55,639 nt of DNA, from contig CACZXZ010000010.1 in the NCBI GenBank assembly GCA_902785325.1, positions 1-55,639 of the forward strand, written 5' to 3'. The position numbers were made by a program, and so were the translations under genes. Under the pieces are notes generated by a model, which saw only the letters and a program-made list of their open reading frames with translations, was not told where the DNA came from and ran no database searches. The DNA comes from an uncultured Succinivibrio sp. (GTDB lineage: Bacteria > Pseudomonadota > Gammaproteobacteria > Enterobacterales > Succinivibrionaceae). Below are positions 1 through 55,639 of this stretch, piece after piece; the first letter of the stretch is position 1, and every line of letters begins with the position of its first letter.

Positions 1-11
1 AGTCAACTTCC

Positions 12-91
12 TAGATCATAAATAACTAGTTGGTCTTACGCCACCCATTTATGATCTATCCCCGTGTATACTCTACATTATGCATGGGGAT
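12..91. repeat. Two adjacent hairpins, possible end of an insertion element
   Basis: A perfect 12-bp inverted repeat (TAGATCATAAAT at 12-23 and its complement at 47-58) is followed at once by a second hairpin (58-66 with 83-91, one G-T wobble around a CCCC/GGGG core). The second hairpin overlaps the last codons of the truncated minus-strand gene that ends at 78. Consecutive subterminal hairpins are known at ends of IS200/IS605-type elements. That an insertion cut the gene here is inference; the rest of any element would lie left of the window. Confidence 0.4.
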
Positions 92-596
92 TTAGGTTTA
101 TTATCAGCTCGCCTGATAGAGATTCATTTATGGAACTCTGACCGATGATTTCCTCTATTGCTCTTGCAAAATGAGAATTAAATAAACTTACATACTGCTC
201 TGCATTAAAAGAATTGTCGGAAGTTTTAAGCTCTGGATTCTTATTTAAAAAATCAGTGATATCAGAGATAAAAGTTGAAAAATCTAGATGAATAACTTTG
301 TAATCTTGATGGTCATTCCAAAGCTTTTCAATTTTTAAGCCTTTAAAGTAAGACTCCTGTTTTTGTCCTGTTTCATCAACAAATGGCTTGGTGCCATGTA
401 AAAATAATTCTTCAAAAGTGGATACTAAAGTAGACTTACCAAAGCGACGAGGTCTATACAGAAAAAAGGCTCCTCTAATCTTAGCAAGATTATAGATAAA
501 ATCCGTCTTATCAACGTATATCCGATTATTTTGCATAATCTTTTCGAAAGATTGTGAGCGTGGTATTTTTGTCATCAAATCATAAAAGCTTGCCAT
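78..596 (-). pseudogene. Truncated AAA-ATPase-like protein (N-terminal third of an AAA/PD-(D/E)XK protein)
   Basis: The 172-residue product begins like the widespread AAA-ATPase-like family found in anaerobes (usually about 500-580 residues with a C-terminal PD-(D/E)XK nuclease domain). A Walker A-like segment RPRRFGKST lies near residues 48-56. The reading frame stops just before the expected Walker B region (the LIDEYD motif of the family), and its last residues are encoded by hairpin DNA. A very good ribosome site (GGAGG) precedes the ATG, so it may still be translated. The family is of uncertain function; an ATPase/nuclease role is suggested by its domains. It is most simply a gene truncated by insertion or rearrangement. 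Confidence 0.7.
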
Positions 597-632
597 TTAA
601 CTACCTCCAAAGTTTTGCTTAATTTTACCTCA

Positions 633-650
633 CAAGAAAATGTTTTCTTG
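633..650. repeat. Short inverted repeat upstream of the truncated ATPase gene
   Basis: CAAGAAAA at 633-640 and TTTTCTTG at 643-650 form an 8-bp inverted repeat with a 2-base centre. It lies between the divergent start codons at 596 and 808, so an operator is possible. Nothing else supports a function. Confidence 0.25.
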
Positions 651-807
651 ATTTCAAATTATCGAAGAGACAAAAAAGGCTACTAAGTTTCCTTGCTAAC
701 TGAAATCATAAACTAAATCATAAGATAAGACTTAAAGGCTTGAAGAAAACAACTAACAGTCTTATTATCAAGATAAAGTTAATCCACAATTTTTTATAGG
801 ATCTAAA

Positions 808-1284
808 ATGAAATTAAACAAATTTATTCTTGGAATTGGTCTTTTTGCTTCAACTGTATTAGCCACCGCATGTACAAACAGAGTTAATATCAAAGAGAAT
901 TATGATCAAAGCGAAATTCAAAAGGTTTGCGTTGTATCTCGCTATAAAATTACAGGAAGAGCTGGGTTTCAAGCTCTTGATAATTTAATTCTAAAGTCAT
1001 TTAGCAATTTAAGTATTCCAACTAAGCAAGTTGAAACTGTTGAAGAGGCTAGAAAGTCTGATTGTACCCATTATTTAGGCTATTATGCTAATTTTAAACA
1101 TACCTTCGCAACGAAAACTACATATAAGTTCTATAAAGTAAACCATAATTCACTTACTTTCTTCTCGCTAGCAAACATCACTCTAAAAGAAAAAATTTAT
1201 TTTGATGGCTCTCACAATGCCCAAGCAATTTTAGATAAGGTTGTTCATACCTTATTAACAGGTGATGAATCAGCACAATTCTAA
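808..1284 (+). CDS. Small lipoprotein, first of a tandem pair
   Basis: The 158-residue product has an N-terminal hydrophobic signal and a lipobox ending ATAC (Cys22), so it should be a lipid-anchored envelope protein. It is followed by a conserved start of the mature part, VNIKENYDQSEIQKVC, shared exactly with the next gene. The two proteins have the same length and are roughly half identical by eye. The pattern is reminiscent of the Sbal_3080 lipoprotein family, but this is a weak impression and no function is known. An AGGATC ribosome site lies before the ATG and a strong terminator follows, so it is probably monocistronic. Confidence 0.8.
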   Translation: MKLNKFILGIGLFASTVLATACTNRVNIKENYDQSEIQKVCVVSRYKITGRAGFQALDNLILKSFSNLSIPTKQVETVEEARKSDCTHYLGYYANFKHTFATKTTYKFYKVNHNSLTFFSLANITLKEKIYFDGSHNAQAILDKVVHTLLTGDESAQF

Positions 1285-1306
1285 TTTTTTTAGATAGTCT
1301 TAATTG

Positions 1307-1330
1307 CAACCTCCTTGATGGAGGTTGTTT
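1307..1330 (+). terminator. Rho-independent terminator after first lipoprotein
   Basis: CAACCTCC (1307-1314) pairs with GGAGGTTG (1320-1327) across a 5-base loop, followed by TTT. It sits 23 bases after the stop codon. Confidence 0.75.
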
Positions 1331-1601
1331 CATTTTAATTGCTCAAGCGATAAATTATTGCAAAACCATTATCAACTATTATTCTGAAGGTAAAGCCTAA
1401 AAATCCGACTACTCAAAAAAAATTACAAGAAGCTGTCAGTAGAAGTGAAAGAAAGGAATAAGGAACAATTTTCGATCTATATCACCTATAATAGAAAATT
1501 GCCTTGAAGGTAGTGGTTAACTATTTTATTATCCACGTGAAGATAATCCTAAATAGAATATGAATTATCAATTCATCAAAATCATACTATAGGTTACTTA
1601 T
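1331..1601. other. Intergenic region between the two lipoprotein genes
   Basis: Apart from the preceding terminator and a palindrome near 1561 I see no gene. A stretch without stops at 1354-1461 would encode about 35 residues but has no start codon or ribosome site and matches nothing I recognise. Confidence 0.5.
1561..1590 (+). promoter_or_regulatory. Palindrome and possible -10 box upstream of second lipoprotein
   Basis: TGAATT-ATC-AATTCA (1561-1575) is a perfect 6-bp inverted repeat, and TACTAT (1585-1590) could be a -10 box 12 bases before the start codon. No good -35 is present, so a regulated promoter is only a suggestion. The first lipoprotein gene lacks this palindrome. Confidence 0.3.
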
Positions 1602-2078
1602 ATGAAATTAAGCAAATTAGCAATCGTAGCAACTATCGTTGTTTCAACCTTATTAACTTCAGCTTGCGGTAGCAAAGTTAATATCAAAGAGAATTATGAT
1701 CAAAGCGAAATTCAAAAGGTTTGTTTCCTAACTCTTTATCACAAGACCAATAGAAGAGAAACTTTAGCTCTTGAAAAGTTTATTCAAAATTCATTTGATA
1801 AGCTATCTATGCCTACACAACAAGTTGGCTCCGTTGAAGAGGCTAGAGACTCTGACTGCTCACATTACTTTATCTACTCTGCAAAGTTCAAACATACTTT
1901 CACTAAGAAGACCAACTTCAAGATTTACAAAATAAATCACAGTTCAACAACTTTCTTCCCATTGGCAAATATTGGTCTAAGAAGAAAAGTTTACTTTGAT
2001 GGCTCTTATGGTGCTCAAGATTATATCGATAAAGTTGTAAATGCTTTATTAACTGGCAACAAAGATGTAGATTTATAG
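1602..2078 (+). CDS. Small lipoprotein, second of a tandem pair
   Basis: The 158-residue product has a signal peptide with lipobox TSAC (Cys22) and is a paralogue of the protein encoded at 808-1284. Shared blocks include VNIKENYDQSEIQKVC, VEEAR and the FKHTF and YFDGS segments. A 48-bp stretch (1676-1723) is identical to 882-929 although flanking DNA has diverged. It should be an envelope lipoprotein of unknown function. It has its own upstream region and its own terminator, so the pair is probably expressed separately. Confidence 0.8.
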   Translation: MKLSKLAIVATIVVSTLLTSACGSKVNIKENYDQSEIQKVCFLTLYHKTNRRETLALEKFIQNSFDKLSMPTQQVGSVEEARDSDCSHYFIYSAKFKHTFTKKTNFKIYKINHSSTTFFPLANIGLRRKVYFDGSYGAQDYIDKVVNALLTGNKDVDL

Positions 2079-2090
2079 TAGCTACTCTAG

Positions 2091-2119
2091 AATAAAACCA
2101 CCATTTTGGTGGTTTTATT
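2091..2119. terminator. Bidirectional terminator between convergent genes
   Basis: AATAAAACCACC (2091-2102) pairs perfectly with 2108-2119 over a 5-base loop. The A-rich left arm and T-rich right arm allow use from both strands: the lipoprotein gene on plus and the PARG-like gene on minus. Confidence 0.8.
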
Positions 2120-2140
2120 TTGAATAGAACGAATACTACT

Positions 2141-3787
2141 CTACTTTAGAATCTCGAACATATTGTCTTCGTCATCATCCTCGTCATCATCGTAGTCGTC
2201 GAAATCATCAAACACATCAACTACACCTAATTTATCAAGATACAACAAATACTCTGATTCAATAATAGGTACTTCAGCAGTAAGTCCAAGATCATCGCTT
2301 TGCAAGGTTATGTGAGCTACCACCATAGGATTACCTAAATTGTCATCAAAGGTGTTTAATCCTAAATTTAAAACGTCGGTATTAAACTTTACAGCATTTT
2401 GTCTTATCAAATATTCCCCAAGATTCTTTAAATACCAATCATAGTGGTTATCATCTTTAAAGATCTCTTGTGTGGTTTCAATGTTATCTAGTTTCATACT
2501 ATGACTATAGGCAATAAATGAGCTTTGCGCTGCATCTAATTCCCTTATAGGACCATCATTACCACTTGATGCTATATAACTATCCTTGTCATATTGAGTA
2601 TATTCTGGAATTTCTTTAGTTGAGAAAACATAGTCAACGTTAACATCATGGATATTCTCAGGATCATGACCAAATATCGCAAGATAAGGTCTGCCATCTG
2701 GGAATACACCTGGGATAACCTCATTTAGAGGATCTTCATAGAGCATATCAGAACTTATCATTGGAACAGGATAAGAGATCTTTTTAGTTATAGGCTCTGC
2801 CATTGGATTAAAATCAGTTAAATCCTCGGTAAAATCTAAAGATACAGTGCTACTTACTTTACCTAATACCTTTTCAAATACTTGATAATTTTTAAGGCTT
2901 GCACTTGAGATTTTTGGAATCGCAAAATAAATCATTTTAAAGCATTTGTGTAACTGCTCTTTTCCAAATAAGACCTCATAAAAACACTTTGCTACAAGCT
3001 TAGGATCATTATGAAATGCACCACATCCAAAGGCACCTAGTACTAAATACTCAACACCACTAGCATCAGCTGTAAGAATGATATTTCTTATTCTGTGATA
3101 AAGCTCTTTTTGCATTGCCTCATCATTTGAAAAAAGCTCAGTATTTAAGTTTTTATTAGGAGCTGCTGCTGTGATTACTGAGATTGGAAAGAATTCATTG
3201 AGAATTTGATATTGACTGTTTCTAAAGACTATCACATTAGGGCTAAATAGGACTTGATATTTCTCTTTATTGATTTTTTCATCATAATAATTCTTAGCCA
3301 CCTTATCTTTAAGCGATGTGTACAAAGTAGTACATCTGCAAAGCTCCTCTTCTTGAGCCATGGCGCCTTTTGTATATCCACCACCAGGTGTATTTTGATT
3401 AGCAAAATTTAATACACCAATGACAGGATAATCAACATCTTCTTTGTGTTGAGAACTTAACTTTAGAGCAAGATCTACAGTGTTGTCATCCACCATAAAG
3501 ACATGGGATTTAGCATCCACCTTATATTTACTTTTTTTAGGCAAACTGAAATTAGCATCAAAGGAATGAATTTCACTAGCAGAAATTAAGTTAAATAAAG
3601 ATTTACTTTCAAAGCCGAACCAATAGGCATCAGCAAATTTTCTAACCACAGCTAGGATTGAGTTTGGGAGAAATTTTAATGGTTCTTCAGATAATTCAAG
3701 CTCAGCGATATTATCGCATTTTTTTATAGCATCAACATACAAACCGTTTTCTCTAGCTATATTCACTAACATACTTTTAGGTATCAT
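2141..3787 (-). CDS. PARG-like macrodomain protein (TIGR02452 type) with unknown C-terminal half
   Basis: This 548-residue protein carries the microbial poly(ADP-ribose) glycohydrolase signature TPGGGYTKGAMAQEE at residues 133-147, including the two catalytic glutamates, and the macrodomain motif LGAFGCGAFHND at 250-261. The family binds or hydrolyses ADP-ribose linkages, and some members reverse ADP-ribosylation on proteins or nucleic acids. Stand-alone members are about 270-300 residues; here about 230 further residues follow that I do not recognise, ending in an Asp-rich tail. No signal peptide is seen, so it is probably cytoplasmic. It stands alone, convergent to the lipoprotein genes and divergent from the phosphatase gene. 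The hydrolase family is confident; the substrate is unknown. Confidence 0.8.
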   Translation of the reverse strand: MIPKSMLVNIARENGLYVDAIKKCDNIAELELSEEPLKFLPNSILAVVRKFADAYWFGFESKSLFNLISASEIHSFDANFSLPKKSKYKVDAKSHVFMVDDNTVDLALKLSSQHKEDVDYPVIGVLNFANQNTPGGGYTKGAMAQEEELCRCTTLYTSLKDKVAKNYYDEKINKEKYQVLFSPNVIVFRNSQYQILNEFFPISVITAAAPNKNLNTELFSNDEAMQKELYHRIRNIILTADASGVEYLVLGAFGCGAFHNDPKLVAKCFYEVLFGKEQLHKCFKMIYFAIPKISSASLKNYQVFEKVLGKVSSTVSLDFTEDLTDFNPMAEPITKKISYPVPMISSDMLYEDPLNEVIPGVFPDGRPYLAIFGHDPENIHDVNVDYVFSTKEIPEYTQYDKDSYIASSGNDGPIRELDAAQSSFIAYSHSMKLDNIETTQEIFKDDNHYDWYLKNLGEYLIRQNAVKFNTDVLNLGLNTFDDNLGNPMVVAHITLQSDDLGLTAEVPIIESEYLLYLDKLGVVDVFDDFDDYDDDEDDDEDNMFEILK

Positions 3788-3965
3788 ATTCTTACCTCTT
3801 TTTTCTAATTTTCACATCTTTATTATACCATTTAAAATTATAATTTACAGTACTATATATAAATTATTTTAATATTTTATTAAACACTTGGTTCCTTGTT
3901 TTTACTATCTGATAATTAAGAAAAAATTTACTCTTTAAAAGATCCTACCTATAGTCCAAATCATT

Positions 3966-3971
3966 TATAAT
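3966..3971 (+). promoter_or_regulatory. Candidate -10 box for the tyrosine phosphatase gene
   Basis: A perfect TATAAT lies 36 bases before the start codon at 4008. No convincing -35 box is present at 16-18 bases upstream. Confidence 0.4.
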
Positions 3972-4007
3972 GAGTCTGTTTAAAGATTTTTTAATTGGGA
4001 TAAAAAA

Positions 4008-4523
4008 ATGTTTAAAGTACTTTTTGTGTGTCATGGAAATATCTGTAGATCACCTATGGCCGAGTACGTACTTAGAGACTACGTTAATAAGTTAGGTATC
4101 AAAGATAACTTTATTATCGATTCTGCTGCAACTTCCCAAGAAGAAATTGGCAACAGCGTTTATCCGCCAGTTAAAAAACTTTTAACCTCTTTAAATATTG
4201 ACTGCCATTTAAAAAGAGCACGTCAAATCAATTTAGGTGATACTAAAAGCTTTGATTATATTATCGCTATGGAGCAATATAATCTTGATAACTTGTATCA
4301 GCTCTTTCCTAAAATCGACAAATCCAAAGTCTACCTATTAAAAGATTTCACAAAAGAGCCAGGTGACATCGAAGATCCTTGGTACACCAGAGATTTTGAA
4401 AAGGCTTATCGTGAAATTGCCTCCTCTTGTCTTGAGCTAATCGATAGCTTATATCAAGATTCTCTATTAGAGCTTACCCCACAACAAGCAAGTAAACTAA
4501 AAGCTTTAAAGCAGTTTAATTAG
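4008..4523 (+). CDS. Low-molecular-weight protein-tyrosine phosphatase
   Basis: The 171-residue protein has the CX5R phosphatase loop CHGNICRS at residues 8-15, right after the first beta strand, and the general-acid loop EDPWYTRDF with Asp123. Both are diagnostic of the LMW-PTP family, which dephosphorylates tyrosine (and arsenate in a related branch) in the cytosol. The arsenate reductase branch is unlikely because the DPWY loop is the phosphatase form. It is slightly longer than the usual 150-160 residues, with an extra C-terminal helix. There are no exopolysaccharide or kinase genes next to it, so its partner kinase is not visible here. Confidence 0.9.
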   Translation: MFKVLFVCHGNICRSPMAEYVLRDYVNKLGIKDNFIIDSAATSQEEIGNSVYPPVKKLLTSLNIDCHLKRARQINLGDTKSFDYIIAMEQYNLDNLYQLFPKIDKSKVYLLKDFTKEPGDIEDPWYTRDFEKAYREIASSCLELIDSLYQDSLLELTPQQASKLKALKQFN

Positions 4524-4639
4524 TTGTTTGATATTTCAAAGCTATTGATAAATTTGAGATTTAACCTATTGTAAGAAACTAAAAATATAGCTAGTATCTA
4601 CTTGTAGTGTTAAACGAACTTTCTTAATAAGAAGATCAT

Positions 4640-6376
4640 ATGGCTATCGATAACTTCAAAACTGAAAACAGAACCTTTGATGAATTACTAAATAGATACG
4701 GCATTGTTTATAAAATACCTGTTTTCCAACGTGATTACAGTTGGACTTTAACACAGTGGGACGATTTGTGGTCTGACATAGTTGATACTTTAAATGTAAA
4801 AGCTAAGGACAATCCAAACCACTACATGGGGTACTTAGTACTCAAAAAAGACAGTACCTCAGAATTTTCCATTATAGATGGTCAGCAACGCATCACCACC
4901 ATAGAGATCATTGTTCTTGCAATATTGGCTAATCTAAAAAAACTCATTGATGCTGATATTGATAAAGAAAATAATCTATTTAGATTTAAAACTCTACAAC
5001 AAACCTTTATAGGCAATTTAGATCCTGTAACTTTACATTCTGATGCAAAGTTAATATTAAATAGAAACAACAAAATATATTTTAGTTTGTATCTTATTCC
5101 TTTAAGAAAACTACCTGTTAATGGTTATTCTGCTTCAGAACTATTGCTAAGAGAAGCATTCAATTATTTTTCAGAAAAGATATCCTGTTATCTAAAAAAA
5201 GAAAAAAATGACAAAGGTGTAGCTTTGTTCACTCTATGCCAAGAAATATGTAATAAACTCTTTTTTACCGTTATTACTCTAGATAATGAATTAAATGCAT
5301 TTAAAGTTTTTGAAACTCTAAATGCAAGAGGATTGCAACTTAGTGAAACTGATTTAGTTAAAAACTATATATTTAATTTTCTTGCAGACGATTTTAACAA
5401 ATACGAAATCAATGAGTTAGACACAAGATGGAATAAAATTGTTGGTAAGCTTGGAAATTGCTCTTTATTAACCTACCTAAGAGCATTTTGGAACAGCAAA
5501 TATTCTTTTGTAAGAAAAAATCAACTATATAAAACCATTAAAGATAAGATAAGTAATAAAGCTCAGGTTTATGAGTTAATCCAAGAACTTGAAGAAAATA
5601 TCGATAATTACATTAAACTAATCTATCCAAATAACTCATATTTCGATGGAAATGATCAAAAACAGGCTTGTACTTTAAGATTATTTAACGTCACCACACC
5701 ATATTCTTTACTACTAGCAGCACAATCTAAATTCTCATCAAAAGATTTTTCTACATTATTAAAAATCATAGTTGTAATCTCCTTTAGATACAACGTGATC
5801 TGTGAGCTTTCATGTTTAGATCAAGAAAAAATCTATAACAAAATTGCTTTAAAAATCACTAATGGTGAGGTCACCAATTTACAAGAGCTTTTACCATTGC
5901 TAAAAAAACTCTATATCAAAGATAAGATCTTTAGAGATACCTTTGAAAACAAGACCTTTAACACTAATGATAGAAAGGTAAACAGACTTGTTAAATACAT
6001 TCTTACTACTATAGAAAAGGATTTGTCAGGAATTGATTTAGCACTTGATTCTCCAGATTACAATATTGAGCATATTTATCCTCAAAATCCAGGATCTGAC
6101 GAAGATTGGCCAGAGTTTATCGACGATTACATCAACATTAGCACTTACAAACTAGGTAATTTAACCTTGCTTTCTGAAAAAGATAATCGTGAAATTGGCA
6201 ATGAAGCTTTTTCTCAAAAGGTAAAAGTTTATGCTAAATGCAAGTTTGAGGTCACAAAATACATTGCTGAACACTATTTTGTAGAATGGAGTCCAGCAAT
6301 TATCTGCTCAAGACAACACTTTTTAGTTTCTGAAGCAGTAAAAATTTGGAAAGTATCTCAGCTTGCGACAAAATAG
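4640..6376 (+). CDS. GmrSD-like DUF262/DUF1524 restriction protein
   Basis: The 578-residue protein has an N-terminal DUF262 domain with VFQRDYSW (28-35) and DGQQR (80-84), the ParB-like nucleotide-hydrolysing motif. A C-terminal DUF1524 HNH nuclease domain has His478 in IEHIYPQ, LGNLTLL at 505-511 and Asn516. This arrangement matches single-chain GmrSD-type, type IV modification-dependent restriction enzymes, which cut DNA carrying modified (for example glucosylated) cytosines. Both active-site motifs look intact. No methyltransferase accompanies it, as expected for type IV. Its neighbours are not classical defence genes; it sits at the border between the accessory stretch and pdxB. Phage defence is inferred from the family. 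Confidence 0.85.
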   Translation: MAIDNFKTENRTFDELLNRYGIVYKIPVFQRDYSWTLTQWDDLWSDIVDTLNVKAKDNPNHYMGYLVLKKDSTSEFSIIDGQQRITTIEIIVLAILANLKKLIDADIDKENNLFRFKTLQQTFIGNLDPVTLHSDAKLILNRNNKIYFSLYLIPLRKLPVNGYSASELLLREAFNYFSEKISCYLKKEKNDKGVALFTLCQEICNKLFFTVITLDNELNAFKVFETLNARGLQLSETDLVKNYIFNFLADDFNKYEINELDTRWNKIVGKLGNCSLLTYLRAFWNSKYSFVRKNQLYKTIKDKISNKAQVYELIQELEENIDNYIKLIYPNNSYFDGNDQKQACTLRLFNVTTPYSLLLAAQSKFSSKDFSTLLKIIVVISFRYNVICELSCLDQEKIYNKIALKITNGEVTNLQELLPLLKKLYIKDKIFRDTFENKTFNTNDRKVNRLVKYILTTIEKDLSGIDLALDSPDYNIEHIYPQNPGSDEDWPEFIDDYINISTYKLGNLTLLSEKDNREIGNEAFSQKVKVYAKCKFEVTKYIAEHYFVEWSPAIICSRQHFLVSEAVKIWKVSQLATK

Positions 6377-6390
6377 CTTGTCGCAAGCTG
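6359..6390. terminator. Bidirectional terminator overlapping a stop codon
   Basis: CAGCTTGCGACAA (6359-6371) pairs with 6378-6390, a 13-bp perfect stem. The stop codon of the GmrSD-like gene lies in the loop, and pdxB ends just to the right on the other strand. Confidence 0.7.
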
Positions 6391-6394
6391 TACT

Positions 6395-7519
6395 CTAATC
6401 TACGCTAAAGCCTAATAAAGACAATTGCTCTTTAAATTTGTCCTCAACGTTTAAAAGATGAAGGGATGACAATTCCCTTCTTTCACGATAATTTGAGCGC
6501 ATAGCATCAAAAGATTTAGCATCTTTAAAGCAGTTTTTAAACATCAAGCTATCTCGTCTTACATCGTACACTGAGAATACAAGACGTCTTATCAAATCTA
6601 AATCAAGATTTTCTACCTTACCTAAAGAGGTACTCTCAATTTCAGGTTTTGGCATTTGGTAAGCTTTAGGATCTTCAAGCTTTAACACATGAGCTAAAGT
6701 ATTAGCTAGCATTACATTAGCACGTCTTTTAGATTCATAAGAGTAACCTGCTATATGAGCAGTTGCGCCATCTACTTGAGATAATAGCTTTTTGCAGTTA
6801 ATTTGAGGTTCACCTTCAAAGACATCAAGCCAAACTTTAACATCAGGGTGCTTTTCTAAAAATTCTGATAAAGCTTCATTGTCTACAACATTACCACGGG
6901 AGGCATTGATAAAGATGGCATTTGGTTTTAGTTTTAAGAGTTTTTGCTCGTCAATTAAGTGTAAGGTTTTATATTCACCATCTTTGATTAAAGGTACATG
7001 TAAAGTTACGATATCACAAGCTAGAGCTTCATCTAAAGTTGCATTACAAGTTTTGTCCCCTGCTTTAAAACGAGGGGGATCGTTTTTTACAATGGTCAAA
7101 CCTAGTGCTTTTGCCTTGTTATAAACTTGGCTACCTACAAATCCACAACCTACAATACCAATACTCTTACCTTCAAAGGACAAATTGTATTTTTCAGCTA
7201 AAACCAAAAGTACACTTAGGATGTAGTCACCTACACTCTCGCAATTAGAGCCTTGTGCATTTGAATAAGCAATACCTTTTTTATCAAGTAAAGCTGTATC
7301 AATATGATCCATGCCCGCTGTTGCAGTACCAACAAACTTTAATTTATTTGCTTTAGACAATAAATCTTCATTTACTTTTGTAATTGAGCGGATGATTAAC
7401 ACATCCACATCCACAAGATCGCCTGCATTGATTTGACGACCATTTTTAAGCGCAACTTCTCCGTACTGAGAAAAAACTTCCACGCTATTTGGAAGTGCGA
7501 TATCACATAAGAATTTCAT
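6395..7519 (-). CDS. pdxB: Erythronate-4-phosphate dehydrogenase
   Basis: PdxB oxidises 4-phosphoerythronate in the DXP-dependent pyridoxal phosphate pathway. The 374-residue protein shows the family start, GTATAGMDHID at 64-74, the NAD-binding GIVGCGFVGSQV at 121-132 and catalytic Arg208, Glu237 and His255. The C-terminal dimerisation domain characteristic of PdxB follows residue 290. I start at the ATG at 7519, preceded by GAAGG, rather than an in-frame TTG six codons upstream. It is divergent from purT and convergent to the GmrSD-like gene. All catalytic residues are present. Confidence 0.95.
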   Translation of the reverse strand: MKFLCDIALPNSVEVFSQYGEVALKNGRQINAGDLVDVDVLIIRSITKVNEDLLSKANKLKFVGTATAGMDHIDTALLDKKGIAYSNAQGSNCESVGDYILSVLLVLAEKYNLSFEGKSIGIVGCGFVGSQVYNKAKALGLTIVKNDPPRFKAGDKTCNATLDEALACDIVTLHVPLIKDGEYKTLHLIDEQKLLKLKPNAIFINASRGNVVDNEALSEFLEKHPDVKVWLDVFEGEPQINCKKLLSQVDGATAHIAGYSYESKRRANVMLANTLAHVLKLEDPKAYQMPKPEIESTSLGKVENLDLDLIRRLVFSVYDVRRDSLMFKNCFKDAKSFDAMRSNYRERRELSSLHLLNVEDKFKEQLSLLGFSVD

Positions 7520-7575
7520 AATTATGCCTTCAAGCAATCTGCAACAAATTTTTAATTATTTACAAGATAATAAGA

Positions 7576-7581
7576 TATAAT
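7576..7581 (+). promoter_or_regulatory. Candidate -10 box for purT
   Basis: TATAAT sits 25 bases before the purT start codon. A recognisable -35 is missing and I see no PurR-like operator. Confidence 0.35.
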
Positions 7582-7606
7582 ATCAACACAATTTTAGGAG
7601 ATGTTT

Positions 7607-8797
7607 ATGTCTAATTCAATTACTGTTGATTATCAAACTCATGGTACTAAAGCATTACTTTTAGGATCAGGCGAACTTGGAAAGGAAGTTGCCATTGAAC
7701 TTTTAAGATATGGTATCGAGGTTACTGCTTGTGATCGCTATGACAATGCACCAGCTATGCAGGTTGCTCAACATAAAGCAATCATCAACATGCGTGATCC
7801 ACAGGAATTAGAAAATCTTATTGTATCTTTACACCCTGATTACATCATTCCTGAAATTGAAGCTATTTCAACAGAAACCTTAGTTGCACTTGAAGAAAAA
7901 GGCTACAACGTAGTGCCTTCTGCCCATGCAGCTAATATCACTATGAACCGTGAAGCTATTAGAACTCTAGCAGCTGAGGAATTATCTTTACCAACCTCAG
8001 CTTATTTCTTTGCTTCAACTATTGAAGAGATTAAAGAGAATATCCACAAGATTGGTTTTCCTTGCATCATGAAGCCAATTATGAGCTCCTCTGGTAAAGG
8101 ACAGAGCGTATTAAAGTCTGAGGCTGATATTGAAAATGCTTTTGCTGAGGCATGTGAGCACGGTAGAGGTGGTATCAAGCGTGTTATCGTTGAAGGTTTC
8201 GTACAATTTGATAAAGAAATTACTCTACTTACAGTAAATGCCGTAGACGGCATTCACTTCTGTGAAGCTGTAGGTCACCATCAAGTAAATGGTGATTATC
8301 ACGAATCTTGGCAGCCTGAAGAATTATCTGAAGAAGTACTTTTAGAGTCTAAGCGTATTGCATCATCCGTTGTAAGTGCCTTAGGTGGCTATGGCTTATT
8401 TGGTGTAGAGCTATTTATCTGTGGCAATAAGGTTATCTTCAGTGAGTTATCCCCAAGACCACACGATACAGGTATGGTTACCATGATTTCTCAGGATTTA
8501 TCTGAGTTTGCCCTACACGTACGTGCTCTTTTAGGTTTACCTATTGGAAAGATTTCCTTTAATGGTCCATCAGCATCAGCTGCTTTACTTGGTCAAGGTA
8601 AAGGCACTAACTTTATCTTCAAGGATTTAGACAAAGCTCTTGCAGTTGCTCCATTTAGCCAAGTTAGAATTTTTGGTAAACCAGATATCGACGGTGAAAG
8701 ACGCTTAGGTGTATGTCTTGCCCGTGGTAAGTCTGTAACCGAAGCTGTTGAGAACGTTAAAAAGATGCGTTCTTTAATCAATATTGATATTGAATAA
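7607..8797 (+). CDS. purT: Formate-dependent phosphoribosylglycinamide formyltransferase (GAR transformylase 2)
   Basis: PurT makes formyl-GAR from GAR, formate and ATP in purine synthesis. The 396-residue protein has the N-terminal LLGSGELGKEVAIELLR motif, an ATP-grasp domain with IMKPIMSSSGKGQS, and the ELSPRPHDTGMVT segment of the PurT/PurK family. The start is the second of two nearby ATGs because AGGAG lies 6 bases upstream of it; the first at 7601 abuts the ribosome site. Use of formate as one-carbon donor suits an anaerobe. It is the first gene of a likely operon with DUF4250 and ExoI-like genes. Confidence 0.95.
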   Translation: MSNSITVDYQTHGTKALLLGSGELGKEVAIELLRYGIEVTACDRYDNAPAMQVAQHKAIINMRDPQELENLIVSLHPDYIIPEIEAISTETLVALEEKGYNVVPSAHAANITMNREAIRTLAAEELSLPTSAYFFASTIEEIKENIHKIGFPCIMKPIMSSSGKGQSVLKSEADIENAFAEACEHGRGGIKRVIVEGFVQFDKEITLLTVNAVDGIHFCEAVGHHQVNGDYHESWQPEELSEEVLLESKRIASSVVSALGGYGLFGVELFICGNKVIFSELSPRPHDTGMVTMISQDLSEFALHVRALLGLPIGKISFNGPSASAALLGQGKGTNFIFKDLDKALAVAPFSQVRIFGKPDIDGERRLGVCLARGKSVTEAVENVKKMRSLINIDIE

Positions 8798-8816
8798 TAC
8801 TTAAAGGTACACTCTC

Positions 8817-9008
8817 ATGATGTCATTAAAAAATTACTTAAACATGGATGTTTACATGCTGTTATCTGCTGTAAATATGCAATTAAGAGACGAATTTGAG
8901 AGTGTCTCTTCCTTGTGCTCTTACCACGAAATTGATGAAGCTAAGCTTAAAGAGAGACTACAAGAAGCAGGCTTTACCTACGTAAAAGAGCAAAATCAAT
9001 TTAAATAA
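8817..9008 (+). CDS. DUF4250 domain protein
   Basis: A 63-residue protein with the DUF4250 pattern: NMDVYMLLSAVNMQLRDEF, then LCSYHEID and a C-terminal NQF. The family is a small, probably helical domain found in many anaerobes; its function is unknown. The gene lies 19 bases after purT and one base before the ExoI-like gene, so all three are likely co-transcribed. An adaptor role for the ExoI-like protein is possible but only suggested by adjacency. Confidence 0.8.
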   Translation: MMSLKNYLNMDVYMLLSAVNMQLRDEFESVSSLCSYHEIDEAKLKERLQEAGFTYVKEQNQFK

Positions 9009-9009
9009 C

Positions 9010-10254
9010 ATGCTACCTAAAATTGATGGGCAATATTTATTTGTCTTGCCCCTACCTCTTGTAAGTCCAACAGATCCTAAAGCTACCTTATTTGGTATCG
9101 TCTATGCCTATACAGATGCTGCTTTTAACCTCATTGGTAAAAAAGAGTTACTTATTTGTAAAGGCTTAGCTTACAAGTTACCATCCCCAAGTTATCTTTT
9201 TGCACAAGGTATCAATCCTGATTTAATTGCAAATGGCTTAAGTGAAGTTGAGTTCTTAACAAGACTTCAAAAGATTATGCAAGCACCTAATCTAGACATT
9301 TTTACTTGGTCACTGCATAACCTTAAAATCGTCGATAAGATGTGCACAAGAAACTTAGAGGCTAATCTTTTAGGTAAAGTAAATTCCTTAATCGATGTTA
9401 ATAAGATACTGAAACTTGACCAATACCTAAATACAGGATCAGTACCTAATACAGATGCGCTTTATAAATGCGCAAAATTATTAGGTTTTAAAGAAAGCTC
9501 AAAGCATACTGATCTGTTGTTTAAATTAGATGCTTTAATCTATTTAGTAAAGCATTTAAATACTAATGCTCAAGCTTTATTAAACTTCTCTTTAAAGGGC
9601 AAGCAATTTAAGATTGATACCATTAAAAATGCCCTTTTAAAAGGTCAAACCTTACTAGATTTTAATACAGCAACCCATGAGATTAACCTATTAAAGCCAC
9701 TTGTATTTGACGACTCAAAACAAAGACTTGAAGCTTTAGTTTATGACAATAATGGTATTACCCGTCAATTCATCTATTTAAGTCAATTTCCACTGTTATC
9801 TCCTGCTACTGTATTAACTCCAGCAAGACAAGAGCTTACAAAGATCTCTTTAAATAGTGTTAATAAGGCATTTTCTGAAACTGACATAAATAGTCTTAAA
9901 CTTGATTTAAACAGTCTAAGTGTTTTTGAAAAGTTTTATGCTCAATTAAATGCTGATGATAAGGCTTATTGCAAGCAGTGGAGAGCTTCTCCTAAAAACG
10001 CCCTTGAGCCACCTGCATTATCCTGCTCAAAGGAATTTAGACAACTAGTATTCTTACTTCGTGGTAATAACTTTGCAGGCACTTTAATCGACAATGAGCT
10101 TCAATATTACTACAGAATGTGTCAAAGCCTTTTAATGCCTCAGTTAAAAGTGTACGCTAAAGAGCTTAAATTACTAGTAAATCAGGTAGATGAGAATAAT
10201 CAAGAGCAAGTAATGTTACTTGCCACTATAGAGCGCTATTTAAGCTCTCTATAA
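9010..10254 (+). CDS. Exodeoxyribonuclease I (SbcB)-like protein, probably catalytically inactive
   Basis: The 414-residue protein aligns by eye with E. coli ExoI along its length: ATLFGIVYAYTDAAFNLIG with the first DnaQ strands, the PSPSYLFAQGI segment, FPLLSPATVLTP with the SH3-like domain, and a C-terminal NNFAGTL ... ELKLLVNQ region. ExoI (475 residues) digests single-stranded DNA 3' to 5'. Here the first exonuclease motif is lost: the positions of D15 and E17 are Leu13 and Leu15. Near His166 the following catalytic Asp is replaced (Phe171). Only an Asp equivalent to D108 (Asp109) seems kept. About 50 residues are missing mid-protein. It reads as an intact gene behind DUF4250, so a structural or SSB-binding role is possible. 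Homology is fairly sure, inactivity is inferred. Confidence 0.7.
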   Translation: MLPKIDGQYLFVLPLPLVSPTDPKATLFGIVYAYTDAAFNLIGKKELLICKGLAYKLPSPSYLFAQGINPDLIANGLSEVEFLTRLQKIMQAPNLDIFTWSLHNLKIVDKMCTRNLEANLLGKVNSLIDVNKILKLDQYLNTGSVPNTDALYKCAKLLGFKESSKHTDLLFKLDALIYLVKHLNTNAQALLNFSLKGKQFKIDTIKNALLKGQTLLDFNTATHEINLLKPLVFDDSKQRLEALVYDNNGITRQFIYLSQFPLLSPATVLTPARQELTKISLNSVNKAFSETDINSLKLDLNSLSVFEKFYAQLNADDKAYCKQWRASPKNALEPPALSCSKEFRQLVFLLRGNNFAGTLIDNELQYYYRMCQSLLMPQLKVYAKELKLLVNQVDENNQEQVMLLATIERYLSSL

Positions 10255-10255
10255 T

Positions 10256-10282
10256 AAGCTTTGGAGTATTACTCCAAAGCTT
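10256..10282. terminator. Bidirectional terminator between ExoI-like gene and topA
   Basis: AAGCTTTGGAG (10256-10266) pairs with CTCCAAAGCTT (10272-10282) around a 5-base loop. The convergent genes end at 10254 and 10288. Confidence 0.75.
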
Positions 10283-10287
10283 TATGA

Positions 10288-12993
10288 TCACTTCTTTGTA
10301 GACTTTTTGGTGGTAGTCTTTTTAGTGGTAGTCTTTTTAGCAGTAGTCTTCTTAGCTACAGTTTTCTTAGTAACTGTCTTCTTAGTGGTAGTTTTAGAAG
10401 CTTTCTTTTCACTTTCTTGAACTTCCCACTTTTTAGCTTCCTCATTATAGAATGCTACAAAGGAAGTAGGCTTACCGTCTTTTACAGAGATAATATACTG
10501 CTTTTTAGACTTACGAGAGAATCTAACCTCTGTTTCATTACCCTCGTCATCGTAAGCTGGAGCATCTGCTAAATAATAGAACTTAGGTGAGATCTTATCG
10601 CGGTATTTTTGAAGCTCTATAACCTTTGGTGGACGGGTTTCACGTACCTTAGGGAAGTTGTGAGCTGCAAGGAAGATACCAGCTGCACCATCTCTTAATA
10701 CGTAGTGAGCACCTGCTGCCTGACATGGAAGATCAGGTAAATCTACAGCATCCTCACGTGGTGGTGCAATTTCACCATTCTTTAAGATCTTACGGGTGTT
10801 GCCACACTCTTTGTTAGTACATTGCATGTACTTACCAAAGCGACCATCTTTTTCAATCATGGTGTGACCACACTTCTCACACTCAATCTCACGACCCTTT
10901 TCAATCTCAGAGTCAAACTTACCAGTCTCTAGAAGATAACCTTTACAGTTTGGGGTGGAGCAAAGGTGTAACTTGTGAGTCTCATCGATGATGTAGGTAT
11001 CCATCACACTATGACAAATTGGGCAACGAGCTCTTGAACGTAGGATAGCAGCCTCGTCCTCATCTGACAATTTGTGAGCACTGATAGCAGCTAAGTCGAT
11101 AGGTCTTAAGTTTAAGGTCTTCTTACATCTATCTATGGCTTTAACATCCTTGTCATAATAGCCTAAGCAGGATAAGAACATACCTGTCTTACCAGATTGT
11201 ACTGCCATGTGGTATTTACCACATTCAGGACAGGTAAACTCTTTAATCTCAAGAGGGCTATTCTCTGGCATACCACCTTCTGTGGCAGGTAGGGTTGCGT
11301 GATTTAGCTCTACTTCAAAGCCTTTATAGAAATTGTCTAGACTTTCAATCCAGTCTTTTTTACCACAAGCAATTTCATCGAGCTCATCTTCCATTGAAGC
11401 TGTAAAGTTCTTATCCATCAGATCTTTAAAGCTAAAGCGTAAACGGTCGGTTACAATCTCGCCCATTCTCTCAGCAAAGAAACGACCTTGATTGATAGTT
11501 ACATAACCACGCTCTTGAATGGTAGAGATAATAGCTGCATATGTTGAAGGTCTACCAATACCGTCCTTTTCTAGCTCTTTAACTAAACTTGCTTCGTTAA
11601 AACGAGCAGGTGGCTGGGTAAAGTGCTGGGAAGGTAGTAACTCTTCAAGTTTTAGAATATCCTGCTCTTTAAGCTCTGGTAATAAAACTTCCTCATTTTT
11701 AGTAAAGTTATAGACCTTTTTAAAGCCATCAAATAAAACATGCTTACCTGATACTTTAAAGGTGTACTTACCAGCTTGTACGGTAATTTGAGTAGTTTCA
11801 AATAACTGAGGTGACATCTGAGATGCTAGATATCTTGCTTTAATTAAATCAAATAATCTTTGTGCATCACGCTCAATACCAGATGGTAGTGGATCTAAAG
11901 GATGAGATGGACGAATTGCTTCGTGAGCTTCTTGAGCTGATTCTTTAGATTTGTAGTAATTTGGTTTTTCAGGTAGATATTGATCCCCAAAATTACGAGC
12001 AACAATATCACGAGCTGCTGCAATAGCCTCTTGCGACAAGTTAACACTGTCAGTTCTCATGTAGGTAATTAAACCTTGCTCATATAATCTTTGAGCAATA
12101 GTCATAGTTTTACGTACAGAGAAGCCTAATTTCTGATTAGCAACCTGCTGTAAAGTAGAGGTAGTAAATGGAGGTAGTGCTTGTTGCTTACCTTTTTTAG
12201 TTTCAACAGCTACTACTTTAAAGGTTTCGTTTTTAAGCTCTGCTACAATGCTGTTTGCTTGAGTACCATCTTTTATGACAGCTTTTTTACCATCAATCTG
12301 AGTTAAAGCAAGCTTTAGAGGCTCATTTTTTGAGGTTAGAGTATTAGCATCAATATTCCAATACTCTTCAGGGATAAATGCTTTAATCTCGCGCTCTCTA
12401 TCCACAATAAGCTCTACTGCAACTGACTGTACACGACCTGCAGATAAACCACGAGCAACTTTCTTCCAAAGCAATGGGGATACCATAAAGCCCACTACTC
12501 TGTCCAAAAAACGTCTTGTCTGTTGAGCGTTTACTAAATCCATATTGATTCTGCCTGGATTTTCAAACGCTTTTGCGATAGCAGCTTTGGTAATTTCAGG
12601 GTATTTAACTCTTAGGTATTTGTCATCACTGCCACCTAGCACTTCTTTTAAGTGCCAAGCAATAGCCTCTCCTTCTCTATCCAAATCGGTTGCAAGATAG
12701 ACTTTATCAGCATCTTTTGACAATTTTTTAAGTTCAGAAACTACTTTATGCTTATCAGGCATAATGTCGTAATTTGCAGCCCAATGATTTTTAGGATCAA
12801 TACCCATTGAATTAAACTGGGCTTGCTCTTTACTTACTTTAACTTTTTTAGTTTTATCTTTAGTTTGTGGTGCCACTGTAGCCAAATCACGAATGTGACC
12901 GACACTAGCTTTAACAATATAATCAGAGCCTAAATAACGGTTGATAATACTTGCCTTAGATGGAGACTCCACAATAACTAATGATTTACCCAT
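10288..12993 (-). CDS. topA: DNA topoisomerase I with lysine-rich tail
   Basis: TopA relaxes negative supercoils by single-strand cleavage. The 901-residue protein has TOPRIM residues Glu9 and DLDRE (103-107), active-site Tyr311 in ITYMRTDSVNLS, and three C-terminal Cys4 zinc ribbons beginning CPECGKYH, CPICHSVM and CEKCGHTM. The last about 40 residues are an unusual low-complexity Lys/Thr tail of KKTT-type repeats, not found in E. coli TopA but seen in some other bacterial topoisomerases, where basic tails aid DNA binding. It is last in a likely cvfB-sohB-topA operon, 17 bases after sohB. Confidence 0.96.
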   Translation of the reverse strand: MGKSLVIVESPSKASIINRYLGSDYIVKASVGHIRDLATVAPQTKDKTKKVKVSKEQAQFNSMGIDPKNHWAANYDIMPDKHKVVSELKKLSKDADKVYLATDLDREGEAIAWHLKEVLGGSDDKYLRVKYPEITKAAIAKAFENPGRINMDLVNAQQTRRFLDRVVGFMVSPLLWKKVARGLSAGRVQSVAVELIVDREREIKAFIPEEYWNIDANTLTSKNEPLKLALTQIDGKKAVIKDGTQANSIVAELKNETFKVVAVETKKGKQQALPPFTTSTLQQVANQKLGFSVRKTMTIAQRLYEQGLITYMRTDSVNLSQEAIAAARDIVARNFGDQYLPEKPNYYKSKESAQEAHEAIRPSHPLDPLPSGIERDAQRLFDLIKARYLASQMSPQLFETTQITVQAGKYTFKVSGKHVLFDGFKKVYNFTKNEEVLLPELKEQDILKLEELLPSQHFTQPPARFNEASLVKELEKDGIGRPSTYAAIISTIQERGYVTINQGRFFAERMGEIVTDRLRFSFKDLMDKNFTASMEDELDEIACGKKDWIESLDNFYKGFEVELNHATLPATEGGMPENSPLEIKEFTCPECGKYHMAVQSGKTGMFLSCLGYYDKDVKAIDRCKKTLNLRPIDLAAISAHKLSDEDEAAILRSRARCPICHSVMDTYIIDETHKLHLCSTPNCKGYLLETGKFDSEIEKGREIECEKCGHTMIEKDGRFGKYMQCTNKECGNTRKILKNGEIAPPREDAVDLPDLPCQAAGAHYVLRDGAAGIFLAAHNFPKVRETRPPKVIELQKYRDKISPKFYYLADAPAYDDEGNETEVRFSRKSKKQYIISVKDGKPTSFVAFYNEEAKKWEVQESEKKASKTTTKKTVTKKTVAKKTTAKKTTTKKTTTKKSTKK

Positions 12994-13010
12994 GGTAATA
13001 CCTTTTTCTT

Positions 13011-14141
13011 TTACTTAATTTGGTATTGATTATCGCACTCAACAGCTTTTGTAAGTTGCTTTCTTACCGTTTTAATCCAAGTTTTTGCCATTAACAATTT
13101 CTTTAGTATATCTTTTAATGACTTCTTTTCATCTTTGTCTATGCTAATCTTTATAGCACAAACTTTAGTAAAGTCTAAGCGATTTTGCAAATACTCATCA
13201 AATGTACTAATTTGATCAACTAAATTTAACTCTTTTGCATCCTCTGCAAGCCAATACTCACCGGTGGCGATATTCTCAATATCAAGCTTAGTTCTGTACT
13301 TAGCAACGATTGCCTTAAAACGGTTATGAATTAAGGTTATTTCTTGCTTAAATTTATCACGAGCCTCAGGAGTGTTCTCACCAAACATAGTAAGGGTACG
13401 CTTATATTTACCTGCAGTTACCTGCTCATATTCAACGTCGTGATTCTTTAAGACTTTATTAAAGTTAGGAATTTGGGCTACTACACCAATTGAACCTACA
13501 TATGAAAATGGTGCTGCTACAATCTTTGAGGCAACACAGGCCATCATATAGCCACCTGAAGCTGCCACAGTGTCAACACAAGCAACAAGATTGATACCTT
13601 TATTTCTAATTCTCTCAAGTTGACTTGCACATAGACCATAGCCATTTACTACACCACCAGGAGAAGTAAGCTTAATGATAACCTCATCTTTATCAGTTGC
13701 TTTAGCTAAGATTAAATTAACCTTAGAGGTTAACTCATCAACTTGACTTGCTCTTGCGTCACCATCAAAATCGATTACATAAAGGTGTTCTGGGCAAAAC
13801 TCTCCTTGCTCCTCAGCCTTTTTGATACGCTCAGCTTTTTCTTCACGAAGTTTTTCTGGTGCTGTCTTTAAAGCTTTAGCTTTTTGCTTTAAGTAAGCTT
13901 TTTTCTCTTTATCAGATTTACTTTCATCAAACTCATCAATAGCAGCATCTAATTTATCTACATTGTCTTTATAGAAATTAAATAAATTGGTGAATTTAAA
14001 TTTAATCTTATCTTTGTCATCTTCATTATGAGCTTTAGCTTGCATAGCTAAAGAGATGAGCAGTGATACTAACAAGAAGACAAAAACTAACACAGTTACT
14101 AACTTAACTGCAAACAAGCCCCAATTAGCTAAAAATTCCAT
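13011..14141 (-). CDS. sohB: Inner-membrane S49 peptidase SohB
   Basis: A 376-residue protein with one N-terminal membrane helix (about residues 8-32), a charged linker and an S49 protease domain from about 118. The catalytic dyad fits Ser195 in TVAASGGYMM and Lys247 in TAGKYKRTLT, with the preceding SPGGVVNGYG loop. SohB is a membrane-bound, periplasm-facing protease related to SppA, which degrades signal-peptide remnants or misfolded proteins. It lies 14 bases after cvfB and 17 before topA. E. coli also has sohB beside topA, which supports the call. Confidence 0.93.
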   Translation of the reverse strand: MEFLANWGLFAVKLVTVLVFVFLLVSLLISLAMQAKAHNEDDKDKIKFKFTNLFNFYKDNVDKLDAAIDEFDESKSDKEKKAYLKQKAKALKTAPEKLREEKAERIKKAEEQGEFCPEHLYVIDFDGDARASQVDELTSKVNLILAKATDKDEVIIKLTSPGGVVNGYGLCASQLERIRNKGINLVACVDTVAASGGYMMACVASKIVAAPFSYVGSIGVVAQIPNFNKVLKNHDVEYEQVTAGKYKRTLTMFGENTPEARDKFKQEITLIHNRFKAIVAKYRTKLDIENIATGEYWLAEDAKELNLVDQISTFDEYLQNRLDFTKVCAIKISIDKDEKKSLKDILKKLLMAKTWIKTVRKQLTKAVECDNQYQIK

Positions 14142-14155
14142 GGTTTATCTCTATT

Positions 14156-15025
14156 TTAATTGTCTTTATAATCAATACCTGCTTGAGTAAGTCTAATGCC
14201 TTCCTCTTCAATCGTGATAAGGCGATTTTTATAAAGGCCTCCTAAAGCTTTTTTAAACTTACCTTTTGACATGTGCAAGTAATCCTCGATGTCCTGAGGA
14301 TCTGACTTGTCATTAAACTGTAAAAAGCCATCTTGAGCTTTTAAGATTTTTAATAATAGTTTTGAGGCGTGCTCAATACCACTTACGCCCATTTCCTGGA
14401 ATGAAACATCTAATCTACCATCTTCACGGACTTTAGTAATGTAGCCTGTGGTTCTCTTACCAATCTTTACACCTACACCTTTAAGCTCAGATTTATAAAG
14501 TAAACCATAAACCTCATCGTTGACAACTACTCTAAAACCAAGGGGGGTATGAGATACAGCAACGACATTTACTCTTTGACCAGGCTTGTACTTACCAGGT
14601 TTTGCAGTATCACTAATGTAGTGATTAAATCTTTGAGTTCCAAAAAGTCTACCTTTATCATCTAATGCTACTAAGATAGTAACGCTCTCACCTACCTCAA
14701 AAGCAGTTCTTTGCTCTGAGATTGGAACTACAAGCTCCTTTGGAATACCAAGATCCATATATACAGTGCCACAATCGATGGAGGTAACAGTAAGGTTACC
14801 AATCATGCCACATTCAAGATAAGGGTGTCTTGCAGTTGCAAGCACTCGTCCTGCATCCTTATATAAGAACACACGCAATAGATCGCCAATTTTAAGATCA
14901 TCAGGTAACTGCTTTTTAGGAACGAACAAGCTACCTTCCTCTTGTGCATCCACAAAAGCACCTTGATCAGTAAGATCAACGACTGGAAGTTTAATCATAT
15001 GACCTAAAACAACCTTATCTTGCAT
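14156..15025 (-). CDS. cvfB: CvfB-family S1 RNA-binding protein
   Basis: The 289-residue protein has tandem S1-like beta barrels (about 1-65, 70-135 and 140-210) and a C-terminal winged-helix segment with LHMSKGKFKKALGGLYK. This is the CvfB/YitL architecture. Family members bind RNA and influence virulence or translation-related gene expression; the exact target is unknown. It is the first gene of the probable cvfB-sohB-topA operon. The symbol follows family usage. Confidence 0.88.
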   Translation of the reverse strand: MQDKVVLGHMIKLPVVDLTDQGAFVDAQEEGSLFVPKKQLPDDLKIGDLLRVFLYKDAGRVLATARHPYLECGMIGNLTVTSIDCGTVYMDLGIPKELVVPISEQRTAFEVGESVTILVALDDKGRLFGTQRFNHYISDTAKPGKYKPGQRVNVVAVSHTPLGFRVVVNDEVYGLLYKSELKGVGVKIGKRTTGYITKVREDGRLDVSFQEMGVSGIEHASKLLLKILKAQDGFLQFNDKSDPQDIEDYLHMSKGKFKKALGGLYKNRLITIEEEGIRLTQAGIDYKDN

Positions 15026-15063
15026 ATAAGCTCCTTAATAGCACTATCTATATATACATATAC

Positions 15064-15096
15064 AAAAAAGCCACTCTATTTTCAAGAATGGCTTTA
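15064..15096 (-). terminator. Terminator of rplY
   Basis: On the minus strand an AAAGCCATTCT / AGAGTGGCTT stem with one wobble pair is followed by a run of T. It lies about 30 bases after the rplY stop codon. Confidence 0.75.
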
Positions 15097-15122
15097 CGAT
15101 AACTTACAAAGGTATCAAAAAA

Positions 15123-15407
15123 TTAGATACGTTGGAAATCGATATGTAAGATACGCTCTGAAACTGGGTGACGTTGAATGTCTACAGGCTTAACTTTGAT
15201 TGTTTGGCCATCAACGTTTAACTCAACGTTAGTGTAGAACTCGTCCTTTAAAGAAGCAGCAATTAACTTCTTCTCATCAAGAGTAATAGAAATTGCGTCT
15301 TTACCTTCACCAATGATGATAGCTGGTGTTAAGAATTGACGACGTAGGCGGCGGCTCGCACCTCTTCCTAGGTCTGTACGGATAGTAGCATCAAATGAAA
15401 TTGCCAT
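15123..15407 (-). CDS. rplY: 50S ribosomal protein L25
   Basis: The 94-residue protein matches the short, gammaproteobacterial L25 form: GRGASRRLRR near the N terminus, VDIQRHPVSE and a final HIDFQRI. L25 binds 5S rRNA in the large subunit. No CTC extension is present. It has its own promoter and terminator and is divergent from a lipoprotein gene. Confidence 0.97.
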   Translation of the reverse strand: MAISFDATIRTDLGRGASRRLRRQFLTPAIIIGEGKDAISITLDEKKLIAASLKDEFYTNVELNVDGQTIKVKPVDIQRHPVSERILHIDFQRI

Positions 15408-15475
15408 TTTATGTTTTCCTTGAAATAATTAAAATAAATAAACTGTGTAATGCGACCATAAACACAGCAGACAGT

Positions 15476-15503
15476 ATTATATGCAAAAACGTGATTTTTG
15501 CAA
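15476..15503 (-). promoter_or_regulatory. Probable rplY promoter
   Basis: On the minus strand TTGCAA (15503-15498) and TATAAT (15481-15476) are separated by 16 bases, about 70 bases upstream of the rplY ATG. This is among the best sigma70-type matches in the window. Confidence 0.6.
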
Positions 15504-15506
15504 GTC

Positions 15507-15530
15507 AAATCTCACATTTAAATGAGATTT
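15507..15530. promoter_or_regulatory. Inverted repeat between rplY and the divergent lipoprotein gene
   Basis: AAATCTCA (15507-15514) and TGAGATTT (15523-15530) form an 8-bp inverted repeat just upstream of the rplY -35 box and about 20 bases ahead of a possible extended -10 (near 15546-15552) for the lipoprotein. It could be an operator for either gene. Confidence 0.35.
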
Positions 15531-15583
15531 TATTGCATTATGGTGTGATAATAATTAGAACTTATTTTAATCATCTAACAAAC

Positions 15584-16321
15584 ATGCTTATTTTAAAACC
15601 TTATTTTAATATAACAAGATTATTTAGCCTCTTTATTCTAGCTGTAAGCTTGATGCTTGTAGGCTGTCAAAGTGCAAGTCACGTTGAGCAAAGCCAAGGC
15701 TTTAATGTTGAGAAAATTCTAAATATAGTTAAGTTACACAAAACCACTGAACGTCAATTACGTGAGTACTTAGGAACTCCTGCTTATGAAGCAAGTTGCT
15801 TAAAAGATCAAAAACGAGTAATTGGCTTTGTAATCTTTGGCGATCACTTCTATAGTAATTTGTCTAAAGGTGCTGTTTTAGGCTATTTAACCTTTGGTTT
15901 AAAATCTAAAATCTTTGCACATACTTTAAAGTTCATCACTGCAAAGGTTGATAATAAAGGCAAGATTATTGCTATAAAAGCTAACGGGGTAACCTATAAT
16001 AAGCATATGAGATTTTCAACTTGGATTGAATATAAGAGAACCCTTAGTGTAAAAGAGTTAAAGTCTGAAGTTAACTTCTCTACTGACGAGGTAAAGGATA
16101 CTTTTATTGCTCAATACAATAAAACCCATAAAACCAAATTTGAAAACTTAAGTTCAAAACAAAGAGAAAAACTTATAGTATCCGATACAGTAAACGACTA
16201 TCAAACTGAAGCTTACCTTTATGGACAAAAGGTCTTAGGTAGTTTTTCTGATTTTATCACTCCGCTTCCTCAAAATTTTGATGGAGCTAAAGCATTAACC
16301 ATTTTTTCAGTAGAAAATTAG
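15584..16321 (+). CDS. Lipoprotein of unknown function
   Basis: A 245-residue protein starting MLILKPYF with a hydrophobic signal and a lipobox LVGC (Cys about 28), so an envelope lipoprotein. After the anchor the segment TTERQLREYLGTPAYEASC resembles the short 'LGxP' motif of BamE/SmpA-like lipoproteins, but this is too little to name it. An in-frame TTG-type start as far upstream as 15395 would overlap rplY and remove the signal peptide from the N terminus; the ATG at 15584 gives a proper lipoprotein signal. It precedes the APE operon by 83 bases but is probably separate from it. Confidence 0.7.
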   Translation: MLILKPYFNITRLFSLFILAVSLMLVGCQSASHVEQSQGFNVEKILNIVKLHKTTERQLREYLGTPAYEASCLKDQKRVIGFVIFGDHFYSNLSKGAVLGYLTFGLKSKIFAHTLKFITAKVDNKGKIIAIKANGVTYNKHMRFSTWIEYKRTLSVKELKSEVNFSTDEVKDTFIAQYNKTHKTKFENLSSKQREKLIVSDTVNDYQTEAYLYGQKVLGSFSDFITPLPQNFDGAKALTIFSVEN

Positions 16322-16359
16322 TGCTTTTTTAATAAGATCGTTTATTATTACGATTAAAT

Positions 16360-16397
16360 TTGGGATAATAATTTGTACATTATTTTATACTTATAAT
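16360..16397 (+). promoter_or_regulatory. Possible promoter region of the APE operon
   Basis: An extended -10-like TGGGATAAT (16361-16369) and a perfect TATAAT (16392-16397) precede the first APE gene. The second box is only 7 bases from the ATG and there is no ribosome-binding sequence, so a leaderless message is possible. An ATCGT/ACGAT inverted repeat lies at 16337-16354. No clean -35 is visible. Confidence 0.35.
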
Positions 16398-16404
16398 AAC
16401 AATT

Positions 16405-17478
16405 ATGACTAATTTCTATAAAAAGCTTGACATCTCAGCCTTTGATGCAATTTCAAAAGCACAAAAAATTGTGAACGGACCAATGCTTTTCCAAGCAACT
16501 TTCAGCTTAATTGAACATGGCGTCTTAAAAGCTCTTGATGAATCCCCAAAAGGTTTAACTTTAGAACAATTAAAACAACAGACAGATTTAAGTGAATATG
16601 CCCTTGGTGTCCTACTAGATATGGGTGCCTCTGGTGAAATTGTCACTGTAAGTGATGAAGGCGTTTATACTTTAAGCAAGATTGGTTTTTTCTTAATCAA
16701 TGATGAAATGACCAAAATCAACATGGATTTTATCAAGTATATTTGCTATGAAGGTGCAGATAAACTTGATGCTTCTCTAGTTCAAAGAAAGCCATGCGGT
16801 TTAGCGGTATTTAATAAAGATTGGCAAACCATTTATCCTTATCTTGACAAATTACCAGGTAAAGCAAAAGAAGCTTGGTTTAATTGGGATCACTTGTATT
16901 CTCAAACAGCTTTTAAAGATGCTATTACCAAGCTAAACGAATTATACAAGCCTAAAACAATTTATGATGTAGGTGGTAATACAGGTAAATTTGCGATTGC
17001 CTGTTGTAATCAAATTGATGATGTTAAGGTTACAATCCTAGATTTACCATCACAAATTAAGATGGCAAAAGAGAATATTCATGCTCACAACCTTGATAAT
17101 CAAATTGATTTTCAAGCAGTAGATATCTTAAATCAAGATCCTAACCTACCACATGACGCTGACATTTGGTGGATGAGCCAATTTTTAGACTGCTTTGCTC
17201 CAGAGCATGTATTACATATCTTAAGCAATATCTCAAAAGCTATGAAAGATGATGCTAAAGTATGTATTTTAGAGCCTATTGCTGATAGACAGAAATTTGA
17301 AGCTTCAGCTTACTCTATCAATGCAGGATCTTTATACTTTACTTGTATGGCTAACGGTTACTCTCGTTTCTTTAGCACCAAGATGTTAACTGAACTTGTA
17401 ACTAAAGCAGGCTTTAAAGTTGAAAATATTATTGATGGTCTTGGTATTTCAAATTCCTTATTTATTCTAAGTAAGTAA
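16405..17478 (+). CDS. APE cluster O-methyltransferase-fold SAM methyltransferase
   Basis: The 357-residue protein has an N-terminal winged-helix dimerisation domain (about 20-90) and a class I SAM-binding domain with IYDVGGNTGKFAIACC, the layout of the PF00891 methyltransferases. It is the first gene of the APE operon. Some APEs carry a methylated 4-hydroxyphenyl head group, so methylation of the aromatic end is the likely role. No ribosome site is evident before the ATG. The family is confident; its exact acceptor is inferred. Confidence 0.85.
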   Translation: MTNFYKKLDISAFDAISKAQKIVNGPMLFQATFSLIEHGVLKALDESPKGLTLEQLKQQTDLSEYALGVLLDMGASGEIVTVSDEGVYTLSKIGFFLINDEMTKINMDFIKYICYEGADKLDASLVQRKPCGLAVFNKDWQTIYPYLDKLPGKAKEAWFNWDHLYSQTAFKDAITKLNELYKPKTIYDVGGNTGKFAIACCNQIDDVKVTILDLPSQIKMAKENIHAHNLDNQIDFQAVDILNQDPNLPHDADIWWMSQFLDCFAPEHVLHILSNISKAMKDDAKVCILEPIADRQKFEASAYSINAGSLYFTCMANGYSRFFSTKMLTELVTKAGFKVENIIDGLGISNSLFILSK

Positions 17479-17479
17479 A

Positions 17480-18205
17480 ATGAAAATTAGCTTTAAGATT
17501 GAAGATGTAGCAGCAAGAGCTTTTGGGTTAACTACCATTGAAGAGTTTACTGCGCTTGCAAATGGTAGTCTTACTGTTGATACTAAGGCTCCTAATCCAA
17601 AACCAAAACTTATCCCAATGATGACCGCAAGACGTCTGTCTGACGGTTGTCGCTTAGCTGTGGATGCAGGGCTTGAGCTTAGTTCAAGAAATAAGCTTAC
17701 AGGAGTTATCTACTCTTCCTTATCAGGAGAAATCCAGCACAACTATAAAGTGTTAACAGCTTGTGCAAAAGATATTCCTTGTTCACCTACAGATTTTTCA
17801 ATGTCTGTACACAATGCAGCTGTAGGTAACTTTACTATTTTGTCAAAGGCTGATATTCCATCAAGCTCAGTAAGCGCAAGTGAAGATTCATTTATGCAAG
17901 CACTAGTGGATGCTTATATTAGACTTGATAATGATGAGGATAGAATTTTAGTTGTTGACTACAACGTCTCAATTCCTGAGTTCTTTATTTGCTATAGCGA
18001 TAGTGATCTTTTAGCTTACCCAATTGCCGTAGGTTTTGTATTAGCTAAAGGTAATGAAGTAACTATTAACGCTCAAGCAAAAGAAGCTGTAACTTACGAC
18101 AATCATCAAGCTCTTACTTTTTTATTAAATTACCTAAAAAAAGCTCAACAATGTACGATTAAAAGCTCAAATCAAGAGTATCAGGTAAATTTCTCATGCA
18201 GGTAA
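17480..18205 (+). CDS. apeC: APE ketosynthase-like chain-length factor
   Basis: This 241-residue protein belongs to the short beta-ketoacyl-synthase-like group of APE clusters. It has ketosynthase features (SSLSGEIQHNYKVLTACA, FSMSVHNAAVGNF) but no active-site Cys, as expected for a chain-length factor that pairs with a catalytic ketosynthase (the ApeO-ApeC heterodimer in studied systems). It starts one base after the methyltransferase stop and its end overlaps the next gene by 10 bases, indicating one transcript and likely translational coupling. Confidence 0.82.
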   Translation: MKISFKIEDVAARAFGLTTIEEFTALANGSLTVDTKAPNPKPKLIPMMTARRLSDGCRLAVDAGLELSSRNKLTGVIYSSLSGEIQHNYKVLTACAKDIPCSPTDFSMSVHNAAVGNFTILSKADIPSSSVSASEDSFMQALVDAYIRLDNDEDRILVVDYNVSIPEFFICYSDSDLLAYPIAVGFVLAKGNEVTINAQAKEAVTYDNHQALTFLLNYLKKAQQCTIKSSNQEYQVNFSCR

Positions 18206-18969
18206 TTCTAGGAATTTATAGAGTTATTGTCGCAACCATTTATCTTGCGGTATTTGGTTTAGGAGCTTTATTTATTTCAGTGATATTCTTTAACCTGTTA
18301 TCCCTAGTGATAAGGGATAAGCAGAAAAAAGTTAGAATATCTAGAACCTTTACAAGTGCTTCTTTTAGAATGTACTTAAAATCCGGTGAGCTTATAGGCA
18401 TTTTTAAATTTAATTTTCATCATCTTGATAAATTAAAAAATGATCAAAAAGTAATTTATATTGCCAATCACCCAAGTTTACTAGACTTTGTGATCTTAAC
18501 TGCCATAGGCAAAAACACAAGTTGTGTAGTAAAAAGTAGTCTTAAGAAAAATCCTTTTTTCTCAGGGGTGATCTCTTGTAATCAGTATATTGGCAATCAC
18601 GGAAGTAGTGAGCAAATTGTACAAAGATGCAAAGATGAGTTAGAAAAAGGTAGTTGTCTCATGATTTTTCCTGAGGGTACTAGAACTAGAAATCAAAGTA
18701 ACCTCAAATTTACGCATGGTTTTTCTAGCATTGCGCTGACAAATAACTATAATATCAGACCATTCGTAATAAATTTTAAAGGTAGAGCTTTAAGAAAAGG
18801 TGCGCCTTGGTATTTAACTTATTACTCAAGGTTATATTATGATATTGAGGTTTTAGACTTATTTGATACAAAAGCATTTGTGCAACAACATCAAGATAAA
18901 GAAATTAGCGCACAATCAAGAATACTTGCAAAGCAATTACAGAATATTATTCAATCAAAAGTAGCTTAG
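18196..18969 (+). CDS. apeD: APE lysophospholipid acyltransferase (PlsC-like)
   Basis: A 257-residue membrane-bound acyltransferase with an N-terminal membrane segment, NHPSLLD (the NHx4D catalytic motif, about 92-98) and FPEGTRTR (about 156-163). PlsC-family proteins move acyl groups from ACP or CoA to glycerol phosphate acceptors. In APE clusters it is thought to help attach the polyene to its lipid anchor. Overlaps apeC by 10 bases. Confidence 0.87.
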   Translation: MQVILGIYRVIVATIYLAVFGLGALFISVIFFNLLSLVIRDKQKKVRISRTFTSASFRMYLKSGELIGIFKFNFHHLDKLKNDQKVIYIANHPSLLDFVILTAIGKNTSCVVKSSLKKNPFFSGVISCNQYIGNHGSSEQIVQRCKDELEKGSCLMIFPEGTRTRNQSNLKFTHGFSSIALTNNYNIRPFVINFKGRALRKGAPWYLTYYSRLYYDIEVLDLFDTKAFVQQHQDKEISAQSRILAKQLQNIIQSKVA

Positions 18970-18977
18970 GAACACAC

Positions 18978-19235
18978 ATGGAAACTTTATATCAGGAAAT
19001 TAAACAACTTATTATCGACTCACTTAATCTTGAAGATCTAAGTGTTGACGATATTGAGACTGAAGCTCCTCTTTTTGTAGATGGCTTAGGTTTAGATTCT
19101 ATTGATGCTTTAGAGCTTGGTATGGCTATTAAGCAAAAATACGGCATCACTCTTTCTTCAAATAATGAAGAAATGAAAAAATGTTTTTACTCCGTAAAGA
19201 CTCTTGCAGATTACATTTCAACCCATAAGAGCTAA
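18978..19235 (+). CDS. apeE: APE acyl carrier protein 1
   Basis: An 85-residue acyl carrier protein. Ser41 in GLGLDSIDALEL is the predicted phosphopantetheine site. With the second ACP downstream it should carry the starter and growing polyene chain. Eight bases after the acyltransferase and two before the next ACP gene. Confidence 0.92.
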   Translation: METLYQEIKQLIIDSLNLEDLSVDDIETEAPLFVDGLGLDSIDALELGMAIKQKYGITLSSNNEEMKKCFYSVKTLADYISTHKS

Positions 19236-19237
19236 TT

Positions 19238-19483
19238 ATGACTAAAGAAGAAATTTTTGAGCAAATCAGACTAATGCTATCTCAGCTATTTGAGATTGAT
19301 AAAGAAGAAATCACTTTAGAGAGCAAACTTTTTGAAGAGCTTGAGTTAGACAGTATTGATGCTGTGGATTTAGTAGTTAAGCTACAAAAGACCATCGGCA
19401 AAAAGATCATGCCTGAGGAATTCAAGCAAGTTCGCACTGTTAAAGATGTAGTTGATGTAGTTTATAAAATTACTCACGAATAA
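19238..19483 (+). CDS. apeF: APE acyl carrier protein 2
   Basis: An 81-residue acyl carrier protein with Ser39 in LELDSIDAVDL as phosphopantetheine attachment site. Two adjacent ACPs with little identity outside the DSID motif are typical of APE clusters, where they probably serve different steps. Confidence 0.92.
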   Translation: MTKEEIFEQIRLMLSQLFEIDKEEITLESKLFEELELDSIDAVDLVVKLQKTIGKKIMPEEFKQVRTVKDVVDVVYKITHE

Positions 19484-19487
19484 GTAA

Positions 19488-20066
19488 ATGTTAAAAAAGC
19501 TGATAGTTTTTTTCTCGGTTGCAATTACCCTCGTGGTACCTTTTGCAATTTATTTTGGAATAAAATATCAGCTTTTAACTTATGTATTAGCTCTGCTAAT
19601 TGTGGTGAATTTACTTAGACTTACCACCTTTAACTTTAAAAACTCAAAAGTTAAGGTATTGTCTAAAGTAAGTTTTTTTACCGTTATTATTCTGATAGTT
19701 TTAGCCATAACCCAGCTAGTACTTAAAGATTTAAAGCTTATTTACTATTACCCTGTTGCAGTAAATTTTGTGTTTTTATCAGCTTTTTTGATAAGTCTCT
19801 TTTCAAAAGAAGCTATCATCACTAAATTTGCAAAACTAATTCATCCAAATCTTGAGCAATTTGAAATTGACTACACTAGAAATGTAACCAAAGCTTGGTG
19901 CTTATTTTTTGTAGTCAATGGACTTATAGCCCTTTATACCGTACTAAGTCATTCAATTGAGCTTTGGACTCTTTATAACGGGCTTATCTCCTATCTTGCT
20001 ATAGGAGTGTTTGCTTTAATAGAGCTTTTGATTAGAAAAATTGTAAAAGCAAAACATGGAAAATAA
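19488..20066 (+). CDS. apeG: APE membrane protein (COG4648 type)
   Basis: A 192-residue integral membrane protein with about six hydrophobic segments (near 5-22, 28-46, 58-78, 85-105, 133-155 and 160-185) and a basic C terminus. Proteins of this kind occur at this position, between the ACPs and the AMP ligase, in APE clusters; their role is unknown, perhaps in membrane assembly of the synthase. Overlaps the following gene by 11 bases. Confidence 0.78.
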   Translation: MLKKLIVFFSVAITLVVPFAIYFGIKYQLLTYVLALLIVVNLLRLTTFNFKNSKVKVLSKVSFFTVIILIVLAITQLVLKDLKLIYYYPVAVNFVFLSAFLISLFSKEAIITKFAKLIHPNLEQFEIDYTRNVTKAWCLFFVVNGLIALYTVLSHSIELWTLYNGLISYLAIGVFALIELLIRKIVKAKHGK

Positions 20067-21456
20067 TACTCAAATAGCGCTATCAAGTTTTATTAGAGAA
20101 AACGATAACGATAATCAAAACTTATGGTGTACAGATAGAATTTTTAATAAAAGCTACACTTACTTAGATTTTAAGTACTTACTCTTAGCTGTAAGTTCAC
20201 TACTTTCAAAAACAGAACTTAAAAAAATTGCTATTTGTACCGAGAACAGCGCATTTTTCTCTGTGTTTTTCTTCTCCTGCTTACTATCAAATAAACCCCC
20301 TGTGTTATTAGGTAACTTTACTAAGCTTTCTTTAGTAGAAGATGTAGATAAGTATGATTTAGTTGTAACAGATGAAAATATCAAAGACTTACCTATAAAA
20401 ACATTTTTTATAGATTATCTTGCTTTTGACGGGTTACTTAAAAACGCTAAAGACACCTTTTCAACAGCTGATTTAAACAATATTAAGTTTAATAGTGAAG
20501 ATAACATTGTGCTTTACACCTCTGGCAGTACAGGTAAATCAAAAGCAGTAATAAAAACTTTTAAGCAGATGTTTGATGAAGCGGTAACTGTAGCTTCTAT
20601 TACCGAAAATTTAGCAGGTACACCTAACTTAAAGGCTATTGCAACTGTACCTCCATATCACATGTATGGACTTACTTTTAGGATCTTTCAATGTCTATAT
20701 CAAAAAATCACCATTGAAGTACCTATCTGTCATTACACAGAGGAATTACAAAGCTTTAAAGAACCTTTAGTGCTTATCTCCTCCCCTGCTTTTTTAAAGC
20801 ATATTGATTACTCAAAGGAAAGTCCAAATATCGTGTTTGCCATAAGTGCTGGCTCAGCCCTTCCAAAAGATATAGCAGCAAAGTTTTATCAATGGACAGG
20901 AACTCCCATTACAGAGATCTATGGCAGCACAGAAACTAATGTGATGGCTTATCGTTTTAATCGTGGACTTGATGAGCTATTCACACCTTTTGATGGTATA
21001 TCGTTCTTTGAAAATAAGGATAGCTTTTATCTAAAGTCTCCTTTTGTGTTAGGGGATTTCAAACTTGATGATAAATTGTGCTTTGAAAATGAGCACAAAT
21101 TTAAAATCATGGGTCGTACCGACAAAATTGCTAAAATTGCAGAAAAAAGAATTAGCTTAAGCTTAATTGAAAAACTTTTAAAACAAGATCCTAAAGTTTT
21201 AGATGTTGTAGCTTTACCTTTAGAAAAGCATCAAAGAAACTTTATTGCTCTTGTGGTGAAAGTATCACATGCAGATCACGAGTTTTTTCTAATAAAAGCT
21301 AATAAAATACAATTTGTGAAAACTTTAAAAGAAAAACTTAAAGATCATATTCCACAGATTGCTATGCCAAGATTTGTAAGAATAGTAACGGATATTCCTC
21401 AAAATAGTATGGGCAAGAATATCGTATTACAGCTAAAGGAATTATTTAATGATTAA
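20056..21456 (+). CDS. apeH: APE AMP-dependent ligase activating the aryl starter
   Basis: A 466-residue member of the adenylate-forming family: phosphate loop LYTSGSTGKSKAVIKT (about 154-169), YGSTE (about 290-294) and a C-terminal catalytic Lys in SMGKNIVLQ. In characterised APE systems this enzyme activates 4-hydroxybenzoate and loads it onto an ACP. The gene overlaps both neighbours, so it is co-translated with them. Confidence 0.87.
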   Translation: MENNTQIALSSFIRENDNDNQNLWCTDRIFNKSYTYLDFKYLLLAVSSLLSKTELKKIAICTENSAFFSVFFFSCLLSNKPPVLLGNFTKLSLVEDVDKYDLVVTDENIKDLPIKTFFIDYLAFDGLLKNAKDTFSTADLNNIKFNSEDNIVLYTSGSTGKSKAVIKTFKQMFDEAVTVASITENLAGTPNLKAIATVPPYHMYGLTFRIFQCLYQKITIEVPICHYTEELQSFKEPLVLISSPAFLKHIDYSKESPNIVFAISAGSALPKDIAAKFYQWTGTPITEIYGSTETNVMAYRFNRGLDELFTPFDGISFFENKDSFYLKSPFVLGDFKLDDKLCFENEHKFKIMGRTDKIAKIAEKRISLSLIEKLLKQDPKVLDVVALPLEKHQRNFIALVVKVSHADHEFFLIKANKIQFVKTLKEKLKDHIPQIAMPRFVRIVTDIPQNSMGKNIVLQLKELFND

Positions 21457-21811
21457 ACCTAAAGCTTATAAAACAGAAATTATTGATAAAAACACTGCAA
21501 AGGTAAGTTTCAAATTAGACGCTGACTTGTTTTACCTAAAAGGACATTTTGAGGTTCAAGCGTTATTGCCTGGTGTAGTACAAGTAGGTTATGTAGTAGA
21601 GTTTGCCAAAGAGTTGCTTAATTTAGATGTAATTACCAATTTTCAGGTGATTAAATTTCTAAATCCTATTATTCCAGAAGATACAGTTGAACTAACCCTT
21701 AAATATAACGAAACAAAGCAAGCTCTTGATTTTGAATATTACCTAAAAAATCAAGAAAAGGTAGCAAGTAAAGGCAAAGCAAAAGTATCATGCAACAGCA
21801 ATTTGGCATAA
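21449..21811 (+). CDS. apeI: APE hot-dog dehydratase
   Basis: A 120-residue FabA/FabZ-like hot-dog protein with catalytic His in KGHFEVQALLPGVVQVG. It should dehydrate 3-hydroxyacyl-ACP intermediates and in studied systems works as a heterodimer with ApeP. Overlaps its neighbours by 8 and 22 bases. Confidence 0.87.
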   Translation: MIKPKAYKTEIIDKNTAKVSFKLDADLFYLKGHFEVQALLPGVVQVGYVVEFAKELLNLDVITNFQVIKFLNPIIPEDTVELTLKYNETKQALDFEYYLKNQEKVASKGKAKVSCNSNLA

Positions 21812-22521
21812 TTATTCCATGCTATAAGCATGCTCACACCCTAAAACAGGTGTTAACAAATTTAGCGCCATTAAATTATTTAATGGTGGTGGTTGACGAT
21901 GGCAATGATCTAGAGCAAAAAGCTATCATTAAAAGCACCGTTAAAGAATTTGAAAATGCAGTCTTACTTTTGCATGCTACAAATTTAGGTAAAGGAGCTG
22001 CCATAGCTGATGGTATTGCTTATTTAAAAGAGCATCACTATTCTCATGCCATTCAAATTGATGCTGACATGCAACACAATTTAAACGATCTTAATAAATT
22101 TATAAGTTTGTCAGAGCAATATCCAAAGGACATCATAAGTGGAGCTCCACTCTATGATGATAAAGCCCCTAAAGGTAGAGTGATAGGTCGTAAAATCACT
22201 AACTTTTTTGTAGCCTTAGAGTGTTGCACTCTTTCAATTAAAGATGCCATGATTGGTTTTAGAGTTTACCCTGTAGAGCCTATTTTTAAGATCTTAAATA
22301 AGCACCATATTGCAATGAGAATGGGGTTTGACATTGAAATTCTAGTTTGGGCCTATTGGAGTGGTTGTAAAACAAGATTTATTGAAACTAAAGTTAACTA
22401 CCCAGAAGGTGGTATTTCAAACTTTAAAGCTAAAGATAATCTTAAGATCTCACTTATGCACACCAAGCTTTGTACGATTGCTCTATTAAAGCCAATATTA
22501 AAGGTGTTTAATTATGTCTGA
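21790..22521 (+). CDS. APE family 2 glycosyltransferase
   Basis: A 243-residue GT-A fold protein: IIPCYKHAHTLKQVL at the N terminus, VVDDGND, and the metal-binding IDADMQH (about 87-93). In several gammaproteobacterial APE clusters this domain is fused with an acyltransferase in one protein (ApeJ type); here the two are separate genes overlapping by 8 bases. It probably decorates the lipid anchor of the polyene; the sugar is unknown. Confidence 0.85.
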   Translation: MQQQFGIIIPCYKHAHTLKQVLTNLAPLNYLMVVVDDGNDLEQKAIIKSTVKEFENAVLLLHATNLGKGAAIADGIAYLKEHHYSHAIQIDADMQHNLNDLNKFISLSEQYPKDIISGAPLYDDKAPKGRVIGRKITNFFVALECCTLSIKDAMIGFRVYPVEPIFKILNKHHIAMRMGFDIEILVWAYWSGCKTRFIETKVNYPEGGISNFKAKDNLKISLMHTKLCTIALLKPILKVFNYV

Positions 22522-23473
22522 GCAGGATCTAACTAAACACTGGGCAAATCAAAAAGAGAAAGCAGGTGGTGTTTTAGGCGTAAAAATCTTACTTACCATT
22601 TACAGAATTGGTGGTAGAGCTTTGTTTTTACCAATTCTCTACCCTGTTATTTTTTGCTATTACCTAGCATCAAAAAAGCAAAGACAATACTCTAAAGAGT
22701 TTTTTCAAAACGTCAATTGTAAGCTTCAAAAGCTAGGACAACCTTGTCAAAAGTTTTCATCATTTAGACATTTCTTATCCTTTGCTGACATGGTGCTAGA
22801 CAAGTTTAATGCTTGGATGGGTAAGGTAGTAATTGGCAAAAATGCTTTTTATACTGAAAACTCAGAATCTACTATCTTTAACTTTGAAGGTGGTGGCAAA
22901 GTATTTTTATGCTCTCATTTAGGTAATGTAGATGCGCTAAGGGCTATTGAATTTAAGCAAAAAACCGCGGTTGTCAATGCTGTGTTTTTTACTCAAAACG
23001 CAAAACAAGTTAATAGCACTCTAAAAAAACTAGCCCCACAGGCAAATTTTAATGTAATTGCTACTGATACTATTGGACCTGATACAGCCATTTTACTAAA
23101 AGAGAAAATTGATAAAGGTGAAATTGTAGCTATTGTAGGTGACAGAGTTCCTGTGGTTAAAAAAGGTGTCAACAAACATCGAGTGGTGAAAGCTAACTTT
23201 TTAGATATGCCTTGTAACTTTGCCCAAGGACCTTTTATCTTATGCAGTTTGCTAAAATGCAAAGTGCAATTGCTCTTTGGACTTAAAAATCCAGAATCTA
23301 AAGTTATTGATATTGTTTGTGAGGATTTTGCAAATCCTATTACGCTATCAAGAACTAATCGTGAGGAGGATTTACAAAAGTATATTCAACAATATGCTAA
23401 TAGACTTGAATATTACACTTTAAAATATCCTTATCAATGGTTTAACTTTTTTGACTTTTTCCATCAAGATTAA
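22514..23473 (+). CDS. APE LpxL-type acyltransferase
   Basis: The 319-residue protein has one N-terminal membrane helix, the acyltransferase motif CSHLGNVDALR (about 137-147), VGDRVPV and a C-terminal YPYQWFNFFDFF, all typical of the lipid A late acyltransferase (LpxL/M) fold. In APE systems it is expected to transfer an acyl chain, possibly the polyene itself, onto a lipid acceptor at the inner membrane. It is the split partner of the preceding glycosyltransferase. Confidence 0.85.
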   Translation: MSEQDLTKHWANQKEKAGGVLGVKILLTIYRIGGRALFLPILYPVIFCYYLASKKQRQYSKEFFQNVNCKLQKLGQPCQKFSSFRHFLSFADMVLDKFNAWMGKVVIGKNAFYTENSESTIFNFEGGGKVFLCSHLGNVDALRAIEFKQKTAVVNAVFFTQNAKQVNSTLKKLAPQANFNVIATDTIGPDTAILLKEKIDKGEIVAIVGDRVPVVKKGVNKHRVVKANFLDMPCNFAQGPFILCSLLKCKVQLLFGLKNPESKVIDIVCEDFANPITLSRTNREEDLQKYIQQYANRLEYYTLKYPYQWFNFFDFFHQD

Positions 23474-23475
23474 CA

Positions 23476-23922
23476 ATGTATAAAAGACCTAAATTTATAG
23501 CCAAAAAGGAATGTGTTTTTCCTATTTCTTTTCATGATACTGATGCTATGCAAGTAGTATGGCATGGTAACTATATTAAGTTTTTTGAACTAGCAAGAGA
23601 AGCTATGTTTGAGGAGTTTGGCTACACCTACGAACAAATGCAAAAAGATAAGCTTATATTCCCAATCACTGAGGTTAGTTGCAAATATCGCAGATCCTTG
23701 ACTATCAATGATAAAGCCTTAAAAGTCATCGCCATGCTTACAGACTTTGAAGGAAAGCTTATTGTTTGCTATGAAGTATACAAAGTTGGTGACGATAAGC
23801 ATTTATGCGCATATGGTAAGACAGAGCAGGTGGCAATGACCACTGATACTTTAGAACTACAATTTCAAACTCCAAAAGCATTACTTGAGGCGATAGATAG
23901 ACATGCTAAGGCAAATAGTTAA
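23476..23922 (+). CDS. apeK: APE 4HBT-family thioesterase
   Basis: A 148-residue hot-dog thioesterase with FHDTDAMQVVWHGNYIKFFE, carrying the conserved Asp and the downstream Glu of the 4-hydroxybenzoyl-CoA thioesterase family. It may proofread or release ACP-bound intermediates. Two bases after the acyltransferase; overlaps the next gene by 20 bases. Confidence 0.87.
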   Translation: MYKRPKFIAKKECVFPISFHDTDAMQVVWHGNYIKFFELAREAMFEEFGYTYEQMQKDKLIFPITEVSCKYRRSLTINDKALKVIAMLTDFEGKLIVCYEVYKVGDDKHLCAYGKTEQVAMTTDTLELQFQTPKALLEAIDRHAKANS

Positions 23923-24469
23923 GGGCATAAAAGTTTTATTACTCTGTGCTTGTTTATCAGTTTCTGTTACACAAGCGCTTGAGCTTCAAGAATTAACAGC
24001 ACTTCTTGAGAGTAAAAAGAATATTACTTGTGATTATAAGCAAGTAAAAACTTTTCAAGGACAAGAGCTTAACAGTACTGGTAGCTTTTACTTAATTGAT
24101 AAAGCCACCATAAAATTCTCACAACAGGATCCATTTGCCATGGATACTGTGCTAAATAGTGAGAAACTTGTGCAAATCATCGATGGCAATGAAACTGCTA
24201 TTACCAAGGAGAATAATCCACAAGTTTTTGAGGTAATCAATCTTGTTATGCAAGTTTTTTCCTTACAGCAAGATCTTGAAAATCACTTTGCTGTAAAACT
24301 TACAGGCACTCTTGATAACTGGACTTTATTTTTAGAGCCTAAAGATGCAGTTCTTAAAAAGGTATTTAAAAGTATTCTTTTAAAAGGCTCAGATAACATT
24401 CAATCCATTACAATAACCGACAACAATCAAGATCTTACATGCCTTGAATTTTCAAACTTTAAGCAATAA
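23903..24469 (+). CDS. apeL: APE LolA-like outer-membrane lipid carrier
   Basis: A 188-residue protein with a cleavable signal peptide (about residues 1-25, ending near TQA) and a LolA/LolB-like beta fold. LolA ferries lipoproteins through the periplasm; the APE homologue probably shields and carries the polyene lipid. It lies directly before the MMPL exporter gene, fitting an export route from inner to outer membrane. Confidence 0.8.
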   Translation: MLRQIVKGIKVLLLCACLSVSVTQALELQELTALLESKKNITCDYKQVKTFQGQELNSTGSFYLIDKATIKFSQQDPFAMDTVLNSEKLVQIIDGNETAITKENNPQVFEVINLVMQVFSLQQDLENHFAVKLTGTLDNWTLFLEPKDAVLKKVFKSILLKGSDNIQSITITDNNQDLTCLEFSNFKQ

Positions 24470-24472
24470 GTT

Positions 24473-26737
24473 ATGGAACACAACAAAGTTTATAGTGTAG
24501 TCTTTATTTTAAGTTTTATATTTATGCTAGGTTTCCTAGTAGTAAAGCTACCTACTCTAAATTTTGATAGTTCTATACTCTCACTTATTCCTAAGGTAAC
24601 TGATGATAAAGTTGATGAAAAAATTGTTGATGACTTTACTAAAAGACTAGATAAAATAAGTCTTGTAGTTATAAAACCTCAAGATAATAACCTTGAAATC
24701 GTAGCTAAGCTTTATCAAAACTTATCAAGTATTGAAGGAGTTGATAAAGTTATTGGTAAAGTCGATAACAACTTTCAACATAAGCTTCAAGAGGATACTT
24801 TTAACTTTAAAACTGCTTTAATCAATCAAGATCTTAGAGAAAAACTCAAAGGTAAGACGGCTGCAAACGAGGTTATCACAGCTCTTTATAGTGGTGTTTT
24901 AGGCTTAGGTGCAAAAGAATTTGAAAACGATCCTTTATTACTTACAAGAAAAGCCATCTTCAACTTGGCAAAAGACACTAACTTTAAAGTAAAACAAAAC
25001 TATTTAACGGTTAATTTTAACCATGAGGATTATTACCTATTTACTCTAATTGCCAAAGCCTCAGGTCTTAATCTTGAGCACACTGACAATTATGTTGCAG
25101 CTATTGATAATGCTATAGAAACCATACTTTTAGAGTACCCAGAAAGTAAAATTTATAAACGAGGTACTGTCTTTTATTCAAAGGATGCAGCTAAAGCTTC
25201 AAAAAACGATCTTACCTACTTAGGCACTTGTACTGTATTACTGGTGTTTTTACTTATTTTTGCAATATTTAGGACCTTAAATCCTGTAGTTTTAGCACTA
25301 CTCTCAGTTACTTTTGGACTTGTAGCTGGCTCTTTTTTAGTAGTCTTTTGCTTTAACAGTATTAACCTAATTGTCATAGGCATGTGTTTAAGTATCATTG
25401 GCGTGGTTTTAGACTACTCTACTTATTACTTAACCTTAAGGCTTAATTTTAGTGGCAAAGAAACCTCTTTTGAGACTATTAAAAGAATGCAAAAGCCTTT
25501 GATAATTGCAGCTACCACAGATGTGATTGCTTATTTAATTATTCTATTGTTCCCACTTGAGCCATTAAAACAATTAGCTTTATTCTGTATTGGAGCTATA
25601 AGCTACTCTTGCTTATTCGTAGTTTTAGTTGAACCTTATTTGTGTCAAAACACTAAAAAGGTGGCACTACCACTTCCAACGCTTTTAAACCTATATTTAA
25701 AGCTTGCCTCAAAAAAGACTTTTTCAAATACTCTAATCATAGGTTTAGTAGTAATTTCAGCTATTGGCTTATTTAAGCTAAAAGCAAATGACGATCCTGC
25801 TTTATTACAAACTTTAAATCCTACTTTAAAACAGCAAGATGACTTTATAAGTAAATTATTAAATACTCAAAACTCTCAAAAATTTATTATCGTTAGTGCT
25901 ACTTCTTTTGAAGATTTACTTTTTAAAAATGAGCTTGTAAAAGCCAAATTAGACAAGTTAATTGAAACTAAAGCCATAAAGTCTTACAAGACTATACCTT
26001 TTAACAGTCAAAAAACACAGCAACAGGATTTAGAGCTGTTACAAAGCAATACCAAAGAGTTGCAAGATAAGCTTTCAAAAATGCACCTTAATTTAACCTT
26101 TAAAGACTATCAAGAACAAATATTTGATGAAGTCAAATTTTTTGATAGTGCATACTTTAAGTTATATGAGCAAATGCTACTAGTAAAAAACGGTACTTGT
26201 GCTTTAACGATTATCTTAAATGAGGTTAATAATGGTGCTTTAATTAAAGAGGCTCTAGAACCAATTGAAAACACACTTTATCTTGATAGACACGAGGATT
26301 TAACCCACGCTTTTACTTATCTTAGAGAGCTTATTAGTTTTGTAGTATTAAGCTTTATTGTGGTTATCTTTGTTATAAGCTGCATAAGATTAAAACTAAG
26401 ATTAGGTTTGTTAGCTACTGTGTTTTCAATTCTTGCTCTGACAACTGCTCTTACAGCTCTTGCCTTTAGTGGCTTACAACTAAATTTATTTTCACAATTA
26501 GCTTTAATCTTAGTACTAGGTATCGGTATTAACTACGCTATTTTCTTTACTAACAATAAGGAAATTGAAAAGGTAAGTTTAGTGGCAATTGCAACTGCAC
26601 TTTTAACCACATTACTTACCATTGGCATTTTAATCTTTAGTAGTGTAGCTGCTATACAAGGCTTTGCTATCGTGTTATCAACAGGCATCATTATCGCATT
26701 TTTACTTGCAACTATCTTAAAAAACTATGCTAAATAA
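24473..26737 (+). CDS. apeM: APE MMPL-family exporter
   Basis: A 754-residue RND/MMPL transporter: an N-terminal helix, a large periplasmic loop, five or six helices (about 250-390), a second loop and a final helix bundle (about 620-750). Family members move lipids and hydrophobic products across the inner membrane. Its position between the LolA-like carrier and a lipoprotein indicates export of the aryl polyene lipid. Overlaps apeN by 11 bases. Confidence 0.87.
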   Translation: MEHNKVYSVVFILSFIFMLGFLVVKLPTLNFDSSILSLIPKVTDDKVDEKIVDDFTKRLDKISLVVIKPQDNNLEIVAKLYQNLSSIEGVDKVIGKVDNNFQHKLQEDTFNFKTALINQDLREKLKGKTAANEVITALYSGVLGLGAKEFENDPLLLTRKAIFNLAKDTNFKVKQNYLTVNFNHEDYYLFTLIAKASGLNLEHTDNYVAAIDNAIETILLEYPESKIYKRGTVFYSKDAAKASKNDLTYLGTCTVLLVFLLIFAIFRTLNPVVLALLSVTFGLVAGSFLVVFCFNSINLIVIGMCLSIIGVVLDYSTYYLTLRLNFSGKETSFETIKRMQKPLIIAATTDVIAYLIILLFPLEPLKQLALFCIGAISYSCLFVVLVEPYLCQNTKKVALPLPTLLNLYLKLASKKTFSNTLIIGLVVISAIGLFKLKANDDPALLQTLNPTLKQQDDFISKLLNTQNSQKFIIVSATSFEDLLFKNELVKAKLDKLIETKAIKSYKTIPFNSQKTQQQDLELLQSNTKELQDKLSKMHLNLTFKDYQEQIFDEVKFFDSAYFKLYEQMLLVKNGTCALTIILNEVNNGALIKEALEPIENTLYLDRHEDLTHAFTYLRELISFVVLSFIVVIFVISCIRLKLRLGLLATVFSILALTTALTALAFSGLQLNLFSQLALILVLGIGINYAIFFTNNKEIEKVSLVAIATALLTTLLTIGILIFSSVAAIQGFAIVLSTGIIIAFLLATILKNYAK

Positions 26738-27302
26738 ACTTATACTGCTTTTTTCAATTCTAATTACTCTTACTTGCACTGCTTGCAGCAGTTCAAGTAG
26801 AGATAGTGCACAAACTCAAAAGGTGTTTTTAGAGCCTAATCAAAGTGTGGTACTACCCAAATTCACCTATGAAGATAAGCTTAGTTTAAAACAGCTTATG
26901 ACTACAACTTATCAAGATAAAACTCATAGTCTTATCGTCTTTTTAAATTTAGATAAAGATTTTATTGAAATTAAAGGTATGTCTACAAGTTTTATTAACT
27001 TGTTTTCGGTAAAATATCATAATGGAATTATCGATACTAAATATTATGTTCCAAAGTTATTATTACCCTCTGTAGAGCAGGTTTTGCTTGATATAATGCT
27101 TTGTTTTGAAGACGATAGTAAAATTAGTCAATTTTTACCAACTGGTTATAAGCTTAAAACTTCAGACAACACAAGAGAGCTTTTAAATAATAACGATAAC
27201 TTGATTTACAAGATAAGCTATGAAAAGCTTAATGAACACAATTTAGCAGTGAAGTTAACCAATAACGCTTTTAACTATACAATAACTATAAAGTACTTAT
27301 GA
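26727..27302 (+). CDS. apeN: APE DUF3261-type lipoprotein
   Basis: A 191-residue lipoprotein with signal peptide and lipobox CTAC (Cys about 20), then a Ser-rich linker. DUF3261 lipoproteins are regular members of APE clusters and may act as the outer-membrane acceptor (LolB-like) for the product; this is inference from context. Overlaps the next gene by 4 bases. Confidence 0.78.
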   Translation: MLNKLILLFSILITLTCTACSSSSRDSAQTQKVFLEPNQSVVLPKFTYEDKLSLKQLMTTTYQDKTHSLIVFLNLDKDFIEIKGMSTSFINLFSVKYHNGIIDTKYYVPKLLLPSVEQVLLDIMLCFEDDSKISQFLPTGYKLKTSDNTRELLNNNDNLIYKISYEKLNEHNLAVKLTNNAFNYTITIKYL

Positions 27303-28471
27303 TTTATATTAACGAATTTGCCTCAATCAGCGCTTTAGGATCTAATAGTGATGAGATCACTTATAATCTATCTCATCCTAATCAAATCTTACTTACAAAA
27401 AGAAATGATCTATTATTAAATCAAAAAGAGTCTTATTTTGGACAAGTAAAAGCCTCCTTACCATCTCTTGAGGCTTATCCAAAACACAAGACTCGTAATA
27501 ATGCGCTGTTAGCTTATTTGTGCCAAGTTTTAAAAGAAAAAGTAGATTACTTTATTGAAAAGTATGGTAATCAAAGAGTTGGTATTGTACTTGGAACCTC
27601 AACCTCAGGTTTGAGTGAAACTGAAGTTGAAATTAAAAATTATTTACAAACCAATGTTCACAGCCAAGACTTTTATTTCTCCATGCAAGAATTTGGCGAT
27701 CCTGCCCTTTTTTTAGCGCAATACTTAGGTGTAAAGGGCGTTTGTTACGCCATTTCCACAGCGTGTTCTTCAAGTTCAAAAGCTTTAGTTTCAGCTAAAA
27801 AACTAATTGAAAAAGATCTTTGTGATGTAGTGATAACAGGTGGTGCTGACACCTTATGCGCAGTACCAATCAACGGTTTTGACAGTATGCAAGTATTAAG
27901 CTCAAACCGTTGCAATCCCTTCTGTAAACACCGTGATGGCATCAATATTGGTGAGGCTGCAGGACTTATGATTTTATCTAAAGAGCCATCTTCACTTGCT
28001 TTAGTAGGCTGTGGAGAGTCTTCAGATGCTTATCATATCTCCTCCCCAGATCCTGAAGGAAAAGGTGCAATTAAAGCTATAAACATGGCTTTAAAGGATG
28101 CAAATTTGTCACCTCATGACATAGGTTATATCAATATGCATGGCACTGGCACCAAACTTAATGATGCTATGGAATCTAAAGCTGTGAATGCAGTGTTTGG
28201 AAATTCCGTACCTTCAAGCTCCACTAAGTATTTAACAGGACACACTTTAGGTGGTGCTGGTATCTTAGAAAGTTGCATTTTAGCTTACATCTTAAAATAT
28301 GATCTTAATTTACCACCACAGGATTTTTCCTTTGATGAAATAGACGATACGCTTTTAGATTGTGGTCTTTTAAAAGAAAGCGTAGGACGAAAAACTAATT
28401 ATCTAATGTCTAATTCTTTTGCTTTTGGTGGTAACAATACTAGCATTATTATAGGAAAAGTAGATGAGTGA
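27299..28471 (+). CDS. apeO: APE beta-ketoacyl-ACP synthase
   Basis: A 390-residue ketosynthase with active-site Cys156 in AISTACSSSS and both catalytic histidines in NMHGTGTKLND and LTGHTLGGAG. In characterised systems ApeO pairs with the Cys-less ApeC chain-length factor and extends the aryl polyene with malonyl units. Overlaps apeN by 4 and apeP by 8 bases. Confidence 0.92.
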   Translation: MIYINEFASISALGSNSDEITYNLSHPNQILLTKRNDLLLNQKESYFGQVKASLPSLEAYPKHKTRNNALLAYLCQVLKEKVDYFIEKYGNQRVGIVLGTSTSGLSETEVEIKNYLQTNVHSQDFYFSMQEFGDPALFLAQYLGVKGVCYAISTACSSSSKALVSAKKLIEKDLCDVVITGGADTLCAVPINGFDSMQVLSSNRCNPFCKHRDGINIGEAAGLMILSKEPSSLALVGCGESSDAYHISSPDPEGKGAIKAINMALKDANLSPHDIGYINMHGTGTKLNDAMESKAVNAVFGNSVPSSSTKYLTGHTLGGAGILESCILAYILKYDLNLPPQDFSFDEIDDTLLDCGLLKESVGRKTNYLMSNSFAFGGNNTSIIIGKVDE

Positions 28472-28931
28472 TGTATATCTTGAGCCTGGCTGTTACCTTC
28501 CCCACAAAAAGCCAATGGTTTTAATTGATAAGGTGGTAGAAGTAACTGACAACAGTGCTATTTGTCAAAGCTATGTAAATGAAAATAGCTCATTAGTACC
28601 TTTTTTAGAAGACAAAGAGCTTCCATCCTATTACATCATTGAGCTTATCTCACAAGCCATAGGTGTATGGTCAGGGGTTAAGTCTAAACAAAATAATGTA
28701 GCGCTTCCACCTATGGGGATGGTGATTGGCTGTCGTGGTTTAAAGTGTACTGTAGATAAATTTGCCTACAACTCAACTTTAGACATCAAAATTAACAAAA
28801 TTATAGAAGATGACACTCTAGCTTCTTTTGATGGAACTATTTCTGTTAACGGCACAGATTTAGGTTTTGGTACTGTCAATGTTGTTAGAGTTACAGATGA
28901 TCAATTAAATAATCTATTTGCTCGCAATTAA
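28464..28931 (+). CDS. apeP: APE 3-hydroxyacyl-ACP dehydratase
   Basis: A 155-residue FabA/FabZ-like hot-dog protein with YLPHKKPMVLIDKVVEV carrying the catalytic His and a second motif around IIELISQAIGVWSG. Predicted partner of the small dehydratase ApeI, introducing the conjugated double bonds. Confidence 0.88.
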   Translation: MSDVYLEPGCYLPHKKPMVLIDKVVEVTDNSAICQSYVNENSSLVPFLEDKELPSYYIIELISQAIGVWSGVKSKQNNVALPPMGMVIGCRGLKCTVDKFAYNSTLDIKINKIIEDDTLASFDGTISVNGTDLGFGTVNVVRVTDDQLNNLFARN

Positions 28932-28937
28932 AGAGGT

Positions 28938-29669
28938 ATGATGAGAAGAGTATTAGTCACAGGCGCAGGTACAGGACTTGGTAAAGCCATTGCAATTGAA
29001 CTTTGTAAAAACGATTTTGAGGTAGTACTACATTACCGCAGTAGTAAAAGTGGTATTGAAGATGCTTTAAGTAGAATCAATGAACTTGGTAAAAAAGCCA
29101 CCTCCCTTTGTTTTGATATTACCAACAGAGAACAGTGCAAACAGATTTTAGAGCAGGATATTGAGCAAAATGGCTCGTACTATGGCATTGTTTGTAATGC
29201 AGGTATCACTAAAGATGCAGCTTTTCCTATGATGACCGATGACGATTGGGACAGTGTAGTTAGAACTAATATCGACGGTTTTTACAATGTAGTAAAGCCT
29301 TGCATTATGCCAATGATTGCAGCGCATGAAGGTGGCAGAATTATTGCCATTTCCTCAGTATCTGGCATTATGGGAAATCGAGGTCAAGTAAATTACTCTG
29401 CATCAAAAGCTGCACTAATTGGTGCTGTAAAAGCTTTAGCTTTAGAAGTTGCCAAAAGAAACATCACCGTAAATGCGGTAGCACCAGGTTTAATTGACAC
29501 TCAAATGACTGAGCTTGATGAAACCGTTAAAAAAGAAATTTTAAAGATGATCCCATTAAAGAGAATGGGTAAACCTCAAGATGTTGCAGATACTGTAGCC
29601 TTTTTAATGTCTGATAAGGCAAACTACATCACAAGACAGGTGATCAGTGTTAACGGAGGTTTACTATGA
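28938..29669 (+). CDS. apeQ: APE 3-oxoacyl-ACP reductase (FabG-like)
   Basis: A 243-residue short-chain dehydrogenase with the NADPH motif VTGAGTGLGKAIA (about 6-18), Asn in CNAG and catalytic YSASK. It reduces the 3-keto group after each extension. Overlaps apeR by 4 bases. Confidence 0.94.
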   Translation: MMRRVLVTGAGTGLGKAIAIELCKNDFEVVLHYRSSKSGIEDALSRINELGKKATSLCFDITNREQCKQILEQDIEQNGSYYGIVCNAGITKDAAFPMMTDDDWDSVVRTNIDGFYNVVKPCIMPMIAAHEGGRIIAISSVSGIMGNRGQVNYSASKAALIGAVKALALEVAKRNITVNAVAPGLIDTQMTELDETVKKEILKMIPLKRMGKPQDVADTVAFLMSDKANYITRQVISVNGGLL

Positions 29670-30895
29670 GCAAACGCGTAGTTATCACAGGTCGTGGTAC
29701 CATCACAGCCTTTGGCGAAACATGGGAAGATAATAAAACCAAAATTTGTGAGCTTAAAAATGCTGTTCGCCATATGCCTGAGTGGGAAAACATTGACGGC
29801 TTAATCACTAAGCTTGCAGCCCCTTGCGACAATTTTACAAGACCTGAAAGTTACACTAGAAAGCAAACTCGCTCTATGAGTAGAGTGTCTTTGATGGCTA
29901 CAAGAGCCTCAGAGTTAGCCTTAACTGAGGCAGGACTAATTGACGACAAAGAGTTTTTAAAATCTGGTTACGTCGGCATTGCCTATGGATCATCTTTTGG
30001 TAGTGTGATGGCTGTAAAAGACTTTGCAACCATGCTAACTGACAATACCACAGGTGACATTAACGCCAACTCCTATGTTAAATTGATGCCACAAACCACT
30101 GCTGTTAATATCAGTATCTTTTTTGGTATTACAGGCAGAATTATTCCAACTTCCACAGCTTGTACCTCAGGTTCAATGGCCATTGGTTATGCTTATGAAG
30201 CGATTAAAAATGGCTATCAAGTTGCCATGGTTGCAGGCGGAGCTGAGGAGTTGTCTGTATGTGACGCAGGTGTTTTTGACACCATGTTCTCAACCTCCTC
30301 AAAAAATGATACTCCAAAGCTAACTCCTGCTCCTTTTGATAAGGACAGAGACGGCTTAGTAATCGGTGAAGGTGCTGGTACTTTAGTCCTTGAAGAGTAT
30401 GAGCATGCTAAGGCTCGTGGTGCTAAGATTTATGCTGAAATTATTGGCTTTGCAACCAACTCTGATGCAACTCATATCACCTCCCCTAATGCGACAACTA
30501 TTGAAATTTGCATTAGAAATGCGCTTAAAGATGCCAACCTATCAAGCAGTGACATTGGCTATATCTCAGCTCACGGCACTGGTACTACTTTAGGTGATAT
30601 TGCTGAATCTAATGCTACCTTTAACATCTATGGCGATAAAACTCCAATCTCAACTTTAAAGAGTTACTTTGGACATACCTTAGGTGCTTGTGGTGCTGTA
30701 GAGGCTGCCTTTGGGGTTAACATGATGAATGAAGGTTGGTTTAATCCAAACCTAAATTTACATGAGGTTGATCCTCGTTGTGGTAACTTAAACTACATTA
30801 AAGACAATATGTTAAAGTTAGAAACTGAATTTATTCAGTCTAATAACTTTGCCTTCGGTGGTATCAATACTTCCCTAGTCTTTAAGAGAGTCTAA
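29666..30895 (+). CDS. apeR: APE beta-ketoacyl-ACP synthase, second
   Basis: A 409-residue ketosynthase with Cys166 in PTSTACTSGS and histidines in SAHGTGTTLGD and YFGHTLGAC. It is a FabF-like enzyme; APE clusters typically contain such a second catalytic ketosynthase, possibly for the first condensation. Last gene of the operon, followed by a terminator. Confidence 0.92.
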   Translation: MSKRVVITGRGTITAFGETWEDNKTKICELKNAVRHMPEWENIDGLITKLAAPCDNFTRPESYTRKQTRSMSRVSLMATRASELALTEAGLIDDKEFLKSGYVGIAYGSSFGSVMAVKDFATMLTDNTTGDINANSYVKLMPQTTAVNISIFFGITGRIIPTSTACTSGSMAIGYAYEAIKNGYQVAMVAGGAEELSVCDAGVFDTMFSTSSKNDTPKLTPAPFDKDRDGLVIGEGAGTLVLEEYEHAKARGAKIYAEIIGFATNSDATHITSPNATTIEICIRNALKDANLSSSDIGYISAHGTGTTLGDIAESNATFNIYGDKTPISTLKSYFGHTLGACGAVEAAFGVNMMNEGWFNPNLNLHEVDPRCGNLNYIKDNMLKLETEFIQSNNFAFGGINTSLVFKRV

Positions 30896-30902
30896 CATTA
30901 TT

Positions 30903-30927
30903 GAGCAGAAGTCTTTGGCTTCTGCTC
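30903..30927 (+). terminator. Terminator of the APE operon
   Basis: GAGCAGAAG (30903-30911) pairs with CTTCTGCTC (30919-30927). The following T-run is weak (TATT), so termination may be partial. Confidence 0.6.
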
Positions 30928-31033
30928 TATTAAAACTATCTATCCTCAAATTTTCACTAAAATTCTGTCTATATCATACTTATAAGATCTTTATGATGAT
31001 ATGATTAGAAAAATTTCTAATTAGGATCTAAAA

Positions 31034-31540
31034 ATGACAGATTATGTAAGACCTTCAAAAGATCAATCTTTTATGGAAATTGCTGTAGCTGTTTCCATGC
31101 GTTCTACTTGCCTACGTCGTCGCTATGGTGCTGTTATTGTGTCAAAAGATGGCAGAATTGTATCTACAGGTTATAACGGAGCTCCAAGACATAGAGCTAA
31201 CTGTGTAGATTTAAAAGAGTGCTTACGCGAAAAATGCCAAATCAAACCTGGCACTCACTATGAGTTATGTCGTGCAGTACATGCTGAGGCTAATGCCATT
31301 ATCAATGGCAATCCTTTAGATATCGTAGGTGGTACATTGTATTTAGCTGGCACTGATGTAGCTACTAACAGTCGCACTAAGCAAATGAGACCTTGCTCCA
31401 TGTGTCAAAGACTCATTTTAAATGCTCAAATTGCGATGGTAGTAATGAGAGATGTAGATGGTAATTTAGTTTACTCAGATCCTTTAACCTGGGATGACGA
31501 TTTACCTGAGAAAATTGCTTTAGAATTTGGTGCAAAATAG
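31034..31540 (+). CDS. Deoxycytidylate (dCMP) deaminase family protein
   Basis: A 168-residue zinc deaminase with the HAEAN motif (His83, Glu85) and PCSMC (Cys121, Cys124) forming the zinc site, plus the Cys-rich insertion typical of dCMP deaminases of the ComEB type. It would convert dCMP to dUMP for thymidylate synthesis. AGGATC ribosome site before the ATG; single gene ending in a hairpin that contains the stop codon. Confidence 0.9.
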   Translation: MTDYVRPSKDQSFMEIAVAVSMRSTCLRRRYGAVIVSKDGRIVSTGYNGAPRHRANCVDLKECLREKCQIKPGTHYELCRAVHAEANAIINGNPLDIVGGTLYLAGTDVATNSRTKQMRPCSMCQRLILNAQIAMVVMRDVDGNLVYSDPLTWDDDLPEKIALEFGAK

Positions 31541-31583
31541 TTTTGCACCACTTAAGTTTTGCTCTTTATAAGAGCAAAACTTA
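31529..31583. terminator. Two tandem hairpins, convergent terminator
   Basis: GGTGCAAAA (31529-31537) pairs with TTTTGCACC (31541-31549) around the TAG stop of the deaminase gene. TAAGTTTTGCTCT (31553-31565) pairs with 31571-31583, which includes the stop codon of the reductase gene on the minus strand. Confidence 0.75.
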
Positions 31584-32450
31584 CAACTCCTCTACTATCT
31601 TAGGATAGGTAACCACAGGTCTCTCATCGATTTTATCAGGATCGTAATTTCTGCGCTCATTACAATTCATATCAGAGATTGTCTCTAAATCAGGAGTACT
31701 CATATCAAAATTGTAAAGCTGACTATTTTGCAATAGTTTCTCTTTGGTATTAGCCTTTGGTATAGCAATAATGCCACGTTGAATACACCAGCGTAAAATG
31801 ATTTGTGAAGGAGCTGCTTTATAGTACTCTCTCATGCAGATTAAACGAGGATCGTCTAAGATTAACCTACCTTCAGATCCTAAAGGTGAGTAAGCTACTA
31901 CCGCAATTTTATTGCGACGACACCAACTTGTAAGCTCAACTTCAGTATTTAAAGGATGGATCTCTGTTTGGCATACTTGAGGTACTACCGTAGCACCTGC
32001 TTCAAATAAGCTTTGGATATGATGAATTTTAAAATTACATACACCAATAGACTTACATAAACCTTCTTTTTGAAGTTTCTCAAGCTCTAAATAAACTTTT
32101 TGATAACCTACAGCTGGCCAATGGATTAAATACAAATCCACATAATCTAGCTGTAATCTTTCAAGGGAATCTAAAAGAGCTTGTCTTGGATTGTCAAAAT
32201 CCTCAATCCAAATCTTGGTGGTTACAAAGATATCCTTTCTTGGAATTCCTGAATCTTTTATCGCACGACCAACACTTTTTTCATTACAGTAAATTCTTGC
32301 AGTATCAATAAGTCTATAACCTATTTCTAAAGCATCTCTTACAGTATTGTAAGCTTGCTCACCACCTGGAATTTTATAAACTCTAGTGCCTAAAAGAGGC
32401 ATTTGCAGATCATTGTTTAATGTAATTGAGGATTTTAAACTAAGCTCCAT
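31581..32450 (-). CDS. Aldo/keto reductase
   Basis: A 289-residue TIM-barrel NADPH-dependent reductase. The catalytic tetrad is intact: Asp49 and Tyr54 in DTARIYCNE, Lys79 in TTKIW, His110 in LIHWP. The family reduces aldehydes and ketones; the substrate cannot be told from sequence. It follows dusA on the same strand with a one-base gap, so they are co-transcribed. Confidence 0.92.
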   Translation of the reverse strand: MELSLKSSITLNNDLQMPLLGTRVYKIPGGEQAYNTVRDALEIGYRLIDTARIYCNEKSVGRAIKDSGIPRKDIFVTTKIWIEDFDNPRQALLDSLERLQLDYVDLYLIHWPAVGYQKVYLELEKLQKEGLCKSIGVCNFKIHHIQSLFEAGATVVPQVCQTEIHPLNTEVELTSWCRRNKIAVVAYSPLGSEGRLILDDPRLICMREYYKAAPSQIILRWCIQRGIIAIPKANTKEKLLQNSQLYNFDMSTPDLETISDMNCNERRNYDPDKIDERPVVTYPKIVEEL

Positions 32451-32451
32451 C

Positions 32452-33438
32452 TTATACCTCTTTCATAGCCTTATAGGCTAATTCAAATACCTTTGTATCA
32501 GCACCTAATTCATGCATGTGTTTTGATAAGTAATTTCTAAAACGACGGGCACCTTTTTCACCATTAAATAGGTTAATGATATGGTTACCAAGATAATGTA
32601 ATTTATTACCTTCTTTTAAAAATTGCTCACTAAAAGCTAAGACTTTTTCAAAGACTTCATCTTTAGTTAAGATCTTAGTGTTCTCCCCATATATCATACT
32701 ATCAACTGAGGCTAACAGATAAGGATTATCCATAATTGCTCTACCAAGCATCACTCCTTGCACCTTTTGAAGCTTACTTAAACAATCCTCAATGGTGGTG
32801 ATACCTCCGTTGATGGTAATAGACAAGTCAGGAAAATACTCATACATAGCATAGACTCTGTCATAGTCTAGTGGTGGTACACTGCGGTTCTCCTTTGGAG
32901 ATAAACCATTAAGCCAAGCTTTTCTTGCATGTAGAATAATATGACGACAACCAGTTTTATATACTGAATCTACAATACGGATAGTATCGTCAAGACTATC
33001 CTCCTCATCAACACCAATACGAGTTTTTACAGTAATAGGAATATCTACAGCATCTTGCATTGCTTTAACACAATCTGTAATCACCTGTGGGGTCTTCATT
33101 AAGATTGCACCAAAGCTTCCTTGTTGAACTTTATCTGATGGGCAACCTGCGTTTAAATTGATAGCACTATAACCAAATTTTGAGGCGATTTTACAAGCTT
33201 TGGCAAGTACTTTAGGATCAGAGCCTCCTAATTGCAAAGTGCATGGGTTCTCCTCATCACTATGCTCAATTAAATACTCTTTTCCATGTACTAAGGCATT
33301 TGCTGCTATCATTTCTGTATAGAGCGTAGCTCTTTTAGTCATAAGTCTTGCAAAGCGCCTAAAGGTCCTATTAGTAACATCAATCATAGGAGCTACAGAA
33401 AATCTATCAGCTTTAGTAAAACTTTTATTACTCATCAT
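32452..33438 (-). CDS. dusA: tRNA-dihydrouridine synthase A
   Basis: A 328-residue FMN enzyme with RFSVAPMIDVTNRTFRRF at the N terminus, LQLGGSDP, catalytic Cys99 in NLNAGCPSDKVQQG, and the DusA-specific HARKAWLNGLSPKENR stretch. DusA reduces U20/U20a in the D-loop of tRNAs. The start codons ATG ATG are adjacent; either could be used. A hairpin terminator separates it from the SHMT-like gene upstream. Confidence 0.94.
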   Translation of the reverse strand: MMSNKSFTKADRFSVAPMIDVTNRTFRRFARLMTKRATLYTEMIAANALVHGKEYLIEHSDEENPCTLQLGGSDPKVLAKACKIASKFGYSAINLNAGCPSDKVQQGSFGAILMKTPQVITDCVKAMQDAVDIPITVKTRIGVDEEDSLDDTIRIVDSVYKTGCRHIILHARKAWLNGLSPKENRSVPPLDYDRVYAMYEYFPDLSITINGGITTIEDCLSKLQKVQGVMLGRAIMDNPYLLASVDSMIYGENTKILTKDEVFEKVLAFSEQFLKEGNKLHYLGNHIINLFNGEKGARRFRNYLSKHMHELGADTKVFELAYKAMKEV

Positions 33439-33450
33439 TTAAATACTCAA

Positions 33451-33471
33451 AAGGCGGACACAGTCCGCCTT
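33451..33471 (-). terminator. Terminator of the SHMT-like gene
   Basis: AAGGCGGAC (33451-33459) and GTCCGCCTT (33463-33471) form a 9-bp stem with a 3-base loop; on the minus strand it is followed by TTTTGAG. Confidence 0.75.
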
Positions 33472-33491
33472 AACTTTACAAAAAATCTCTA

Positions 33492-34742
33492 CTAATAATG
33501 CTCTTCAGCAATCATCATCTGACTAATAGTAGGATCCATGTACTTTCTATCGATAGCAGGTAAAGTAGAGGTTAGTGAGGTTACAAGTTTAGTAATTTTG
33601 CTTGCATTCTCATCATCAGGTTTAGTTAAGTACTTACCGATGTATCTACCTAATTTCTCCATCTGCTCTTTGGTGATACCACGAGTGGTAGCAGGTAAGG
33701 AGGAGAAACGTACTGCATCAAATTTTACATTCGGATCATTAGTTAAAACTTGAGTAATTCTAACATGAACACCAAGATCTGCTAATAGCTCTTGAGCACC
33801 ACGAGCTGAAATTGCACAAACTTTAGTATCAATCATTACCAGGTGAGATTGAGTTCTACCTGAAATGATCTTCATGCCACCAGCTTGTAAGCCTGCTGCT
33901 AGTGCTTGAGCATTTGCAACTACATCATGGCAGTATTGCTTAAAGCCATCATTTTCCATCTCATGAAGTCTTGCAGCAAGTGAGCATAGTTGTGGTGAGG
34001 TTAAACCGTTGTGACCTGCTAGAGTCTCAGAGCGTTGAATGTCGCCTGCTAAATCCTTTTTACATAAAATTACCGCAGCTTGAGGTCCTTGCATAGCTCC
34101 GTGGGTTGAGAAGGTAACTACATCAGCATACTTCATAGGGGTTTCTAAAGTACCTGCAGCGGTTAAGCTTGCTGTTTGTGACAAGTCACACCAAAGTAGT
34201 GATCCACAAGCTTTAGCAATTTTAGCAAAGCGCTCAAAGTTAATTGGTAGTGAGTAGTTAACAGGAGAGACAATAATTAGCTTTGGTTTGTGAGTGTTTG
34301 CTAATCTTTCGATTTCATCCATGTCTAATTCTTGAGTAACAGGATCAATACCAAAATTAACAAAACGGTAAGCTAAAGTCTCGCTGTTGCAGTGCTCTTT
34401 TTTACGTAAGTCTAATGACATTACAACATCACCGCGCTTAGTTAGTGCTTTAAACACTACACGAGAAGCAGCTTCAATAGTGATAGTCTTTACTGTGGCA
34501 AAAGGAGCATTAAATACTTTACATAATCTTGATACCACAAGATTTTCTAAAGTATCGCTCTTACCTAAATTTAGACAATTAGTAGAATTTACAAGCACAC
34601 TTCCCATGATGGCAGCACAAATTGGGGATGTGCTATTCTCATCAGGAATAAAAGAAATCGCTGCATGTTGACGCTCTAATTCTTTTACAAAGTAAGAATA
34701 TAATTCTTTGTCAAAACTTTTTACTAAATTAAGTGAATTCAT
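33492..34742 (-). CDS. Serine hydroxymethyltransferase-like protein lacking the PLP lysine
   Basis: This 416-residue protein aligns with GlyA throughout: DKELYSYFVKELERQ, ENSTSP, HKPKLIIVSPVNYS, CDLSQTASLTAAG and VRFSSLPATTRGI. The Schiff-base lysine motif TTTTHKTLxGPRGG of GlyA reads FSTHGAMQGPQAA (Gly215 at the Lys position). The His that stacks on PLP (E. coli H203) is Gln189 and the YYGG and HGGHLTHG motifs are gone, while the PLP-binding Asp (Asp186) and a carboxylate-binding Arg remain. It cannot be a normal SHMT. I start at the ATG at 34742, preceded by AAGGAGAGG, not the upstream in-frame codon at 34778. It follows the SLC13 gene by 39 bases and may share its transcript. Confidence 0.8.
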   Translation of the reverse strand: MNSLNLVKSFDKELYSYFVKELERQHAAISFIPDENSTSPICAAIMGSVLVNSTNCLNLGKSDTLENLVVSRLCKVFNAPFATVKTITIEAASRVVFKALTKRGDVVMSLDLRKKEHCNSETLAYRFVNFGIDPVTQELDMDEIERLANTHKPKLIIVSPVNYSLPINFERFAKIAKACGSLLWCDLSQTASLTAAGTLETPMKYADVVTFSTHGAMQGPQAAVILCKKDLAGDIQRSETLAGHNGLTSPQLCSLAARLHEMENDGFKQYCHDVVANAQALAAGLQAGGMKIISGRTQSHLVMIDTKVCAISARGAQELLADLGVHVRITQVLTNDPNVKFDAVRFSSLPATTRGITKEQMEKLGRYIGKYLTKPDDENASKITKLVTSLTSTLPAIDRKYMDPTISQMMIAEEHY

Positions 34743-34781
34743 CAAACCTCTCCTTAGGCATTGGCTACTATTGTACAAAAA

Positions 34782-36047
34782 TTAGAGCTCAAATGGCCAT
34801 ACAATTGGAATTATAAGAATACATAAAAGCCAGGCTATAAAGCATAGTGGAAGACCCACTTTCAAATAATCTTTAAAGTGCAAACCTGATGGACTTAAAA
34901 TCAAAGTATTACATGGTGTTGCAACTGGCGTTGCAAAAGAGCAAGAAGCACCTATAGCACAAGTAATGATTACTCCATATGGAGATACATTAAGTTTAGT
35001 TGCAATACTCATAGCAATTGGAATTAAAAGTGCAGCAGTAGCTGTATTTGGCATAAACTGAGTTAGTGTACAAGCTACAAAGAAGATAGCACTTACAATT
35101 ACCACCTCAGATAAATTGTCACCAAGTAAACCTACAATAGTGTTAGCAATTAACTCACCAGCACCAGTCTTTTGCATAGCATGGGCAATTGGCAACATAC
35201 CTGCAAATAAGAAGATAGTAACCCAATCAATACCTTTGTAAGCTTGTTTTTCAGTGATACAACCTGTAGCTACACACAACAAAGCTGCAATTAAACTTAC
35301 TACAGCAGGTGATAAACCTGGAATTCCGATAATTAAACCTGTAACCACAAAGATTAGAATCAATACAGCTAATACACGCTGTTTGTGGGTTCCTTTAACT
35401 TTTGATTGAGCAATTAAACCACTATCAGCTGATACTTTTGGTAATAATCTTTTACCGATAAAGTGCATGAATAAAACTGCAGCTAGTGCAATAGGACCAC
35501 CAATATAAGCAAATTCAAAAAAGCCATAAGGCTCAAGTCCTCTTGCTTGAATCTCAGCTACAGCAAGCATATTAGGTGGTGTACCTACCATAGTAAGGTT
35601 ACAACCTACGTTTGCAGCTACAGCTAAAGCCATTAAAATCGGAGCTGATGGAATTTTTGCAGAAACGCAAACACCAATTACCATAGGTAATAAACAAGCT
35701 ACAGTACCAGTGTTAGAGGCAAAGGCTGACATTACAATAGTAAGTAACATTAAAGCAATCATTAAGGAGCTTTGATTAGTACCTACTTTTTTAACAATGA
35801 AATTACCGATAACTTGAGCAAGACCAGACTCAAGCATGGCAGCACCTACTACGAACATGCCACCAAATAGCACTACCGTACTATTTGAAAATCCAGAAAA
35901 AGCTTCTTGGGGAGTCAAGATACCGCAAAAGGCAAGAACAATGGTTCCAGACAAAGCTGCAACGGCAATAGGAATGTATTCAGTTACGAATAAGAAAGCT
36001 ACAGAAGCTAAAACAATTAAGGTAATGATTGCAGGATCCATAAGCAA
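34782..36047 (-). CDS. SLC13 (DASS) family anion permease
   Basis: A 421-residue membrane protein with about 11 helices. Two SNT-type signature sites (FASNTGTVA near 112-120 and MPNTATAA near 330) mark the divalent anion:Na+ symporter family, which carries dicarboxylates such as succinate or citrate, or sulfate. The substrate is not determined by sequence. It precedes the SHMT-like gene on the same strand. Dicarboxylate transport would suit a succinate-producing anaerobe, but that is inference. Confidence 0.85.
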   Translation of the reverse strand: MLMDPAIITLIVLASVAFLFVTEYIPIAVAALSGTIVLAFCGILTPQEAFSGFSNSTVVLFGGMFVVGAAMLESGLAQVIGNFIVKKVGTNQSSLMIALMLLTIVMSAFASNTGTVACLLPMVIGVCVSAKIPSAPILMALAVAANVGCNLTMVGTPPNMLAVAEIQARGLEPYGFFEFAYIGGPIALAAVLFMHFIGKRLLPKVSADSGLIAQSKVKGTHKQRVLAVLILIFVVTGLIIGIPGLSPAVVSLIAALLCVATGCITEKQAYKGIDWVTIFLFAGMLPIAHAMQKTGAGELIANTIVGLLGDNLSEVVIVSAIFFVACTLTQFMPNTATAALLIPIAMSIATKLNVSPYGVIITCAIGASCSFATPVATPCNTLILSPSGLHFKDYLKVGLPLCFIAWLLCILIIPIVWPFEL

Positions 36048-36329
36048 AGTCCTATTTTTTTCTTTTATTTTAATCAGTTAAAGAAAAACAAATCTGTGAG
36101 AACTAACACAACAAAGATAAATCTTTAAGGTAAGTTTTTGTTTTTGTTAACTAAATCAACAAAAAAAGAATATTAATTGCAATCATTACCTTACTACTCT
36201 CCTTGTCAAGCCAAGGATGTAAGAGTGAATTTGTTTTATTATGTAAATCCTAAGAAATTGCATATTAACGTCGATAAATAGATGTAAAATCACAAAAATA
36301 AAGCACAGATTGTGATAAGATTTAAAGCT

Positions 36330-38174
36330 ATGATTAATATTAAAATAACAAAAAGAAATATAACTGAAGATTATATAGCTGTGGAACGTGAAACAGGCTC
36401 AATTTTACTGCCAAGTAAACACGTCTTCGGTATTTTTTCTATTGGTGTTATTAGTATATTACTTGCCCTACCATTTGGTCAGTTAGTTCCTATAGAAGCC
36501 TCCCCTTTTAGTGCTTTTACAGCAGGAAGAGTTGAACAAAACAAAAAGTTCGAACAGGCTTACTTAACTAACAACGAACAAGTTTCAGAACAAAACTTAG
36601 AAATTGCCTCAACCGCTGGCTCTGAAGAAAACTACGATGATGAAATCGTACCTGAAGCCCTACTTGCAAGTAATGATATTGATGAGAGCTTAGCCTCAGA
36701 TGATAAAGCAAACTCAAGTACACAAGTTAATTTAAGTGCTCACATTCCATCTGTAAAAGAGAAATTTAAAGCTACCGCTATTGAACCTACACAAAAAGAT
36801 ATAACTGATACCACAACTTCAGTAAATGAAAAACAAGAAATATCCTTAGCAGTAGCACAAATGCAAGCTCGTATCATGGAGCAAAAGAATGATGCTAAAT
36901 GGTATGAACAGACAGTACGTAAAGGAGATTCTTTATACAAGATTTTTAACTACCTTAATCTTGATAATAACGAGTTAAAGAAGATCATGGCTGTAGCCGA
37001 AAAAGATTCTTTAAATCTTGAGGTAGGCACAAAAATCCAATTCCTAATTGATTCAAATAATGATATTCAGGAAATAGCAATTCCACAAGCTAATGGCATG
37101 CAAGTTCGTTTCTTGCGTGATGATCAGAACAATACTTATCTTGAAAGTCGTGAAACTTTATTTGCTCAATTTGAAGATTTAAAACCTACTAATGTAGAAA
37201 AATCTACCACCCTACCATCCTTTATTGAAGCTCAAAAAGAAAGAGAGCAAAAACAGCAAGAACTTATTGCTAAAAATAAAGCTGAAAGAGAAAAACAGCT
37301 ACTTGCTAAAAAGTTAGAAGAAGAAAAACAAGCTGCCAAAGCAGAGCTTGAGAAAAAACTTCAGCTTGATAAAACTAGACCACGTTTAATTATCGGTACT
37401 ATCAATAGACGTGAATCTTTTGATAGCGCAGCTAAACGCTTAGGTTTATCTAGAGCTGAAATTGCTACTATTAAAAATCAGTACCAAGGTAAAATTAACT
37501 TTAGACAACTTAAAGCTAATGATACTTTCAGAGTTTTATTCAACGGTATTGGTACTCAAGCATCCATTAGTGCTATTGTGATTGATTCACAAAAGTACGG
37601 TAACATTAGTTTATTCAAGCACCCTAAGACACATATCTTCTATGAAGAACATGACTATCAGCCACAAACTGGTGCTTTTAGACGATTCCCAATTTCTGGT
37701 CAAATTGTGGTTAATTCCCAATTTAACTTAAGGCGTTATCACCCTATTAAGAAGAGAATTCGTCCTCACTATGGCGTGGATTTCAAGTTAAGAATTGGTA
37801 CCCCTATCTATGCCCCGGCTGATGGTGTGGTAACTTACGCAAGTTACATGCGTGGTGGTGGCTATACCGTAATTATTTCCCATAAGGGTGGCTATAAGAC
37901 AGTTTACATGCACTTATCTAAATTTGATGTACAAAAAGGACAACAAGTTTATATAGGTCAAATGATTGCAAAGTCAGGTAATACTGGTAATTCTACAGGA
38001 CCTCATCTTCATTATGAGGTGCACGTAAATGGACGTGCTGTTGATCCTTTAAAGGTAGACTTGCCATCAGGTAGCCCTGAAGTTGCTAAGAGTTTAAAGA
38101 AACATTTTGATGACACTGTCATGGTGTTAAAGTCAGAATTGTATAAAAGTGCCCTAGCTATACGCCAAGAATAA
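36330..38174 (+). CDS. M23 peptidoglycan endopeptidase (MepM-like)
   Basis: A 614-residue, membrane-anchored protein: one N-terminal helix (about 30-50 from the ATG), an acidic linker, a LysM/OapA-like region around YEQTVRKGDSLYKIFNYL, a Lys/Glu-rich coiled coil (about 290-345) and a C-terminal M23 domain. The Zn ligands are in HYGVDFKLRIGTP and HLHYEVHVNG. Such proteins cut peptide cross-links during cell-wall growth. A GTG 18 bases upstream (36312) is an alternative start; neither has a strong ribosome site. Eleven bases separate it from the M20-like gene. Confidence 0.88.
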   Translation: MINIKITKRNITEDYIAVERETGSILLPSKHVFGIFSIGVISILLALPFGQLVPIEASPFSAFTAGRVEQNKKFEQAYLTNNEQVSEQNLEIASTAGSEENYDDEIVPEALLASNDIDESLASDDKANSSTQVNLSAHIPSVKEKFKATAIEPTQKDITDTTTSVNEKQEISLAVAQMQARIMEQKNDAKWYEQTVRKGDSLYKIFNYLNLDNNELKKIMAVAEKDSLNLEVGTKIQFLIDSNNDIQEIAIPQANGMQVRFLRDDQNNTYLESRETLFAQFEDLKPTNVEKSTTLPSFIEAQKEREQKQQELIAKNKAEREKQLLAKKLEEEKQAAKAELEKKLQLDKTRPRLIIGTINRRESFDSAAKRLGLSRAEIATIKNQYQGKINFRQLKANDTFRVLFNGIGTQASISAIVIDSQKYGNISLFKHPKTHIFYEEHDYQPQTGAFRRFPISGQIVVNSQFNLRRYHPIKKRIRPHYGVDFKLRIGTPIYAPADGVVTYASYMRGGGYTVIISHKGGYKTVYMHLSKFDVQKGQQVYIGQMIAKSGNTGNSTGPHLHYEVHVNGRAVDPLKVDLPSGSPEVAKSLKKHFDDTVMVLKSELYKSALAIRQE

Positions 38175-38185
38175 AAGGACATATT

Positions 38186-40117
38186 GTGTTAAGTGAAGAA
38201 GATTTTTGCGAAGAGTCATTAGCCGTTTTAAAGTGGCTGATTGCTATACCTAGTATAACTAGAACTAATGGTGATGAAATCATTAACCGTACCATCTACA
38301 ATACGGTTTCTGAATTTACTTACTTTAAAAATCACCCAAACTTTTTAAAATACATCACTCATGACGATCAAAAGAATCACTCTTTTATCGCTTTTGTAAG
38401 ACGTGATGTACTTACTACTCAAACTTTAGTAGTACTTTGCAATACTGATACCTCCTCAAATGAGGTTTTTGGTACTCTAAAGTCCTATGCTTTCAAATCA
38501 GAAGAACTTAAGACTAAATTAAAAAATATTGCTGTTACTCAAAATCAAAAACAAGATCTTGAGAATGAGAACAACATTTACGGCTTAGGTAGTTTTGAAA
38601 ACAAATCCCCTATAGCTGGCATGTTAATTTTGCTTAAGTACTACACTGAAAGATTGTGGGAGTTACCTTGCAATTTGATGTTTGTATGTAACAGTGAATC
38701 TTTAGATGGTCACTGTGGTATCCGTACTTGCCTACCTTACATTCATAACATCATTAACGATGAGAACATTGAGTTAACTTTAGCTTTATCTTTTAAGCCA
38801 GAATCTACTAATAAAGATCCTAACAATATTAGTATTTACACTGCAAACATGGGTAAGGTTGAAGCTGGTTTCTACATTCTAGGTGAAGGTACAGACTCAG
38901 AGCAGCCTTTTAAAGGCTTCTCCCCTACCTTAATTGCTTCAAAAATCATTGAAGAAATTGAGCTTAATGCAAAGATCACACAGAATATTTCTCGTAGTGC
39001 TATTGCTCCTACTTTCAATTACTTGCATTCATACAACAACCGTTCTCCTAATACCCCTGATGTAGTACATTTAAGTTACAACTTCCCTTTTATTAACTTA
39101 AATCTACTAGATTTATTAGAGAACTTAAAACAGGTTTGCGCAAGTGCCATTGAAAAGTCAGCTTTCTATATGGAAGACAGAGAAAACCTTTTCTGTAAGA
39201 TCAATGAGCTTGAGCCTTTTAACACCACTCGTGAAGCTGAGGTTTTATCTTTCTCTGATTTATTTATAAGAGCAAGTTATCATTACAAAGGCAATTTAAA
39301 ATCAGCCATTGAAGGCTTAATTCAAAAATGCGCTAATGAGGATTTATCAAATCACGATATTATCAAAACCGTAATTGAGCGCTTAAATGAACTAGCAAGA
39401 TTACCAAGACCATCTGTAGTTATATTCTTTGGTAATGACTTTATTCCACAACAACAATTAAGACGCAATAATGCTCAGGACCGCGAGATTTATATTAAGC
39501 TAAATCGTGCGGTTGAAGAATTTAATAAAGATCATAGTCATCAATTAAATATTGAGAATGAATGCCCTGCAAACGACAACTGTTTTATTCGTCCTGTAGG
39601 CATTGATATGGCTTTAAAGGCTCTTAAAGACGAGTGTCCAATTCCTGTTTCTACTTTCTACAATTTGTCAGCTCCTGGTGTAACCTTCAGTTACAAAGGT
39701 GGTGAGTTATATCGTGCTTTTGAGCATGTCGATAAGACTTTCTTTAATGACATGATCACCTTTATCCATCTTTTAATGAAAGAGATTGGTCCTGAAGATC
39801 AGGTTGATACTATTAAAGAGACCACTGATGAGGCTATGTCTATTTTAAATAGCAACTCTGAAGAAAAGAGTAAAGCTGCTAAAAAAGAGGCTAAGATTAA
39901 AAAGAGTCAAGCTCACATCAAGATTGTAGACAATAAAACCGAAGAGAAAAAATCTAGTATTGAAGGTAAACTTGCTAAAGAAGATCTTAAAGAGAACGAC
40001 TCTTCAAAGAGTGATTTAGAAGCTTCTGCTGAAGATAAAAAATCTAAAGCTACTGCTAAAGATGAAGATAGTTCAGATAACAGTTCTAACCATACCGACG
40101 AGCCAAAACAAATCTAA
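38186..40117 (+). CDS. RocB/M20 peptidase-like protein, metal site lost
   Basis: The 643-residue protein follows RocB-type M20 deacylases: LVVLCNTDTSS (81-91), YGLGSFENKSPIAG (132-145), LMFVCNSESLDGHCGIR, NMGKVEAGFYILGEG, and RPSVVIFFGNDFIP. M20 enzymes need two metals bound by H, D, E and H. Here the first His is Asn86, the bridging Asp is Glu138, the catalytic Glu pair reads Ser170-Glu171, and the last His region (normally like DAHQWTERL) reads FSYKGGELY. It is therefore likely inactive as a peptidase. The final about 100 residues are Lys/Glu/Ser-rich and disordered. GTG start with AAGGA 7 bases upstream. Probably co-transcribed with the M23 gene. Confidence 0.7.
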   Translation: MLSEEDFCEESLAVLKWLIAIPSITRTNGDEIINRTIYNTVSEFTYFKNHPNFLKYITHDDQKNHSFIAFVRRDVLTTQTLVVLCNTDTSSNEVFGTLKSYAFKSEELKTKLKNIAVTQNQKQDLENENNIYGLGSFENKSPIAGMLILLKYYTERLWELPCNLMFVCNSESLDGHCGIRTCLPYIHNIINDENIELTLALSFKPESTNKDPNNISIYTANMGKVEAGFYILGEGTDSEQPFKGFSPTLIASKIIEEIELNAKITQNISRSAIAPTFNYLHSYNNRSPNTPDVVHLSYNFPFINLNLLDLLENLKQVCASAIEKSAFYMEDRENLFCKINELEPFNTTREAEVLSFSDLFIRASYHYKGNLKSAIEGLIQKCANEDLSNHDIIKTVIERLNELARLPRPSVVIFFGNDFIPQQQLRRNNAQDREIYIKLNRAVEEFNKDHSHQLNIENECPANDNCFIRPVGIDMALKALKDECPIPVSTFYNLSAPGVTFSYKGGELYRAFEHVDKTFFNDMITFIHLLMKEIGPEDQVDTIKETTDEAMSILNSNSEEKSKAAKKEAKIKKSQAHIKIVDNKTEEKKSSIEGKLAKEDLKENDSSKSDLEASAEDKKSKATAKDEDSSDNSSNHTDEPKQI

Positions 40118-40124
40118 CTTACTA

Positions 40125-40155
40125 CTAGCATCAACAAATATTTTGTTGATGCTAG
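40125..40155. terminator. Strong bidirectional terminator
   Basis: A perfect 14-bp stem, CTAGCATCAACAAA (40125-40138) with 40142-40155 and a 3-base loop, between the convergent M20-like and ADH-like genes. Confidence 0.8.
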
Positions 40156-40169
40156 CCTTGCCTATACTT

Positions 40170-41345
40170 CTAAATAGTTAAAGACAACAACACCTCACAA
40201 TCAGTTTGGGTAAGTTGCTCTTGAGTATCAAGTTTTTTAATAGCAGGAAATCCTAATTTATTTAATACTCTTTCAATGTCTTTAGCATCGGCATTGATAT
40301 CTTTAAAATTGATAGGACAACCAAGTCTCTTAATAAATTTTCTGATCTTCTCTAAAGTCTGTCTTGCTGTTTTGACAGGTTCATAGAAATCATACTCAAC
40401 ATTAAAGACTTGTGAAGCTAACTTCATAAATTTGTCTTGTTGCGTTTTGATGTTATATTCAAGATAAGCACTAGTCATTAAAGCTAAAGCTTTTTCAAAA
40501 GAGCAATCAAACACACACTCCACAGCTTGAGCTAATTCAAGTAAAGTTGCTTTGTTAACTTGAGTATAGATAAAGCTAATATTTGCAAAAAAGCTTACAT
40601 TTAAAATATTCTCAATGCACTCTATATCGTGAGGATCGTCTTCTAATTTGTCCACTTGAGAAACTAGAGTTCTTAATGCACCTAAAGACAAATTATCGGA
40701 TAAGTCGTGGGATTTTTGATTGCTAAAATAGCGATACAATAAAAAACAAAAGATCCTAACGGTGGACAATTTAATATTCTGATTGTCATAGGTGCACAAA
40801 TCAGGTGAATAAATTACAAACTTAGGTTTGGTCGCTTCAGTTTCAAGTTTGTACATCACAAGTTGCCCATCTTCTTGTTTATGAGAAACGGTTGCTTGCT
40901 TTAAAAACACCGAGCCTCCAGCAACTGAGGTACAAATAGCACCAAAAGGCAAAGCCTTTTCAATTTCAGTTTCTTTTTTAAAGAGGTTTAAGTAGTTTCC
41001 TCTAAACTTTAAAGCGGTAGCAATGATCTTTGAGCAGGAATACTCACTATAGCCACCTATAGCTAAAATGAAATCTACATTTTCAATGTTACAAAGATTG
41101 ATACCTTCATAAACATCATCAATATCAGCTTTAGGACAAGTGGATTTATAAACTACGTAATCGATACCAGCTGATCTTAAAGAGCGCTTTACTTTATCAA
41201 TAAGACCTACTACTTTCTCATTTCCTTTAGCATAGTTAATTAAAACTTTAGTGCCGCCATAGTATTTGATGTATCGACCTATATCATTTTCTTGGCTACT
41301 ACCATATAAAAGATCGGTATCATTAACTCGATTTACAAATTCCAT
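40170..41345 (-). CDS. Iron-containing alcohol dehydrogenase-like protein, metal and NAD sites lost
   Basis: The 391-residue protein follows the BdhA/YqhD branch of iron ADHs: GRYIKYYGGTKVLINYAKG, DFILAIGGYSEYSCSK (normally GGGSVIDSAK), ALPFGAICTSVAGGS and PKFVIYSPDL. Metal ligands are replaced by hand alignment: Asp and His of the DxxxH motif become Arg197 and Phe201, and the two later His become Gln273 and Phe283. The cofactor-site GGGS/D motif is also altered (Tyr99, Ser103). It is full length without stops, so it is probably a retained pseudoenzyme. It faces the M20-like gene across a shared terminator and is divergent from potG. Confidence 0.72.
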   Translation of the reverse strand: MEFVNRVNDTDLLYGSSQENDIGRYIKYYGGTKVLINYAKGNEKVVGLIDKVKRSLRSAGIDYVVYKSTCPKADIDDVYEGINLCNIENVDFILAIGGYSEYSCSKIIATALKFRGNYLNLFKKETEIEKALPFGAICTSVAGGSVFLKQATVSHKQEDGQLVMYKLETEATKPKFVIYSPDLCTYDNQNIKLSTVRIFCFLLYRYFSNQKSHDLSDNLSLGALRTLVSQVDKLEDDPHDIECIENILNVSFFANISFIYTQVNKATLLELAQAVECVFDCSFEKALALMTSAYLEYNIKTQQDKFMKLASQVFNVEYDFYEPVKTARQTLEKIRKFIKRLGCPINFKDINADAKDIERVLNKLGFPAIKKLDTQEQLTQTDCEVLLSLTI

Positions 41346-41382
41346 ATCTAAAACATCAAACTTAAGTTTACAAAAATTTAAC

Positions 41383-41415
41383 TAAATTTATTTTTCCAAA
41401 GAAAAAATAAATTTA
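41383..41415. repeat. Long AT-rich inverted repeat upstream of the ADH-like gene
   Basis: TAAATTTATTTTTC (41383-41396) is matched by 41401-41415 with one bulged base. It lies 38 bases upstream of the ADH-like start codon on the minus strand, within the divergent spacer to potG. Operator or DNA-structure role is possible. Confidence 0.35.
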
Positions 41416-41510
41416 ATCTAATTCTTTTTATAATTCAGATAGTTAAAAACTTATCCTTAGTAATAAAAAAAATAAACTACTGTATATTAGTCATGATACC
41501 AAAAAAATCA

Positions 41511-41538
41511 TTGACTACTTTTACTTTTCCTTTAAGAT
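41511..41538 (+). promoter_or_regulatory. Probable promoter of potGHI
   Basis: TTGACT (41511-41516) and TAAGAT (41533-41538) are 16 bases apart, about 50 bases upstream of the potG start. Confidence 0.5.
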
Positions 41539-41590
41539 CACGAAAAAAATAATTTATTTGTTTTGCTCTTTTTTTAGGAGAAATTCAAAC

Positions 41591-42814
41591 GTGGAAAATA
41601 CAACACCACAAAATCAAAGTAATACAACTTTGAGTAACGTAAAACCTGGCGATACAGTTGTTTCAAAACAGGCACACCTACCTGGCGAATTACCAGGCAA
41701 AAAAGCTTCACCTATGGAGCAAAACAAAAAACCTATTTTGCAAATTCAAGGTTTAACCAAGAACTTTACTAATTTTACTGCAGTAAATAATGTAGATCTT
41801 ACTATCTATGAGGGTGAGATTTTTGCCCTTTTAGGCTCTTCAGGTTGCGGTAAATCTACTCTTTTACGTATGCTTGCAGGCTTTGAGCATCCATCAGCAG
41901 GTCACATCATTCTTGATGGTGAGGATATTGTTGATTTACCACCATACAAGCGTACTTTAAATATGATGTTCCAATCTTACGCTCTATTCCCTTATATGAC
42001 CGTAAGACAAAACATCGCTTTTGGTTTAAAGCAAGAAAAATTACCTAAAGACGTAATCAATGAGCGTGTGGATAAGATGTTAAAGCTTGTACACATGGAA
42101 GAATACGTTGACAGAAAACCTTATCAATTGTCAGGTGGTCAAAGACAACGTGTAGCTTTGGCAAGATCTCTTGCTAAAGAGCCTCGATTATTATTACTAG
42201 ACGAGCCTATGGGTGCTCTTGATAAAAAGCTTCGTGAGCAAATGCGTTTAGAGTTAGTAGACATTATTAACTCCGTCGGCGTAACTTGCTTGATGGTTAC
42301 CCACGATCAAGAAGAAGCTATGACTATGGCTGACAGAATTGCGATTATGGATCGTGGTGAGTTCGTACAAATTGGTGGTCCTCGTGAGATTTATGAGAAC
42401 CCTAACTGTAAGTTCTCAGCTGAATTCATTGGCTCTGTAAATATGTTTGAGTGTACCTTAACCACTTCAAGTCTTGAGCGTTCTATCATTGCTTGCAATG
42501 ATTTTGAAAGACCAATTGAATTACAGCACGATATCGACATCGCTGACGGTATGCCACTTTCTATCGCTCTGCGCCCTGAGAAGGTATACATCTCTCATGA
42601 GGAGCCAGAGGAAGAAACTAACTGGTGTTCAGGTATTGTTGAGAATATTGCTTACCTTGGTGATATTTCTATTTACTATGTACGTCTACCATCAGGTCGT
42701 ATCATTACCTCTACTCTACCTAACGTAGACAGATTTAAGGTTGGTCTTCCAACTTGGGATGACAGAGTTTATCTAAGTTGGGATCCTGAATCCTGTATCG
42801 CTTTAACCTTCTAA
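41591..42814 (+). CDS. potG: Putrescine ABC transporter ATPase
   Basis: A 407-residue ABC ATPase close to E. coli PotG: LLGSSGCGKSTLLRMLAG (Walker A), NMMFQSYALFPYMTV (Q-loop), LSGGQRQRVALARSLA and LLLLDEPMGALDKKL (Walker B), a TOBE domain at the C terminus and a final ALTF. It energises polyamine import at the inner membrane. I start at the GTG at 41591 after AGGAG; a TTG at 41558 would include the ribosome site. Followed after 11 bases by potH. No substrate-binding gene (potF) is in the window. Confidence 0.92.
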   Translation: MENTTPQNQSNTTLSNVKPGDTVVSKQAHLPGELPGKKASPMEQNKKPILQIQGLTKNFTNFTAVNNVDLTIYEGEIFALLGSSGCGKSTLLRMLAGFEHPSAGHIILDGEDIVDLPPYKRTLNMMFQSYALFPYMTVRQNIAFGLKQEKLPKDVINERVDKMLKLVHMEEYVDRKPYQLSGGQRQRVALARSLAKEPRLLLLDEPMGALDKKLREQMRLELVDIINSVGVTCLMVTHDQEEAMTMADRIAIMDRGEFVQIGGPREIYENPNCKFSAEFIGSVNMFECTLTTSSLERSIIACNDFERPIELQHDIDIADGMPLSIALRPEKVYISHEEPEEETNWCSGIVENIAYLGDISIYYVRLPSGRIITSTLPNVDRFKVGLPTWDDRVYLSWDPESCIALTF

Positions 42815-42825
42815 GGATAGAATAA

Positions 42826-43794
42826 ATGGCTGCTGTAACTTACGGCTCAGTAAAGCGTCCTGGTTCAAAAGGTCACAGACCACCACCACGCTTTGTACCA
42901 GCTAAGAAAATTTCCTGGCGTGAAAGAGCTATCATCCTAGTACCATATTTATGGATGATCTTGTTCTTCTTGATCCCATTTTTAATTATTTTCAAGATCT
43001 CATTTTCAATTACTGAAATTGCGATACCACCTTACTCACCTATTATTACCTTTGAGGAAGGTGCCATGCAGATCATTCTGCATCTTGAAAACTATACTAA
43101 TATTTTCACCGATCCAGACGGTACCTATTTGCGCTCCTACCTAAAGTCTATTCAGGTAGCAGCTTTCTCAACAGTACTATGTTTGATAATTGGTTATCCT
43201 ATTGCCTGGGCTCTTGCAACTTCAAAAAGTGCAACCCGCAATATTTTATTCTTACTAATTATCATGCCAAGCTGGACTTCTTTTGTAGTGAGAATTTACG
43301 CTTGGATGACTATTCTTAAGCGTAACGGTATTATCAATGATATTCTAATGACCTTAGGTATTATTGATAGTCCTATTCACATGCTACAAACTGATTTAGC
43401 AGTTTACATCGGTATTGTGTATTGCTACCTACCATATATGGTATTACCTTTATTCTCTGCTTTAATGAAGGTTGATAACAGCTTAATTGAGGCGGCTCAG
43501 GATTTAGGTTGTAGACCTATTAAGACTTTCTTTAAAGCCTTAGTACCTCAAACTCGCAGTGGTATTATTGCAGGCTCTATGTTGGTATTTATTCCTGCCA
43601 TCGGTGAGTACGTAATCCCTGAGTTATTAGGTGGTAAGGATTCTATCTTAATTGGTAGAATTTTATGGCAAGAATTCTTCAACAACCGCGATTGGCCATT
43701 AGCTTCAGCCGTTGCTATCACCATGTTAGCTATCATGGCAATTCCTATTATTTGGTTCTTTAAGAATCAACGTAAGTCTGGAGGCAAGGCATAA
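42826..43794 (+). CDS. potH: Putrescine ABC transporter permease PotH
   Basis: A 322-residue permease with six predicted helices, the EAAQDLGCRPIKTFF coupling motif (about 224-238) and strong similarity to E. coli PotH, for example LPSWTSF-like MPSWTSFVVRIYAWM and PELLGGKDSILIGRILW. It forms the membrane channel with PotI. Its stop overlaps the potI start. Confidence 0.94.
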   Translation: MAAVTYGSVKRPGSKGHRPPPRFVPAKKISWRERAIILVPYLWMILFFLIPFLIIFKISFSITEIAIPPYSPIITFEEGAMQIILHLENYTNIFTDPDGTYLRSYLKSIQVAAFSTVLCLIIGYPIAWALATSKSATRNILFLLIIMPSWTSFVVRIYAWMTILKRNGIINDILMTLGIIDSPIHMLQTDLAVYIGIVYCYLPYMVLPLFSALMKVDNSLIEAAQDLGCRPIKTFFKALVPQTRSGIIAGSMLVFIPAIGEYVIPELLGGKDSILIGRILWQEFFNNRDWPLASAVAITMLAIMAIPIIWFFKNQRKSGGKA

Positions 43795-44672
43795 TGTATA
43801 TTAAAAAAGAAACTAAGAGCTTAATGCTACGTGTGTTGATTTTATCCTTAGCATTAACCTTCTTGTACTTACCAATTATGACCTTGGTAGTGTATTCTTT
43901 TAATGAATCAAAGATGGTTACTGTATGGACTAACTTCTCCTTTAAGTGGTATCAAGCACTGTTTAACAACACTGCTATCATCACTGCAGTTGGTATTTCT
44001 TTAACCATTGCTTTCTTCTCAGCTATTGCCTCTGTAATAATCGGTACTCTAGCTGCCTTTGTAATGGTAAGAGTGCACCGTTTCTTTGGTGAAAGTGCTT
44101 TCTTATTATTTATGACAGCACCTATGATTTTACCTGAGGTAATTTCAGGTCTTGCCCTATTGCTACTATTTGTAACTTTAGGCGATATCATTCCAGTGTT
44201 CTCTGACCGTGGCATGATCACCATTTGGATTGCTCACGTAACTTTCTGCTCTGCTTATGCAACAGTAGTTATCAGATCCCGTTTAGTTGAGCTTGATGTT
44301 TCTATTGAGGAAGCAGCTAAAGACTTAGGTGCAGGTCCTATGAAGGTATTCTTTGTAATTATTCTGCCAGCTATTATGCCAGCAGAGATTGCAGCCTTCT
44401 TACTATCCTTTACTATGTCAATGGACGATTTAGTGATTACAAGCTTTGTGGCAGGTCCAAATTCTACTACCTTGCCAATGCTGATTTTCTCAAGCGTTCG
44501 TCGTGGTTTATCTCCTGAGATTAACGCTCTAGCATCTGTAATTGTACTAGTCGTTTCTATGTTTGCCTTTGGTTCATGGATCCTAACCGTACGTAAACAA
44601 AAACGTAAAGAGCGAAATCAAGCTTTAGTAGCAGCAGAACTTAGAAAAGAAAAGGCTGCAACTCATCAGTAA
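43794..44672 (+). CDS. potI: Putrescine ABC transporter permease PotI
   Basis: A 292-residue permease with six helices and the EEAAKDLGAGPMKVFF coupling motif, matching PotI (VVYSFNESKMVTVW, SFTMSMDDLVITSFV). It starts at the last base of potH, so the two are translationally coupled. The C terminus is a short Lys/Arg-rich tail. A terminator follows within 10 bases. Confidence 0.94.
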   Translation: MYIKKETKSLMLRVLILSLALTFLYLPIMTLVVYSFNESKMVTVWTNFSFKWYQALFNNTAIITAVGISLTIAFFSAIASVIIGTLAAFVMVRVHRFFGESAFLLFMTAPMILPEVISGLALLLLFVTLGDIIPVFSDRGMITIWIAHVTFCSAYATVVIRSRLVELDVSIEEAAKDLGAGPMKVFFVIILPAIMPAEIAAFLLSFTMSMDDLVITSFVAGPNSTTLPMLIFSSVRRGLSPEINALASVIVLVVSMFAFGSWILTVRKQKRKERNQALVAAELRKEKAATHQ

Positions 44673-44678
44673 TTTTCT

Positions 44679-44707
44679 AATGCCTTAACCTCAACTATTA
44701 AGGCATT
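44679..44707 (+). terminator. Terminator of potGHI
   Basis: AATGCCTTA (44679-44687) pairs with TAAGGCATT (44699-44707), followed by TTC. Confidence 0.65.
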
Positions 44708-44710
44708 TTC

Positions 44711-44783
44711 AAAGTGTACTTCTTATCAGTTATCAACTTTTTTTTAAGATAATGTGATAAAAGTACACTTTTTCGTTTATAAT
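44711..44783 (+). promoter_or_regulatory. Nested inverted repeats and -10 box upstream of prs
   Basis: AAAGTGTACTT (44711-44721) plus TTATCA (44723-44728) is mirrored by TGATAA (44755-44760) and AAGTACACTTT (44761-44771), a 17-bp stem with one bulge. Inside lie further TTATC/GATAA arms. TATAAT follows at 44778-44783, 41 bases before the prs ATG. The structure covers the place of the -35 box, so it may be an operator, or a second terminator for the pot operon because T residues follow it. Confidence 0.5.
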
Positions 44784-44824
44784 GTGCCCATCAAATCAAC
44801 CTTACATATTAATCGAGATATCCA

Positions 44825-45778
44825 ATGTCTGATTTAAAACTCTTTTCTGGTAATGCAACACCAGAGCTTGCAAATGAAATTGCAAAATGTCTTTATACAA
44901 ATCTAGCTAACGCAACTGTTGACACCTTCTCTGATGGTGAAGTTCACATTCAAATCAATGAATGTGTTCGTGGTTGCGATACTTTTGTTATTCAATCAAC
45001 TTGTGCACCAACTAATGACAACTTAATGGAGTTATTAGTAATGGTAGATGCTCTACGTCGTGCATCAGCTGGTCGTATTACTGCTGTTATTCCTTACTTT
45101 GGATATGCTCGTCAAGATAGACGTGTACGTTCAGCACGTGTGCCTATTACTGCAAAAGTTGTAGCTGATTTATTATCAAGTGTTGGTGTTGATCGTGTAT
45201 TAACCGTTGATCTTCATGCAGAGCAAATTCAAGGTTTCTTCGATGTACCTGTAGATAACTGCTACTCATCAAAGCTATTTGTTGAAGACATGAAGAGCTT
45301 AGATTTAAAGAACCCTTGCATTGTTTCCCCTGATATGGGTGGTGTGGTTCGCGCAAGAGCTATTTCAAAATTATTAAACGATGCTGACATCGCTATTATC
45401 GATAAGCGTCGTCCACGTCCTAACGTATCAGAGGTTATGAACCTAATTGGTGAAGTTAAGGACAGAGAGTGTATCATCGTTGACGATATGATTGATACTG
45501 GTGGTACTCTATGTAAGGCTGCTGCTGCTCTAAAGGCACGTGGTGCTAAGTCTGTTATCGCTTATGGTACTCACCCTGTACTATCAGGCAGCGCTTATGA
45601 GAATATCAAAGATAGCGTTATCGATACTATCGTAGTAACTAACTCAATTCCTGCAACTGAGAAGTTCAAAGCTACAGGTAAGTTCAGATACATTTCTCTA
45701 GCATCTACTTTAGCAGAGGCAATTCGTAGAATTAACAACGATGAGTCTATCTCTGTAATGTTCAACGAGTCAGTTTAA
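44825..45778 (+). CDS. prs: Ribose-phosphate pyrophosphokinase
   Basis: A 317-residue enzyme making PRPP from ribose 5-phosphate and ATP for purines, pyrimidines, His, Trp and NAD. Signatures are [20 protein letters not shown], the flexible-loop region, [11 protein letters not shown] and the PRPP loop [10 protein letters not shown]. The residues of the class I enzyme are all present. Single gene with its own promoter and strong terminator. Confidence 0.97.
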
Positions 45779-45792
45779 TTAAACTGATTTGT

Positions 45793-45828
45793 AAAATAAG
45801 GAGGCAAAGGCCTCCTTATTTTTTTTAG
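45793..45828 (+). terminator. Terminator of prs
   Basis: AAAATAAGGAGGC (45793-45805) pairs with 45810-45822, followed by a run of T to 45826. Textbook intrinsic terminator. Confidence 0.9.
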
Positions 45829-45965
45829 AGTTTAAATGACTTATAGATAATTATTTCCGCCACAAAATCCCTCCCCCAAAAAAATTTTTCACTTTTTTTT
45901 TCAAAATTTTCTAAAGTTCAACTTTTTGATTGCCGTTAAAAAAGATAACTTATAAGAGGTTTTCT

Positions 45966-46772
45966 ATGTCTTTGATTGATACTAATTACCATGTCTATGA
46001 CAATTCTGAAATAAAATCATTTTCGGATCATAGAGTTAATGTGTCTTTAGTAGGACAAAAAGATCAAGACGAGAAAAAGCAAAACACTCTTCAAGACGAA
46101 GCGGTTACCTTATCTTACAATACCGAGTCTCAGCATTCTTTTAATGCTAACAATAAAAAGCTTCCAAAAGCATTACGTGCTTACCTTGAGAATCAACCTT
46201 CAACTGTTAAAGAAGACGAAAACAAAGATTACGCCTTGCCTGATCCTATCTTTAACAAAGATGACGATAAAGGTGTAACAGAAGAAGATAAAAAGACTGA
46301 AAAAGATCAAGAAGAGTACAAGTCTAAAGGTAATGACAAAAAGCAAAATGGTCAGTATCTAGATGACGAAGAGCAAGACAAAGTTGACCAAATGAAAGCT
46401 CGTGATGAGGAAGTAAGAGTGCATGAGAATGCTCATAAGGCAGCTGGTGGCTCTTATGCTGGTGCACCTCAATATGAATACGAAAAAGGACCTGATGGAA
46501 AATCCTATGTTACAGACGGTCATGTAAATATTGATATTGGTAAAGAATCTACCCCTGAGAAGACAGTTGAAAAGATGAAAGTGGTGATTAACGCAGCTAA
46601 TGCTCCAGCTGAACCTTCTTCTCAAGACAGAAAGGTAGCATCCCAAGCACGTCAACAATTAAATGAAGCTCAACAAGAGCTTTCAAAAGAGAAATTAAAC
46701 TCCTCTAATAAAGCTGAGGATAAGACTGCACCTACAGCAGATGCAACCTCATCTCAAGCTCCAACTCTATAA
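45966..46772 (+). CDS. SprA-related putative metalloprotease
   Basis: A 268-residue, mostly charged and probably disordered protein with a zinc-protease-like motif HENAH (about 153-157) in the context VRVHENAHKAAGGSYAGAP. This matches the SprA-related family (PF12118), predicted metalloproteases of unknown role in gammaproteobacteria. Residues 1-140 are rich in Asp, Glu, Lys; the tail is Gln/Ser-rich. No signal peptide. The ATG at 45966 has AAGAGG upstream; an in-frame TTG 36 bases earlier is unlikely. Confidence 0.78.
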   Translation: MSLIDTNYHVYDNSEIKSFSDHRVNVSLVGQKDQDEKKQNTLQDEAVTLSYNTESQHSFNANNKKLPKALRAYLENQPSTVKEDENKDYALPDPIFNKDDDKGVTEEDKKTEKDQEEYKSKGNDKKQNGQYLDDEEQDKVDQMKARDEEVRVHENAHKAAGGSYAGAPQYEYEKGPDGKSYVTDGHVNIDIGKESTPEKTVEKMKVVINAANAPAEPSSQDRKVASQARQQLNEAQQELSKEKLNSSNKAEDKTAPTADATSSQAPTL

Positions 46773-46796
46773 TATTTTCACCAAATTAGTTCAAAA

Positions 46797-46826
46797 TTAG
46801 GCATTAGATTAGTTTCACTGTATAAT
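46797..46826 (+). promoter_or_regulatory. Promoter of the NhaC-type antiporter gene
   Basis: TTAGGC (46797-46802) and a perfect TATAAT (46821-46826) are 18 bases apart. The -10 box ends right before an in-frame ATG at 46827, which shows that the real start is the later ATG at 46857. Confidence 0.55.
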
Positions 46827-46856
46827 ATGCACCACAAGTTTACTTATGGAGCTTTT

Positions 46857-48401
46857 ATGGAATCTATAAATGCTGGTTGGTTATCCATACTTCCACCAAT
46901 CATTGCAGTGGTGCTTGCACTACTAACAAAAGAGGTATTCTCATCCCTACTTATTGGTATCCTAACAGGTACCGTAATTTACACTGTAGGTATTGATGGT
47001 AATTTACTTACCACTCCCCTTGAAAGTGCTATTTCTGTAATGGGCAATAAGTTTGATTTAAATATCGTGCTTTTCTGCTCTTTATTAGGCGCTTTAGTTT
47101 ATGTAATTTACCTATCAGGTGCTACTAAAGCCTATGGTGAATACGCTACTAAAAAAATTAAGGGTCGCAAGTCTGCCCTACTTTCAACCTCAGCTTTAGG
47201 TGCCTTTATCTTTATCGACGATTACTTTAACTGCCTAACCGTAGGCACTGTAATGCGTCCTATTACCGATAAATATAAGATTGCAAGAGCAAAGCTTGCT
47301 TATATTATCGATTCTACTGCAGCACCTATTTGTATTATTGCTCCAGTTTCCTCCTGGGCTGCAGCTGTAGGCTCTAACTTAAAAGAGACCAAAGCATTTG
47401 ATTCTGATATTGGTGCTTTTGTGGCAACCATTCCATGGAACTTCTATGCGTTATTATGTTTAACCTTAGTAGTTTTAGTATGTTGCTTTAACTTAAACTT
47501 TGGTGCCATGGCTAAAGCCGAGACTCAAAGCTTAAATGGTACAGCTGTATTACTAGACAGAAAAACCAATGTAGACGACAAAAAAGTTGGTCGTGGTACT
47601 TTATTTGACATGCTAGTACCAATTCTTGCTTTAATCGTTTTTGCTGTAATTTTTATGATGTACCTAGGTGGTTTCTGGGGAGAGGATGCTACTTACCACA
47701 GCTTTGGTGCAGCAATTGGTAATACTAATTCCTCTTTAGCTTTAGTACTAAGCTCTTTCATGGCTTTAGTAGTAGCATTTATCATGCTAGTACCACGTAA
47801 AATTCTTAACTTAAAGGATTTCATGGAAGGTTGTTTACACGGTGTACAAGCTATGATCCCAGCTAATATGATTTTAACTTTTGCTTGGACCATTTCAGGT
47901 GTAACCCGCGATCTTTTACAAGCACCACAATTTATTGCTTCTATCGTATCTAACGATTTAGCTTTTGTAGGTGCAATTTTACCTGCAGTGATCTTTTTAA
48001 TTGCAGCTTTCTTATCCTTCTCAACAGGTACTGCTTGGGGTACTTTTGGTATCTTAATTCCTATCGTGGTATTAGTTGCTCAAGCTATTGATCCAAACTC
48101 TACTGAACTTGTGATTATTTCTCTATCAGCAACTTTAGCAGGCTCTGTTTGTGGTGATCACTGCTCACCTATTTCAGATACTACTGTGTTGTCATCAGCT
48201 GGATCAAGCTGTGACCATATCGAGCACGTATATACTCAGTTACCATATGTTGTAGTAATTGCAAGTTGTACTTTAATAGGTTATGTAGTGGCAGGCTTTA
48301 CTAAGAATTGGGCTTTAAGTTTTGGTTCTTCTTTAGCCTTATTGATGCTTTGTGCAGTATTCATTTACAAGAGACAACAGCATTATAAGAATTTAGCTTA
48401 A
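46857..48401 (+). CDS. NhaC-family Na+/H+ antiporter
   Basis: A 514-residue membrane protein with about 11-12 helices and the family motifs FSTGTAWGTFGILIPI and GDHCSPISDTTVLSSAGSS. Members exchange Na+ for H+ (some carry amino acids or tyramine-like substrates instead). The start at 46857 follows GGAG and leaves out ten upstream residues that would be encoded at the transcription start. Monocistronic, with its own promoter and terminator. Confidence 0.87.
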   Translation: MESINAGWLSILPPIIAVVLALLTKEVFSSLLIGILTGTVIYTVGIDGNLLTTPLESAISVMGNKFDLNIVLFCSLLGALVYVIYLSGATKAYGEYATKKIKGRKSALLSTSALGAFIFIDDYFNCLTVGTVMRPITDKYKIARAKLAYIIDSTAAPICIIAPVSSWAAAVGSNLKETKAFDSDIGAFVATIPWNFYALLCLTLVVLVCCFNLNFGAMAKAETQSLNGTAVLLDRKTNVDDKKVGRGTLFDMLVPILALIVFAVIFMMYLGGFWGEDATYHSFGAAIGNTNSSLALVLSSFMALVVAFIMLVPRKILNLKDFMEGCLHGVQAMIPANMILTFAWTISGVTRDLLQAPQFIASIVSNDLAFVGAILPAVIFLIAAFLSFSTGTAWGTFGILIPIVVLVAQAIDPNSTELVIISLSATLAGSVCGDHCSPISDTTVLSSAGSSCDHIEHVYTQLPYVVVIASCTLIGYVVAGFTKNWALSFGSSLALLMLCAVFIYKRQQHYKNLA

Positions 48402-48419
48402 GTTTTAACTTAAGCCTTT

Positions 48420-48449
48420 AAGAGGTACTCATTAGAGTACCTCTTTTAA
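48420..48449 (+). terminator. Terminator of the antiporter gene
   Basis: AAGAGGTACTC (48420-48430) pairs with GAGTACCTCTT (48435-48445), loop ATTA, followed by TTAATTT. Confidence 0.85.
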
Positions 48450-48457
48450 TTTAAAGA

Positions 48458-48583
48458 TTAGTATTGTTCACCGAATACTTCACGTGCAATGTCACGCACT
48501 AGCTTTAGTTTCTTCCACTGATCTTCGTAAGTTATCTTATTACCGATTTCACAAGAAGCAAAACCACATTCCTCATTATCCAT
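48458..48583 (-). pseudogene. Remnant of a MetE-like (cobalamin-independent methionine synthase) gene, 3' end only
   Basis: The minus strand encodes 41 residues containing CGFASCEIGNKITYED and QWKKLKLVRDIAREVF. This is the C-terminal signature of MetE-like proteins (CGFAS, then GN-L-T-E and QW-KL-LV--IA-EV) in the right order and spacing, including the zinc-ligand Cys region. Nothing upstream in the region reads as the remaining several hundred residues. The antiporter terminator abuts its stop codon. I take it as a gene relic left by deletion; a functional 41-residue peptide is unlikely. Confidence 0.6.
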
Positions 48584-48918
48584 GAATCAAATTTATAAAT
48601 TGTGTTTATTTATTATTGAGAAATTAACTTAAGTAATTTCATGGAATTAGTATCCATAATTTTTTAAACCTAGGCTAATACTATATTTTATCTGTAGATA
48701 TAGCTATTTACTATGTGTTTTAAACTATACATAGTTAATACTAATATTAAGTACCAATTTATAGCTCTCTATAAACAATTTATACTTTATTTTCAATAGG
48801 TTAAATATTGTTAGAAGCAAAAGAAGATCAGGTGAACTATCGAGTTTTAGAGCTTAATTTGTTGCGTTTTTAAGAATGGAGGAAAATTGAAAAAGAATAG
48901 TTTAATTTACAAGTTTGC

Positions 48919-48937
48919 ACACAATTTGAAATTGTGT
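48919..48937. repeat. Perfect palindrome near the paaK terminator
   Basis: ACACAATTT-G-AAATTGTGT is a 9-bp inverted repeat with a single central base. It may be a second stem of the operon terminator or a binding site. Confidence 0.4.
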
Positions 48938-48941
48938 AGCT

Positions 48942-48970
48942 AAGCAGTAAAGGCAATGCCTTTACTGCTT
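48942..48970 (-). terminator. Terminator of the ferredoxin oxidoreductase/paaK operon
   Basis: AAGCAGTAAAGGC (48942-48954) pairs perfectly with 48958-48970 over a 3-base loop, just past the paaK stop codon on the minus strand. There is no long T-run after it. Confidence 0.65.
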
Positions 48971-48978
48971 GAGTTTGT

Positions 48979-50313
48979 TTATTCTGGTTTTTGGGTTCTC
49001 TCGTCGATAACACGCTTTGACTTGTGCTCTGAACGAGTATTTAAGTCGCCGTCTTTATGAACAACAACGGTATAAGGTTTTACACCGATACGAGCCTTTA
49101 GAGAGTTGCTTACAAGAGTTGCAACTTCCTCATCAGACTGCTTGTTGTCAAACTTCGTCTCAATCTCAACTGAGTACTTGCAAGTAAAGTCCTTTTCAAA
49201 GATCCTGATTAAGTATTCACCAGTGATACCAGAGATACCTCTAATTACTGCCTCAACGTCTGATGTGAATACATTCACAGCTGATACGATGAACATATCG
49301 TCCTTACGACCTAAGACATGAATTCTACCGTGAGTTCTACCGCACTTGCACTTTGTAGTATCAATCCAACCAATATCACCTGTGCGGAAACGGATTAGAG
49401 GACGAGCATGCTTTCTTAAAGTAGTAAATACAAACTCACCCTTTGAACCTGGTGGCAATACGCGACCAGTTTGAGGATCAACAGTTTCTACAAGGATGTG
49501 GTTTTCCGCAATATGTAAACCGTCCTTATACTCACACATTGCAGCGCAAGCACCAAAGATATCTGATAGACCATAGAAGTCATAAACTTGAGCGCCCCAT
49601 AACTCCTCAATAGCATGACGAGTTGCATCAATAGAGCCGCCTAATTCACCTGCTACAATAATCTTTTTGATGTTTAGATCTTTTTTAGGATCGATACCTT
49701 GCTTTAAGGCTTTCTCACCTAACTGCCAAGCATATGAAGGTGAAGTCCAAATTACAGTTGGCTGATAAGTCTTTAATACCCAAAGTAATCTTTCAGATGG
49801 TAAAGTACCGCCCCAAATACATAGAGCGCCAGTTCTTTGAGCACCGATTACGTCAGGACCACCAACATATAGTGAGAAGTTTAAAGCGTGAACGTATCTG
49901 TCCTGCGGTCTTACACCTACCTGCCAGAACCAACGAGCTTCTGTATCCTGAAACTCGTCAAAATCTTTAGCAGTGAAAGGACTGATAGTTGGAACACCAG
50001 TTGAACCTGAAGAGGTTGAAATAAATACAACCTCATCTTCAGGAACTGCGCATAACTCGCCTAAGAAAGAGCCCACACCTTGAGTTTCACGTTGAGTCTT
50101 CTTATTGATAAAAGGAAACTTTTCAATATCCTTTAAAGTCTTGATGTCTGATGGTTTTACACCTGCTGCATCAAATGATCTCTTATAGTAAGGAGCATTA
50201 TCGTATGCAAATTGCACAATCTCCTTAAGATCTTTTAATTGCTGAGCCTCTAATTCATCTCTTGATTGAGTCTCAAGTGCTTCATTCCAGTATTTTGAAT
50301 TGTTGATTCCCAT
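48979..50313 (-). CDS. paaK: Phenylacetate-CoA ligase family protein
   Basis: A 444-residue adenylate-forming ligase of the PaaK type: STSSGSTGVPT (about 100-110, phosphate loop), YGLSDIFGACA, RFRTGDIG and the Cys-containing CKCGRTHGRIHVLGRKDDM. PaaK converts aryl- or alkyl-acetates plus CoA and ATP to acyl-CoA. It is last in an operon behind the four oxidoreductase subunits (27-base gap), so its acyl-CoA is probably a substrate or product of that enzyme. The substrate could be phenylacetate, 4-hydroxyphenylacetate, indoleacetate or a branched acid. Confidence 0.88.
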   Translation of the reverse strand: MGINNSKYWNEALETQSRDELEAQQLKDLKEIVQFAYDNAPYYKRSFDAAGVKPSDIKTLKDIEKFPFINKKTQRETQGVGSFLGELCAVPEDEVVFISTSSGSTGVPTISPFTAKDFDEFQDTEARWFWQVGVRPQDRYVHALNFSLYVGGPDVIGAQRTGALCIWGGTLPSERLLWVLKTYQPTVIWTSPSYAWQLGEKALKQGIDPKKDLNIKKIIVAGELGGSIDATRHAIEELWGAQVYDFYGLSDIFGACAAMCEYKDGLHIAENHILVETVDPQTGRVLPPGSKGEFVFTTLRKHARPLIRFRTGDIGWIDTTKCKCGRTHGRIHVLGRKDDMFIVSAVNVFTSDVEAVIRGISGITGEYLIRIFEKDFTCKYSVEIETKFDNKQSDEEVATLVSNSLKARIGVKPYTVVVHKDGDLNTRSEHKSKRVIDERTQKPE

Positions 50314-50340
50314 TTCTTGGTAACCTCTGCCTTTATTTAG

Positions 50341-51228
50341 TTAATTAAAATATTTGTTAATAAAATTCCATTTTTGATCACGGGCTTTAACTACATTTTC
50401 GATGTCTTCATCTGTCATGTGTTTAAAGCGACCTTGACGTTTGATATAAGAGTCGATTCTTGTAAACTCTTTTGGTCGTTTATTTAGCTTAAATTCGCCG
50501 TTTTCAAATTCAGCTAAATACCAAAGACCACAATCGACTACTTCTTTAGCAACCTCAATGCAATCCTCGGTTTTAATACCCCAACCTGTTGGACAAGGTG
50601 CAATTACATGAATGTATTTAGTACCTTGTATTTTTGAGGCTTTTTCTACTTTATTTAAAAAATCTGGTAAGTAACCTACACTTGCAGTGGCTGCATAGGT
50701 AATGCCATGCGCTGCCACAATCTCAAACATATTCTTTTTAAAAGAACGGTTACCTTGTACTTTTGATCCTACAGGAGTAGTGGTAGTACGAGCACCAAAA
50801 GGTGTTAAAGTACTTTTTTGAATACCGGTGTTCATATAAGCTTCATTGTCATAGCAGATATAAAGCACGTTATCATTGCGCTCAATAGCACCTGATAGAG
50901 CTTGAATACCGATGTCCCCTGTACCACCGTCACCTGCAAAACCTACTACCTGAAAATCCTTTTTACCTAAAGCTCGTAAACCAGCTTCAATACCTGTCAT
51001 CATTGAAGCGGTACCTGCAAAGGTTGAGATAATAGCGTTATTTGCAAAGCACAACTGTGGATAGTTAAAGGCTACAGCTGACATACAACCTGCTGGCACT
51101 ACCGCAACAGAGCGTCTGCCTAAAACCTTTAAAGCGCCACGAACTGCTAGAGCACCACCACAACCACCACAAGCTTTGTGACCAAAGAAAAGCTCATCAT
51201 CGCTAATGTTTTTTACAGTAACTGCCAT
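50341..51228 (-). CDS. 2-oxoacid:ferredoxin oxidoreductase, beta subunit (TPP-binding)
   Basis: A 295-residue subunit with FeS-binding CGGCGGALAVRG and GCMSAVA cysteines, a TPP motif GDGGTGDIGIQAL ... CYDNEAYMNTG and a third Cys in PCPTGWG. It binds thiamine diphosphate and one 4Fe-4S cluster. Two bases after the alpha subunit gene. Similar to pyruvate (PorB) and ketoisovalerate (VorA) subunits; the substrate cannot be read from sequence. Confidence 0.92.
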   Translation of the reverse strand: MAVTVKNISDDELFFGHKACGGCGGALAVRGALKVLGRRSVAVVPAGCMSAVAFNYPQLCFANNAIISTFAGTASMMTGIEAGLRALGKKDFQVVGFAGDGGTGDIGIQALSGAIERNDNVLYICYDNEAYMNTGIQKSTLTPFGARTTTTPVGSKVQGNRSFKKNMFEIVAAHGITYAATASVGYLPDFLNKVEKASKIQGTKYIHVIAPCPTGWGIKTEDCIEVAKEVVDCGLWYLAEFENGEFKLNKRPKEFTRIDSYIKRQGRFKHMTDEDIENVVKARDQKWNFINKYFN

Positions 51229-51230
51229 GA

Positions 51231-52391
51231 TTACTCTCCTTTTAATCCAATGAATTTAATTTCACTTTGCATACTTGTAATACGCTCAAAGATCTCAATG
51301 ATTTGGTGCTTTTCGATATCGCGACCACCTAAGCCACCAATGTAGTTTGAAGTAGGACAAGTTACATTGCCTTTTTTCAAGGCAGAATTTACATTTGTGT
51401 ACACAGTACCTTCATTACCAAAGGAGATATCTTTTTCAAGCACAGCTACAGCTTTAGCATCTTTCAAAAGCTTTACAATTTCCTCATTTGGAAATGGTCT
51501 TAGGTATCTTAATCTTAGTAAACCAACCTTTTTGCCATCACTTCTTAAGGTATCTACAGCATCTTTTACAGTACCAGCAATAGTTCCTAAAGTTACGATT
51601 ACAAAGTCGGCTGAAGATGCATAGTAGTCCTCAACTAAGCCTGGGTACTCACGTTTAAAGATCGCTTTAAACTTTTGCTCACACTCACTGATAACCTCAT
51701 AAGCGTTTAGCATGCCTTGCTGCTCATGGTATTTAAACTCAGTGTTAGTATCAGGACCTGCTGAGAAACCTAAGTTTTTAGGCTCATCTAAATCAAGCTT
51801 ATTGTCAGTTTCAAATGGTGGTAAAAACTCATCTACTTTTTCTTGCTCTGGTACATCTACTACCTCATAAGTATGAGTTAGTGCAAAACCATCAAGATTT
51901 ACCATAAAAGGAGTACTTACCTTTTTGTGCTCTGCAATATAGAAACTCATGATAGCTAAATCTAAAGCTTCTTGAGCATCCTCAGCATAAGCTTGGATCC
52001 AACCATGATCTAATAAAGAGATAGAATCACGCTGATCGCCGTAAATATTCCATGGCAGTGCTGTTGATCGGTTAGCATTCATCATTACAATTGGATAGCG
52101 ACCGCCTGAGGCATAAGTTAAGCACTCTGCCATGTACAATAAACCTTGAGAGGAGGTAGCTGTAAAAGCACGAGCACCTACACTACTTGCACCGATGGCT
52201 GCACTTAAAGCACTGTGCTCAGATTCAACATGAATAAACTCTGAGTTTAAAGTGCCATTGGCAATAAAACTTGATAAAGTCTCCACCACTGTAGTTTGAG
52301 GGGTAATTGGATAAGCACTAATTACATGAGGACGACTTAAGGCTATACCGTAGGCAAAAGCGTCATTGCCACTGATAAACTTATTTGCCAT
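51231..52391 (-). CDS. 2-oxoacid:ferredoxin oxidoreductase, alpha subunit
   Basis: A 386-residue alpha subunit with AYPITPQTTVVE, VESEHSALSAAIGAS, ATSSQGLLYMAE and MVNLDGFALTHT, the usual PorA pattern of the four-subunit enzymes. It carries the pyrimidine-binding and domain II parts of the active site. Stop of the delta gene overlaps its start by one base, so the subunits are translationally coupled. Confidence 0.92.
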   Translation of the reverse strand: MANKFISGNDAFAYGIALSRPHVISAYPITPQTTVVETLSSFIANGTLNSEFIHVESEHSALSAAIGASSVGARAFTATSSQGLLYMAECLTYASGGRYPIVMMNANRSTALPWNIYGDQRDSISLLDHGWIQAYAEDAQEALDLAIMSFYIAEHKKVSTPFMVNLDGFALTHTYEVVDVPEQEKVDEFLPPFETDNKLDLDEPKNLGFSAGPDTNTEFKYHEQQGMLNAYEVISECEQKFKAIFKREYPGLVEDYYASSADFVIVTLGTIAGTVKDAVDTLRSDGKKVGLLRLRYLRPFPNEEIVKLLKDAKAVAVLEKDISFGNEGTVYTNVNSALKKGNVTCPTSNYIGGLGGRDIEKHQIIEIFERITSMQSEIKFIGLKGE

Positions 52392-52678
52392 TATTTCTCA
52401 TCCTCAAAACTAATTGCGCCTTTGTTACAAATCTTTTTGCAAATGCCACAACCTTTGCAGAAATCTAAATCAAACTTAATGGATTTACCATCCTTTAAAA
52501 TGCAGCCATCAGGGCAATATAAATAACAAAGATGGCAACCATTGCATTTTTCTTTATCGCATACAGGTCTTTGAGTTCTAAAGCCACTGTTTACAGTAAC
52601 TAAACCAGGGCGTGCAAAGGGTGCATATGGGATATCATCTACGGTGTTTAAACTCACCTTTACTTTTTCAACTTTCAT
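52391..52678 (-). CDS. 2-oxoacid:ferredoxin oxidoreductase, delta subunit (2x[4Fe-4S])
   Basis: A 95-residue ferredoxin-like subunit with CNGCHLCYLYCPDGC and CKGCGICKKIC, two complete 4Fe-4S motifs that pass electrons from the TPP subunit to ferredoxin. Overlaps the gamma subunit gene by four bases. Confidence 0.94.
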   Translation of the reverse strand: MKVEKVKVSLNTVDDIPYAPFARPGLVTVNSGFRTQRPVCDKEKCNGCHLCYLYCPDGCILKDGKSIKFDLDFCKGCGICKKICNKGAISFEDEK

Positions 52679-53205
52679 TTAGCACTCCTTAATTGCTCAT
52701 AAGCCTCAGTTACTAAATCAAAGTTTTTCTGCCATAACTTTTTAGGTAAGTTCTGGCTGATGGCTTCTTTTAAAAATTCAACTTTAATATCCTCAAATAA
52801 AGCTGCTACAGCACCTAGTAATACGGTATTAGTAATAGCAAGACCTAAGTGCTTTAAGGCTAAACTCACACCATCGATGGTAACAATACGAGGATCTGAT
52901 AAGATTTGCTTGGTGCATAAAATTACCTTGCCGTTGTCTTTGAGCTCATCAAAAATACTGTCATTAAATAAGGTGTCGTCAGTGATGAGTACAAAATCAG
53001 CTTTAGCAATTTGACTTCTATCATTGATCTTTTTGGTATCAAGCTTAGTAAAAGCTTTAATTGGAGCACCACGACGCTCTGGACCAAAGGATGGGAAAGC
53101 TAGTGCCTTGTGATTATCTGAAGATAAGGAATAAGCACAGCCTAGGATCTTAGCAGCGCTAAATGCGCCTTGTCCGCCTCTGCCATGCCATAGGAATTCG
53201 TACAT
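52675..53205 (-). CDS. 2-oxoacid:ferredoxin oxidoreductase, gamma subunit
   Basis: A 176-residue subunit with the N-terminal GRGGQG motif (WHGRGGQGAFSAAKILG) and FPSFGPERRGAP, typical of PorG/VorG. First gene of the operon, order gamma-delta-alpha-beta-paaK. The start is about 90 bases downstream of a GGTCAAA palindrome. Confidence 0.93.
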   Translation of the reverse strand: MYEFLWHGRGGQGAFSAAKILGCAYSLSSDNHKALAFPSFGPERRGAPIKAFTKLDTKKINDRSQIAKADFVLITDDTLFNDSIFDELKDNGKVILCTKQILSDPRIVTIDGVSLALKHLGLAITNTVLLGAVAALFEDIKVEFLKEAISQNLPKKLWQKNFDLVTEAYEQLRSAK

Positions 53206-53297
53206 AATCTTACCTTTTAATTGCTAATCGTTCTACAAAATTAAAAGGTAAAAAAATACTATTACTCTGTTGCTCAAAGATAATGTATTTTTATTTT

Positions 53298-53316
53298 GGT
53301 CAAATTGCTTTTGACC
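53298..53316 (-). promoter_or_regulatory. Candidate LysR operator and -35 of the oxidoreductase operon
   Basis: GGTCAAA (53298-53304) and TTTGACC (53310-53316) form an inverted repeat with a 5-base centre, about 93 bases upstream of the gamma subunit start. On the minus strand its TTGACC could act as a -35 box with a weak TATCTT 15 bases further. The LysR gene ends 84 bases away and may encode the protein that binds here. Confidence 0.45.
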
Positions 53317-53399
53317 GCCTTTTAATCTATGAGCACAGTATCGTTTTTTTAAAGATATTTGTCTAATACTGTTTATAAATACTTAGCAATAGTTATTTT

Positions 53400-54329
53400 C
53401 TATAACAGATTATATTTCTTAAAGTAGTTTTTAATTTCCTCAATATAAAGGCTACCCATTCTACTTAGGATTTGATTCTTTTTGATGATATAACCAATAG
53501 ACATATTGTCATCTACATCATCCTCATCAGGCTTAAATGGAACGGCGATATAATCGTCACCGTTTAATTCCTGACAAATAATACCAGAGCATAAAGTAAA
53601 GCCATATAGACCACGCATCATATTAAGCATGGTAGCTCTATCGTTTACCTTTACCATACGCTGATATTCTTTGTTAGCGTAGATTTCCTCGGAGAAATAG
53701 AAAGAGCTATTGTCACCTTGTTCAAAGGAGAGATTAGGATAATCTTTTAAATCGTCAAAAGTGATGATTTCTTTTTTAGCAAGTGGATGGTCTTTGTAGA
53801 TATAAACGTAAATTTGGCAGTTGATTAAATGATGAAACTCAAGATCAGCTGAGTTTAGCATTTTTAAGATCATGTTCTTATTGAAATTTGAGAGGTATAA
53901 AATACCAATCTCACTCTTTTGAGTACTTACATCATCAATAACTTCACGAGTTTTAGTTTCTCTGATGGCAAAGTCGTATTCAGCGGTATTAAACTTTTTA
54001 ACCATCTCCACAAAGGATTTAGTAGCAAAAGAATAGTGCTGAGTTGACACACCAAACTTTTTCTTAAGGTTGCCGTTTTTACCAAATTTATCAAGTAAAG
54101 ATTCATACTGATGATAAACTTGTCTTGCGTAAGTAATAAATTCCACACCTTCATTAGTCAAAGAAATTCCCCTACCACTTCTGTGAAAAATCGTAATGGA
54201 GAATTCATCCTCTAAATCATGAATAGCGTTAGATAAGCTTGGCTGAGATACATACAAAATCTGAGCAGCTTTATTAAAAGAGCCAGTCTCAGAGATAGTT
54301 ATTGCGTAACGTAATTGTGTTAATGTCAT
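53400..54329 (-). CDS. LysR-family transcriptional regulator
   Basis: A 309-residue LTTR: N-terminal winged helix (LTQLRYAITISETGSFNKAA and YVSQPSLSNAIHDLE) and a C-terminal effector domain. It lies just upstream of, and on the same strand as, the oxidoreductase operon and is divergent from an Rrf2 gene 70 bases away. It is the natural candidate to control one or both; the effector may be an aryl or 2-oxo acid. Confidence 0.92.
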   Translation of the reverse strand: MTLTQLRYAITISETGSFNKAAQILYVSQPSLSNAIHDLEDEFSITIFHRSGRGISLTNEGVEFITYARQVYHQYESLLDKFGKNGNLKKKFGVSTQHYSFATKSFVEMVKKFNTAEYDFAIRETKTREVIDDVSTQKSEIGILYLSNFNKNMILKMLNSADLEFHHLINCQIYVYIYKDHPLAKKEIITFDDLKDYPNLSFEQGDNSSFYFSEEIYANKEYQRMVKVNDRATMLNMMRGLYGFTLCSGIICQELNGDDYIAVPFKPDEDDVDDNMSIGYIIKKNQILSRMGSLYIEEIKNYFKKYNLL

Positions 54330-54399
54330 ATTTGTAACTTAAAGCTATTTAAAAAAATTTAAAAACCTACTAAAATTATAAGAAATATAGGAGATATTT

Positions 54400-54837
54400 A
54401 TGAAAATTTCAACTAAAGGTCGTTATGCTCTAAGAATGATGATAGAGCTTGCTCAAAATCACAATGTAGGATTCATGACTTTAAAGGAAATTGCTCAAAA
54501 ACAAAATATCTCAAAAAAATATTTAGAGCAGATTATTCCCGTTTTAAATCGGAATAACTTTTTAATTGCTACCCGCGGTTTTCAAGGTGGCTATAAACTA
54601 GCTAAAGAGCCTTGTGAATATACTGTAGGACAAATTCTTAGATTAACAGAGGGTAATTTAGCTCCAGTATCTTGTCTTGAATGCACACCTAACACTTGTC
54701 CTAGAGCAAATGAGTGTCCTACCCTATTTTTATGGGAAGGACTTTATAAAGTAGTCAATGAATACCTAGACTCAATTACTTTAGAAGATCTAGTACAAAG
54801 ACAAAAGGATCATTTGTGTAATGACTACATCATCTAA
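54400..54837 (+). CDS. Rrf2-family regulator with a likely FeS cluster
   Basis: A 145-residue Rrf2 protein: winged helix (KISTKGRYALRMMIEL, ISKKYLEQIIPVLNR) and cysteines 92, 95, 100 and 106 in CLECTPNTCPRANEC, a C-x2-C-x4-C-x5-C spacing able to hold an iron-sulfur cluster. Relatives sense FeS status, redox or nitric oxide. TATAAG lies 20 bases before the AGGAG site. Divergent from LysR, convergent with the EIIA-like gene. It could link the ferredoxin-dependent operon to redox state. Confidence 0.88.
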   Translation: MKISTKGRYALRMMIELAQNHNVGFMTLKEIAQKQNISKKYLEQIIPVLNRNNFLIATRGFQGGYKLAKEPCEYTVGQILRLTEGNLAPVSCLECTPNTCPRANECPTLFLWEGLYKVVNEYLDSITLEDLVQRQKDHLCNDYII

Positions 54838-54840
54838 CCT

Positions 54841-55383
54841 CTAGTTAGTATTGATATTACAAATAATACTATCAAAATTGAGTTTTCTTGAATTGATAAA
54901 AGTGATGTGCTCTTTTGCTTTGGTCTGTCTTACGGTAATCACACACACAAAGGTTCTATCAAGACTGTAAAGTTTATCCACATCAAAAGTAAGGATAGTT
55001 TGTCCTTTTTCTACTCTATCCCCTTCCTTTACCAATAGGTTAAATAAGTCTTTACTGTACTTGTCTGCCTCTAAACCAACATTAAGGATAATTATCACAC
55101 TACCAACTTTAAGACGGATACCATTACCTACAGCTGAAATTTTCTCGACCAAACAATCACAAGGGGCTTTTACCTCATTTTTTAAAGGTAAAACACCAAG
55201 AGAGGTACCAAAGATATCATTCTTAATATTGATATTACCTATTAGCTCTGAAGGCACCACATTGCCAGAATATGGAGATAAGATTTTTTTAATCGAGTTA
55301 TACTTAAAATAATAAAAGATCTTAAGTATTCTTGATTGAATAAATGATCCTAGAGCAAATCTTTGATTGATATTTAGTGACAT
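54841..55383 (-). CDS. EIIA-Glc-like protein lacking both active histidines
   Basis: The 180-residue protein has the EIIA-Glc beta sandwich pattern from about residue 32: ILSPYSGNVVPSELI, GTSLGVLPLKNEVKAPCDC, VKEGDRVEKGQTILTFD. The phosphorylated His (LFVHFGIDTV in E. coli) is Asn101 in IILNVGLEAD. The second His (E. coli H75) is Asn87 in AVGNGIRLK. It cannot accept phosphate as a PTS protein would. A 30-residue basic N-terminal extension precedes the fold. A regulatory or binding role is possible. Family fit is good, loss of function is inferred. Confidence 0.7.
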   Translation of the reverse strand: MSLNINQRFALGSFIQSRILKIFYYFKYNSIKKILSPYSGNVVPSELIGNINIKNDIFGTSLGVLPLKNEVKAPCDCLVEKISAVGNGIRLKVGSVIIILNVGLEADKYSKDLFNLLVKEGDRVEKGQTILTFDVDKLYSLDRTFVCVITVRQTKAKEHITFINSRKLNFDSIICNINTN

Positions 55384-55401
55384 TATTTACTTTGTTTACC
55401 T

Positions 55402-55639
55402 TTATTTTTGGATCTCTTTAAAAGCTACATAGCAAGATTTCTTATTAAAGCAGATACCGTAGCAGAAGATCTTCGTTACATAACCGTCATTTTTGTAATT
55501 TAAGACATACTTATTCTTTTCTATTTGCTCTAAAGCTTCTGTTGCTTTAGCTTGGTTTTGAAATTCGTCATTTGCATGCTTAATCTCAATAATCACAGCA
55601 AGATCTTTCCTTTTATTCTTAAAGGTAATATCTGCATAA
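55402..55639 (-). CDS. Partial PD-(D/E)XK nuclease C-terminal domain, runs off the window
   Basis: The minus-strand frame is open to the window edge and reads YADITFKNKRKDLAVIIE then IKHAND, giving the Asp and the ExK of a PD-(D/E)XK nuclease core, followed by ALEQIEKNKYV and a beta-rich end GICFNKKSCYVAF. This is the usual C-terminal domain of the AAA-ATPase-like family whose N-terminal part lies at 78-596. A GTG at 55596 is not a true start. The rest of the gene is to the right. Role uncertain, possibly defence or mobile-element related. Confidence 0.72.
   Translation of the reverse strand, partial: YADITFKNKRKDLAVIIEIKHANDEFQNQAKATEALEQIEKNKYVLNYKNDGYVTKIFCYGICFNKKSCYVAFKEIQK

Follow-up and report, generated by a model that had tools for sequence, protein, structure and literature searches.

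Conserved loss of catalytic residues in enzyme-family proteins of a Succinivibrionaceae clade

Our analysis indicates that in a large clade of Succinivibrionaceae, covering 28 of the 36 family genomes sampled, genes of several enzyme families have probably lost their catalytic sites and been kept under purifying selection as pseudoenzymes. An earlier note on the window (the whole stretch of DNA analysed, 55,639 nucleotides from an uncultured Succinivibrio sp.) had named five intact genes for proteins with erased catalytic sites. All five ORFs are real, three of them on the minus strand, and the erasure was confirmed by residue counts, the loss in the ADH-like protein being graded across orthologs. 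The check that it proposed, whether such loss is common to several species and accompanied by purifying selection, came out in favour: the genes are orthologous, mostly syntenic and show low dN/dS. Homology, residue loss, orthology and purifying selection are shown, as is the fold for two of the proteins. The marks of a pseudoenzyme (a lost motif, conservation across species and purifying selection) were all found, in the ADH-like protein only in part, and we infer from the sequences that this status means loss of catalytic activity. In the proposed mechanism, enzyme genes of the clade would lose their catalytic sites yet stay under purifying selection, with the old chemistry gone.

Table 1. 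Positions of the genes discussed, in the window unless stated otherwise
Feature	Position	Strand	Context
ExoI-like, without DEDDh nuclease site	9010..10254	+	flanked by purT and topA in the window
SHMT-like, without PLP lysine, rebuilt invariant pocket	33492..34742	-	dusA directly 3'
M20-metallopeptidase-fold protein, without catalytic Glu and most metal ligands	38186..40117	+	directly 3' of mepM-like gene
Iron-ADH-like, metal ligands changed to R, F, L, F; GGGS to GGYS	40170..41345	-	convergent with M20-like gene
EIIA-Glc-like, two phospho-relay His changed to Asn	54841..55383	-	adjoins Rrf2/IscR-type regulator gene
DASS-family symporter gene	34782..36047	-	upstream of SHMT-like; absent there in several relatives
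dusA	32452..33438	-	53 bp downstream of SHMT-like gene, same strand
mepM-like M23 peptidase gene	36312..38174	+	precedes M20-like gene
Divergent PTS EI-like gene	L268 1287-3492 (G000:C26), outside the window		EIIA directly 3'

Gene order and other contents of the window

The gene order around these loci is AKR-dusA-SHMT-like-(DASS)-mepM-M20-like-ADH-like-pot. Housekeeping genes too keep their order well; therefore the neighbourhood speaks for orthology rather than for function, and a functional link read from it was dropped. Of the 50 window ORFs that reach 120 aa, 44 were compared with the NCBIfam models. Many other window proteins also fell below their model cut-off, so that loss should not be read from a low score by itself.

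Two further regions of the window were noted on their own account. Two adjacent, similar small lipoprotein-like genes (808-1284 and 1602-2078) are, by eye, apparently a tandem duplicate. An aryl-polyene-type biosynthetic cluster (16405-30895) holds a methyltransferase, ketosynthases, FabG, a FabZ-like protein, acyltransferases, a LolA-like protein and an RND transporter. The FabZ-like protein (28464-28931) reaches 30 bits where the cut-off is 113, and by eye it seems to be without what we take to be the FabZ catalytic His motif, though with the Glu retained. Its position matches that of ApeP, annotated as a dehydratase, in the table of PMC8253772 with which the gene order of the cluster was compared by eye.

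Residue loss in the SHMT-like, EIIA-like and ExoI-like proteins

The SHMT-like protein is homologous overall to the fold-type I SHMT, and its gene most likely starts with the ATG at 34742, as in the orthologs. Compared with GlyA, it has Gly in place of the PLP Schiff-base lysine K229 in all 24 SHMT-likes (the lysine is present in 20/20 intact glyA copies read), Gln in place of H203 and many new invariant residues in the pocket; Y55/E57 and the Y64-Y65 loop are lost. In a tree, a branch with a support of 100 separates the SHMT-likes (23 rows, the partial L009 being left out) from the intact glyA. In 23 of the 24 loci dusA follows downstream at a distance of up to 1.5 kb and in the same orientation, the remaining locus being cut by a contig end.

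One could argue that these proteins are not dead but new enzymes, at least the SHMT-like pocket having been rebuilt for other chemistry as an active site that either works without PLP or uses a migrated lysine; the invariant Lys123 might be such a Schiff-base lysine. This is the chief rival of the pseudoenzyme reading, and several observations speak for it. When 20 SHMT-likes were compared with 18 glyA (the counts left out the SHMT-likes of G014, G011, G010 and G003 and the glyA of G014 and G010), 57 of 396 positions were at least 95% fixed to a residue other than the glyA consensus, and many of the newly fixed residues lie in the former pocket (D35, I98, E99, R103, D120, R122, K123, E125, C127, Q203, G229); H126, D200 and R363 are retained. 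The active-site shell is also conserved above random sets (fraction 0.016). However, the shell list and the residue roles are presumed from the literature, survival of the PLP phosphate site is unlikely (S99 is replaced by Glu or Asp, G98 by Ile, Y55 is lost and G262 variable), and no comparable invariant acid/base set was seen in the other proteins, which were examined less closely. We consider the new-enzyme explanation rather unlikely. Under the pseudoenzyme reading, the rebuilt pocket would most likely hold a small ligand or a partner, and the protein would signal or act as a scaffold.

The EIIA-like protein shares the EIIA-1 domain with EIIA-Glc (Crr) and differs from it in both phospho-histidines. 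These phospho-relay residues (75 and 90, counted without Met) are Asn in 12/12 genomes, all of the window's genus, and with both replaced the protein should not relay phosphate; a separate EIIA in G000 has both His. At 6 of these 12 EIIA-like loci the neighbouring gene is of IscR type. The EIIA-like proteins are most likely permanently 'dephospho' EIIA regulators that would bind partner proteins. A PTS without a permease is described for Brucella (PMC2937029), and the EIIA-like protein is likened to that system by description only.

Tracing the EIIA paralogs brought up another EIIA, which stands beside a divergent PTS enzyme I with a score of 190 bits, the cut-off being 342. This EI-like protein carries C502A, N454S, D455S and R358G in all 18 genomes read and retains the aligned H189, and the EIIA paired with it has neither phospho-His in the same 18 genomes; the normal EI in G000 has C502, N454, D455, R358 and H189 all present. 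For both genes dN/dS is 0.014-0.15 (four genome pairs each), and the EI-like gene and its EIIA follow a cysZ-like gene, named by eye, in the two loci inspected (G000 and G008). Of 22 family genomes, 20 have an EI-like match that does not reach the EI cut-off; among the other 14 family genomes a strong EI-like match (E < 1e-100) was found in 6/6 inside the clade and 0/8 outside it (best E 4e-55). Since the EI-like protein and its EIIA are erased outside the window, the pattern is not peculiar to the window contig, and the pair, met by following a lead without a census, supports a wider tendency of the lineage.

The ExoI-like protein is homologous to exonuclease I (SbcB) in both the nuclease and the C-terminal parts, but it lacks the DEDDh residues and has 414 instead of 475 aa. 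D15, D108 and D186 are lost in 24/24 orthologs and E17 in 23/24, the D186 position being Arg or Lys in 23/24; H181 is kept in one of the 24, namely the window's own, where the alignment is gapped and uncertain. The orthologs are 21-50% identical to the window protein, which implies a weaker constraint than for the SHMT-like protein. In the flanks (up to 1.5 kb) of the 24 loci, purT and topA were both found in 6, purT only in 14 and topA only in 4. ExoI above the NCBIfam cut-off (13 of 21 such intact genes were aligned) is present in three family genomes (G022, G027 and G034), from all of which the ExoI-like gene is absent, and neither form was detected in 5 of the 8 other family genomes. In these family genomes intact ExoI does not occur together with the ExoI-like gene, so the clade looks like a case of apparent loss of ExoI function rather than of a spare copy next to a working ExoI. 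As purT and topA are absent from the flanks of 20 intact-ExoI loci (L148-L167), placing the ExoI-like gene at an old sbcB site is unsupported.

Distribution, selection and the ADH-like and M20-like proteins

Among the 36 family genomes, orthologs were found in 24 for the SHMT-like protein, 24 for the ExoI-like, 27 for the M20-like (two partial), 25 for the ADH-like (one frame being interrupted by a stop) and 12 for the EIIA-like. At least one of the SHMT-, ExoI-, M20- and ADH-like proteins occurs in 28/36 genomes, the first three together in 20/36 and none in 8/36, where absences in draft genomes are possibly contig gaps. The SHMT-, ExoI- and M20-like proteins were not found in these other 8 family genomes, and the EIIA-like protein of the window was found only in the window's genus. 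When the SHMT-like profile was searched against 229 genomes of the class at E < 1e-90, a chosen cut that divergent copies could escape, one of the 229 matched, the window's own genome.

Selection was measured as Nei-Gojobori dN/dS, and no weight was given to pairs whose dS was undefined or high. For the close pairs of G014, G011 and G004, dN/dS is 0.018-0.041 for the SHMT-like gene, 0.010-0.062 for the M20-like, 0.043-0.125 for the ADH-like, 0.095-0.156 for the EIIA-like and 0.095-0.216 for the ExoI-like, and intact glyA gives 0.008-0.021 (G004/G010/G014 pairs). In the G004-G010 pair the SHMT-like gene (0.026) compares with dusA (0.045), AKR (0.031) and mepM (0.066). Against this, the ratios of some pairs are much higher, and G013-G006 gives 0.48 for the ExoI-like gene, 0.44 for the ADH-like, 0.23 for the SHMT-like and 0.16 for the M20-like.

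The ADH-like protein shares both domains with the iron-containing ADHs YqhD and FucO and differs from them in its four metal ligands and the GGGS motif. Among 24 orthologs the D-H-H-H quartet is complete in two (G021, G026), while others have two or three of its residues replaced or, like the window protein, all four, and the former ligand sites remain variable; the gene of one further genome, G009 (L097), has an in-frame stop. Of these 24, 21 lie on the contig of the M20-like gene within about 2 kb, that of G029 adjoins mepM and pot, and those of G010 and G011, on other contigs, were assigned by similarity. At least four changes between kept and lost states were counted on a 35-row tree with paralogs included, a quick tree with several forks open and the direction not inferred (L097 was left out; L104, L105, L107, L108 and L117 were not aligned). 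This is stepwise erosion, and a single fixed ancient loss is not supported; the chemistry of the enzyme would have become dispensable. The NCBIfam model of ErcA, an ADH-like regulator, is among the matches below its cut-off, and the likeness consists in this match.

The graded loss, the repeated state changes and the stop in G009 could also point to slow pseudogene decay, in which these genes are dying remnants of enzymes useless in gut life, and the fast evolution of the ExoI-like gene fits the same explanation. However, reading frames are open in 24/24 ExoI-like and 24/24 SHMT-like genes, of which some are truncated by the end of a contig, and 25/25 full-length M20-like genes stay open across the folded region, dN/dS stays below 0.5 in all computable pairs and far lower in close ones, and the replacements at SHMT K229 and H203 and at both EIIA histidines are fixed and non-random. 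Decay is therefore disfavoured for four of the five proteins and quite improbable for the set; the ADH-like gene still fits it. The earlier claim that neither sequencing error nor general decay is at work stands for these four by their frames, neighbourhood and dN/dS, and not for the ADH-like protein, the only one for which homologues with the full catalytic ligands (2/24) partly bear out what the earlier note had named as grounds for refutation.

For the M20-like protein the sequence searches are weak and no match exceeds any family cut-off, but the predicted structure has the M20 fold (best match 14% identical over 348 residues), and when profiles were compared, its first half aligned to E. 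coli DapE and ArgE (E 2.8e-5, probability 74%) and the C-terminal metal His did not. It had been called RocB/M20-like; the M20 fold was retained and the RocB identity not confirmed, no RocB model having matched in the family-model searches. At DapE H66, D99, E133, E134 and E162, taken here as metal ligands and catalytic Glu, the window protein has Asn, Glu, Ser, Leu and Lys. Across the orthologs (25 of 27 were aligned, the partial L086 and L087 being excluded) the H66 position is His in 4/25, the D99 position Glu in 21/25 and Asp in 0/25, the E133 position Ser or Thr in 23/25 and Glu in 0/25, and the E134 and E162 positions are Glu in 0/25; one Asp of the first motif is conserved in 25/25. With Glu at the D99 position, metal binding could still be possible. 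Thus the protein has the fold of the M20 metallopeptidases (DapE, ArgE, CNDP2) and differs from them by the absence of the catalytic Glu and most metal ligands and by a charged tail of low model confidence after about residue 540 (residues 540-643). Longer frames of at least 924, 1035 and 1050 aa occur in G026, G032 and G019 (L079, L080, L082), those of G032 and G019 running into the end of the locus. The M20-like protein is most likely a scaffold that would act via its fold and charged tail.

A contig scan found the M20-like gene in 33 loci, 30 of which are named Succinivibrio, Succinatimonas, Anaerobiospirillum (these three being Succinivibrionaceae genera), Avisuccinivibrio or Succinivibrionaceae; the names of the other 3 go no further than Aeromonadales or gamma proteobacterium. 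The gene was not found in G029, where a shortened mepM-like gene (339 aa) is followed by the ADH-like gene (G029:C109, L297), and tblastn found no M20-like, ADH-like or pot genes around the mepM-like genes of the 8 family genomes without these proteins. That the proteins never belonged to these enzyme families, so that nothing was lost, is very improbable: the M20-like protein without a match above a family cut-off and the weak ExoI-like match would suit it, and it is refuted for four of the five proteins.

Significance of the set

Pseudoenzymes retain a fold, lose the catalytic motif and are kept by selection, as outlined in a review (PMC10211241); compared with those described there, we have a set from unrelated enzyme folds within one bacterial family. 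Pseudoenzymes as a kind are already known, and this set is a variant on it. Among the literature matches listed there is no description of these proteins, and a report elsewhere is possible.

The earlier note went on to suggest a lineage that has repurposed many metabolic enzymes as binding or structural proteins. This is borne out in part. As evolution, repurposing is well supported for the proteins followed here, since the loss is shared and selected and extends to the EI-like protein and its EIIA, while the graded erosion of the ADH-like protein goes against it. The absence of activity, the order of events and every role, including a 'binding or structural' one, are inferred from these patterns. 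We tentatively put forward, as possible though doubtful, that one family has turned metabolic enzymes into regulators in a coordinated way. The SHMT-, ExoI- and M20-like proteins and the disabled EI-EIIA pair, all confined to the clade, may date from its stem, and the invariant SHMT-like pocket (D35, E99, R103, D120, R122, K123, E125, H126, C127, D200, Q203, R363) might sense or convert a new ligand without classical PLP chemistry. If this pocket does bind a new ligand, a fold known in great detail would have been put to a new use.

When annotation automatically assigns names like serine hydroxymethyltransferase, exonuclease I and EIIA, metabolic reconstructions of these species can go astray. 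In one rumen and gut lineage, several unrelated metabolic folds have lost their catalytic sites and selection persists. Together they form a natural series that makes the transition from enzyme to non-enzyme testable: two ADH orthologs are intact, other proteins are eroded, and in the SHMT-like and EIIA-like proteins the loss is fully fixed.
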